Assembly (NCBI GenBank): GCA_964017065.1
Contig: OZ024783.1
Location: forward strand, 9,995,367-10,059,366
Source: Haliclona indistincta
Lineage: Eukaryota > Porifera > Demospongiae > Haplosclerida > Chalinidae
Reading direction: 5' to 3'
Length of the DNA: 64,000 bases
Below, one piece after another: positions 1 through 64,000 of this stretch. Numbering within the stretch: position 1 is the first letter of the stretch; every line of letters begins with the position of its first letter. A program made the position numbers and the translations under genes. Under the pieces are notes generated by a model. It saw nothing but the letters and a program-made list of their open reading frames with translations, did not search any database and was not told the DNA's origin.

Positions 1-2740
1 TTCTTCTATTCTACTGACCACAATCAGAACAAGAACAACTGCTGAAAATGTCACTCAATCTTCTTCGTCTCTCTCTCTCTCTTCACACATCGAGCTGCTG
101 CCTGGCACTGCTTTGTCAAAAGCATTCTCTGCTCATTGCTACTCTAGTCCTGTTCTCTCTTTCTTTGTGTCAGCACTTGATAATCCAAACAACAGCTAAA
201 ACAGTTATCTGAATTGTAGTTCCTCCTTTATGCTGTTGTTGCTTCCTCTATCTACACTTCATCTTTACTTCCAATTTCTCTGTTGAACACATCTCTTGCT
301 TTCTATACCTTGTATTTGTATGTTAGTAAGCATGCTCAACTTGCTACTAATACCAAAAGTCACCATTACTCAAGTCAGCTCCTAATCTTCTCAAAGCTGA
401 ACCTTTCTCAGACTTGATCAAAATCAACAAAGAGTTTAAACAGGTCAGCATAGATGTTTGTCCTCTTCACTTCCCCTCTCTATTTACCAAGTTTTTTGTT
501 ATGATCTCTATCTAGAGAACTAGCTGGGAATAACAGCACCACTGTGGTATTGTTGTACCTTGTATTATAGAGATCTCACCTCCACCTGGTTAGCAGCATC
601 TGGTATAGTACATGTAGCTTACCCAACATTGACAAACGAGACGATCTATAGTGGTGAGTATATGCATACAGGCATTAGAAATCACTGAGTACTTATTTCT
701 CTATTTTGCTCACAGAAGGCAGTTACTCTACAGTTAATTCTGATAATTATCGTTACATAACTGAAGAGACTAGCTAACTAACCATGAGACCAGCTCCTGT
801 CCAGCCCAATCACATGCTAGCCTGTAGGAACCAGTGTATCGGCCCATTTTCAAGAGAATAAAAACTAATGACTCACCTGAAGACAGTGATGCTTACTTGC
901 AAAGAAAGGTGTGTGTCTGTCATATTTACAGTAACTTGCACTTCAAATTGTGATTAACAAACACAGACCAAATGATGCTTACTTGCATTGCTTGTGTATC
1001 ATACATGTACGTCAAAGGCAGATCCAGGGAGCTACTGGGTGCTTCAGCCCCTCCCAACGAGCAATGAAATTTGTATTATCTTAAATGGCTAATAAACAAA
1101 GAATTTAAAAGTATGTAGGCTGGTCAACTACTACTGCATTACAGCACTCACTTTCAGCTTCCATGAGCAAGGGTGGTTGTAGGGATGATCGCGTATGTGC
1201 AAAGATCACTTAAAAGACATGTTAATTAGCAAAAAAATTCTTTTCTTGCCCCCTTTCTACCATCGTGTAACTCCTGTACTTAGAGAAGAGTTTTGATAAT
1301 CTGGACATGCATTAGGTGTCCTCATATCATGAGTGCATCAGGCGTCCCAAGTATTATAACAAGGTGTTACACATTAGAGGTCCAGTTTAGCAAGATTCTA
1401 TTGTATACATAATTTCTAGTGCACTTAATATACCTTCACTTTTAACATGCTTTACCAAGCAAGAAAAAACTACCAATTTCATTCTGTGCGTGTACTGTGG
1501 TACTTGCTACCAAAGACAGTCTGCTTTTTATAGGACCAAAATTAATGTTGAGTACTTAAAATCACTCTGGGCAGGTAGTTGGCTCTGGTTGATAAAGTCA
1601 ACTATGCATCAACATTTTGAGATCAGCATACTGTACTGTGTGTGGGTTTTAATGATATAGCTTTGTCTCGTGATTTCCATTTTGACCTTGAGCAACAACA
1701 CTGTTCTATTTGTAGGAATCATAATTGACTGTCCTTCATGTTTAGATGTCACGTTGCATCGTATCTCTCAAGGTCGACAACGTCATGTTCAAACAGAAGT
1801 GAGTTGTCAAAACTATAAACGCTCATTATTATTGATTCCTCAAAGCAATACTTGAAACATAACAGGTATCTACCTACAATTTAATATGCTTCAACAGGAG
1901 TGTATGTGTGGAAGCTAACAGTGTCCAAATTGGTTTTAGTGAAAAAAGTCTGCCACGTGCACAGCAAAACCTTCCTTACAAGGAAGGTAGAAAGGTTCTT
2001 ATCTTCTTAGGTAGGAACCTAGCTTTCTATGTAGGTTCGTTATAAGGAAGGTTTTTGCTGTCCGCATAAGACAGCAATCGTTGCTCTGGCATTTGTTTTA
2101 GTTGAAATGAGCAGAACGGAGCATGGATGAATGTAAAGGTAGGAAATGGCGAGCCACAATTGATTCGCAACCCAAGTAGCAACAGTGCACGGCTGACTTT
2201 ATTTAGTTTGGTCATTACCACCATTTATTATGCTACTTCAAATAACCATGTGCCTGTAAACATTGAGGTTTCTAGTTCGAACACCTCAGACACTTGTACT
2301 ATACTCTCATCCGTCAAAGTGAATGTTTTTTTTTGTCTTTTAGAGATGCTAATGGACCTTTAACCACACTGTTACGATTGATCAACTGACCTATGACATT
2401 ATTGTGAAGTGAAGACATCACCTTTAACTCACTGGATGGATTCTTTAAAGGAATCGCACTCCAAGAACTTTAGTGTGAGGACCTCTCACAGAGAAACTGA
2501 CAGACCCTTTCTCTTAGAATAATTACAGTGCATTCTTAGATGGTCCAGTATGTATTGTATTAGTTGACAGTTGTTGTCTTGCATTGCTCAAGTTGCCTTT
2601 TTGCCACAAATAGTGTGTAATGGTGTTAGTGCAGTGCCTTGATATTGTTCTTTAGTTATGAAGTTGTTTTCAATGTTATTATTTTCCAATAATTATGGCA
2701 ACATTTCATTCTACCAAGAGTATAATATTATAATCTTGAT
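1..2740. other. Gene-free stretch at window start
   Basis: I see no convincing coding region here. The open frames are short and show no recognisable domain or splice-site pattern. The only structured item is the hairpin at 1961-2060. A gene beginning outside the window could have non-coding exons here that I cannot see. Confidence 0.4.
1961..2060. repeat. Short foldback (hairpin) element
   Basis: The two ends are inverted copies of each other: CAGCAAAACCTTCCTTAC on the left and GTTATAAGGAAGG followed by TTTTTGCTG on the right. The middle holds a second, weaker inversion. It looks like a miniature foldback transposon relic or a structured non-coding segment. No target duplication is evident. 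Confidence 0.55.
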
Positions 2741-3600
2741 TCTACGGATTATTCCATGCCAGTGTATAGAAGCTATCCACTGAGTACCAGCAATATTGTG
2801 TGTGGTCAGAAAGCTACGTAGTTGCTCCAGTTTATGAGGACCCCAAGGCACATATTCCTCGTCCTGATAAACTGATCCTGCTCCTGAGACTGCCGGTGCA
2901 TTGGTTCCTCTACAACCAGGTAGTTTCCCTCTTGTATAGAAACTGGTGCAAGTACGTTAGCAGCAGTGGCGTAGCCAGGACTTGTGGTTTGGTAGGGCAT
3001 GGTTAGCGGCGCGCGAAGCGCGCCGCGAAAAATTGGCTAATTAATATTCATGAGATGCGTAATTTTGCCGTTCTGAGCGCTGCCTGCCGTGGAAGCTCTC
3101 GACATAGTCTAGTCAGAGTAGATGATTTCGCCGCTTGTTGTATCAAAGGAAAAATTTCTGTCAATATCGTCTTATTCTGTCATTATTTCTGCAAGGTGTG
3201 GCTCAAAGGCGTGGTCTCGATTGAAGGTTTGGTAGGGCCTGGGCCCCCATTGGCCCTACCGTAGCTACGCTACTGGTTAGCAGTGGCATGACATTCACGT
3301 GAGCCGGTCCTCAGTCGATCACCACCATCAGATGTTTCAACTGAGACATCATTTCAGGCGTGAAGATAGCATGCAAAGCTTTCTCCTTGAAGAAAATGCA
3401 CATTCTCAGGCTAGCTTGTGTTGCTTTACAGTGGTCCGGAGTGCAAGTTGGATAAGTCAATATCCATTGAGTACAAGACAATGCTTGCAGGTTATCAGCC
3501 ATGATCAGGCGATTTCATTTTTGGGATACCTCAGGTTGTACGCGGTGACCTTTCAAATGTGTTCTGAACGCTATTGACCCACTTATCAAAGTCGGCCACG
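2740..3600 (-). pseudogene. Decayed copy of the CmcI-like methyltransferase
   Basis: The minus strand matches the intact neighbour at 4036-4908 almost block by block: the C-terminal tyrosine-rich part, the PWGPHK-type region, the catalytic-core stretch around MMSQLKH, and at 3565-3600 the DKWV region. It carries many small indels that break the frame, internal deletions, and a 312-bp transposon at 2964-3275. No continuous frame survives. It is a tandem duplicate lying downstream of the intact gene in transcription direction. It is unlikely to make protein. Confidence 0.85.
2964..3275. mobile_element. hAT-type MITE in the methyltransferase pseudogene
   Basis: A 312-bp insertion is bounded by imperfect terminal inverted repeats, CAGTGGCGTAGC at one end and the inverse of GTAGCTACGCTACTG at the other. 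An 8-bp target duplication GTTAGCAG lies at 2956-2963 and 3276-3283. The intact paralogue has a single uninterrupted copy of the site, so the empty site is known. The 8-bp duplication and CAGNGGCG-type ends are the hAT signature. There is no transposase frame, so it is non-autonomous. Confidence 0.9.
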
Positions 3601-4035
3601 ACTGGCATGCAGTCACTGCAATGCGGTGCTCCTGCAATGGCAGTAACGAAGCAACATGGCCACGTAGTTATTACTAGATCACCCAAACTGACGAGGGATC
3701 CAACTGCATGACGAACGCCCGACGCGGGACAATCATGAGCCCATAGATGATGATGCCCAAGGATGGCTCGATCGTGATATTGCAATTGGCCCAAGGGACG
3801 TTCATAGATTCCGTGTCTGGCCGGGTGATCTAAGCCTAAGGCCGTAAGGGGTCGTTTGTCGCTCGCGAAGAACGCAGTTGAAAGGTTTCTTCACTCCAAA
3901 GAACTGCACTTTTGTCTTGGCTAGCTCTTCCACACGAGTGGGTGGTGTATTTTACTATGAAAATAGCCCCACCTCTAAAATTAGACAGCGCAGCAGAGAT
4001 ACAAAACTACAATAATGTTATTGTTTTAATAGTGT
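3600..4035. other. Intergenic stretch between methyltransferase copy and gene
   Basis: There is no supported gene. Part of this stretch may be the rearranged upstream end of the decayed methyltransferase copy, but I cannot align it with confidence. Confidence 0.3.
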
Positions 4036-4908
4036 CTAAATCATTTTACGGATTATTCCATGCCAGTTACATAGTCCATTATAATCAGTATAGAAGCTAT
4101 CCACTGAGTACCAGCGATTGTGTGCGGTCATAAAGCTACGTAGTTGCTCCAGTTTATGAGGACCCCAAGGCACATATTCCTCATCCTGATAAACTGATCC
4201 TGCTCCTGACACTGCCGGTGCATTGGGATTACAATCCTCTACAACCAGGTAGTCTCCCTCTTGTAGAAACTGGTGGAAGTACGTTAGCAGTGGCATGACA
4301 TTCACGTGAGCGTCCTCGATCACCACCATCGGATGTTTCAACTGAGACATCATTTCAGGCGTGAAGGTTTTCTCGATAGCAAAGCTGTCTCCTTGAAGAA
4401 AATGCACATTCTCAGGCTTGTGTTGCTTTACATTGGAATGCAAGTTAGATAAATCAATGTCCATTGAGTATAGTTGACATCTGTTTGACAATGCTTGCAG
4501 GTTGTCAGACATCCACAGCGTAAAGCCTCCACTGTATGCACCAATTTCAATGATGGTGGCAGGCTGTAGGTACCACAGAAGCTGGTAAATGACAGCCAAA
4601 TCGTCCGGGCCTTTCATCAATGGAATCCCTCTGTACACTTGCTTGTATCGACCTGTTTTGTAATGCGTTTTGAGCATTTCAAACGACATACTGCTACGAT
4701 CAACTCTCTGTTCAATGCTCTGATAGCGGTCAGGATGAGACCTCAGCTGATCGACCCACTTGTCAATGTCGGCTCCGACTCCGCCATAGTTGGTCGAGTC
4801 AGTGTTCCTGCCGTTGATCGACCGCGACGCTGCTGCGTATATCCAGCGGCCCCGACCAGCGCCACACAATACGGCGCTAGCAACAGATGAACGAAACAAA
4901 GCTGACAT
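4036..4908 (-). CDS. CmcI-like SAM-dependent methyltransferase, putative mitochondrial
   Basis: A single-exon protein of 290 residues. Residues about 1-35 are rich in Arg, Ser and Ala and lack acidic residues, which fits a mitochondrial targeting peptide. The core from about residue 90 resembles the cephalosporin hydroxylase (CmcI)/rhamnosyl O-methyltransferase family. It has a SAM-binding motif I of the form IEIGAYSGG, an acidic residue after the next strand (YSMDIDL), and the conserved VVIEDAH and LVVEDCN segments. That family is best known from bacteria and acts on sugars or secondary metabolites; the substrate here is unknown. The start is the first ATG and gives the Arg-rich leader. A broken tandem copy follows at 2740-3600. 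The lack of introns beside an intron-rich neighbour may point to retroposition or horizontal transfer (inference). Confidence 0.85.
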   Translation of the reverse strand: MSALFRSSVASAVLCGAGRGRWIYAAASRSINGRNTDSTNYGGVGADIDKWVDQLRSHPDRYQSIEQRVDRSSMSFEMLKTHYKTGRYKQVYRGIPLMKGPDDLAVIYQLLWYLQPATIIEIGAYSGGFTLWMSDNLQALSNRCQLYSMDIDLSNLHSNVKQHKPENVHFLQGDSFAIEKTFTPEMMSQLKHPMVVIEDAHVNVMPLLTYFHQFLQEGDYLVVEDCNPNAPAVSGAGSVYQDEEYVPWGPHKLEQLRSFMTAHNRWYSVDSFYTDYNGLCNWHGIIRKMI

Positions 4909-4950
4909 GTGTACTCTTGAATAGTCATAAAAAATTATTATTGAAGGAAA

Positions 4951-5316
4951 TCACCAGCGCCCACGCGATTGTATGTTTGGCAGATGACATCGCTGTTCAT
5001 GGAATATTGAATGCGGTGCCGGATTCAGCCAGCAGTGCTTGGATATTATTGTCATGTCAGAAATCATAGCCTCAGCTGTTGGAGTGAAAACTGCACAGCT
5101 AACATCCGTCCAGGTCCACATCACCTTGTAGCTGCATGACCAGCTTTGCACAACATCAGTGTCATTGTAGTAGGCAAATTTACAATCAATGCATGCATTC
5201 ACCCTCTTGTCTCCAATAAATACATGTTTATGCCTATTGGAAAATATATCCAATAAATCCAATAAATATATATATCCAATAAATATATCCTGCATAGCAA
5301 CGTGAGAGCAGTGCAA
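4951..5316 (-). CDS. Open frame of unknown coding status, possibly an exon fragment
   Basis: A 121-codon minus-strand frame between the methyltransferase and ATM. Its central part is rich in Cys, Trp and Tyr (for example CKFAYYNDTD and WSCSYKVMWTW), which is more protein-like than the neighbouring frames. There is no recognised domain, and the upstream part is an AT-rich repeat of the unit ATCCAATAAATAT. It could be an exon remnant or chance. I give it low weight. Confidence 0.2.
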   Translation of the reverse strand: MHCSHVAMQDIFIGYIYLLDLLDIFSNRHKHVFIGDKRVNACIDCKFAYYNDTDVVQSWSCSYKVMWTWTDVSCAVFTPTAEAMISDMTIISKHCWLNPAPHSIFHEQRCHLPNIQSRGRW

Positions 5317-5462
5317 ATTTCCTGTTTAAAAAACAAGTACCTAATCTTAGCTATACAGTAGATTACAATGTGACAGCATTTAATGTTAAAATAATCATTA
5401 TTATACAAAACCAAATTAATTATGGTTAAGTTAAAATAATTAGTTATAGGTGTTTTTTTTTT

Positions 5463-14139
<8,677 letters not shown>

Positions 14140-14679
14140 CTGTGGAAATATATCGAGAAAAATGTGACTGGCAAGTTAGTAGAATCAAACTTCAAGTTAG
14201 ACAATCATTACAATAACATGAGTACTCCAAGAGTTGGCCCCACAAAGAGAGAAAGACCCCTAGCCAGCAAAAGGTCATGACATAGGCGGCACATTTACCA
14301 CTGATCTGTGTGTTAACGTTATTATCATCAATAAAAAGAAAAGAATGGAACTACGCACTAATGCAATTTTGAGTGCTCTAATATACAATGCATGTGCAGT
14401 ATGTTATAAGCATGCTAATCAGAGCACTATAGTAAAGCAGCATTACAAGCATTAACATTATTTGCAGTTTCAGTCAAATCTCTCTCAAAACTGTGGTGTT
14501 AAAGTTAAGTTTAGTGCATGAATATAGATTCTACAGCTAAAAAGATTTTAGCTTGCTTTTCAATTGTACAGCCATTAACGTTTGTTATTAGTAATTTTGT
14601 TGTATGCATAACAACAATTATTACTATCACTATACTATGCAATGTATAAATTGTTCATTCAAGTTGTAGTCACTTCACA
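14140..14679. other. Gap between ATM exons and next gene
   Basis: AT-rich sequence with no exon recognised on either strand. If the ATM gene continues in the same direction its next exon should lie here or beyond, but nothing fits. Confidence 0.35.
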
Positions 14680-15039
14680 ATGGCAGCAATCCGATTTCTT
14701 TTCCATTCGTCTCTAATACTGCTGATTGCAGTAATCAATGGCTGTGTGTGTGAATACTCGCAGTTGACTATCCAAGTGAGTGAATCAGGTCATGATAAGC
14801 TGTCGTGCCTTCAAGAGCCTCAGCATGCTTGTAAAACACTGGTATATGTGTTGAACCAGATGAGCAACAGTACTTTCAATCCACTCGTGGTATCAGAAGT
14901 GTTCATCAATGTAACATACAACCAAACTATCCATAAAAAACTTCTTGAGACCTTCTGTGATGTGCCAATCCGAACTGTTAGTGCATGTATGGTAGCTAGT
15001 ATGCTATCATCAGTTTATCTGGAGCTGTCTATGGACTAG
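14680..15039 (+). CDS. Secreted sponge-type protein fragment
   Basis: A 119-codon frame with an N-terminal signal peptide (hydrophobic residues about 5-23, then a CVC). A segment SESGHDKLSCLQ followed by ACKTLVYVLN is of the xDxxSCLxxxxPCKTL type, found near the N-terminus of large extracellular beta-helix-like proteins in sponges and cnidarians (recalled, not searched). After residue about 85 the sequence changes to a block containing LLETFCDVPI. A related block recurs on the minus strand at 57300-57660, so the frame looks like a chimera or a truncated first exon. The full gene is not here. Confidence is moderate that it is real coding DNA and low that it is a complete gene. Confidence 0.45.
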   Translation: MAAIRFLFHSSLILLIAVINGCVCEYSQLTIQVSESGHDKLSCLQEPQHACKTLVYVLNQMSNSTFNPLVVSEVFINVTYNQTIHKKLLETFCDVPIRTVSACMVASMLSSVYLELSMD

Positions 15040-15280
15040 CTGTTGCAGTAATGCTGGAGTAGTCATGTACTAACTATATAGATCTTACTGAGCTCAGCGC
15101 ATGGGTATGTGTTCATTCGAACTCTAGTTACAAAAGTAACGATATAGAAAAAGATGACATCTAAATTATAAGTACGATAATAATTATATTAAGAAAAGGA
15201 AAACACTTCTGCTAATGCACGTAATAAGAACCTAAAAAAAACAACAACATTAACTCATTTTTATCAAACATTTATCAACA

Positions 15281-17008
15281 TTAAGAGCTTCCAAATGGAA
15301 CACTATTGTAACTGTTTGTGCTTTGAAAGAACAATCTCTGTTCTTCCATATACTCCTCCTCCTGGTCTAACCACCTCTCATGAGTGTCCTCGATCATTGC
15401 CTGCACATTGACTATCTCGTCTCGCTGTCGGTAGCGGTAACGTCTCGACACACATGAGAAAAGCACAAGAGACACAAGGATCAGAAACCCCTTCACTCCT
15501 TCATAGATCAGCCATGACCTCCTTTCAATGATGAAATTGTCTAGAATGCCTACTACTAGGTACCTGATGCTGAAGGTGGCATACCACAGACCAATGAGCA
15601 GCCCCTGGGTAGTGCGAGGAGCCTGGGCACTGATGAACTCAAACACTGTCATGGAGACAAGCAGAGAAGAGAGACCATTGAGGAGCTGAGGAATGATGAA
15701 CCAAAGGTAGGTGTTGTCAATTAAGTACTTGTACTGATGACAGTCAAAATTGTAACTGTAACTGGATTCACAGCCAGTACGAATAATGTAGCATTGTCTA
15801 CTCGGAGGGTATTGTGCTGGATTTTTAATAACAGTGTGATGTTGTTGCCAGTATGTGGTGTCATGGTTAACAACCACTATGATATACAAGACTACTTGAA
15901 GTAGTGAGAGGTACAGACCTATCCACATTTTTGTCAGCATTCGAACATTCTTCACTCTTGGAAACACTTTCATAATCACCAGTCGATACAGTGGTATACC
16001 AACTACTGAGACAAGAGTGCTCAAGTGGAGTGGATTGTATATAATCAGTAGCAGTACTGGTAGTGAAGGACAGCTGGTCCTCTGGAGCTGATCTGGAGCT
16101 GAGTAACCATCTCCTGCTAGATGGTATCCAAACAGACACAGGAGGAGCGGAAAGATACGAAAGAATGTCTTAGTGTCCTCCACCTCCTCATTGGTGAATG
16201 GTCCTCCATACTTGTTCTTCCCCAGGTCAATACGACGTGGAATATCCTCCTCCCAGTAGGTGAAGGCACTGCGATGCTCAGGGACCTTGTGCTTCCAAGA
16301 GTACTTGAGAACTTTGTACATATTTTTAAATGGATTGAGTCCAGCTTTCTGAATGTACAAGTGCTTTTTCGTCAATAAAAATCTGATAAGTATGAATGTT
16401 ACTGCAACAATATGTGCAATTAAATAACCAATTACAGCCGCCTTATCTGACATTACAGGCAATGTGCTATTTATTTTAATATTCAATTCATCTAAAAGAA
16501 CAACACCACTATCCAAAACATAAAATGATGTTAAACTGCCAACATTCTGAGCCCAGTAGACCCAGTGGATGAAAGCAATCAGTTTTGGTGTGGGAGCCTC
16601 TAGTAACTGATCCAGTCCAAACTGAATGGCATTAGCCTGAAACAATCCTAGTCCAGTTGCGTAAATTACACAAAATATAATAACAAAAAAGTCGCTTATA
16701 CCATGATGCAAGATTTTAAACTGCCCAAAGTGTAACTCGGCGATGCCAAGTCCATTACTGACAATCAATAAACAAGCGATGAAAATGAGAATACCAAATG
16801 ACCATTTCAGGCTACGATATCTGGTCAGGTAGACATCTGTCAGGTGACCCACGAGTGGATAGAGTAAGAACAGTAGTCCTAGTACAGAGAGAGATACTAC
16901 TCTATTGCTCAAACCTGCATTGAAAAGCAGATATTCTTTCCGATTAATATTGCATATTTCCATCACCAGACAACAGACAATCACTAGCAGAGAACCACGT
17001 AGCTTCAT
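15281..17008 (-). CDS. POT/SLC15-like (PTR2) transporter, copy 1
   Basis: A single-exon membrane protein of 575 residues, predicted to be a proton-coupled oligopeptide transporter of the major facilitator superfamily. Family marks: the MFS motif-A position YPLVGHLTDVYLTRYRS (residues about 55-71); the PTR2 signature region GLGLFQANAIQFGLDQ, then WAQNVGSL after TM4; and a late IPQLLNGLSSLL...EFISAQAP segment equivalent to the IPQY...EFAYSQAP stretch of SLC15 proteins. A long hydrophilic loop (about 225-290, KYGGPFTNEEVEDTKTF) separates the two halves. The acidic C-terminal tail is cytosolic. The loop before the IPQLL segment is Cys-rich and differs from the other copies. Substrate is unknown. 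It is one of three tandem paralogues on the same strand. Confidence 0.88.
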   Translation of the reverse strand: MKLRGSLLVIVCCLVMEICNINRKEYLLFNAGLSNRVVSLSVLGLLFLLYPLVGHLTDVYLTRYRSLKWSFGILIFIACLLIVSNGLGIAELHFGQFKILHHGISDFFVIIFCVIYATGLGLFQANAIQFGLDQLLEAPTPKLIAFIHWVYWAQNVGSLTSFYVLDSGVVLLDELNIKINSTLPVMSDKAAVIGYLIAHIVAVTFILIRFLLTKKHLYIQKAGLNPFKNMYKVLKYSWKHKVPEHRSAFTYWEEDIPRRIDLGKNKYGGPFTNEEVEDTKTFFRIFPLLLCLFGYHLAGDGYSAPDQLQRTSCPSLPVLLLIIYNPLHLSTLVSVVGIPLYRLVIMKVFPRVKNVRMLTKMWIGLYLSLLQVVLYIIVVVNHDTTYWQQHHTVIKNPAQYPPSRQCYIIRTGCESSYSYNFDCHQYKYLIDNTYLWFIIPQLLNGLSSLLVSMTVFEFISAQAPRTTQGLLIGLWYATFSIRYLVVGILDNFIIERRSWLIYEGVKGFLILVSLVLFSCVSRRYRYRQRDEIVNVQAMIEDTHERWLDQEEEYMEEQRLFFQSTNSYNSVPFGSS

Positions 17009-18486
17009 GTTTGATCGTGAAGTTCACTCCATCTGTGCTACACATTCTCATGTACTTGTTCATAGTATTAGCATACACATACATGTATAAGTATTACTAC
17101 ATAAGTTTACATTGCACGTGTCCATTTTGACCAGACTAAATAAAGTATATTTTGAGCAAAAAATGTTGATTTTAGCACTTGAAGACACAAGTATCATAAT
17201 CACAAACATGTGGTCACTTGTGTTTAAAATGAGAGTCTGTTACATATATACACTCCTGTATTATTGAGCATAAAATAATGCTTGTACAGTGCTTCCAGCT
17301 TAGAGAGCCCATTTCTTATTTCACTTGCACACCAAACTTGCAGCATGCTACTCTCTCTTGTACTTATACGGATTGCACGACCAATACTCAATACACACGA
17401 GCTATTACAGATCTCTCATTGAAGCTAGTGCCATGTTTCTTATATCACTGAGACCTACAAGACGTCACAAAGAAACAGATCCACAGCAATAACAGCTCCT
17501 GTCGCGAGAGTAGAGAGCTCTATGTAGATGGACGGCTAGGAGCTGATTGCTTAATCCAATTGTTGTATGATTGTGTTTGATCGAGATCAAAGCTCAACTA
17601 AAGGTTTCGATCAGCAGTTATTTACACATAATTCATAACTAGCAGTGTACACAGACATGCATCATTAAGATGTGGTCAAGGTTCAATAAAACTCATCAAA
17701 ACAACGAAATCATAATGAACATGCATTTTTAAGGAAGGTGATGAGTATTGTTCAGTGGACCCTTGCTAATCCAAACTGCTCTAGCAAGCTCACCTGCCAT
17801 CTGGCAAAAATGGTTATTATGGATTTCACAAAGCGATGCTCGTACGCGATATTACAGCTGTGTGCTGTCTGGTAGCTCAAGTGCATTACTGTAATATCGC
17901 GTACAAGCATAACTCGGCGAAATCCATGCAACCTTTTACACAGATGGCAGTTGAGCTTGCTAGAGCAGTTTTAGTTTCGTAAACTTCACACAACCGATTG
18001 TGCTTGGTCGCCACCGGGTGGGCTCATCTTTCCACTATGGCTAATGCTGCGTAACAGAAACTTCATATGAACGAAGACTATCGATAGACAAGCAAACTTC
18101 ACTCTGCAAGTCCGTCTGTACAAATACCCGTGGCTAAAATATAAATCTACTTACCAAAGACATGAATATAATAAATACTGGTATCCCGGCCATCTAAATG
18201 AAGTGATCTGAGTAGGGTTCAAATGTGCACTAATTCTATCTGATTGACTTCCAGCATTCAAACAAGACTTTAATATGAATGACAGCAGGTTAAAATAGAA
18301 GCAAACAAAAATTGTCTTGACCAAGACTCTTCAATGTTAGGTGAACATCATAACTACTGATAACATAAGAAAGTATTTAAACTTCCACAACTTCATATCA
18401 TACTGAACAACAAAGAAGAAATGTCAAACATTTTGATAAGTAGACAAAATCGTTTTGTTTATGAAAAAGCAGATGCTTTATGACTA
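17009..18486. other. Intergenic stretch between transporter copies 1 and 2
   Basis: No gene is seen. It contains the foldback at 17773-17970; the rest is AT-rich and without recognised structure. Confidence 0.45.
17773..17970. repeat. Foldback element between transporter genes
   Basis: Two arms of about 85 bp are inverted copies with scattered mismatches. The left arm begins AACTGCTCTAGCAAGCTCA and the right arm ends TGAGCTTGCTAGAGCAGTT. Both carry the inverted sequence CGCGATATTAC near the short central loop. There are no coding frames. It is a typical miniature foldback transposon, and the transcript would form a long hairpin. Confidence 0.8.
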
Positions 18487-20185
18487 TCAAACGGCACTGT
18501 AGAGCCTTGTAGCTTGATAGAATGATCTCTGTTCTTGCATATACTCCTCCTCCTGGTCTAACCACCTCTCATGAGTGTCCTCAATCATTCTTTGCACATT
18601 GACTATCTCGTCTCGCAGTCGGTAGCGGTAACGTCTGGACACACATGAGAACAGCACAAGAGACACAAGGATCAGAAACCCTTTCACTCCTTCATAGATC
18701 AGCCAGGAACTCCTCTCAATGATGAGATTGTCTAGAATGGCTACTACTAGGTACCTGATGCTGAAGGTGGCATACCACAGACCAATGAGCAGCCCCTGGG
18801 TACTGCGAGGAGCCTGGGCACTGATGAACTCAAATACTGTCATGGAGACAAGCAGAGAAGAGAGACCATTGAGGAGCTGAGGGATGATGAACCACAGGTA
18901 GGTGTTGTCAACTGGGTCATTGTACTGATGACAATCTAAACGAACACAGCCAGTACGAATAAAATAGCATTTTGTACTCGGAGGATAATGAAAATGTTTG
19001 GGTACAACAGTGTGATGTTGCTGCCAGTATGTGGTGTCATGGTTAACAACCACTATGATATACAAGACAACTTGTAGTAGTGAGAGGTACAGACCTATCC
19101 ACATTTTTGTCAGCATTCGAACATTCTTCACTCTTGGAAACACTTTCATAATCACCAGTCGATACAGTGGTATACCAACTACTGAGACAAGAGTGCTCAA
19201 GTGGAGTGGATTGTATATAATCAGTAGCAGTACTGGTAGTGAAGGACAGCTGGTCCTCTGGAGCTGATCTGGAGCTGAGTAGCCATCTCCTGCTAGATGG
19301 TATCCAAACAGACACAGGAGGAGTGGTAGGATGCGTAGGAATGTCTTAGTGTCCTCCACCTCCTCATTGGTGAATGGTCCTCCATACTTATTCTTTCCGA
19401 GGTCAATACGACGTGGAATATCCTCCTCCCAGTAGGTGAAGGCACTGCGATGCTCAGGGACCTTGTGCTTCCAAGAGTACTTGAGCACTTTATAGATATT
19501 CTTGAACGGATTAAGTCCAGCTTTCTGAATGTAGAAAATTCTCTTTAACGCACAAATTTTGATAAGCAGTAATGTAGCAAGAACCACAACTGTGATACCA
19601 GCCAAAAAATATGCAGAGATAACATGTTTTCCATTGCTCAAAGTGCCATGCGTTAATACATTAACTTCAGTTTCCATAACAAACGTACTACCTACAGTAT
19701 AGAACAATGCTAAACTGCCAACATTCTGAGCCCAGTAGTACCAGTGGATGAAAGCAATCAGTTTTGGTGTAGGAGCCTCTAGTAACTGATCCAGTCCAAA
19801 CTGAACGGCATTTGCTTGAAACAATCCTAGTCCAACAGCGTAAATCACAACCATGATAAGGAAAAATACGTCATTTTCTTACTTATTTATATAAGGTACC
19901 ACCAGACAGATTCAGCTATAGCTAATATTCCACTGAATATAACTAAACAAGCTGCAATGATGAGCATAACGAATGAACACTTCAGGCTACGATATCTGGT
20001 CAGGTAGACATCTGTCAGGTGACCCACGAGTGGATAGAGTAAGAACAGTGATCCTATAGTCCAATGAAGTATGATATTCTATCATATAGAATTGTTGCTA
20101 TCAGCATATATTCTTTCCGACTGATATTGCACAATTCCACAACCAGACAACAGACGATCACTAGCAGAGAACCACGTAGCTTCAT
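18487..20185 (-). pseudogene. POT/SLC15-like transporter, copy 2, 5' part broken
   Basis: The 3' 440 or so codons (18487 to about 19854) read intact and match copies 1 and 3, with long identical stretches in the central loop. The 5' part is recognisable from the start MKLRGSLLVIVCC at 20185, but it has a frameshift plus stop in the second helix region (about 20070) and another stop with frame change near 19875-19885, just before the PTR2 signature. Without correction, no full-length protein is possible. An internal ATG could only give an N-terminally truncated form missing TM1-TM3. It is either a recent pseudogene or has assembly errors in two places. Confidence 0.8.
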
Positions 20186-21725
20186 GTTGAACTGCTCGTA
20201 ACACGATAAACTCACAGAACGTATACATATACAGGTATAGTTATGTTATGCGCTACAAACAAGTGTCATGTATACAGGTGTGCACATAAGCAATGTCTTG
20301 TTGACATACAAAAATTGCTGAAATGTTCCATTTGTTAAATAAATTTACACTCTGTTTATGCACGGAATGATAGTAAATGGCTGTACACTAATGTAAAGAC
20401 TCTATCACATCTTCTCTGGTCTGAGCTGCTGTCATTCTTATAACAATAGCTGTGTGGTTGGTGAAGTACACATATGCTAGTGATAGGAGTACTATAATAA
20501 AGTGTTCATTTCACTTTGAATGATTCTGCTCGATTGGGAAAATCGTTTTGTCAGCTTCCTTTCAAGCATCAACCATCAAGGGATGTACGTAACCATGAAG
20601 ATACAGTTAACAGTTTAAACTTGAAACAAGCGAAGGCATTACAGAAGTAACTCCGGTAGACTATTGATGTCTTCATGTACATAGGAGACCAATGAAGTTG
20701 CCCTGCAGGCATATTTTGCACTCAGAAAGCATGTTTGGCTTGCCATTGTTTGATGCCAGTTGTTGTGCCGCTAAAGGGACTGTATCTTACTATCAGGCAA
20801 ACCAGAGGCTTTTTGATTTTGAAGAGATTGTTATAAAATAAAATAAGTTTTATTGTTAAATGATACTGTTTGCACTAGTGCAGACAGGTGTTAACCCCTG
20901 TGGTAAACACCAAGTTGTTCTGAAGTGCCAAGTGCATTAAGCCAGGGTCTAACAAGTAGCTGTATCCCCATAACAGCCTCATAGTACGGCCTTAGGTACA
21001 AGCATGCAACAATGCCCCGCAGAGGCTCACGCACTCAAACAGCCACTACTAAAAGGCAGCTCAAGCATGGTCACACACATGATAGTCGTTATACTCGCTC
21101 ACTGCTCCGCTGAGCTCTTATTCTCACCCACCTCACCCACCACTCATCCAATACCACTATTGTATGCCACTGTGAAATTGAATAAAAATGGGGGGTTAAG
21201 GTGCCCCGCAGGGGAGTGTCGCCAGCCTGACACGCTTGTCAGACACTCTCAGGACACCTCGGACTACCTTCCTCTTTTAACGCCAAAACCCTGTTGAATA
21301 TAGCTAGAAGGCAGCCTCACCAGCATGTCAGGTGTCACGGAGTTAATTTTATTTCTGATCATCGCATCTTGTAGTCCTAGATCATAGAAAACTCGAATCT
21401 TACTGTGCAGCGAGATAAAGCAACGTACAATCAGCCGGGACGCTTAGCACAAATAACCTTGCTCCCGTTGCCGGGACCGGTCGGCAATTCATTCCCGTAC
21501 TGTTGCCGGGACTTTAACGGCAAACAAACCTGCTCCTGTTGGCGGAATGCGAGCCTTAGCATATTGAATAACAGTAACGATATAGAAAAAGATGATATCT
21601 AAATTTTAAGTATGATAATTAAGAAGAAGAAAAATGTGAAAGATCACTTCTGCTAGTGTACGCAATAAGAAGATAAAATAAGCACAAAACAATGACGCAA
21701 CATTTTTATCACACATTTATCAACA
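20186..21725. other. Intergenic stretch between transporter copies 2 and 3
   Basis: No gene is supported. About 21560-21720 duplicates the sequence just downstream of copy 1 (about 15130-15280; shared AACGATATAGAAAAAGATGA), showing that the duplicated unit includes 3' flank. Confidence 0.5.
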
Positions 21726-23462
21726 TTAAGAGCTTTCAAATGGAACAGTATTGTAACTGTTTGTGCTTTGAAAGAACAATCTCTGTTCTTCCATATACTC
21801 CTCCTCCTGGTCTAACCACTTCTCATGAGTGTCCTCGATCATTGCCTGCACATTGACTATCTCGTCTCGCTGTCGGTAGCGGTAACGTCTGGACATACAT
21901 GAGAACAGCACAAGAGATACCAGGATCAGAAACCCCTTCACACCTTCATAGATCAGCCAGGACCTCCTCTCAGTGATGAGATTGTCTAGAATGCCTACTA
22001 CTAGGTACCTGATGCTGAAGGTGGCATACCACAGACCAATGAACAGCCCCTGGGTAGTGCGAGGAGCCTGGGCACTGATGAACTCAAATACTGTCATGGA
22101 GACAAGCAGAGAAGAGAGACCATTGAGGAGCTGAGGAATGATGAACCACAGGTAGGTGTTGTCAATTAAGTACTTGTACTGATGACAGTCTAAACTGTAA
22201 CTGTAACTGAATTCACAGCCAGTACGAATAATGTAGCATTGTCTACTCGGAGGGTATTGTGCTGGATTTTTAATAACTGAGTGATGTTGCTGCCAGTATG
22301 TGGTGTCATGGTTAACAACCACTATGATATACAAGACTACTTGAAGTAGTGAGAGGTACAGACCTATCCACATTTTTGTCAGCATTCGAACATTCTTCAC
22401 TCTTGGAAACACTTTCATAATCACCAGTCGATACAGTGGTATACCAACTACTGAGACAAGAGTGCTCGAGTGGAGCGGATTGTATATAATCAGTAGCAGT
22501 ACTGGTAGTGAAGGACAGCTGGTCCTCTGGAGCTGTTCTGGAGCAGAGTAGCCATCTCCTGCTAGATGGTATCCAAACAGACACAGAAGGAGTGGAAAGA
22601 TACGAAAGAATGTCTTAGTGTCCTCCACCTCCTCATTGGTGAATGGTCCTCCATACTTGTTCTTTCCAAGGTCAATACGATGTGGAATATCCTCTTCCCA
22701 GTAGGTGAAGGCACTGCGATGCTCAGGGACCTTGTGCTTCCAAGAATACTTGAGAACTTTGTACATATTTTTAAATGGATTAAGTCCAACTTTCTGAATG
22801 TACAAGTGCTTTTTCGTCAACAAAAATCTAATAAGTATGAATGTTACTGCAACAATAACCACAACAAAATAGCCAATTGCGCCCATTCTGCGTAAGCCAT
22901 CATATGAGAGTTGAGGCGATGTGCTATTAATTTTCTTGTTAACTTCGTCAAATATAAAACTACTACCTACAGTATAGAACAATGCTAAACTGCCAACATT
23001 CTGAGCCCAGTAGTACCAGTGGATGAAAGAAATCAGTTTTGGTGTGGGAGCCTCTAGTAACTGATCCAGTCCAAACTGAATGGCATTAGCTTGAAACAAT
23101 CCTAGTCCAGCTGCGTAAATTACACAAAATATAATAGCAAAGAAGTCGCTTACGCCACGTTCCAAGTTTTTAAACTGCTCTAAGTTTAACTCAGCGATGC
23201 CAATTCCATTAATGATAATCGATAAACAAGCGATGAAAATGAAGATACCAAATGACCATTTCAGGCTACGATATCTGGTCAGGTAGACATCTGTCAGGTG
23301 ACCCACGAGTGGATAGAGTAAGAACATTAATCCTATTATAGTGATTGAAAATAATCTTTCAAGCATATTCGATCGAAAGAACAAATATTCTTTCTGATTG
23401 ATATTGCAAAATTCCACCACCAGACAACAGACAATCACTAGCAGAGAACCACGTAGCTTCAT
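21726..23462 (-). CDS. POT/SLC15-like (PTR2) transporter, copy 3
   Basis: A single-exon protein of 578 residues, collinear with copy 1 over its full length. It has the same start MKLRGSLLVIVCCLV, motif-A region, PTR2 signature GLGLFQANAIQFGLDQ, hydrophilic central loop and acidic tail. About 12 hydrophobic segments fit an MFS fold. Copies 1 and 3 differ mainly in the first extracellular loop (after KEYLFF), in the loop and helix after WAQNVGSL, and in the short stretch before the late IPQLL helix. The intervening cytosolic loop is nearly identical in all copies. It probably imports small peptides or related solutes with protons; this is inferred from family, and the specific substrate is not predictable. 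Confidence 0.88.
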   Translation of the reverse strand: MKLRGSLLVIVCCLVVEFCNINQKEYLFFRSNMLERLFSITIIGLMFLLYPLVGHLTDVYLTRYRSLKWSFGIFIFIACLSIIINGIGIAELNLEQFKNLERGVSDFFAIIFCVIYAAGLGLFQANAIQFGLDQLLEAPTPKLISFIHWYYWAQNVGSLALFYTVGSSFIFDEVNKKINSTSPQLSYDGLRRMGAIGYFVVVIVAVTFILIRFLLTKKHLYIQKVGLNPFKNMYKVLKYSWKHKVPEHRSAFTYWEEDIPHRIDLGKNKYGGPFTNEEVEDTKTFFRIFPLLLCLFGYHLAGDGYSAPEQLQRTSCPSLPVLLLIIYNPLHSSTLVSVVGIPLYRLVIMKVFPRVKNVRMLTKMWIGLYLSLLQVVLYIIVVVNHDTTYWQQHHSVIKNPAQYPPSRQCYIIRTGCEFSYSYSLDCHQYKYLIDNTYLWFIIPQLLNGLSSLLVSMTVFEFISAQAPRTTQGLFIGLWYATFSIRYLVVGILDNLITERRSWLIYEGVKGFLILVSLVLFSCMSRRYRYRQRDEIVNVQAMIEDTHEKWLDQEEEYMEEQRLFFQSTNSYNTVPFESS

Positions 23463-25135
23463 GTTGAACTAATCGTAATTGTGAAGTGTACGCTTAAAAT
23501 ACAGAAACAGCAATTTTGTATTATACACTAGAATTTATGTATCAATAAACAACCACAATGTTTTCCAAACAAAGAATAGCCAAGTGATGAATAAACAACT
23601 TGTGTGTTAAGCCAACTACTTTAGATAATGTAGGACAAAATTTCTAGATAATAGAAGTCTTTCTGAGCTGTAGACAGTATTACTGGCAATGATTTAAAGT
23701 GTGTGAAGTATAAACAATTTGTTTATGCATGAGTTGATAATAAATGTCAAAACTTAAAGCTATACAAACGAGAGCTGAAGCCGATGGAGTAGTATCAGTT
23801 TCCAGTTAGTAGTTGTAAATAATAATTCTAATTGAAAGTGGTCATCAAGGTTAGCCAGATACATACAAATCACGATATAACTCAAGAATAAAGATGTTCA
23901 GTACAAGTTAAGTAATCACATTCATATCATAACCAGAACAAAGAGCCTTCAAAGACAGTGAAAGACAAATGGATAGAAGAATAGACATAACCTTTACACA
24001 TGCATGACAAGTGTTAAAATGTTATGAATACCAAATGAGTGTAAACAGCATCGGTAAGGTAACAGTTATTTAGGTTTGGTTGACAATAAACTATATCATA
24101 ACACATTCATATACTGCTAAAGAAATGTTCTACTGACACGTGTATACAGTCAACAGTGAAGGAAAATGTACAGGTACATTAAAAGTACTCTGACAGCCCC
24201 GCCCCTTCGCAATTCAGTGGAAGGATCTAGTGTCACTAATATTAAAAAGTTGTACTGGTAGCTGTGATTGAATCAGATTGCAGAAACGTATGGTATAATC
24301 AATTAACTACAAATATTCATGGAAGGAATGTTCGTATCCATGCGGTACTGTGCAGCCAAAGGTTTTGGTGAAATTGGGCAAACTTGATCTACTGTTTTTT
24401 GGCAGCTATTTCTGCTCGTTCTTGCGTGGGTGTAGTATCCCATAATAACCTTAATGGTATGACACACTATATCAACTGGTTATAAGTAGCACTGTCACTA
24501 ACAGTGACTGTCGATTAGTGACAACATAGCATCATCTGCATGTTGTACAAACAAGGATAGTCTTCCTCTCCTCAGCCTCTGTGATGGAAAGAACAGGACC
24601 AATGCTCTCCCAGTCAACAATATGGCGAGACAGCCGGACCAGATCACTGTCACTGCATGTAGAGGCAAGAGCTTCGACTAAGCCGATCAGTAAGTTAGTT
24701 ATGTAAACACCATTACGTATAAGAATCTAACAAATAATGCATTACTCAAAAGAGCAAATGCACAATACATTAACATTTTTCGTTCTACGACCAACAAAAC
24801 AATCACACAATAATGCTGTGCATGCAGTGATGCAGTAGTTCTCAACAGCCAAAACGTTGTCATTCCCTGACTGGTACACTAGTTAACATGCATTGCATCA
24901 TAGCAGCAACTCAATATGAGCTGGTTTGTTGTATCCGTCGGCGAAGTCAAACTTGTGAAATGCTCAGATAATTCATGTTGTGCTGTATTATTGAAAATTT
25001 AACGTCATGCTCATAAATGAGGTACAAAAATTAAACTGGCTTTGATGTCACTCACGTATTGCCCTCTATTGTATGCATGTGAGTATGCACGTGAGCTGCC
25101 TATTTCATCTGGTCATAAGTTCATGCAGTAACTAT
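23463..25135. other. Intergenic stretch before the membrane-protein array
   Basis: AT-rich, with no gene or clear repeat recognised. It separates the minus-strand transporter cluster from the plus-strand array and may hold divergent promoters. Confidence 0.4.
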
Positions 25136-25336
25136 GTCATAATGTTATGCAACTTGTTTTACATCAGCAGTTATTCTTTATACTGAAAGTGACTTATGTC
25201 ACTGTAAAACACCAAAATGATCACAGAAACTACAGGAAGGTGTGTTTAGGAAGAGGTCAAATCAACAATAAAGTTAGTTACAAATAGTCAAACTGCCATA
25301 CCGCACTGAAAATAAAATCGTTCTTTGCAAAGGACA
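25136..25336 (+). promoter_or_regulatory. Conserved upstream block of the array, copy at gene 1
   Basis: The 200 bp before gene 1 is repeated before genes 2 (30536-30728), 3 (31676-31712 and 32329-32487), 4 (34247-34434) and, more weakly, 5 (36045-36168). Shared pieces include CATAATGTTATG, ATTCTTTATACTGAAAGT and GTCACTGTAAAA. Because it is kept with each gene copy it probably includes promoter and 5' UTR. No classical TATA box position can be fixed. Confidence 0.55.
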
Positions 25337-26221
25337 ATGGAGGCAACAGGACAGAACTACACCTTCTACTTCATAAGAGAATACTTGCCGCCAATGATAT
25401 TTTGGGTTTTGTGCATGGCATTATCACTCCTTCTTATTCCAGTACAACTTCTGCTCAATCGATCTCCTAAACTTAAAAGGTATGTCAAGACTCAATTCTT
25501 GATAAAGCATATTTTCAGCACAATGCTGAATAATTACATTGATAAGTCTGGGAAACAAATCTACACTATATTGAACTACAAAGTTCCAGAGAGGTACAAA
25601 GTCATGATGTTGGCTATGATGTTTTCTATGACAGGAGCTGGAGGACTGATATTTTGGGATATTTATCTATTTGAAGATTCGTACACTTGCAGCACTGATC
25701 CAGACCTAGCTTGCTTTCCTGCACAACCAAATATAACCACTCCACGTTTGGACTGCTCTAACACAAGCTTTTTGGAAGACAGGAACATCTCCTCCATCAT
25801 CTGCTACAGGCTTGTGTACAAACTAGGCCAAGCCACTGGAGGTGCACTTGGTATAATAACAACGAATGTCTTGTTTATTGTAGTCATCACTGTGCTTCTT
25901 CTTAAAGTGTCTAGTGGAAGTGAATGGAACAAGCGTCGTGCAATGCTCACTATAGCTATACAGATCACTATAGTAGTGATAACACTAGTCGTAACAGTTT
26001 CAATATGTTTTCTTCCTGGTCCAAAAACCACTACTCTTGAAAAACTAATCATTCGTCTGATGCTAAATCTATCTTTTCACTATACAATATTGTATAGTAC
26101 TGTGCTCTTTCCTTGGTGGTCTTTCAGTACAATAAACGACAAAGATGACAACAAGGAGAATGATAAAGAGGAAAGCAATGGAGAGTATAGAAGAGTAAGA
26201 GGAACATCAATACCAATATGA
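25337..26221 (+). CDS. Array gene 1: five-TM Cys-loop membrane protein (intact)
   Basis: A 294-residue, single-exon protein of a family I do not recognise. Predicted layout: short N-terminus with N-glycosylation site NYT (outside); TM1 about 18-40; basic cytosolic loop 41-87; TM2 88-110; extracellular loop with cysteines at 118, 126, 140 and 156 and sites NIT, NTS and NIS; TM3 163-190, starting with a glycine zipper (G164, G168, G172); short basic loop; TM4 202-226; TM5 240-262, ending FPWWSF; acidic cytosolic tail ending YRRVRGTSIPI. YRRV fits a YxxPhi endocytic signal, and the terminal IPI could be a class II PDZ ligand (inference). The ATG at 25337 matches the MEATGQ start of paralogues; upstream in-frame codons lack an ATG. 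Likely a plasma- or endosomal-membrane receptor, channel or adhesion protein. Confidence 0.85.
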   Translation: MEATGQNYTFYFIREYLPPMIFWVLCMALSLLLIPVQLLLNRSPKLKRYVKTQFLIKHIFSTMLNNYIDKSGKQIYTILNYKVPERYKVMMLAMMFSMTGAGGLIFWDIYLFEDSYTCSTDPDLACFPAQPNITTPRLDCSNTSFLEDRNISSIICYRLVYKLGQATGGALGIITTNVLFIVVITVLLLKVSSGSEWNKRRAMLTIAIQITIVVITLVVTVSICFLPGPKTTTLEKLIIRLMLNLSFHYTILYSTVLFPWWSFSTINDKDDNKENDKEESNGEYRRVRGTSIPI

Positions 26222-26361
26222 GTCTGAGAAAATGCACAAAGTGTAGCAACATACAGACTTCTGGTACATGTTTGTCTGTACTGCTCTTTACCTGTATGTC
26301 TTGTTTAGTAGAATCAATAACTATAGTAGCATTAATGATCATGTCTTAACAAAACCACTAC

Positions 26362-27432
26362 TTGTACTATAGTATCCACTGTGACACACCTGTACTATAG
26401 TATCCACTGTGACACACCTGTACTATAGTATCCACTGTGACACACCTGTACTATAGTATCCACTGTGACACACCTGTACTATAGTATCCACTGTGACACA
26501 CCTGTACTATAGTATCCACTGTGACACACCTGTACTATAGTATCCACTGTGACACACCTGTACTATAGTATCCACTGTGACACACCTGTACTATAGTATC
26601 CACTGTGACACACCTGTACTATAGTATCCACTGTGACACACCTGTACTATAGTATCCACTGTGACACACCTGTACTATAGTATCCACTGTGACACACCTG
26701 TACTATAGTATCCACTGTGACACACCTGTACTATAGTATCCACTGTGACACACCTGTACTATAGTATCCACTGTGACACACCTGTACTATAGTATCCACT
26801 GTGACACACCTGTACTATAGTATCCACTGTGACACACCTGTACTATAGTATCCACTGTGACACACCTGTACTATAGTATCCACTGTGACACACCTGTACT
26901 ATAGTATCCACTGTGACACACCTGTACTATAGTATCCACTGTGACACACCTGTACTATAGTATCCACTGTGACACACCTGTACTATAGTATCCACTGTGA
27001 CACACCTGTACTATAGTATCCACTGTGACACACCTGTACTATAGTATCCACTGTGACACACCTGTACTATAGTATCCACTGTGACACACCTGTACTATAG
27101 TATCCACTGTGACACACCTGTACTATAGTATCCACTGTGACACACCTGTACTATAGTATCCACTGTGACACACCTGTACTATAGTATCCACTGTGACACA
27201 CCTGTACTATAGTATCCACTGTGACACACCTGTACTATAGTATCCACTGTGACACACCTGTACTATAGTATCCACTGTGACACACCTGTACTATAGTATC
27301 CACTGTGACACACCTGTACTATAGTATCCACTGTGACACACCTGTACTATAGTATCCACTGTGACACACCTGTACTATAGTATCCACTGTGACACACCTG
27401 TACTATAGTATCCACTGTGACACACCTGTACT
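26362..27432. repeat. 28-bp minisatellite, about 38 units
   Basis: The unit CCTGTACTATAGTATCC followed by ACTGTGACACA is repeated head-to-tail about 38 times with no visible variation apart from the first and last partial units. There are no spacers. The paralogous position downstream of gene 3 (33523-33596) has only about 2.5 units, so the large array expanded after the genes duplicated. Confidence 0.98.
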
Positions 27433-27771
27433 CGATGTTTTAGTTGAAATAATTGTGTTCACTTCACTCATTGACTTCCTGCATGTTGCTGACTTATTAT
27501 AATAATTACGTTATATTTTATTGTATCACGTGATTCTGTCTGCCTCGTGCTATATTATAATCATATTTCAATCAGCTGAGCTGCCTTGTGGTGTACCCAC
27601 TTGATATAACGCGCAATCTCAACAGTTTTATTACAAGAATAATGTAAACAAAAATGGAATTTCAAGTAATAATTATTATCAGATTAACTCTGGTAATGGC
27701 GATGTATTGAGGTATTCAAGGTTCTGATTGTACATTTATCCTTTTGTAAATGCTAAATAAAAGATAATAAT

Positions 27772-28993
27772 TATTAGGGAGTCACGGTAGTGACTCCCTA
27801 TGTAGGGATGAACGAGAAAACAAGATGGCGGCTACATACAATGTATTAGCGTTCAAACGCTGATATTCCGCCTTGTGATGAATTTTAAACGTCCAAAATC
27901 ACTTAGATCTGCTCTCTAGCGTTGCCCCATCTTACAGTAGCAAGGAGATCGCTCGGAATTGTTACTAAAGTGACGAACCTGGAAACGGTGAAAATCGAGT
28001 TTCGTCATCTTCGTCTTCTTCTTTCTTCTTCTTCTTTCTTCAGCGCGCCTAGCGCCTTTATGCGAGCAGTGCCGAGACCAAAACACCCACGAACAGTCGT
28101 GAAATTCTCCTGGCAGGTGCCTTTCGAACTTCGTTTTTAACGAAAGGGCAATATAAATTCCGCGACTTCTCGATCGTGATCCATTGTCAGCTAAGTGTTA
28201 GACGCCATTATTGTGATTGCGCAATACGCACGTGACCAAGCAGTTGTTAGCGCACGTGACCAAGCACTAGCTTGAGTATCGCCGCGCCGTATCAATCACA
28301 GAGAACACATAATTTACTTGTCTTGAGTCTTCGAAGAACGGTAAGCTCGTGTAGGATCACTATTCTGCGCTTGCCAGACTATTATAACCTGTCCTCCGTG
28401 TCTACAAACAAGTGTGGGCGGGGCTCGTGTGCACTGCACGCATGTATGCGTAGGCGAGCTGATATGACAATCAATTTTTAGCTGTAATAAGAAAAGGCAT
28501 CAACAACAGTTAAAGTAAACTAATGGTGGAAACAAAGACGGCTCAGTACATGCATAATATTGAACTGCACTTCACTGAAAAAGAAAAAAGGACACAAACA
28601 AGAAATTAAAAAGATTTCTATCGAAATCAAAAGGATGTAGTGATGAAGAAATCTTCTACTGGTCCACAATGTAAACCAACAAGGAACAACCATGGAATGG
28701 TAACACGATTGACTTGCTAACAGACCATAGATCCCTACATCAGTGGCTGTACTTAAGATCGATATTTTGTCTCAAGCTGAATTCAATTCAATGCACGTCA
28801 TGTGTCAGTCAACAGCAACTAGCTGAACTAGCTATAGTCAGCCACAGCAGCCACTGATGTAGGGATCTATGGTCTGTTAGCAAGTCAATCGTGTTACCAT
28901 TCCATGGTTGTTCCTTGTTGGTTTACATTGTGGACCAGTAGAAGATTTCTTCATCACTACATCCTTTTGATTTCGATAGAAATCTTTTTAATT
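27772..28993 (-). mobile_element. Hairpin-ended foldback element, copy A
   Basis: An element of about 1.2 kb. One end is a hairpin GGGAGTCACGGTAGTGACTCCC. The other is a long foldback with arms of about 130 bp (28610-28740 and 28860-28990, each containing GACTTGCTAACAGACCATAG or its inverse). The paralogous flank at about 33920 is an uninterrupted AAAGATATAATCAAAG, so insertion was between A and T with no target duplication. Read on the minus strand the element ends hairpin-CTAA followed by T. No replication or transposase frame is present. Confidence 0.8.
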
Positions 28994-29153
28994 TCTTGTA
29001 ATCAAAGTCATGGTTCTGAAACTGAAACGTAGATTAAAAAGCCAAAATAGTGACCCACTATTGTTGTGGTGAAAAACTACTTACAGCTAATATAGAAGCA
29101 CGTCCATGTTATTCATTGCCCATAATGGTCCAAGAGAGAAATAGTAAACTATT

Positions 29154-30367
29154 AGGGAGGCACGGTAGTGACTCCCTATGTAGGGTTGAACGAGAAAACA
29201 AGATGGCGGCTGCATACAATGTATTAGCGTTCAAACGCTGATATTTCGCCTGGTGATGACTTGTATACGTCAAAAGACAGTTAAATCTGCCCTCTGGCGT
29301 TGCCCCATCTTACAGTAGCAAGGAGATTGCTCGAAATTGATACTAAAGTGACGAACCTGGAAACGGTGAAAATCGTGTTTCGTCATCTTCGTTTTCATCT
29401 TCTTTCTTCAGCGCGCCTAGCGCCTTTACGCGAGCAATGCCGAGACCAAAACACCCACGAACAGTCGTGAAATTCTCCTGGCAGGTGCCTTTTGAACTTT
29501 GTTTTTAGCGAAACGGCGATATAAATTCAGCGATTTCTCGATCGTGATCCATTGTCAGCTAAGTGTGATACGCCATTATTGTGATTGCGCAATACGCACG
29601 TCACCAAGCAGTGGTTAGCGCACGTGACCAAGCACTAGCTTGAGTATCGCCACGCCGTATGGATCACGGAGAACACATATTTGTCTGGAGTCTTCGAATA
29701 ACGGTAAGCTCGTATAGGATCACCATTCTGTGCTTGCCAGATAATTACAACCGCCGTACAGGTCTACAAGCAAGTGTGGGCGGGGCTCGTATCCACTGCA
29801 TGCATGCATGCGTAGGCGAGCTGATAATTATAACAATTATTTTTAGCTACAAGTTTAAAATTGTTAATAATAAAGAAAAACCATCAGCAACAGGAAAACT
29901 AAACCAATGGTGGAAACAAAGACAGCTCAGTACGTGCATGATATTGAACTGCACTTCACTGAAAAAGAAAAAAGGACACAAACAAGAAAATTAAAAAGAT
30001 TTCTATCGAAATCAAAAGGATGTAGGGTTGTAAAATCTACCACTGGTCCACAATGTAAACTAACAAGGAACAAGCATGGAATGGTGACACGATTGACTTG
30101 CTAACAGACCATAGATCCCTACATCAGTGGCTGTACATAAGATCAATATTTTGTCACAAGCTAAATGCACGTTAGGTGTCAGTCAACGGCAACTACCTGA
30201 ACTAGCTATAACCAACCACAGCAGCCACTGATGTAGGGATCTATGGTCTGTTAGCAAGTCAATCGTGTTACCATTCCATGCTTGTTCCTTGTTAGTTTAC
30301 ATTGTGGACCAGTGGTAGATTTCACAACCCTACATCCTTTTGATTTCGATAGAAATCTTTTTAATTA
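29154..30367 (-). mobile_element. Hairpin-ended foldback element, copy B
   Basis: Same family and orientation as copy A, about 160 bp downstream. The terminal hairpin is GGGAGGCACGGTAGTGACTCCC-like, and foldback arms lie at about 29990-30120 and 30225-30367. The empty site is preserved in the flank of gene 4 at about 34075-34090 (AAACTATTCCATT): insertion fell exactly between A and T without duplication. A 65-codon frame (29907-30104) runs through the left arm, but it is interrupted in copy A and has no recognised domain. Confidence 0.82.
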
Positions 30368-30728
30368 TCTTCCATTTAGTTATGTATAGAGCTTGTGTTA
30401 TACACAAACCAGTATCAGTTCGATTCAAGCAATGCTAAATGATATTTGGGAAAAAACTTTCACTTTTATATTCCATACTATTGTGCAATGGTTAATACTT
30501 CTATTGTACACAGACAGTATGTGAATTGCTAGTTTGTATCAACTATGTTATAATGTTATGCAGCTTGTTTACAATAGCAATGTATTCTTTATACTGAAAG
30601 TAGCTTACATCACAGTAAAAATGTCAAAGAAAGTGTACAGGAAGAGCTTGGTCAAATAATCAACAAACTGACGGTACAGCCCTACTGACAGCTAGCACTG
30701 AGAAAAAATTGCGCTCTTTACAAGGACA

Positions 30729-31060
30729 ATGGAGGCAACAGGACAGACCTATAGCTACTACTTCACTAGAGAGTTCTTGCCACCATTAATCCTCTTTGTC
30801 CTGTACACAGCACTATCGCTCCTTCTTATTCCAGTACAACTTATGCTCAATGGATGTCCTAGACTTAAAAGGTATTTTAAGACTCAATTCTTGATAAAGC
30901 GAGTTTTCAACACTTTGTTGAATAAATCAACAGACAAGAATGGAAAAACGATTTACATTATAATGAAATACAGAGTTCCAGCGAGACACAAGGTCATGAT
31001 GTTGGCTATGGCACTTTCTATGTTAAGAGGTAGAGGAGTGACATTAATTTTTATTTATCC
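30729..31060 (+). pseudogene. Array gene 2: truncated five-TM family copy
   Basis: It starts MEATGQ and matches gene 4 closely through TM1, the cytosolic loop and the beginning of TM2. Homology stops near 31055, after a G-to-A-type divergence and loss of the FCDIYLFE block. The frame then runs 30 or so codons into unrelated sequence and stops at 31157. The Cys loop, TM3-TM5 and tail are absent. It has the family upstream block at 30536-30728, so it could still be transcribed. Best seen as a partial duplication or a copy cut by a rearrangement. Confidence 0.82.
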
Positions 31061-31675
31061 ATTTCTAATCATATCTGAGCATATTGTTTTTTGTCATACC
31101 AACTCATTGCAAGCGCTTACCCATCAGCATGAACACCAGGTGATTAAACTACCGTGAGATTTACGAGAGATGAGAAATACGTGATTAACTCATTTTCAGT
31201 CTGGTTTATCCGCCATCTTGTTTCGTGCCCACCCTAAATATGCCACGACTACCGCGTGGCATAATAGAATACTACACCTGCTGTAGATCTGTTAATAAAC
31301 CAAACATGCATCTTCACTATTGGGTTAATATCCTGATTAGCTATTATATGGCAGCTTTGCCTTTATAAACTCTTCTGACAGCAACTGTTCCAAAGACACT
31401 AGCCATGTTCTGAAGCTCTTGATTCAAGGCTTAGGTGACTGCTGTTTTCAATGAAAGACTTCTGAACGTTACACATTATTTTGTGTACTTGAATGTTTTC
31501 ACTACCGCAAGTGATATGAACATGCACAATACTATGACTTAACTTTGAACATGCACAATACTATGACTTAACTTTGAACATGCACAATACTATGACTTAA
31601 CTTTCAAAGTTAGTTTTGCTAAAGACACTGTGTATGTGATAATGATGCCTCTGTACTTTCATCCGGTCATGAGTT
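31061..31675. other. Non-coding stretch with a 29-bp triplicate repeat
   Basis: No gene beyond the run-on tail of array gene 2. At about 31515-31603 a 29-bp unit beginning GAACATGCACAATACTATGA occurs three times in tandem. Confidence 0.7.
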
Positions 31676-31712
31676 CTTGTATCAACTATGTCATAATATT
31701 ATGCAACTTGTT

Positions 31713-32328
31713 ATGCCTCGGTGGGCGGAGCCACGAGGCATACAGTAGTTCGTTCGTTTGTTTGTCAGTCAGTCAGTCAGTCAGTCAGTCCGTCTGTTAC
31801 TTCAGTTTTGCGGCGCACGCTGAACGATGAGCCCTGAAACTAGCAATGCAAGTAGAACTCGATATTATCTCGCTTTTGAACATTTGAAACTTGTATACGA
31901 AGCTTCGTTCTCGAGTTATGGCGTGATTTGCTTACTTTGTTTACCGTTGCTGGCGATCTGGACTTCTCCAAAGGCAAAGCTGTCCACAGTTGACTGCCTA
32001 GAAGCTGATAGGTTAGAATTTTACTACAGGATAGCAGCGTAGGTCCAGAGAAATCGTGTAAGCAAGCTATGGAAGCTATCTCGCGCGTGTGCTGTGCTAA
32101 ACACTGTAGACACGCCCAGTTGAATTGTGGTCAGCACTGATTGGCTTCTGATTGCATAACTAAAGCATTGCATTGTGACTGCTGTACAGAAATCCTGTAT
32201 ACATGCGTCTGCAGTTGCTGTGTTTGTGGAATTGCTGTACTGGAATTGTGCTGTTGCTTAATTGTATAGTTTACAGTCGGTTGTCCCTCTGTGTGCTCCA
32301 CCGAGGCATCAGCACCTTTGGTGCCTAG
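31713..32328. mobile_element. TGCCTCGG-type MITE upstream of array gene 3
   Basis: A 616-bp insertion splits the conserved upstream block of gene 3; the uninterrupted version is upstream of gene 1 (AACTTGTTTTACATCAG). It begins with ATGCCTCGGTGGGCGGAGCC, whose first part recurs inverted near the other end (CCACCGAGGCAT), followed by a terminal hairpin GCACCTTTGGTGC. Flanks are TT on both sides. It contains a short (CAGT)n tract. A second copy is at 50613-51196. Confidence 0.8.
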
Positions 32329-32487
32329 TTTTACATCAGCAGTTTATTCTTTATACTGAAAGTAGCTTGTGTCACTGTAAAATAACAAAGAAATTGCAGA
32401 ATTGTGTACAAAAGGTCACAACAAAGTTAGTTAAAGTGCCACACTGATAGCTCGTGCTGAGAAAACACACTCTCTTTGCAAAGGACA

Positions 32488-33366
32488 ATGGAGGCAACAG
32501 GACAGAACTACAGCTTCTACTTCATAAGAGAATACTTGCCGCCAATGATATTATTTGTGTTGTGCACGGCATTGTCACTCCTTCTTATTCCGGTACAACT
32601 TTTGCTCAATCGATCTCCTAAACTTAAAAGGTATTTCAAGACTCATTTCTTGATAAAGCAAGTTTTCAGTACTTTGCTGAATAAGTGCATTGATAAATCT
32701 GGGAAACAAATTTACACTATCTTGAACTACAGAGTTCCAGAGAGGTACAAGGTCATGATGTTGGCTATGGCACTTTCTATGTTAGGAGCTGGAGGAGTGA
32801 CATTTTGTGATATTTATCTATTTGAAGATTCGTACATTTGCAGCACTGATCCAAACTTAGCTTGCTTTCCTGCATATCCCAATTTGACTACTCCACGCTT
32901 GGACTGCTCTGACACAAACTATTTGGAAGACAACAACATCACCTCCGTCATCTGCTACAGGCTTGTGTACAAACTAGGCCAAGCCACTGGAGGTGCACTT
33001 GGTACAATAGCAATAAATGTCTTGTTTATCATTATCATCACTGTGCTCCTTCTTAAAGTTTCCAATGGAAGTGAAAGCAACAAGCGTCGTGCAGTGCTCA
33101 CTATAGCTATACAGATCACTATAGTAGTGATAATGCTAATCTCAGTTGTTTTCCAAATTAAAGTTCTTCCAGCACCAGTATACTTTACACATGAAAAAGG
33201 AATAATTTTGTTCGTGGCAAGTGCATCTTTTGAATATATAATAATGTACAGTACTGTGCTCTTTCCTTGGTGGTCTTTCAGTAAAATAAATGACAAAGAT
33301 GAGAATGATAAAGAGGAGAGCAATGGAGAGTATAGAAGAGTAAGAGGAACATCAATACCAATATGA
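32488..33366 (+). CDS. Array gene 3: five-TM Cys-loop membrane protein (intact)
   Basis: 292 residues, very close to array gene 1 in the N-terminus, cytosolic loop, Cys loop (CSTDPNLACFP, RLDCSDT, NNITSVICYR) and tail (YRRVRGTSIPI). It diverges strongly between TM4 and TM5, where gene 1 has FLPGPKTTTLEK and this gene has KVLPAPVYFTHEK. The glycine zipper GQATGGALG at the start of TM3 is kept. The ATG at 32488 is chosen by alignment. It carries the family upstream block, but that block is split by the MITE at 31713-32328, so its expression may differ from its paralogues. Confidence 0.85.
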   Translation: MEATGQNYSFYFIREYLPPMILFVLCTALSLLLIPVQLLLNRSPKLKRYFKTHFLIKQVFSTLLNKCIDKSGKQIYTILNYRVPERYKVMMLAMALSMLGAGGVTFCDIYLFEDSYICSTDPNLACFPAYPNLTTPRLDCSDTNYLEDNNITSVICYRLVYKLGQATGGALGTIAINVLFIIIITVLLLKVSNGSESNKRRAVLTIAIQITIVVIMLISVVFQIKVLPAPVYFTHEKGIILFVASASFEYIIMYSTVLFPWWSFSKINDKDENDKEESNGEYRRVRGTSIPI

Positions 33367-33522
33367 GTCCGAGAAAATGCACAAACTTTAGCAAAAGTGA
33401 TACATACAGACTTCTGGTACATGTTTGTCTGTCCTGCTCTTTAGCTGTATGTCTTGTTGTTAGTAGAATCAAAAACTATTGTACGAAGTGCTAGCATCAA
33501 TGATCATGTCTGCAAGACCACT

Positions 33523-33596
33523 ACCTGTACTATAGTATCCACTGTGACACACCTGTACTATAGTATCCACTGTGACACACCTGTACTTGATGTTTT
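33523..33596. repeat. Two-and-a-half units of the 28-bp minisatellite
   Basis: Same unit as at 26362-27432, in the same position relative to the upstream gene, but unexpanded. It is followed by the same flank (TTGAAATAATTGTGTTCACT) in both places. Confidence 0.95.
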
Positions 33597-34434
33597 TGTT
33601 GAAATAATTGTGTTCACTTCACTCATTGACTTCTTGCATGTTGCTGACTTATTATAATTAAAAAAAATTATTTCGATATAATTATTTTATTGTATCACGT
33701 GATTCTGTCTGCCTCGTGCTATATAATCATATTTCAATCAGCTGAGCTGCCTTGTGGTGTACCCACTCGATATAACGCGTAATCTCAACAGTTTTATTAC
33801 AAGAATATGTAAAATTTCAATTAATATTATGATTCTTAACAAATTAACTCTGTAAATGCCGATGTATTGAGGTAGCCAAGGTTCTGTTTGTACATTTATT
33901 CGTTTGTAAATGCTTAATGAAAGATATAATCAAAGTCATGGTTCTGAAACTAAAACGTATATTCAAAAGCCAAAATAGCGACCCACTATTGTTGTGGTGA
34001 AGAACTACTTACAGCTAATATAGAAGCACGTCCATGTTATTCATTGCCCATAATGGTTCAAGAGAGAAATAATAAACTATTCCATTTAGTTATGCAAAGA
34101 ACTTGTGTTGTACACAAACCAGTATCAGTTCGATTCAAGCAATGCTAAATGATATTTGGGAAAACTTTCACTTTTATATTCCATACTATTGTGCAATGGT
34201 TAATACTTTATTGTACACAGACAGTATGTGAATTGCTAGTTTGTATCAACTATGTCACAATGTTATAACTTGTTTACAATAGCAATGTATTCTTTATACT
34301 GAAAGTAGCTTACATCACAGTAAAAATGTCAAAGAAAGTGTACAGGAAGAGCTAAGTCAAATAATCAACAAACTGACAGTACAGCCATACTGACAGCTAG
34401 CACTGAGAAAAAATTGCGCTCTTCACATAGGACA

Positions 34435-35331
34435 ATGGAGGCAACAGGACAGACTTACAGCTACTACTTCACTAGAGAGTTCTTGCCGCCATTAATCCTC
34501 TTTGTCTTGTACACAGCACTATCACTCCTTCTTATTCCAGTACAACTTATGCTCAATCGATGTCCTAGACTAAAAGGTATTTTAAGACTCAATTCTTGAT
34601 AAAGCAAGTTTTCAACACTCTGTTGAATAAATCAACAGACAAAAATGGAAAAACGATTTACATTATAATGAAATACAGAGTTCCAGCGAGACACAAGGTC
34701 ATGATGTTGGCTATGGCACTTTCTATGTTAGGAGCTGGAGGAGTGACATTTTGTGATATTTATCTATTTGAAGATTCATACATCTGCAGCACTGATCCAA
34801 ATTTGGTTTGCTTTCCTGCATATCCTAACTTGACCACTCCACGCTTGGACTGCTCTGACACAAGCTATTTGGAAAACAACAACATCACCTCCGTCATCTG
34901 CTACAGGCCTGTGTTCAAACTAGGCCAAGCCACTGGAGGTGCACTTGGTATAATAACAACGTATGTTCTCTACATTATGTTCATTACTGTGCTCCTTCTT
35001 AAAGTGTCTAATGGAAGCAGATTTACCAAGCGTCGTGCAGTGCTCACTATAGCTATACAGATCACTATAGTAGTGATAACACTAGTCACAGCTGTTTCAA
35101 CATTATCTCTTCCAGCACCAATATCCGCTACCAATGAAAAACGAGTATTTTCATTCATGACATATGGATCTTTTTTGCTATAATATATTGTATAGTACCG
35201 TGCTCTTTCCTTGGTGGTCTTTTAAAAAAATAAACAGCAAAGAAGATGACAACAAGGAGAACGAAAAAGAAGAAGAAGATGAGGGCAATGGAGAGTATAG
35301 AAGAATAAGAGGAACTTCAATACCGATATGA
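34435..35331 (+). pseudogene. Array gene 4: five-TM family copy with two frameshifts
   Basis: The reading starts MEATGQ and is collinear with genes 1-3 to the terminal RGTSIPI. A one-base loss near 34571 (CTAAAAGG where paralogues have CTTAAAAGG) breaks the frame in the cytosolic loop. A one-base gain in a six-T run near 35171 breaks it just before TM5. Between the breaks the Cys loop, TM3 and TM4 are intact and well conserved. The tail is extended by an extra acidic stretch. It is a young pseudogene, or an intact gene with two sequencing errors. One break is in a homopolymer, the other not clearly so. Confidence 0.82.
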
Positions 35332-36168
35332 TTCACAGGTGGACTCTGTGATATTGTACATGTACTTTTGTCCGTTGTAGTCTTTGCTGCAATGTATTAT
35401 GTCTCTTATAGTAGAATTAACCTGTTGCACAAAGTGCCTGTACCAATTCTCACATCTGCTATATCAGCAAGACCACAGTGACGCGTATGTAATGCATAGT
35501 TGTGTTTGATGATGTTTTATAAAAAGCAAGCGCATGCATGTCGTAAAATACATTATTATAAAGCAAATGGAGCTAATGTAAGTAGTGTATTAAGCTGTGC
35601 CATAAATAATAAACAAAGGAAAGAGGCAAAAACAAAATAAACAAGGAAATAAAAGAAAAAGGAGAAGAAGAAAAGAATAAATAGTGCACTAGGTATTGCA
35701 CAGTTCGGGAAGAACATAGCCATCAGTCATCTGAGTGATAGATCTCCATTTAGTCCTGGATCCACGCAAGCATATCTTTACTGGCTATAGGCTGGTATTG
35801 ACAGAGAGTCCATAATAATGTTCAGCCCGCACTGATGTAGGGATACATGGTCTAATATCTAGTCAATCATGTTACCATTTCCTTGTCGGTTTACATTGTG
35901 GACTAATGGTAAATTTCTTCATCCTACAACCTTTTGATTTCGATATAAATCTTTTAATTTCACTTTATTACACATAAAGATTCGTCTATGGTATTTTGAG
36001 TAATACACTTCATCTGGTCACGAGTGCCCACAGCAACTATGTCATAATGTTATGTAACTCGTTATTCATTAGCAGTTTATTCTATAATACTGAAAGTGGC
36101 AAGTGACTAAGGAACTGCAGGAAATATCGAATTTGAACAGCTAAGTAGACAGTAGCTACAACAGTTCA
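35332..36168. other. Non-coding stretch with solo foldback arm
   Basis: No gene. About 35829-35958 is a lone, degraded arm of the hairpin-ended foldback family (shares GATGTAGGGAT, GTTTACATTGTGGAC and CCTTTTGATTTCGATA). About 36000-36168 resembles the array upstream block. Confidence 0.65.
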
Positions 36169-36216
36169 ATGAGAGTGATCAGACGTGTGTATCCACTAAG
36201 AAGAATATCCATTATT

Positions 36217-37103
36217 ATGAACAACCCAATGGACGTAGGACAAACGTACAGCTACTACTACACAAGAGAGTACTTGCCAACTCTGATCTTTTCTGTCTTG
36301 TGTGTGGCACTATCGCTACTTCTTATTCCAGTGCAACTCTTGCTCAAAGAAAGCCCTATACTAAAGCGCTATTTCAAGACAGAATTCTTCATAAAGCTTG
36401 TTTTCAGCACTATGCTGAACAAACACAGAGATAGAAATGGAAAAAAGGTTTATACTATATTGGACTATAAAGTTTCAATAAGATACAAAGTCATGATGTT
36501 GGCTGTAGCACTTTCTCTGATAGGAATTGCAGGAGGGTCGTTTTGGTACCACTTTTTATTTGAAAAATCTCATATTTGCAGCACTGATCCAGACTTGGCT
36601 TGCTTTCCTGCATATCCTAACATGACTACACCACGTTTGGACTGCTCTGACACGAGCTATTTGGAAGAGCGCAACATCACCTCCGTCATCTGCTACAGAT
36701 ATGCATACAATCTAACCAGAGCCATCGGATCTGGACTTGGTTTAATAGCAGTTAATGCTCTGTTTACTATCATCATCACTGTGCTTCTTCTCAAAGTGTC
36801 TAACGGAAGTGAATGGACCAAGTGTACTTTGTCGTGCAGTACTCACTGTAGCTATTCAGCTCACTATGGTAACAATACTGGAAGCATGCACAGCCCTTTT
36901 ATCATACCTTACATTAAATAGCAAATTAGAAACTACACGATTGCTGTTTAGTATTATGATCAATAGTTGCCTGATTTATACACCAGTATACAGTGCAGTG
37001 CTCTTTCCATGGTGGTCTTTTAAAAAACATCGAGGAAGAAGAAAGTGAACAGGAGAGCAATGGAGAGTATAGAAGAGTAAGAGGAACATCAATACCAATA
37101 TGA
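36217..37103 (+). pseudogene. Array gene 5: five-TM family copy with frame breaks
   Basis: It is collinear with the family from MNNPMDVGQTYSYY (an upstream in-frame ATG exists at 36169). A 7-bp insertion (about 36825-36831, TACTTTG-like) after SNGSEWTK shifts the frame before TM4. A change in the A run at 37022-37027 shifts it again after FPWWSFK. Beyond that, the expected acidic tail and YRRVRGTSIPI are present out of frame. The glycine zipper is weakened (first glycine replaced). The 7-bp insertion cannot be a homopolymer error, so this copy is most likely a true pseudogene encoding only TM1-TM3. Confidence 0.82.
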
Positions 37104-37430
37104 GTCAGAACACTTTTATTACACATTGCATCTTCGAACCTGATAACAGACAAACTTTTGACATTAATTTTATTCTTATTTGTGACATTGTTTATAGCAA
37201 TTAACTGACCATTTTGTGATATCCTGTCACTACGATCAGCATGCAAACACAAGCAATTCCATTCCAAAACAAACACACAATGTGTCGGATTAGTACTGTA
37301 ACTGATGTATATGTTAATAAAGCAAATATGCTACATCAACATTGATTCATAACCAACCTATGCTATAGACATCTGATAATACACTCAGTGCTAACATTAT
37401 GCAGACATCTGAATAGTAGATGATACTAGG

Positions 37431-38406
37431 ATGATGGAAGCTACTCTTGCTGTAGTGAGTGCATTTCTGACAGTGTGTGTTGTTAGTGAGTTCACTCCTG
37501 TTGTCTACGAGATCACATCAACTTCACAATGTGATCAGCAGATACAATTCGACTATGATCAATGGTTGATGAATTCTCTACAGATAGTCCATCAGCAGCT
37601 ACCTCCTCCAGGATGCAACCCTCCTCGAACATGTAGAGATGTTCTTCGCTGCAACTCATCTGCCTCCTCAGGCTACTACCAGATCCAGGCTGCCAATGGC
37701 CCAGCTGTGCAGGTCTACTGTGACATGGAGGGGACTAACTGTGGAGGAGAGGGAGGCTGGATAAGAGTGGCTCATCTCAACGTGACTGACCCATCCAGTC
37801 AGTGTCCTGATGGCTCCAGACTAGTGACTGCTAACAATGTGAGGTTCTGTACTAGAGATACCAGCAGTGCTGGATGTCGAATCATCGCAAGTGAATCATT
37901 TGGACTGTCTTACTCTCAAGTTTGTGGTTATGCTCGAGGATATTCCTATCGTTCTCCAGGAGCATTTGAAACGGGCCTAATGTGTTACTCAGTGGTAACT
38001 ATGTTGATGGTGTCTCGATAACCTATGGCACACCACCTACTCACATATGGACCTATGCTGCTGGATTTGTTGAGGGTGACAACTCTCCAGCAAATTTATT
38101 CAACTGTCCATGCAACGCTATGATAGATGTGAACATTCTTCCTGGGTTTGTGGGCAGTGACTACTACTGTGAGGCTGGTTCTCTTCGCGAAGAACCGATT
38201 TGGTACACTAACGACACTCTTTGGGATGGTATGCAGTGTGGAGGAGTGGAGGGACCTTGTTGTAACCACATTGGACTGCCCTGGTTCCACAAGACCCCTT
38301 ATCAATTTCGACCGCTGCCACTATCACTACACGTGTCTGTATGAACGAAGACATCACAACTAATGTAGATCTTGGTATTGAACAGTTTGAACTCTACGTT
38401 CAATAA
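37431..38406 (+). pseudogene. Fibrinogen-related secreted protein with two single-base breaks
   Basis: It has a signal peptide (first about 19 residues), then PRTCRDVL and the motif SGYYQIQAANGPAVQVYCDM followed by GGWIRVAHLN. This is the short fibrinogen-related family common in sponges and cnidarians, probably an extracellular lectin-like recognition protein. Frame 1 ends at 38021. The expected continuation (NYVDGVSITYG, WTYAAGF, LWDGMQCGG, GPCCNHIGLPWFHKT) lies in the next frame from about 37976. The family C-terminus (RVCMNED...FELYVQ, stop at 38404-38406) is in the third frame. Both breaks are consistent with loss of one base in short G (37973-37975) and C (38295-38298) runs. If these are sequencing errors, the gene is intact. 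Unrelated to the surrounding array. Confidence 0.8.
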
Positions 38407-39164
38407 ACTTACTTGCGAAATATTTTTCGTGACTAATGGACCTATTTGTATGTGTTTTGTGTAAAGTAAGTTGTTTTATTTATTATCCATACATGTAGTT
38501 GTTGGTCTTAGGTATGTTAGAGCTGACTGATAAAAGTAGTGTGTATTCCTTGAGTGGTCAATTGCTATCGTAAATTTAATATCAAACTGCTAAAATGCTT
38601 GGGACAAACACTACACTTATAATAAAATCCAACATTTGGGACTTTCGACAGAGTGGTTGAAGAGTGTGGGGTAGTTTTAGACCATAATTTTGGAGGGTAC
38701 ATAAATTATTCATTGAAGGTGTGGTCATTATGTAATAATAAGCTAGAATAAGTGACATTACATACACAGTACTCAATCTAGAGCATAAAACTTTAACAGC
38801 ACAACAACGAGCAAGTGAAATTACTGTTAAATCTTTTGGAAAATTTTACAAAAACAACCACAGGTCATCTATAATGATGCTTGCAAGTATGAGAAGGATG
38901 TTTTTGCAATCGCCAGCCAAGAGTTTTATATTTCATGCTATTTATTTTTCATTGAAAACCACTTGTAATGTTATTTTGTTGCATATCGAAAATACAAAAT
39001 TGGCTAACTGCCAAAAACAGGATTGCACTGAAAAACATGGTCATTAATTACAGTATTCATAGAGCACAGTGAGCAATAATATATAACAGTCAACACAGAG
39101 AGACTACACTTCAGGTTGAACAAGTTTTTGTGGGACTGAGAACTTCTACTACTACTACAAGACA
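38407..39164. other. Intergenic stretch before array gene 6
   Basis: AT-rich, no gene or repeat recognised. The last 100 bp probably include the 5' UTR of array gene 6. Confidence 0.4.
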
Positions 39165-40046
39165 ATGAAGGTGACTGGACAGACGTACAGCTACTACTTC
39201 ACTAGAGAGTACTTACCGCCATCCATCTTCTTTATCTTGTGCATAATTGTAACGCTCCTTCTTATTCCTGTACAGCTTTTACTCAAACGTAGCCCTATAT
39301 TGAAACGCCATTTCAAGGCAGACTTCTTAATAAAGCATGTTTTCAGTTCAGTGCTGAATAAACAGAGAAACAGAAATGGTAAAACAGTTTATACTATATT
39401 GGACTATAAAGTTCCAAAGAGCTACAAGGTCATAATGCTGGCTATAGCACTTTCTCTGATAGGAGTTGCAGGAAAGACGTTTTGGAATGTCTACTTATTT
39501 GAAAAATCCTACATTTGCGGCACTGATCCAAAATTGGCTTGTTTTCCTGCACAACCAAATCTGACTACTCCACGCTTGGACTGCTCTGACATAGCCTATT
39601 TGGAAGACAACAACATCACCTCCATCATCTGCTACAGATATATATACAATCTAAGTGGCGCAACTGGAGCTGCACTTGGTATAATAGTGATTGATGCTCT
39701 GTTTATTATTATTGGTACTGTGATACTTCTCAAACTCTCTAACGGAAGTGAATGGATCAAATGTCGTGCAGTCCTCACTGTATCTTTTCAGATCACTATA
39801 GTAGCACTGATAGCTGTTTACATAGCTGTTCTAGCGTATGTGTTTCCAACTACAGGAAATTACACTATAGAAATTCAAGTTTTGTTCATCACAGAAAACG
39901 CATTTACTCTTTATACAATACTATACAGCACAGTGCTCTTTCCATGGTGGTCCTTTAAAAAGATGAAAGACAAAAAAGAAGATGGTGATGATGAAGGGAG
40001 TAATGGAGAGTATAGAAGAGTGACAGGAACATCAATACCGATATGA
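39165..40046 (+). CDS. Array gene 6: five-TM Cys-loop membrane protein (intact)
   Basis: 293 residues starting MKVTGQTYSYYF. All family features are present: TM1 with LLLIPVQLLL, basic loop with YTILDYKVPKSYK, TM2, the four-cysteine loop (C before GTDPKLACFP, then RLDCSD and NNITSIICYR), TM3, TM4, a variable outer loop with an extra glycosylation site (NYT), TM5 ending FPWWSFKK, and an acidic tail ending YRRVTGTSIPI. Relative to gene 1 the glycine zipper reads SGATGAALG. It is closest to array gene 5. The ATG is unambiguous because upstream codons diverge. Confidence 0.86.
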   Translation: MKVTGQTYSYYFTREYLPPSIFFILCIIVTLLLIPVQLLLKRSPILKRHFKADFLIKHVFSSVLNKQRNRNGKTVYTILDYKVPKSYKVIMLAIALSLIGVAGKTFWNVYLFEKSYICGTDPKLACFPAQPNLTTPRLDCSDIAYLEDNNITSIICYRYIYNLSGATGAALGIIVIDALFIIIGTVILLKLSNGSEWIKCRAVLTVSFQITIVALIAVYIAVLAYVFPTTGNYTIEIQVLFITENAFTLYTILYSTVLFPWWSFKKMKDKKEDGDDEGSNGEYRRVTGTSIPI

Positions 40047-40574
40047 GTCAGAGAAGATCCCTAAAGCTTTGCATGATACAGTGTAGGTAGCTATAGATTT
40101 CTGACATTGATTCAAGTCATTTTAATGCTCTTGTTTTGTGTTACAAAGATTGCTTGTAAGCTACAAACTGCTTTTTGATTATTCTTGCATATACATCCAC
40201 TTTTTGAACATTTTGTCAATTACATTTCCAGCTCATTTTGTGTACAATACTAGTAGTGAATTTGTTTATGTTACAAATCGATTTCATTATTAGTCATAGT
40301 ATTAGTAACCACGCCACAAGTGCATTCAAACATGCGTAAAAAGTAGTTGTATTTGTTGAAAACTAGTAATTTACAAACTCTTCTAATAAAACATCAAGCA
40401 TTGCAAGCTGTATAGCATCGTAGTGAGAGAGCTTGTTGGTCTTGTTGATACAGCAGACATGAGAGTTGATACAGAAACTTCAGTTTTTACATAAACGTGG
40501 TACATTGCCATAAAAAAAACAGGACAGACAAATTTATACACAAAGTATAAGTACAATATCACGGAGCATCTGTA

Positions 40575-40790
40575 TGAGGTGTGTGAATTTTCTCAGACTC
40601 ATATTGGTATTGATGTTCCTTTTGCGCCTATATACTCTCTATAATACTCTCCCCATCATTTTTTGTGATTTATTTTTTTGAAAAGACCACCAAGGAAAGA
40701 GCACATTGCTGTACATTGTTATGTTCATAGCCACAGTGAGCATTGCACGACGCTTGCTGCTTCCACTTCTGTTAAAGTGTTAGGCCAGAG
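40575..40790 (-). pseudogene. Inverted 3' fragment of an array gene
   Basis: The minus strand matches the start of TM4 (KRRAMLTVA-like), then jumps directly to YSNVLFPWWSF and a degraded tail ending GTSIPI. The sequence between TM4 and TM5 is deleted, and the frame is broken in the tail. It is the only family member on the minus strand, about 530 bp past gene 6, so it marks an inversion or inverted duplication. Confidence 0.82.
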
Positions 40791-42335
40791 TTTATGCTGT
40801 GGCCATTTGTTCACCTTCTTCGCTCACAAAGGTGATAAAACATGATTTCTCACTTTTTTATTTACAGTACTAGTAACCACTAATACAGCATGACTATGGT
40901 CAAACAAGAAATAGAATTGCAATCCCATATGTGAGCAGATTTGAGAAAAAGAGTCACTTCACTCCTACAATTTTTGAACGCACGCTTGTTTTCAAATAAC
41001 TGCTACTCAGTCAAACATTACTGAAACTCACTGAAACAATTTGATCATTCTGCTTGCTGTTTAAGAGCAATGGTACTAATTTTGGATGAATGGCAGCAAG
41101 TTGAAAACATGCAAATTGCAGGAGCAAAGTGGCACTTTTCTTAAATCCGCTCACATCATGTATTTGAACATAATTGCATATCATGTGAAAGCAAACATTG
41201 ATGTATTTGCATCCACATCATGTATAACATTATTCACTTCAATGTTACCAAAAACACACCTCAAAAAACCTGTTTGATCGATAAATAAACAAACAGTAAT
41301 ATGTAAAAATTAGATTAAATTTTAGTTATATCAGAGCATATTACGCGACCTCCAGCCAATCGGATTGCTTGCTTGCTTGCAATGTGTCACCTGCCAGTAG
41401 ATAAACACATTTTTCGTGCACTAAGTTCTTCATGCACACTTAAGGCACAAGAATGCGGAGGTTGTATGGTAAGCACTGTAGCAGTGTAATATGTGATTCA
41501 AAGCACTCGGGTCTCAAATGCAGATAGTGCACTTGCCTTCAGCTCGTGCATTATCACGTGATTCAACCGTTTTTGATCATGCCCTCGTGCTTTTCTAACC
41601 GTGTAATGCACTGCCATGTGTGATAACTATTGCTTATGATGATCTGGAGGCTTTAAGCACACAGAAAGAACCCCCAATTTGTGTCAATGTTGAAGTGATG
41701 TAACAGTGTTGTGAACGGAGTAACGGACTTGTATATGCCTATGTCTGTAAATGGCTATGCTCACATGTAATTTGTGTGTTTGACAACAGTAGAGGTGCTG
41801 AGCAAAGCTACAGATGGTACAGAAGCATGAGATGCTTGACACTCACGCATGTGGTAAACTCACATTAAAAACAGTCACACTACACTCAAGGTGTATCTCA
41901 AAACTCTGCGAAATCAGAAATTAAGTTTCCATGAATGATAGTACATTATGAAGCCATCAACATGACCGACCAATGTACAATAGCTTAAAATCAAGAAATC
42001 TCCATTTCTTGGCTCTCCTTACGTCACCATGCAGTAAATAGCTTCATTGCTATTATATTCATACCTTGATGATGAAACAAATATTGTGAGAAATAATACT
42101 TTTCATCTCTGATATAATTTCAGATTCCATTCCTGTCATGTCACTGCATAGTTGATGTAGTTTCGCTCAAAACAAAGCCCACAGCTATCCTTAAAACACA
42201 GGATTATCACCAAGAATCAGCTAAGTTCATGCCCGCAGCATAAAAAAGGAAAGTGAGCTATTACTGTGGATGACAACTGTGTTAAATAGCAGAGTTTATC
42301 AAGATCTATAAAAGACGTTTCTCTGACACAGCAAA
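40791..42335. other. Intergenic stretch before array gene 7
   Basis: No gene is supported. Short frames here have no family similarity. AT-rich, with no clear transposon ends. Confidence 0.4.
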
Positions 42336-43238
42336 ATGGAAACAACAGGGCAGGTCTACAGCTACTACTTCACAAGAGAATGCTGTCCACAAATCGTTCT
42401 TTTGATTCTGTGGGCACTAGCGCTACTTCTTATTCCCGTACAACTGATGCTCAATCGGAGCCACAAAGTACAGCGCCATTGCATCACACAATTCTTGATT
42501 GAGAATGTATTTAGCATTATGTTGAACAAACGCATTGATAGAGATGGTAAAGAGGTCTGCACCATATTGAACTACAGAATTCCAGATAGATACAAGGTCC
42601 TGATGTAGGCTATGATGCTCACTCTCATGGGAGTTGCGTGGGTGCTGTTCTGGGATATTTTTCTCTTCCAAGAAACACACAGTTGTAGCACTAATGCAGA
42701 CCTGGCTTGCTTTCCTGCATATCCTAACATGACCACTCCACGCTTGGACTGCTCTGACACAAGCTATTTAGAAGACAACAACATCACCTCCGTCATCTGC
42801 TACAGGTTTGTGTTCAGATTGGGCCTTGCTACAGGAGCTGCTTTTGGTGAGGTAACCACTATTACTATGATCATTGCTACTATCACCTTGCTCCTTCTCA
42901 AAGTTTCCAACGGAAGTGAATGGAACAAGCATCGTGCAGTGCTCACTATAGCTATACAGATCATTACTGTAGCGATAGCAGTGGGTGCCGCCATAGCAAT
43001 ATATGTGGTTGATAGGAGCACGTCATCAGTTGAATTACAAGCAATCAGAATCGTGAGAGACTCGTCAGTCACGTATACAGTGATATATAGCACTGTGCTG
43101 TTTCCATGGTGGTCCTTCAAGAAAATGAAAGACAATGAAAATGAAGAAGATTATTACATCAAAGAACAATATAAAACAAGAAGAATAGGAATCTTAGCAA
43201 CTGTATTAGTGAGGTGGCTTAACAGCCAAATTTGCTGA
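42336..43238 (+). pseudogene. Array gene 7: nonsense codon plus transposon-captured tail
   Basis: It is collinear with the family from METTGQVYSYYF to FPWWSFKKMKD. A TAG at 42606-42608 lies where paralogues have TTG (VMMLAMA), stopping translation at the start of TM2. After the acidic tail begins, the frame runs into the left arm of a long-inverted-repeat transposon (from about 43204), which supplies the last dozen residues and the stop. The normal YRRVRGTSIPI end is lost. Downstream of the stop the Cys loop (CSTNADLACFP, NNITSVICYR) and TM3-TM5 are well preserved, so inactivation is recent. Confidence 0.85.
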
Positions 43239-45766
43239 TTTGGGGACGAAGCGGATAAAAGCACCAAACTTGCAGGATGTTATCTATAGGCTTTATGAAG
43301 TAGTTTTAAGATGGGAGCCAACAGATCTTTTTTATTTTACCAGAGAAATAGCACGATTTCATAATGACTAATTAGATATTAGATATATACGGCCTGGGAG
43401 TCATGGGCGTTATTTAGAATCATCCCCCAATCATTGCTGTGTATTTTGGACCCAGATTCCGTGTTCTTCTCGTCGGTCTTACGGAGGGAATCGTTTGTCC
43501 TATGACTACCATACTTTGGGAAACAAGAAAGTAGTAAGTGGGACACCGATAAAGAGGGAAAGTTTTATCTAGAGGCTAGTCTGTTGCATCTGCAGTATCC
43601 ATTCATTTCATGCCTGAAATCACGCTGTTTTCAGTTGTGAATCGCTATTCACGTCTTCAGATGCATGGATATACACCGCAAAGGTTTGCTAACAATGTTA
43701 CTTGATGCATTAGACGCGAGAAAACAACCGAGGCCGAGAAGCACGGACGGATTAGACCGTGAGTCACTGCGAGTTGCGTCTGCCGTCTGTTCTCAACTTT
43801 AGCTGCTTTCTAGCACTTAGTACTTCAAACAACGTTGTTAGCAAACCTTTGCAGCGTATATCCATGCATCTGAAGACGTGAATAGCGATTCACAACTGAA
43901 AACAGCGTGATTTCAGGCATGAAATGAATGGATACTGCAGATGCAACAGACTAGCCTCTAGATAAAACTTTCCTTCTTTATCAGTGTCCCACTTACTACT
44001 TTCTTGTTTCCCAAAGTATGGTAGTCATAGGACAAACGATTCCCTCCGTAAGACCGACGAGAAGAACACGGAATCTAGGTCCAAAATACACAGCAATGAT
44101 TGGGGAATGATTCTAAATAACGCCCATGACCCCCAGGCCGTATATATCTAATATCTAATTAGTCATTATGAAATCGTGCTATTAATAGTAGAAGTTTGAC
44201 CACAATTAATGAATATTCATCGCAAAATGTAAGTGAATACATTTAAAATGTTTTGAATATCATTAAAACATACAGTAACAAGTAGTGAATTTGATTAACT
44301 GTACATGTACATGAATTGTTAATAAACTTCCAATTAGATTTCTGACAACTAAATCTATGTTAGAATTCATTCAATGGCATTATAATGCATGCCCTAGCCA
44401 GTGACAATAGATTTGCTAATCCAACTTGGACAGACTCAGTTAAATTCCAGCCGGCTCAAGTATAAAGTTAGTCTCTATTGATTAGTCTTATGCCTATAAC
44501 TATCCAGTTATCGACCATTATCTGACACCAGCAAAAAATGAAATTGATAGAGTTTCTGCATAGTAAAAGTTTATCTGATGTTTTACGGCCCATAGCTTGT
44601 ACTCATACATGCGTGATGTGCATCAGTGGAGCTGTAACTAGTAATTCATTTCTATATCACTTTGGAGCATGTTCACTCCAGGATTAGTACACTAAATTTA
44701 ATTTTAATGTAATCAGTCTTCATGTCAGTTCAATATTATATACAACTGCTGAGTTTTAAGTCTACAAGCTCGAGCTCTATACAAAAATTCTCTCTTGCTT
44801 CTGCCAGACTTAGTTCACCTCCACTGTGCCAGTCACTGCCTGTGGTCAAAGGTCTCAAGCGTGCAAAACATGATTGAAGTAATAGGAAGAGTGTATCGTT
44901 TTTTTGCTGCGCATCCTAAACGGCAAAGGGCTCTTTGAAAAGGTAATTTCCAAACGACAGCCAACTTCGAACAGACAAAAACTGAAAGATATGTGTAGGA
45001 CACGTTGGCTTCAAGCATCCAGAGACTAATAACAAATAATTTTATTGCATGAATTCAGTAGCAAGCAGACCTAGATCGTCAATAACACAAAAGAGCTCAG
45101 ATCTGGATCAACACATTAGTGCACGAAGGTGACTCTTCAAACTTCAGGTTCAGAAAACACTCTTAAAGTCATTCTAAACATGTAAACAACTAGGCTTGTA
45201 ACATGCAGTGTGGTATTATAGGACACTTTTATTGTCGTGATTAGCACTGAAACACATCTTCACAAAAAAGATTGTGCCACTAATTTTTGTGAATGTCGGA
45301 ATTTCATGAACTAAATGACCCATGAAATAAAAGCACTATACTTTACTTTATCATCAAACACTCAGGTATGTCTGAGTCTGTCCAAGTAGGATTAGCAAAT
45401 CTATTGTCACTGGCTAGGGTATGCATTATAATGCCATTGAATGAATTCTAACATAGATTTAGTTGTCAGAAATCTAATTGGAAGTTTATTAACAATTCAT
45501 GTACATGTACAGTTAATCAAATTCACTACTTGTTACTGTATGTTTTAATGATATTCAAAACATTTTAAATGTATTCACTTACATTTTGCGATGAATATTC
45601 ATTAATTGTGGTCAAACTTCTACTATTAATTTCTCTGGTAAAATAAAAAAGATCTGTTGGCTCCCATCTTAAAACTACTTCATAAAGCCTATAGATAACA
45701 TCCTGCAAGTTTGGTGCTTTTATCCGCTTCGTCCCCACAATTTTGTAAAGCCACCTAACTATATGA
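43204..45766. mobile_element. Long-terminal-inverted-repeat transposon, split by an inner foldback
   Basis: The outer arms are about 390 bp. The left arm is 43204-43347 continuing at 44183 to about 44440; the right arm is about 45372-45766, its inverse. Shared landmarks are GGGGACGAAGCGGATAAAAG near the tips and GCAAATCTATTGTCACTGG (or inverse) near the inner ends. Between the arms about 930 bp of AT-rich sequence has no transposase frame. It is non-autonomous, sitting over the 3' end of array gene 7. Confidence 0.85.
43350..44180. mobile_element. Inner foldback transposon nested in the long-TIR element
   Basis: Two arms of about 350 bp (43350-43702 and 43830-44180) are near-perfect inverse copies, ending AGCACGATTTCATAATGACT and its complement, around a core of about 125 bp. 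It interrupts the left arm of the outer element; the uninterrupted site is preserved in the right arm (GAGAAATTAATAGTAG on the inverse strand). This shows a 2-bp AT duplication and that it inserted after the outer element. Confidence 0.9.
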
Positions 45767-45863
45767 ATCAGAATAGAGTGAACACATTGATTACTAGTAT
45801 TGCTGCTTTAGAGACAAGTTAAGAGTCCCAGTAGCCTTCTTAGCTGTAATTATACCATTATAC

Positions 45864-47430
45864 AAAGAAAATTAAAAAGATTTCTATCGAAATCAAAAGG
45901 ATGTCGGGTTGTGAAATCTACCATTGGTCAACAATGTAAACTAACAAGGAACAAGCATGGAATGGTAACACGATTGACTTGCTAACAGACCATAGCTAGA
46001 TCCCTACATCAGTGGCCGCTGTGGTTGGCTATAGCTAGTTCGGCTAGTTGCTGTTGACTGACACCTGACGTGCATTCAGCTTGTGACAGCCACTGATGTA
46101 GGAATCTATGGTCTGTTAGCAAGTCAATCGTGTTACCATTCCAAGCTTGTTCCTTGTTAGTTTACATTGTTGACCAATGGTAGATTTCACAACCCGACAT
46201 CCTTTTGATTTCGATAGAAATCTTTTTAATTTTCTTGTTTGTGTCCTTTTTTCTTTTTCAGTGAAGTACAGTTCAATATCATGCAATTACTGTGCCATCT
46301 TTGTTTCCACCATTTGGTTTGGTTTTCCTGTTGTTGATGGCTTTTCTTTATTATTAACAATTTTAAACTTGTAGCTAAATAATTGTTATGCTGTAGATAT
46401 CAGCTCGCCTACGCATGCATGAATACAGCATGTACAGTATACAGTGCATGCGAGCCCCGCCCACACTTGTTTACGGCGGCTATAATTATCTGGCAAGGCA
46501 GAATGGTGATTCTTTGCTTGCTAGCTTACCGTTGTTCGAAGACTCCAGACAAATATATGTTCTCCGTGGTCTATACGGCGTGGCGATACTCAAGCTAGTG
46601 CTTGGTCACGTGCGCTAACCACAGCTTGGTCACGTGCGTATTGCGCAATCACAATAATAGCGTCTAACACTTAGCTGACAATGGATCACGATCGAGAAAT
46701 TGTGGAATTTATATCGCCGTTTCGCTAAAAACTAAGTTCAAAAGGCACATGCCAGAAGAATTTCACGACTGTTCGTGGGTGTTTTGGTCTCGGCACTGCT
46801 CACGTAAAGGTGCTAGGCGAGTGGAAGAAAGAAAGAAAGAAAACGAAGATGACGACCGTCGATTTTCACCGTTTCCAGGTTCATCACTTTAGTAACAATC
46901 TCGAGCAATCTCCTTGCTACTGTAAGATGGGGCAACGCCAGATAGCTGATTCAAGTGTCTTGATTCAAGTGTCTTTGGAAGTACAAAATTCATCACCAGG
47001 CGAAATATCAGCGTTTGAACGCTAATACATTGTATGTAGCCGCCATCTTGTTTTCTCGTTCAACCCTACATAGGGAGGCACTACCGTGCCCAGTGTTCTC
47101 TCTATGATATTGTAGGGGGGTACCGTACCCCCTTATTGTTATAATGTACTCCTCTATCTAGCTGATGCACCCCTTTTATTTTATTGACAGATGGTATAAT
47201 TAACTTCCCAAAAGTGAAAGAGAGTGATCAATTTAGAGTAGTAGCAAAGAGTAATCAACTAATTTTATGAAACGCAACAGAATACAGCCCGCCATGCCTA
47301 GGATTAGCATAATTACACTCCTCATGAATATTAATTAGCAAAAATTTTTGCGAGTTGCTTCGCTCGCCGCTCTATGTACCCCCCTATTGTTAAATTCTGG
47401 TGAGAACACTGACCGTGCCTCCCTAATATT
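45864..47430 (+). mobile_element. Hairpin-ended foldback element, copy C (opposite orientation)
   Basis: The foldback comes first (arms about 45867-46012 and 46085-46237, containing GACTTGCTAACAGACCATAG and its inverse). It is followed by the same 0.8-kb body as copies A and B inverted, including GCGTATTGCGCAATCAC. The terminal hairpin GGGAGGCACTACCGTGCCTCCC is followed by CTAA and T. A hAT-type MITE (47091-47411) sits inside the terminal hairpin. Confidence 0.82.
47091..47411. mobile_element. hAT-type MITE inside the terminal hairpin of copy C
   Basis: A 321-bp insertion with ends CAGTGTTCTC and GAGAACACTG and an 8-bp target duplication ACCGTGCC at 47083-47090 and 47412-47419. Removing it restores the terminal hairpin of the host element exactly. 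No coding frame. Confidence 0.92.
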
Positions 47431-48200
47431 ATGCAGAATGAAATAGATTTGACTAGGAAACACATGCATCAACGTTGATTGGTACAATGCTTCAATAAAA
47501 AGAGACCAGAGAGATCTATGATACGTGGGCCAAATAGCAAGACTAAAGATGAAGTGTATAGATCATTCAAATAAGATATTTTCATTTCAAAGCCAGTTAC
47601 ATGTATAGACATGTTAAGCTTAAAGCTAAACCATGCTTGGAGTTGTCACAACTATGAACAACATCCATAGCCACAACTAGTGCTGTGGTCATTCATAATT
47701 ATTAATCTTTCAAGCTTTCTTTGGTTTTTAGCTACTGATGTACTGCTTTAAAGCTGTCACACAATCATAATTATCATGATTACTTCTGGCGTCAATCATA
47801 CCTACCATGTGTCATGATTGCTCATTATAGCTAAAGAGAATTGGTCAAATAAGTGCCGTGCCGCATCTGCGAGCAACCGCTCACCAAAAAGTAGCGCATG
47901 CCACACCAAGCATATTTTTTAAACAACACACCTACTTTTGTTCCAATGCACAACTTGGATCAATCCAAATCGAAACCAACTCTAGAAATTGATAGGATTC
48001 GGTATGCATTCACAGCCATTCAGGTGTGAACACACTCAAACTGGAATACAATGCACATTTATTGTACCATAGCAGTCTCAAAAGATTGATTAAAGGGACC
48101 GCCAGGGTAATATATTGGTGAATACTCGACTCCACACAGTAAACAGTATTGACTGTGGGAGTAACTTTGGTTCGCCCGTACTGAAGGTAGTACTATAGGT
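47431..48200. other. Non-coding stretch
   Basis: No gene or repeat recognised. The 5' part of array fragment 7b should lie here if it exists, but no Cys loop is present. Confidence 0.4.
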
Positions 48201-48605
48201 ACTATAGCAATACAGATCACCGTGGAAGTAATAATAATGGGAATAGCAGTTGGTCTATCATATTTCCAATATTACACAGCATCTTCAATAGTAGAACTAG
48301 CTATTACAATTGTAACAAACATACTCACAATATTGGCAATATTAGTCGGCACAATTGGCACAATCTTTCTACCTTGGTATTCTATAATTGTTCAAATCAA
48401 CAATAATATAGTTTATAATCTTAATAAGAGAAAGAAGGAAAGGAAGAAGCAGCCAAAGAAGAAGAAAAAACAACAAGTGAACAATCAAGAGAATAAAAAA
48501 CATGAAGAGAAAGTTCATGAACATGGAAAGCAAGAACACAATAATGACGTACGTATTCCCGTGTCTGATTCTCTTTCGTCACAAAGTTCGGGGACAAACG
48601 ATTAG
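48201..48605 (+). pseudogene. Array fragment 7b: TM4-TM5 and Lys-rich tail only
   Basis: From ACTATAGCAATACAGATCAC the frame reads TIAIQIT and continues through a TM4-like helix, a loop, and a TM5 ending TIFLPWYS. It matches only the last third of the family; TM1-TM3 and the Cys loop are absent upstream. The tail is unusual: about 30 residues rich in Lys (RKKERKKQPKKKKKQQ), then a Ser-rich end. The open frame persists to 48605, which argues against long decay, but there is no in-family start codon (an ATG at 48237 lies inside TM4). A 5'-truncated relic or a terminal exon of an unseen gene. Confidence 0.6.
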
Positions 48606-49480
48606 TACACTATAAGTGCATAACCATGTAATTACACAAAGGTGCCACGTTATTATTCATACTTCAGTTGTGTGAGTGATTTCACAAAATTGTGTACGTG
48701 TTTCCTATAATAGTTTGGCGACATTAATACAGCAATCTGGTTTGGTTTGTCTCATTTGCACATGCTTGATTAATAAATATCCAGCGCCAATTATTAAACA
48801 GGTATATGCTGCCTACAAACTTTGTTTCACTTCTGCTCTCTGCACCAGTCTATTGGTAGTTTGTCAGAAGTAAGCACTGACAGTCTAACTAGTGGTTTTT
48901 ATACAGTTTACACAATGCGCAATGCACAATGTATACATACTTACATGTATTGCTAAGGGTGCTTGGCACAACCTAATATTCATACGGTGTCTGCACTTGT
49001 GAACGTGATGCTAGTAATAAACTTTCTTATCAGACATGCAAATAAGCAGGATGATTATTTTGTATTATCATGCAGTCCTCGCAAGCAGAATAACATGATA
49101 GTGTCTTTCATAAGTGCGTGGTAAGTTTAAGTATACAATGTAGTCATGCGTGCTTGATAAGATCTTGATATTTGTGATCTTATTCAATGCTACATGATTG
49201 ATAAGATCACAAAGTGAACAATACTCTATGTATAGGCTAGAGACCAAAGCCAAGGGATCTATACCGCATAGATCCCATTGGTTGAGGTCTCTAACCCCGG
49301 CTTAGAGTATAGCAACCGTTGCTATCCAACAAGGAATTTTTGATGCTGCCATAATTTTTCATGAAGAACACAGCCATACTTCAGCTGTGAGAAAACACAG
49401 ACGAGTTTAGCTAGAGTATGTCGCTAAACGACTTCCATGTCTTGTTGCACGTGTACATCACATGTTTTTGTAATAACAAT
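48606..49480. other. Intergenic stretch with a small palindrome
   Basis: No gene. A hairpin at about 49236-49305 (AGAGACC and AGGGATCT facing AGATCCC and GGTCTCT) may be a MITE relic. Confidence 0.45.
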
Positions 49481-49644
49481 TTTATGGCTTGTTATGAATG
49501 CACATTCACTAAGCAAACTGTTCCAGAAAGGAATCTAACAAGGTGTATAGAGTAGTTAGTACTTACAGATAAGAAGTAGTTGTAAGTTTAAGTGTCTGAG
49601 TTTAACAGTTTAGCTAGAAGATCTCTCGCTATTATTTAGACGCA
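49481..49644 (+). promoter_or_regulatory. Upstream block shared by array genes 8 and 9
   Basis: Nearly the same sequence precedes array gene 9 (54911-55082), including GAATGCACATTCACTAAGC, GGAATCTAACAAGGTGTATA and AGATCTCTCGCTATTATTTA just before the ATG. It differs from the block upstream of genes 1-5, so the two subfamilies probably have different promoters. It likely holds 5' UTR. Confidence 0.55.
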
Positions 49645-50466
49645 ATGGAGACAGTGTACTACAGCTGCTACTACCATTGGAATGTTTCGCAATTGATCAT
49701 CCTCTTTACATCATACATCTGTACAATGGCAATTAGTCTCTGCCTATTCTCAAAAACATTCAGACAATGGATTACTCTTATTGTAGAACACGTGTTCAGT
49801 TTTATGCTGAAAAGTTACACAGATAAGGACGGCAAAAAAGCACACTCTATATCGAATTACAAAGTTCCAGAGAATTATATCTCTGGACTGATGGTCATAG
49901 TGCTCAATCTGTTTCAAGTTGCTTTTACACAATTTTTGGATAAGTTCTTATTTGAAGAAACACAAGGTTGCACCGCTGATAAAACTCTTGACTGCTTTCC
50001 CAGTAATGCAGCACTAGATACTCAGCGATTGGACTGTTCCAACACAAGTTATTTGATGGATAACAATATTACCTCTGTCATCTGCTACAGGCTTGTGCTC
50101 AATCTAGGTTTAGCCACTGGGTCTGCACTTGGTACAGTAACAACCACTGCTCTGGCCATTTATTTACTCACTTTCTTTATTCTAAAAGTATCAAATAGAA
50201 AATGTGACCGCATATCATGCCGTGTATGGATAACAATTTCAATAAAGATCTTTCTTGCAATAGCAATTTTTATTGCTGCTATTCTTTTGGCTTTTTATCA
50301 AGGTGCAACAACTTCTACAGCAATAAAAGGAACAATAGTGTTCATGAGAAACTTAATCATAGGTTATGCAATAGCGTACAGTACTTTATTCTTTCCATGG
50401 TGCCAGTTCGAAAAGATTGAAGAAGACAATGGTGAAAGGGAACCGTTACTAGTGAAGACACTATAA
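49645..50466 (+). CDS. Array gene 8: five-TM Cys-loop membrane protein (intact, subfamily 2)
   Basis: 273 residues starting METVYYSCYYHW. Only about a third identical to gene 1 by eye, but every landmark is kept: TM1 (ILFTSYICTMAISLCL), basic loop with SISNYKVPENY, TM2, Cys loop (C before TADKTLDCFP, RLDCSNTS, NNITSVICYR), glycine zipper GLATGSALG, TM4, and TM5 ending FFPWCQF. The loop between TM1 and TM2 is shorter than in the gene 1 group. The tail is short and ends EREPLLVKTL; EREPLL fits the acidic di-leucine motif [DE]xxxL[LI] for AP-complex sorting. It lacks the RGTSIPI end. Start is the first ATG after the conserved upstream block. Confidence 0.85.
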   Translation: METVYYSCYYHWNVSQLIILFTSYICTMAISLCLFSKTFRQWITLIVEHVFSFMLKSYTDKDGKKAHSISNYKVPENYISGLMVIVLNLFQVAFTQFLDKFLFEETQGCTADKTLDCFPSNAALDTQRLDCSNTSYLMDNNITSVICYRLVLNLGLATGSALGTVTTTALAIYLLTFFILKVSNRKCDRISCRVWITISIKIFLAIAIFIAAILLAFYQGATTSTAIKGTIVFMRNLIIGYAIAYSTLFFPWCQFEKIEEDNGEREPLLVKTL

Positions 50467-50612
50467 GACTATGCGGCACTATTCAATACTACAAGTTTGG
50501 ACTGTCTGCTACAAGTTATGTTAAGAAACACAACATCACTATAACTAATATCTTTTGTCACTCACTGTGTAGTTCATACTTGACAAGTCTTAGATTATTC
50601 TTTGCTATAATT

Positions 50613-51196
50613 ATGCCTCGGTGGGCGGAGCCACGGGGCATACAGTAGTCGTGTTGTGTGTCTGTCATTCCGTCTTTTACTTCAGTTTCTTAGCGTACGC
50701 TGAAAGTTAAGCTTTATAACTGGCAATGTAAGTAGAACATGATATTATCTCGCTTTTGAACATGTGAAAGCTTGACACGAAGCTTAGTTCCAGAGTTATG
50801 GCGTGATTTGCTTACTTTGTTTACCGGTACCGTTGCTGGCGATCTGGACTTCTCTAAGGGCAAAGCTGTCCACAGTTGACTGCCTAGAAGCTGATAGGTT
50901 AGAATGTCACTACAGGATAGCAGCGCAGGTCCAGAGAAATTGTGTAAGCAAGCTATGGAAGCTGTCTCGCTCGTGGTATGCGTGTGCTGTACTACTCGCT
51001 GTACTAAACACTGTAGACACGCCCAGTTGAATTGTGGTTAGCACTGATTGGCTTCTGATTGCATAACTAAAGCACTGCATTGGAAATCCTGTATACTTGC
51101 ATCTGCAGTTGCTGTGTTTGTGGAATGGTGGATAGTTGTGTTTAATTTGTGGATATAGTGTCATTCCACCGAGGCATCTGCACCTTAGGTGCTTCA
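50613..51196. mobile_element. TGCCTCGG-type MITE, second copy
   Basis: Same family as 31713-32328, with the 5' end ATGCCTCGGTGGGCGGAGCC, inverted CCACCGAGGCAT near the 3' end, a terminal hairpin GCACCTTAGGTGC, and TT on both flanks. It is inserted just 3' of array gene 8. The corresponding flank of array gene 9 (about 55945-55985, ATAATTATTTGTAGAT) lacks it. Confidence 0.82.
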
Positions 51197-51860
51197 TTAT
51201 TTGTAGATCTTGGTCTATAGAAAACAATTAACAGATTTCACAAAACCCTTGGCGTGTCATGCACATTGTAGTGTTAGGTCCTGGTTTGGAGCAGCTATAG
51301 TCTAGCTAACCAGAAGACAGCAAAGTGCTGACCACAATGTGTGTCACAAGGGCGTGCCCATGAACATAGCCATTGCTTGAAACGTCTACGCACCCTCAGA
51401 TCAGAGCTGTTCTGCAGTTTAGATGGAATCTACAAGTACCTAGGTAGTCAACTATGGGCGCTTTTGTAGCCAAGGTGAGCCATCCATAACTCGAGAACGT
51501 AAGCACCTTAGCAAAATCCACGAGACACATTGAAGCCATTGTCGTGCTTATCATGCTCATAATTTAACCAGCGAATAGATGGGATCGCTGATATGTGCAG
51601 CTCCATGGACAGAACGAATGAATGAGTGAACAAATGAACGAACGAATGACAGAGCAAATACCGTAAGCCTCACGCATGCGCCAAGGGTTAATAACAGCAG
51701 CAAAGACAAAGGCTTAGTGGTACTGTTAGACAAGGAGTACTGCCAAAGCCACATAAATAAACACCAGGGCATTTAGTACAGTAGCCAGTCACAAACTTAT
51801 AAAATAACGACCATGTTCCATTTTGCGGATTGGTTTATAATTGCATTCTTAGACTATTAA
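51197..51860. other. Non-coding stretch
   Basis: No gene. About 51685-51760 resembles sequence downstream of array gene 9 (about 56000-56130; shared GCAGCAAAGACAAAGG), so the duplicated unit of genes 8 and 9 extends well 3' of the coding region. Confidence 0.5.
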
Positions 51861-52323
51861 TAAAAAGATTTATATCGAAATCATAAGGATGTAGGGTTGT
51901 GAAATCTACCACTGGTCCACAATGTAAACTAACAAGGAACAAGCATGGAATGGTAACACGATTGACTTGCTAACAGACCATAGATCCTACATCAGTGGCT
52001 GCTGTGGTTGACCTAGTTGCTGTTGACTGCTGACACCTGACGTGCATTCAGCTTGTGCACAGCCACTGATGTAGGGATCTATGGTCTGTTAGCAAGTCAA
52101 TCGTGTTACCATTACATGCTTGTTCCTTGTTAGTTTACATTGTGAACCAGTGGTAGATTTCACAACCCTACATCCTTTTGATTTCGATAGAAATGTTTTT
52201 AATTTCTTGTTTGTGTCCTTTTTACTTTTTAGTGAAGTGCAGTTCAATATCATGAACGTACTGAGCCGTCTTTGTTTCCACCACTGATTTAGTTTTCCTG
52301 TTGTTGATGGCTTTTCTTTATTA

Positions 52324-52909
52324 CCGTATAACCGGTAATTTTCGTTCGGTTCTAATTTTCGTAAGGGCTCCCGATGACGAAAATTAAATTTTCGAAAAAT
52401 TTCTTTGTAACGAAAATTCAGTTGTGTTGCAAATTGCAATGCAACCTAGAACATGTGTACGACGCTCTGCTTGTCAATGGTTATGGTACCGCCACGACGA
52501 AGAAAGAGAATATAGGCAAGATATTTGCCGTGGCATGCAGATGCCCTGCAGCACGGTCGGCGGTGGCGGAACGCTATACCCGCGGTATTTGCAGTTTGCT
52601 CCGTGTCGGTTCTTTTCACAGCCAACGCGTAACGGTCTTGAACGTTTCTAGCTAGACTTCTGACGGCAGGCAAGTGTTTCTCCAACTATAAACATGATAG
52701 CCTCTTACGCAAGTAGAAACAGTCGTCGTCATTCTGTCCTCCTCCGTGTATCGAGCGCGTCAAAATTAGTTTAGTCATAGTTAATTTTATGGCTAATTTA
52801 AATTTTGGTGCGATTTAATTTTCGAAAGGCGAAAACGTTACGAAAATTAATTCATATCTAAAATTTAACGTACGAAATATTTCGGTGTCGAAAATTACCG
52901 GTTATACGG
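52324..52909. mobile_element. TA-flanked MITE nested in copy D
   Basis: The inverted termini CCGTATAACCGGTAATTTTCG-type and its inverse at the far end are flanked by TA on each side (52322-52323 and 52910-52911). The uninterrupted site is visible in copy C near 46350. Several internal AAAATT and TTTTCG blocks are also inverted. TA duplication suggests the Tc1/mariner superfamily. The GC-richer core (about 52440-52680) has no recognised product. Confidence 0.85.
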
Positions 52910-52984
52910 TAATAACAATTTTAAACTTGTAGCTAAAAATAATTATTATGCTGTACCAGGAGCATATATATCGAGCCGGCGAAG

Positions 52985-53210
52985 CCGGCGAGGGAGCATG
53001 CAACTCCGTACTACTTAGTGTATACGGCGAAATCCAAACATGGCTGTCAAGTTTAAAAATAGCGATTTCTTTTATCCTTATATAGAATTGAAACTATTTT
53101 CAGCCCCAGCAATATTGACCGTATAAGGAATGCATGACCATATAAGGAGTCGAATGAGCAGCCATGTTTGGATTTCGCCGTATACAGAGTTGCATGCTCC
53201 CTTGCGCATG
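52985..53210. repeat. Foldback insert in copy D
   Basis: GAGCATGCAACTCCGTA and GTATACGGCGAAATCCAAAC on the left are mirrored by GTTTGGATTTCGCCGTATAC and AGAGTTGCATGCTCC on the right. Copies A-C lack it. Probably another small foldback transposon. Confidence 0.75.
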
Positions 53211-53935
53211 TCGTCTCGATGGGCTCCTGGCTGTACATATCAGCTCGCCTATGCATACATGCATGCATGAAGTGCATACGAGCCCCTCCCACACTACTTT
53301 GCAGATCTGTACGGCGGTTATAATTATCTGGCAAGCGCAGAATGGTGATCCTATACGATCTTTCCGTTCTTCGAAGACTCCAGACAGATATATGTTCTCC
53401 GTGATCCATACGGCGCGGAGATACTCAAGGTAGTGCTTGGTCACGTGCGCTAACCACTGCTTGGTCATGTGCGTATTGCGCAATCACAATAATGGCGTCT
53501 AACACTTAGCTTACAATGGATCACGAATGAGAACTCGCGGAATGTATATCGCCATTTCGCTAAAAACAAAGTTCAAAAGGCACCTGCCAGGAGAATTTCA
53601 CGACTGTTCGTGGGTGTTATGGTCTCGGCACTGCTCGCGTAAAGGCGCTAGGCGAGTGGAAGAAAGAAAGAAGAAAGAAAGAAAGAAGAAAACGAAGATG
53701 ACGAAACTCGATTTTCACAGTTTCTAGGTTCGTCACTTCAGTAACAGTGTAGAGCACTCTCCTTGCTACTGTAAGATGGGGCAACGCCAGAGAGCAGATC
53801 TAAGTGTCTTTGAACGTATAAAATCACCACCCGGCGAAATATCAGCGTTTGAACGCTAATACATTGTATGTAGCCGCCATCTTGTTTATCCGTTCAACCC
53901 TACATAGGGAGGCACTACCGTGCCTCCGTAATAAT

Positions 53936-54910
53936 TATAATATAATTTTACTTGGCTGTCAATCAAGCACTGTTGCCAACAGATGTATGAGGTCAAGGCG
54001 AGAACAACATGTTTGACAAATTGGGTAGGAAGTTAAGATTCCTCAAAAGTGCTGGTAAAGGCCATGATACACTAGGCAACTTCGTTGCACGCAACTGTTG
54101 CCAGCAACAAAATCGCATAGTGTGTCATGCGAATTCAAAGCAACTTTGTTGCGCAAATAGAACGCCGTCCTATTCCAGGCAACAATGTTACATGCAACAT
54201 GGCGAGAACAATTATGTTTGACAACTTGGCTAGGAAGTTAAGATTGCTCAAAACTGCAAGGTAATGTTAGCCTAAACTAGATTTTGAACATACTAGATGA
54301 GCTGACAAGATTGCAAGTAAAATTCCAATCCAACACAAGAAAAGGTTAGCACCAAGAGTTCATTAAGGAGGAGCATGCAAATATTATTTTCAATGCACAG
54401 CATTAAAATGAGTTAATGAGAAGTGGGTTGGGCACCCTCTGATGGCGAGCACGTGATCCTGTCATTGCGAATACCACACGTGAACACGCGCTGCTGGTTG
54501 CCGACCCAGATGGGGCAATATACACGCACTGGGAGCAAGGCTTGGTATCCTTGTAAGGTAGGGAGGCCAGTAGGGGATAAGACAAACAAACGTTCAGAGG
54601 CTTTTCCAATTTTGCTCTCTGCACAAGTCTACAGCGTTATTGCAGGTAGACTGGTGCCTTCATTTAACCAGACCCTCAAAGCAGAAGGGGAGTGGTCTGG
54701 GGACGACACTACCTTAAGGTCACTATTATTGGCGGGTACAAAAATTAGCGATTTTACAACATGAATTGGCGAGTAATAATTTTAGCGTTTCCTTAAAAAA
54801 TTTCTAAACCATGCAATACAATTTGGCTGTGTACTATTTTTAGCGATTATGATGTCATCGCTAAATTTGCTAAAATTAGTACCCGTTAAAAATAGTAACA
54901 GTAAGGTATG
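53936..54910. other. Non-coding stretch with a small MITE-like palindrome
   Basis: No gene is supported. Sequence around 54008-54260 (GACAACTTGGCTAGGAAGTT, partly duplicated within it) recurs at about 57100. At about 54731-54888 the ends CGGGTACAAAAATTAGCGA and TCGCTAAATTTGC, followed by TAGTACCCG, are roughly inverse, suggesting a small MITE. Confidence 0.5.
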
Positions 54911-55082
54911 TTATGGCTTGTTATGAATGCACATTCACTAAGCAAACTGTTCCAGGAAGGAATCTAACAAGGTGTATATAGTAGTTAGTACTTGCAGATA
55001 AGAAGTAGTTGTAAGTTTAAGTGCCTGAGTTTAACAGTTTAGCTAGTACGATTAGAAGATCTCTCGCTATTATTTAGACGCA

Positions 55083-55907
55083 ATGGAGACAGTGTACTAC
55101 AGCTACTACTTCTATTGGAATGTTTCACAATTGATCATCCTCTTTACATCATACAGCTGTGCAGTGGTAATTAGTCTCTGCCTGATATTCTCAAAAACAT
55201 TTAGACAAAGGTTTACTCCTATTGTAGAACATGTGTTCAGTTCTATGCTGAAAAGTTACACAGATAAGGACGGCAAAAAAGCACACTCTATATCGAATTA
55301 CAAAGTTCCAGAGAATTATATCTCTGGACTGATGGTCATAGTGCTCAATCTGTTTCAAGTTGCATTTACACAATTTTTGGACAAGTTCTTCTTTGAAGAA
55401 ACACATGGTTGCACCGTTGATAAATCTCTTGACTGCTTTCCCAGTAATCCAGCAATAGATACTCAGCGATTGGACTGCTACAATACAAGCTATTTGATGG
55501 ATAACAACATTACCTCCGTCATCTGCTACAGGCTTGTGCTCAATCTAGGTTTAGCCACTGGGTCTGCACTTGGTACAGTAACAACCACTGCTCTGGCCAT
55601 TTATTTACTCACTTTGTTTATTCTAAAAGTATCAAATAGAAAATGTGACCGCATATCATGCCGTGTATGGATAACAATTTCAATAAAGATCTTTCTTGCA
55701 ATAGCAATTTTTATTGCTACTATTCTTTTGGCTATTTATCAAGATGCAACAAATTTACATGCAACAAAAGGAATAATAGTGTTCATGAGGAACGCTATCA
55801 TAGGTTATGCAATAGCGTACAGTACTTTAGCCTTTCCATGGTACAAGTTCGAAAAGATTGAAGAAGACAGGAGTGAAAGGGAACCTTTAACAGTGAATAA
55901 ACAATAA
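55083..55907 (+). CDS. Array gene 9: five-TM Cys-loop membrane protein (intact, subfamily 2)
   Basis: 274 residues, a recent duplicate of array gene 8 with near-identical upstream sequence and long identical coding stretches. Cys loop (C before TVDKSLDCFP, RLDCYNTS, NNITSVICYR), glycine zipper GLATGSALG and TM5 ending AFPWYKF are kept. Differences concentrate in TM1, in the loop between TM4 and TM5 (QDATNLHATKG versus QGATTSTAIKG in gene 8) and in the tail. The tail ends EREPLTVNKQ, so the di-leucine motif of gene 8 is lost here. Reads as functional. Confidence 0.85.
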   Translation: METVYYSYYFYWNVSQLIILFTSYSCAVVISLCLIFSKTFRQRFTPIVEHVFSSMLKSYTDKDGKKAHSISNYKVPENYISGLMVIVLNLFQVAFTQFLDKFFFEETHGCTVDKSLDCFPSNPAIDTQRLDCYNTSYLMDNNITSVICYRLVLNLGLATGSALGTVTTTALAIYLLTLFILKVSNRKCDRISCRVWITISIKIFLAIAIFIATILLAIYQDATNLHATKGIIVFMRNAIIGYAIAYSTLAFPWYKFEKIEEDRSEREPLTVNKQ

Positions 55908-56392
55908 GACTATGCGCCACCATTCAATACTACAAGTTTGAACTACAATGTCTTTGTTATTAATAATAATTATTTGTAGATTTTGATCTATAGAAAAACG
56001 ATAACAGCAGCAAAGACAAAGGTTTAGTGGTACTGTTAGACAAGGAGTAGCATTCTAACAGTCACCAGATCTCCAGTAAACCTCGGGTACGAAATAAGTA
56101 AGCAACGCATAGTTTCTGCCAAAGCCTAATAAATCACCAGAGGTCCAGAACATAATTTTAATACGGTAGTGAGTCACAAACTCATAAAATAACGGCCGTT
56201 AGTTTTCTCAGACTACTAAATAATTATATTGAAAGTTGTCAACAACAAGATTCTTGTACTTGGCTGTCAATCTAGCACTGTTGCCAATAGATCAGAGAAA
56301 AATATCCTGAACCCATTTCAATTATGTGTTTTTTTCTCGGATCTAACTACGACTTGCCATTACATCTCTCCGTTGTTCTTGAACAGTACATA
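55908..56392. other. 3' flank of array gene 9
   Basis: Contains sequence shared with the 3' side of array gene 8 (see 51197-51860). No gene. Confidence 0.45.
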
Positions 56393-56848
56393 CAGTGGAA
56401 CCTCTCTTAACGGACATTCCCAATAGCGGACACCTCGCTAATGCGACCACTAACGTGCGATCCCGATTGAAACTCCATTGACGTAAGACAATAAAACATT
56501 CCGAATAGCGGCCACCTCTCTATTCCGTATTGCGGCCACGATATTCGGGTCCGACACAACCAACGTAATACATTAACACACTCGCTAGTGCGGACAGCGC
56601 GCCGCGTGCGTGTCACCTTGATCCTGGAGATCTTTCAAAAATCGAGCAAGGCCTGAAAGGTACTTCGTGGTGATACCTAGATTGTCATGAAGTACAACAG
56701 ACTCGAGTTTCATTCAGTTTTGATGCACCCGCCTTGCCCCGCGCGACGAACTTGGCCACGCCCACTAATTATTGACCTCCCGACTGGGGCCATCTCTTTA
56801 CTGGGACATTATTGGTGCAATGATGTCCGCTTTAGAGAGGTTCCACTG
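56393..56848. mobile_element. TA-flanked MITE with pogo-like ends
   Basis: 456 bp with inverted ends CAGTGGAACCTCTCTTAA and its near-inverse TTTAGAGAGGTTCCACTG, flanked by TA at 56391-56392 and 56849-56850. Ends of the form CAGTGNAACCTC with TA duplication resemble pogo/Tigger members of the Tc1/mariner superfamily (family knowledge). It contains several GCGGACA/GCGGCCAC repeats. No transposase. Confidence 0.88.
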
Positions 56849-56850
56849 TA

Positions 56851-58019
56851 TTATTTATGAATTATCACCACCTACATGATTATATTCTTTCAGATAAAAA
56901 TTAATATTACAGAAAACAATAGTTCAATTTTTTGCTGATCGTACATTATACAAAAATCTGCTTTTAGTGAAATTCAAATAAACAGCATAACATTAATGGA
57001 TTTCTCTAATTATGTTTTGAAATAAAACCATCTACATAACTTAACTCCAGTCACTGTCTGCTGTGTGACATACTCGTGATGCATGAAGTAAAGGTGAAGT
57101 TTGACAACTTGGCTAGGAAATTAAGATTGCTCAAAACTGTAGGTAATGTTAGCCTAAACTGCAAGGTAAGGCTAGCCTAATTCACTACTGAAAGATTTTG
57201 GACATACTAGGTGAGCTTACAAGATTGCAAGTAAACTTCCAATCCAACACAAGAAAAGGTTAGCACTTACATGTAAACCTAGAGTTCTAATGAACACATT
57301 ACCGTGTGGTGAGCTAAGATCTATATGCACAAGACTACTCCAGCCCCGACACACTGCATTACTGCAACAGCTAGTCCATAGACAGCTCCAGATAAATTGA
57401 TCATACCATAGCTACCATACATGCACTAACAGTTGATTGGCACATCACAGAAGGCCTCAAGAAAGACTGATACCTTATGATCAAAGGCCTCAAGAAGTTT
57501 AACCATGGCTTTGACACACGGTACATGTGAGACTGAGTGCAGGCCAGGACGTCGATAAGGATAGGAGGTTGGGTGACACACCAAAATGCTGTAAATTGCT
57601 CTTACAAAGACACGTAGCTTTAGAAAGCCATGGATTAGGCACTCAAGCAATGCTTGCCAGCACAGAAAACGTCCTCATAGGACTATAAATTCAGTGACGA
57701 AGCTGCAAGAGTGCTTTCGTGGAGATTTTCAAGCAATGAGACGTAAAAAGCGTGTTTTTTGACGACACACACACACATGTGCATATAGACGGACACAAAC
57801 GCATAACCCTTGCGCATACTGCGCACAGGTAATAATAATTTATTCTTGGTCACCAAATAATTTGCTATTTCCAATGATAACAAAAATGCATGTATGCATA
57901 AAATTAAGATGTTAAACGGAAAAATCTTAGTACTCTATAGTATACTGATACAGTTTTCTCTGTATAATATATGGATACTAATGCAGTTTTCTCTATAATT
58001 CTATAGTATTCCGAGAAAA
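56851..58019. other. Non-coding stretch with a gene-fragment repeat
   Basis: No complete gene. On the minus strand about 57300-57660 resembles the 3' part of the fragment at 14680-15039: shared block GAGGCCTTCTGTGATGTGCC versus GAGACCTTCTGTGATGTGCC, then TATCTGGAGCTGTCTATGG. Both appear to be relics of one larger repeated gene or element. Confidence 0.55.
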
Positions 58020-58859
58020 ATGGGGAATTTGCTGCAATGTCCAAGTCATTTCTTAACTATTCAGACTATACTTTTTCAATCAGTTGTATTCACAGCCATA
58101 ACTGTTGCCTGTATACCATATTTAAACAAACTATTGTGGTTCTGTTTCAAACGAATATGCAACAGACAGTTATGGAACAAACAATGGCTACAAAATAAAG
58201 TTGATGCAGTAGTGGAATGTGTATTTGACAAAATCTTGACAAAGCACGGCAGTGAAGAAGAGGGAAATGTTTATATTGTAATGAACTACAAAGCTCCTCA
58301 CAGCTACACAAATCTGTTGTTTCTCACTTTCATAATTTTGATTGTCAGTGCAATCGTGCAATTTTGGGACGAGTTTTTGCTTGAAGAATCATATGACTGC
58401 AGTACAGAGAGATTAGTTTGTTGCTATAGCGGTTTTTCAGAGTTTGACTGTTCAAATGCATCAGACAAAAACAATAATCCTGTCATCTGCCTCAAGTTTG
58501 TGTTCAAACTAGGACCTGCTACTGGATCTACTCTAGGTATAATAGGGACTATTGTGCTCTCCATATTTGCCATTACTTGGTGCCTCCTGAAAATTTCCAA
58601 AGGCTCAAGACGAGGATGGTGCCGAGCAATACTCACTGTTTTCTTTCAGGTTGCTGCTACACTGATAATATTAGCAGCTACAATAGTACTGTGCAATCAT
58701 AGAATCATGTTATATCCTACGTTCTCAACAAAACTATTTGAGAAACTAGCAGAAATTTATCCCATAGGTCTTTTAATATCAATCTACATCGTCTTTTTTC
58801 CTTGGAGAAAGTTTGTCAAGAATGATGACATACAAGAATACAATCCTCTTCAAGCTTGA
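58020..58859 (+). CDS. Array gene 10: five-TM Cys-loop membrane protein (intact, subfamily 3)
   Basis: 279 residues starting MGNLLQCPSHF. TM1 (SVVFTAITVACIPYL) is followed by a basic loop with WLQNKVDAVVECVFDKIL and VMNYKAPHSYTN, then TM2 (LLFLTFIILIVSAIVQFWDEFLLE). The Cys loop differs from genes 1-9: CSTERLVCCYSG replaces the DPDLACFP form, adding a cysteine, and NNITSVICYR becomes NNNPVICLKF. The glycine zipper is GPATGSTLG. TM5 ends VFFPWRKF and the tail is very short, ending EYNPLQA, where YNPL fits a YxxPhi sorting signal. The ATG sits after a tandem CTATAGTAT-rich leader. Closest relative is array gene 12. Confidence 0.84.
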   Translation: MGNLLQCPSHFLTIQTILFQSVVFTAITVACIPYLNKLLWFCFKRICNRQLWNKQWLQNKVDAVVECVFDKILTKHGSEEEGNVYIVMNYKAPHSYTNLLFLTFIILIVSAIVQFWDEFLLEESYDCSTERLVCCYSGFSEFDCSNASDKNNNPVICLKFVFKLGPATGSTLGIIGTIVLSIFAITWCLLKISKGSRRGWCRAILTVFFQVAATLIILAATIVLCNHRIMLYPTFSTKLFEKLAEIYPIGLLISIYIVFFPWRKFVKNDDIQEYNPLQA

Positions 58860-59306
58860 CTCTTGACATTCATATAATTACTGTGAAGATTACAACAAGA
58901 AGATGTCCACAACAATTAACATTATCATATTGTTAAATTACAATCTTATGTGCACACTTGCATTGTGTAAGTACATAAATAACACAGCATGCATCATTAA
59001 TATTCATGTGTATGTACACAGTTTACTGACATTGCTATTATTTTGTAGCACAAATTATTCATTGTTTTATCTCTAGCTCTATGTTTCTGTCCCTGGTACA
59101 CTGTCAAACTAAACTGAATGAATTCACTTAGAGTAACCAACTATCATAGTAGCCAACAACAGCTGTACTATGATATAGTTTACTCGATTCTAAAGGGGTG
59201 GAACAAGACTTTGTTAAGCTTCCGTAGCCAAGACTGAACTGTAGCTGACAGTAAAGTGTTTACAGAGTCGAAACTTAGGATAGAACAAAATTTGCCTTCA
59301 AACAGG
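58860..59306. other. Intergenic stretch before array gene 11
   Basis: No gene or repeat recognised. Confidence 0.4.
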
Positions 59307-60720
59307 ATGTCTACCCTCCAAGAAACTACAATGGATAAAGCAGGATACAACTACAGCTTCTATGCTGCATTGCAGATCGTACCATCTTACATCATACTAG
59401 TATCCCTATCAGTAACAACCATTGGTATTCTACTAGTATCAATCAATGCTGCAAATATCCTAAACTAATACCTCCTGTGAAACGCATCACTCAGTGGTTG
59501 GTAGAGCAAGTCTTTAGTGTTATGCTGAAGAAGCGTACTAACAATGAAGGAAGAAAGGTTTATACTGTACTAAACTATGAAGTTCCAGATGGATATGTAC
59601 GCTTGCTGTTAGCTACAGTGCTCAATCTCATTGGAGTAGCAGTTATAAACTGTTGGGACGTCTTTTGGTTTGAACAATCATACATTTGCAGCACTGATCC
59701 AGACCTGGCTTGCTTTCCTCTGGTCAATGAAATGAGTCCTGAATTATCTACTCCACCGCTGGACTGCTCTAACATGAGCAACTTTCAAGAAAATAACATC
59801 ACTTCTGTCATCTGTTACATGTTTGCATACAGGCTAGGCTCAGCCGCTGGATCTGCACTTGGTTTAGTAACGACCACTGCTCTGACGATTTACATAATCG
59901 GTCTGCTTCTTCTCAAAGTTTCCAACGGAAGTGGATGTACCAAGCGCCGTGCAGTACTCACTATAGCTATACAGATCACTATAGTAGCAATAGCAATGGG
60001 AATTGCAGCTGGTTTAACCCTTCAAGTGCGGACAGCAATTCCAGCCTCTCTTTTGTGAATTTCACTAACCTTTGTAACCACTAGACAGACAAACTAGCGC
60101 TGTGATCGCTGTTAATATGCAAAATCAACTTGCACAACGTGCGGGCTTGTCGTCAATGACAATTGCGGTTAACCACGCCCACTTGACGATCTACCAACTG
60201 TCGTGTGCTAGAATCACTCTCACCGGAGCAAAAAGCGCCGCTTGTTCGCTCAAAACAGCACGTGTGAGACAAATTTAGTGCACGAATGGCTGCTTTTTAT
60301 GTCAAGAAGCCCCTGGAGACCCAGTGGTGCTAGGTAATCCCGCCATAGCTCTGCTTGGCGGGGCCGCAGGCCCCGCCAATGGCTCGCCATCACACCCCAC
60401 ATAGCTGTATTTGGTCCATAGGTGAAATAAACTATCTTCGAATTTTAACGCCCACTTCCGGTGACGTCAAACTTGCCGGGCGACTATAGTCGCCCGCCGC
60501 TTTTGAAGGGTTAACTTATCTTCAAATCCAAGTCGCCTCAACCATAGAAGAATACCTGGTCATTATTTGCATCAACTTACTAATAGTTCTTGCTATATCA
60601 ATCGGTACCATTTTCTTCCCTTGGTGCTATTTCACGAAAGTCAACAAGCAAAATAGACATGACGATGAGCTAATGATGATTCATAATATAAAAGTGGGAA
60701 ATCAAGAACAGTTTTATTAG
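59307..60720 (+). pseudogene. Array gene 11: broken by a frameshift and a piggyBac-type MITE
   Basis: It starts at MSTLQETT or, by alignment, MDKAGYNYSFY at 59331. A frame change near 59447 (consistent with a 2-bp gain) ends the first frame just after TM1. The second frame holds the amphipathic loop, TM2, a Cys loop enlarged by a few residues (LACFPLVNEMSPELST), the glycine zipper GSAAGSALG and TM4. Within the end of TM4 a 493-bp MITE (60018-60510) interrupts. The rest of the gene (LQIQVASTIEE, TM5 ending IFFPWCYF, polar tail, stop at 60718-60720) resumes in frame when it and one TTAA are disregarded. Two lesions make it a pseudogene. Confidence 0.87.
60018..60510. mobile_element. piggyBac-type MITE inside array gene 11
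   Basis: It is flanked by the tetranucleotide TTAA on both sides (60014-60017 and 60511-60514), with inverted ends CCCTTCAAGTGCGG and CCGCTTTTGAAGGG. TTAA duplication and CCC ends are the piggyBac signature. It carries GC-rich internal palindromes. No transposase. Its reading continues the host frame for 14 codons before a stop. Confidence 0.92.
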
Positions 60721-61430
60721 TTATATACCATAGTGAGTGGGTGTCCCCATACAAGGCACAGGTGGTATATTCGTCATATTCCCCACCATGGTGCACACCT
60801 CAGTTAACCCATTGAAGAGTGAATTTCTCATATACCTCCATGGTGGTATATATCGCATAATCCCCCATGGAGGTATATGAGAAATACACTCCTCAAGGGG
60901 TTAACCAAGAGGTGTGCCCTGGTCACGTGACCAGGTTGAGGTTGCACAACGGCATCCTCGGAAAGTTATTCGCCTTGCAACTAGCAGCACCCAGTTGCAG
61001 GGCGACGATGCGCAGAAGTGGCTGAGATTTATAGTGTACAATCATCCTGACACTAGTGGGTATTAAATTGGCAAGCATGTGACAAACCCCGCCCAAGTCA
61101 TGTTGAATATTGCAAGAACAATTTGTAAAACTTGGCGATCGCTCTTTCGCTCTAGAAGCACAAAGCTGTCCAAGTCTTTCCCACACACTCTACTCAGGTA
61201 CGCGTACACACTTGGGGCCTCCTCTCGGCCCATGACTCACCGCTAAATCGAGATCCACGCGAACGCGAGCAAGAAGCGACGCCCACACGCTAAGGTATAT
61301 AACATATGAACCATGGCTTGTCGGTGTGTATGCCGAATATACCACCCTCGGTCTCGGGTGGTATATTCGGCATACACACCTCCAAGCCATGGTTTATATA
61401 TTACATATTATTATTAATAATTATAATAAA
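60721..61430. repeat. Cluster of nested palindromes with a TTAA-flanked micro-element
   Basis: 60808-60900 is a near-perfect palindrome flanked by TTAA (60804-60807 and 60901-60904). Its ends CCCATTGAAGAGTG and CACTCCTCAAGGGG resemble the piggyBac-type MITE ends nearby. A second palindrome at about 61306-61404 has arms with ATGCCGAATATACCACCC and its inverse around a short loop. A related GGTGGTATATTCG piece is at about 60762. No gene is seen. Confidence 0.75.
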
Positions 61431-61977
61431 CGCTAAATACATCATTAATCTAGGTAGCAATGCCTCAAGATGACCATTAATATTCAGAGACAGAAATTTG
61501 CATTTTCTTCCTGCGCAAAATGTAGTACACACGCGCGCGTGCACACACACACACTACAGTAGTAGTTGAGTGTCAATTTGTAGAAGGGCTGAGTTGCTAT
61601 TGGCTCAGTGTCAACTATAACACACACTCATAATATGCACTCAATGCAGCCAACTGTTAATAGCAAATTTTGTTCTAATCATCAATCTCATGAGTACAAT
61701 GCCCAGATCAGCAGATACTACTAAACCCACAATACAAACAAAGGGTTAAATTAAACAGAAAGTATTCATTTATAGTTTTTGCACACTACAGACATTCCAT
61801 GATTGCTCGATCACATTTTACTATCAATTATTTCTGTGAATACTTGCAGCATTATGTCTATCACCTGTAAATCATATTCATAATAAATATGTTACCAATA
61901 TTCATTGATATGAATACGTTTAAGTATCCAGGGTTGTGATAGTTCACTTAGTTATTTTAGTAGCGTACTAGAGCAAA
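61431..61977. other. Intergenic stretch before array gene 12
   Basis: No gene. Only a short (CA)n tract near 61535. Confidence 0.4.
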
Positions 61978-62817
61978 ATGGGATCTTTGCTGACAATCCC
62001 ATGTCCAGATTATGGACTCATCTATCAAATAGAGGCAATTCTGCTATTGATTGTTTGAAACATAGCCATGTTCATTGGATTCATGCCATTGTTCAACTAC
62101 TGCAGCTGGAGATGGTTCAATTGCTGGCCCAATCATCACCAGTGGCTTCAAGACAAAGTCAATGCAGTCATAGAGCGCGTGTTTGATCAGGTCTTGAAGA
62201 AGAACGACCAAGATGAGTATTTTGTACTAGACTATAAAGCTCCCACTAACTACACAAACCTATTGTTCCTTACTCTTGTTTTTGTCACTGTCAGCGCAAT
62301 AGTGCAATTCTGGGACGAGTTCTTGTATGAGGAGTCCTTTGATTGCATCACACAGATATACACTTGCTGTTACGGACAAATCCAAAACTCAACTCAATAC
62401 TTAGACTGCTCTGACACAAGCTATTTGGAGGACAACAACATCACATCCGTTGTCTGTCATAGGTTTGTGTTCAGAATAGGCCAAGCTGCTGGATCTGCAA
62501 TCGGTATAATAGCAACTAATGCACTGGTCATACTTGTTATCACTTGGAGCCTATTGAAACTTTCCGATGGATACAAAGGCAAAGGATCCTGTCACGGAGT
62601 CATTACAGTACTCATACAAAGTGGTTCAGCTCTGATAACATTGTCAGTCACACTACTAATGTGTATCTACAACATTGTGTCGTATCCAGGCTCCTCACTC
62701 AAAAAGATACTGCAAATCTATCCAATAGGCATTTTAATATCAATCTACATCTTGATTTTTCCATGGACAAAATTTGAAAAGATTGACAAAGTCACACACA
62801 CTGATAACATTCCTTGA
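61978..62817 (+). pseudogene. Array gene 12: subfamily 3 copy with a stop codon in TM1
   Basis: Aligned to array gene 10, the start is the ATG at 61978 (MGSLLTIPCPDY). An in-frame TGA at 62056-62058 lies in the middle of TM1. Everything after it is open to the normal stop: basic loop with WLQDKVNAVIERVFDQ, TM2 ending IVQFWDEFLYEE, Cys loop (CITQIYTCCYGQ, LDCSDTS, NNITSVVCHRF), glycine zipper GQAAGSAIG, TM4, and TM5 ending LIFPWTKF. A downstream ATG (62068) could start a protein lacking half of TM1. One substitution would account for the lesion, so it is either a very young pseudogene or a base-call error. Confidence 0.8.
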
Positions 62818-62984
62818 CATCCATAAACAGTGCACCACATTTAATAGTAGTACACTATATAAACATGTGATAAGAATACTCACGTGATTCTTATCATGTT
62901 ATCTACCATAGTACATAATGTCAACAAGACACTGCTGAGCTGATCTGTACACTCGCCAGTGGACCCAGACTTGTAACAGCAACA

Positions 62985-63941
62985 ATGGAATCAGTCTTTC
63001 CAGGCAGTGTCACTACATATTTCATTGGAAGCTGTCAAACATACAGATGCTACTTTTGGTCAAAGGAAGCTGTAGAGATCACTTTCTTTTGCTTGTTTGT
63101 GCTGCCAGGTATCTTTTGGCCGGTTGCTTCAGTGTGTTGCTCTTGTTGGACAAGATGTGGCTGTATCAAGAAGAAGACAGAATCAAGATGTTGTGGGTGT
63201 GGTTGGACTGAACCAGTTGTACAGTTTGTGTTTGGTAGTGTCTTGAAGGAACACATTGATGGAGATGGAGAAAGAGGATATACTATATTCAACTATAAAG
63301 CCCCTGATTGTTACAAGGCATTTCTGTTCTCTAATGTGTTACAACTGATTGGTATAGCATTGATGCAATTCTGGGACATCTTCCTACTAGACGAGTCTCG
63401 TATTTGCACCACTGATCCAAACCTGGCTTGCTTTCCCTCTAATCCTATGCTGTCTACTCCACGCTTGGACTGCTCTGACACAACCTTTATAGAGAAAAAC
63501 AACATCACATCCTTCAGCTGCTACCGGTTTGTGTTCAAACTAGGTCCAGCCACAGGGTCTGCAGTTGGTATAGTGACAACCACTGCTTTGATCATAAAGT
63601 ACATGGTTCCATTGATTCTCCTCAAGATTTCCAAAGGTACAAATGGGTCAAAGTGTCAAAAATGCTCAACTATAGCTATGCAAATCGTTTTATCCCTACT
63701 AGCGGCACTGCTGACCAGTCTTATGGTGTATTTGCGTTACGCAATATCATACTCTCCACTGGAACTGCTCAATGCTATCAGATACCTACCAATAGGTTAT
63801 ATCATAACAAGTAACATCATCTTTGTTCCTTGGTTTAAATTCAAACAGATTGAAGCTGAGACTGAAGACGAAGATGAGTATCGAGTGACACCAATAAACT
63901 ACCCACGTGTCAAATATCAAAAACTAAAAAGTATTGACTGA
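62985..63941 (+). CDS. Array gene 13: five-TM Cys-loop membrane protein (intact, Cys-rich inner loop)
   Basis: 318 residues, the longest member. N-terminus MESVFPGSVTTYF, TM1 about 30-55, then a segment unique to this copy: a cytosolic cluster of about ten cysteines (CCSCWTRCGC, then RCCGCGW), which could be palmitoylated or bind metal (inference). After it the family pattern resumes: VFGSVLKEHIDGDGE and YTIFNYKAPDCYK, TM2, Cys loop (C before TTDPNLACFPSN, RLDCSDT, NNITSFSCYRF), glycine zipper GPATGSAVG, TM4, TM5 ending IIFVPWFKF. The acidic tail has YPRV and YQKL, both fitting YxxPhi. It ends 59 bp before the window edge, so the array may continue. Confidence 0.86.
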   Translation: MESVFPGSVTTYFIGSCQTYRCYFWSKEAVEITFFCLFVLPGIFWPVASVCCSCWTRCGCIKKKTESRCCGCGWTEPVVQFVFGSVLKEHIDGDGERGYTIFNYKAPDCYKAFLFSNVLQLIGIALMQFWDIFLLDESRICTTDPNLACFPSNPMLSTPRLDCSDTTFIEKNNITSFSCYRFVFKLGPATGSAVGIVTTTALIIKYMVPLILLKISKGTNGSKCQKCSTIAMQIVLSLLAALLTSLMVYLRYAISYSPLELLNAIRYLPIGYIITSNIIFVPWFKFKQIEAETEDEDEYRVTPINYPRVKYQKLKSID

Positions 63942-64000
63942 TAGACATTTACTGACCAGCACTATATCAATGTATCATCTGTAATATTCAACTACATACT

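Follow-up and report, generated by a model that had tools for sequence, protein, structure and literature searches.

A large clustered family of predicted five-helix, cysteine-loop membrane proteins in the sponge Haliclona indistincta

A stretch of 64 000 nucleotides of the Haliclona indistincta genome (C1:9995367-10059366; here called the window) contains an array of similar genes for membrane proteins. The locus raises the question of what this family is, how far it has expanded and what its proteins might do.

The array in the window

A tblastn search of the window with 12 window copies places 13 family copies on the plus strand, from position 25337 to 63938. Seven of them are uninterrupted full-length open reading frames (ORFs) and six are decayed. 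Together with the ORF list, this bears out the same-strand array of 13 copies plus fragments described in the sequence-only reading. Likeness by chance is excluded, because the best non-self match of the family in the genome has an E-value of 5e-150. The family features of the window are as follows (support in brackets).

25337..26221, plus strand: g1, intact, g1/g2 type, TSIPI end (ORF and tblastn)
30702..31157, plus strand: decayed copy, N-terminal part only (tblastn 30702-31103; ORF from 30729)
32488..33366, plus strand: g2, intact, g1/g2 type, TSIPI end (ORF and tblastn)
34435..35328, plus strand: decayed, frameshifted copy in three pieces (tblastn)
36169..37100, plus strand: g3, decayed, C-terminal part frameshifted (tblastn)
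39165..40046, plus strand: g4, intact, TSIPI end (ORF and tblastn)
40615..40773, minus strand: weak antisense family piece, 35 bits (tblastn)
42336..43238, plus strand: g5, decayed, full-length frame with one stop (tblastn)
48222..48605, plus strand: TM5-like C-terminal piece (ORF; likeness judged by eye, absent from the tblastn matches)
49645..50466, plus strand: g6, intact (ORF and tblastn)
55083..55907, plus strand: g7, intact, query of structure model 2 (ORF and tblastn)
58020..58859, plus strand: g8, intact, variant cysteine spacing (ORF and tblastn)
59453..60678, plus strand: g9, decayed and broken, C-terminal piece 60511-60678 (tblastn)
61978..62817, plus strand: g10, decayed by one stop close to the N-terminus, reading frame open from 62068 (ORF and tblastn)
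62985..63941, plus strand: g11, intact, 318 residues, the type with the most constrained TM4-TM5 (ORF and tblastn)

The broken g9 has a full-length relative, the database protein P0043, with 93 per cent identity across the shared part.

Extent of the family in the genome

The whole genome (144.0 Mb, 46 contigs) was searched with seven members, which gave at least 135, 125, 139, 133, 113, 141 and 135 matches. The hand-merged union of six genome searches, in which same-strand matches within 100 bases were joined, contains 219 places, whole or broken; in this list broken copies may be counted twice and unscored copies are missed. A total of 216 places lie within 3.26 Mb of C1 (7.954-11.214 Mb), where they form 19 tracts, 196 places being on the plus strand, and 138 of the 216 span at least 780 bases. 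The remaining three are found at C1 13.10-13.14 Mb, and a further family match, outside the merged list, is located at C6:3376244. The local expansion into several subfamilies with frequent decay, proposed from the window alone, is thus confirmed on a far larger scale.

One minus-strand tract of 10 places (C1 9.05-9.09 Mb) may be an inverted copy, as suggested by match scores that are the same as those of window copies. The equal-score pairs are 9080194 and 10034537, and 9083413 and 10031601.

The g10-g11 pair and duplicated blocks

There are 13 places of the g11 type, assigned by identity and position. By our type assignment, a g10-type match stands directly upstream in all 13, with a start-to-start distance of 989-1008 bases in 12; the thirteenth g10 match is partial. 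The long g10 ORF ends 166-256 bases upstream of g11 in eight of nine loci, the ninth being a partial copy. In the window, the 167-base gap contains one further feature.

62855..62864, plus strand: TATA-like stretch, with the core TATATAAAC in 9/9 aligned copies

Because this core is kept in all nine gaps, g11 probably has its own promoter. In 10 of the 13 cases the pair is preceded by a g9-type place; in nine, another g11-like type lies at most 3.5 kb further on. Successive pairs are 26 to 731 kb apart.

Two neighbours of the array in the window are also repeated in the region.

4036..4908, minus strand: methyltransferase gene of the CmcI type, with further copies in the region
6409..14191, minus strand: pieces of an ATM-like kinase gene, with a kinase exon at 7514-7984 (Pfam FAT and PI3/PI4-kinase matches; the name ATM is our own reading)

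The ATM-like kinase exon occurs at 12 places in C1 8.20-11.18 Mb, with one weak match elsewhere (C2, 48%). At 10 of these places a family copy is found no more than 25 kb away on the corresponding side, as judged by eye from the coordinates; the exceptions are at 8.685 and 10.900 Mb. When pieces no more than 3 kb apart are joined, the methyltransferase has 11 loci in the array region; it also occurs at C1 6.8 and 16.4 Mb and on C7 and C9. Recurring pairs and co-amplified neighbours, as read from the assembly, show that large blocks with family copies, ATM-like and methyltransferase sequence were duplicated, and therefore that block duplication followed earlier duplications, from which the subfamilies had arisen. 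It is in itself unusual for ATM-like sequence to be amplified in blocks together with its neighbours. Inside the array there is also a gene whose product looks secreted and has fibrinogen/collagen-C-like similarity.

Predicted structure of the proteins

The family proteins have about 270-320 residues and the intact genes are uninterrupted. In a 61-row alignment, five hydrophobic segments and the inside-positive charge predict five helices with the N-terminus outside and the C-terminus inside. The topology first proposed fits both hydropathy and charge, and the AF2 model of g7 (model 2; pLDDT 90.1, pTM 0.83) has five long helices. TM1 starts within about 20-45 residues of the N-terminus, and an amphipathic helix and a beta-hairpin lie between TM1 and TM2. 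A predicted outer loop with four cysteines and sequons separates TM2 from TM3. Conservation is highest in this loop (3.03 bits per column), and a sequon within it, at g7 position 142, is present in 53 of 61 rows.

The motifs listed in the sequence-only reading hold for most members and not for all. The four cysteines are near-universal (60, 61, 61 and 60 of 61 rows), but the exact spacing C-x(7)-C-x(13)-C-x(15)-C is found in 42, and g8, g9 and g10 lack it. The FPW end of TM5 is seen in 46 rows but is VPW in g11, and the glycine zipper of TM3 is retained as a small-residue zipper pattern in 50.

At the C-terminus, 22 of the 52 locus ORFs of more than 250 codons end in TSIPI, which we take to be a class II PDZ-ligand pattern. 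A SIPI end occurs in three of the 23 proteins assigned to another genome (see below).

Search for a known identity

No Pfam family is consistently matched by the eight window copies searched at E 5 or among the best 25 families listed for 16 members; the Pfam matches of those 16 members, among the families listed, are not common to them. Single members match NCBIfam entries down to 6e-4, but any one family is matched by at most two of 16 members and these candidates were rejected, as was the top hit of the PDB profile search (a dehydrogenase, E 0.061). The PDB sequence search gave no family match. Pattern searches yielded 175 matches in IMG/VR viral contigs and 15 in GTDB prokaryote genomes, none of which was confirmed.

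Structure searches with the models gave no PDB match at E <= 0.001, so that a confident model goes with no clear PDB fold. The fold rows for GPCRs, rhodopsin, TMEM16 and LRRC8 were taken to be common helix arrangements. Other families do not appear in these lists, although a similarity to them may still exist. Bombyx Gr9 is a weak match to the family model (Foldseek E 1.3, TM-score 0.24).

Searches of protein databases returned 56, 23 and 83 proteins, with weakest E-values of 9.5e-16, 2.6e-32 and 2.2e-16; the last search ran to E = 10 and gave nothing weaker. We read all of the returned proteins as members of the same family. The available text of PMC7385117, PMC4302439 and PMC12909245 does not describe it; this literature search was limited and absence from print is not claimed. 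That the family has no known name, as first supposed, agrees with the lack of a consistent Pfam, NCBIfam or PDB match, and the results support its being uncharacterized in the libraries searched.

Subfamilies and a second genome

Many of the 96 database proteins match copies of the present genome exactly, and others do not. In genome-wide queries, the best-scoring matches of P0055 are 38-41% identical and those of P0053 40%, with none above 50% among the matches listed. The 17 proteins of a 787453-base contig have at most about 70% identity to the window copies and 46 loci, which are only part of the family copies of the genome. We infer that this contig, and those of 411709 and 16886 bases, belong to another genome.

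In a tree of 56 rows, the 23 proteins assigned to that genome are scattered among the subfamilies of the present one. There are 11 changes of genome label, at least eight of them forced by well-supported branches; the joins of P0050 with P0053 and of P0055 with P0054 may be long-branch artefacts. On this tree, the subfamilies are older than the split from the second (inferred) genome.

Selection on the intact copies

The intact copies (16 of the g1/g2 type, 12 g4-like and 16 of the two g11 types) were analysed with a purpose-written codon model that gives each region one rate pair, sets kappa to 3 and allows no recombination. In this order, the overall omega is 0.6, 0.5 and 0.4, each below 1 (2ΔlnL 30.5, 51.6 and 101.6). 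The Cys loop has omega values of 0.5, 0.35 and 0.2 (2ΔlnL against omega = 1 of 11.6, 16.7 and 31.7).

The TM4-TM5 region differs between groups. In the g1/g2 group its omega is 1.3, against 0.5 from the N-terminus to ICL2 (2ΔlnL 11.3; weaker, at 4.3, in a nine-copy subset), and in the g4-like group it is 1.0 against 0.4 for the preceding part (2ΔlnL 16.1). In the g11 group, the order is reversed, 0.2 against 0.35 (2ΔlnL 6.0). Other stretches whose omega is indistinguishable from 1 are TM2 and TM3 in the g1/g2 group, TM2 in the g4-like group, and both ICL1 and the C-terminus in the g11 group. In the fit by region, none of the three groups has a region with omega significantly above 1. The picture from these fits is one of a fixed outer loop and, in some subfamilies, a loosely held TM4-TM5 hairpin.

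In a site scan, seven sites had a posterior above 0.9, all in the g1/g2 group; two of these seven are Cys-loop positions, and the g4-like and g11 groups had no such site. The fast sites show no helical face or periodicity (10 tests, lowest p 0.076). A pocket lined by TM4 and TM5 is therefore unsupported, and plain relaxed constraint fits. Pairwise comparison of eight g1/g2-type copies had given dN/dS above 1 in TM2, ICL2 and TM4; this candidate for diversifying selection is not upheld by the tree-based fit, in which ICL2 has omega 0.25 (16 copies). Recognition through a diversifying Cys loop, which the clustered and decaying copies had brought to mind, is not supported: this loop shows the strongest conservation of all regions, and purifying selection acts on it in the three groups, though two of the seven candidate fast sites fall inside it.

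Possible functions

We tentatively favour, with modest confidence, a reading in which the proteins are cell-surface subunits of receptors or channels, have an outer loop that stays constant and make up a sensory or interaction repertoire. They would act as subunits of oligomers, with the Cys loop as a folding or assembly cap, and the conserved C-terminal tails (TSIPI in many copies of the g1-g4 types) could bind inner scaffolds. Differences between subfamilies seem to be concentrated in TM1 and in the TM4-ECL2-TM5 hairpin, and might determine which ligands, lipids or partners are preferred. With its strong constraint in TM4-TM5, the g11 type might serve as a shared partner, possibly jointly with the neighbouring g10 type, and expansion would keep the repertoire, as in chemoreceptor arrays. 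This reading is favoured by the five-helix anatomy, the confident model, the purified Cys loop and the TM4-TM5 contrast, together with the conserved tails, the age of the subfamilies relative to the genome split and the constant position of g10 upstream of g11. It is weakened because no library match names a function, no region has an omega significantly above 1 and TM2 too is indistinguishable from 1 in the g1/g2 and g4-like groups. The fast sites lack a helical face; those of high posterior come from one group, and two of the seven lie in the Cys loop. The g11 type, too, exists in several copies. A bolder version is rather unlikely: a so far undescribed animal class of five-helix receptor or channel subunits with its own fold, arranged along 3 Mb as a series of about 13 cassettes in a set order, in which constant g10/g11 and variable-hairpin partners would provide one animal lineage with a combinatorial repertoire for sensing or cell interaction.

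The array might also be the passive product of a duplication hotspot that copies the family together with the ATM-like and methyltransferase sequences, with dosage or decay as the outcome and no repertoire. The 12 kinase-exon places and 11 methyltransferase loci in the same region point this way, as do the decay of six of the 13 window copies, the near-neutral TM4-TM5 in two of three groups and the segmental duplication of gene clusters reported in the available text on Ephydatia muelleri (PMC7385117). We consider this somewhat unlikely; each of the three sets of intact copies has an overall omega below 1, most places reach 780 bases and the subfamilies are common to the putative second genome. 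An immune or allorecognition surface family, marking self or binding microbes and expanded under conflict, would account for the large clustered expansion with decay and for distant copies with identical scores, and the fibrinogen/collagen-C-like gene in the array would suit it. The conserved, purified outer loop argues against it, and no Ig, lectin or other recognition domain was matched in Pfam by eight window copies, which makes this reading improbable. Least probable, in our judgement, is that the family diverged from known channels, receptors or transporters and that the libraries searched do not reveal the link: the Pfam matches differ between members and the fold alignments have an rmsd of 9.8-12.3 over 127-154 residues, with Z-scores of a size common for helical models.

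Comparison with known systems

The chemoreceptor arrays of animals (vertebrate OR, insect OR/GR and nematode 7TM genes) consist of same-strand multi-helix copies with subfamilies and broken copies. The present family is alike in all these respects, but it has five predicted helices and its most conserved part is an outer disulphide loop. Five hydrophobic segments and five long model helices do not make a seven-helix GPCR, and no GPCR 7tm profile was matched by eight window copies at E 5 or among the best 25 families listed for 16 members. The insect OR/GR profiles 7tm_6 and 7tm_7 were not matched by the eight window copies in Pfam.

Pentameric Cys-loop receptors have a large N-terminal outer domain and a C-x13-C spacing. 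The family shares this spacing between its second and third cysteines, but it has a short N-terminus and five helices, and the eight window copies do not match the Pfam Neur_chan profile. The large-pore channels of the pannexin/innexin, LRRC8 and CALHM families have four helices and a disulphide outer loop. They resemble the family as small multi-helix proteins with such a loop, but the family has five helices, and their Pfam profiles were not matched by the same eight copies. In allorecognition receptors, variable ectodomains are expected, whereas the Cys loop here is conserved and purified.

If the receptor or channel repertoire is real, it would bear on how nerveless animals such as sponges sense their surroundings or each other. 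In any case there is an annotation gap: the family occupies about two hundred places of a single chromosome and its intact copies are under selection, yet it has no name in the libraries searched, and surveys based on named domains would overlook it. A Pfam-based census of Amphimedon queenslandica kept 220 GPCRs, according to the available text (PMC4302439), and a family with no 7tm match therefore falls outside such a census. For Dysidea avara, 126 NLR genes are reported, which are distributed among 15 chromosomes and in part clustered (PMC12909245). Segmental duplication of clusters is described in Ephydatia muelleri, where one such cluster, of mGABA receptors, is heavily duplicated (PMC7385117); whole clusters are copied in both sponges, but those of Ephydatia hold named families and the one described here is unnamed.

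Genes beside and inside the array

Features in the window other than the sense-strand family copies (window coordinates, strand, description)
4036-4908, -, gene of the CmcI/rhamnosyl O-methyltransferase type, with a Pfam match at E 9e-17
6409-14191, -, pieces of an ATM-like kinase gene (FAT and PI3/PI4-kinase matches)
7514-7984, -, kinase exon of the ATM-like gene
15281-23462, -, tandem run of three genes for POT-family transporters, adjoining the array
37431-38344, +, secreted-looking gene between family copies g3 and g4, spread over two frames
40615-40773, -, weak antisense family piece

The kinase exon of the ATM-like gene was found at 12 places in C1 8.20-11.18 Mb, the genome search giving a single weak match outside this region. 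Because of this, the amplified regional copies may be the sole ATM of the genome. The gene also contains simple repeats (window about 9700-9890 and 11860-12160), with SL-type and SIHP-type frames on the minus strand. The methyltransferase-type gene is likewise amplified, with multiple copies in the array region; relatives are present at C1 6.8 Mb, at C1 16.4 Mb and on C9. The secreted-looking gene has weak similarity to the COLFI/fibrinogen C-terminal domain (Pfam E 5e-5, failing the cut-off).

Family pieces on the minus strand

The antisense piece is perhaps the remnant of an inverted copy. Elsewhere, the tract C1:9050635-9087610 holds 10 places with family sequence, whole or broken, every one on the minus strand. 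Some have match scores identical to those of window copies about 0.95 Mb distant, and the tract may represent a recent inverted duplication.
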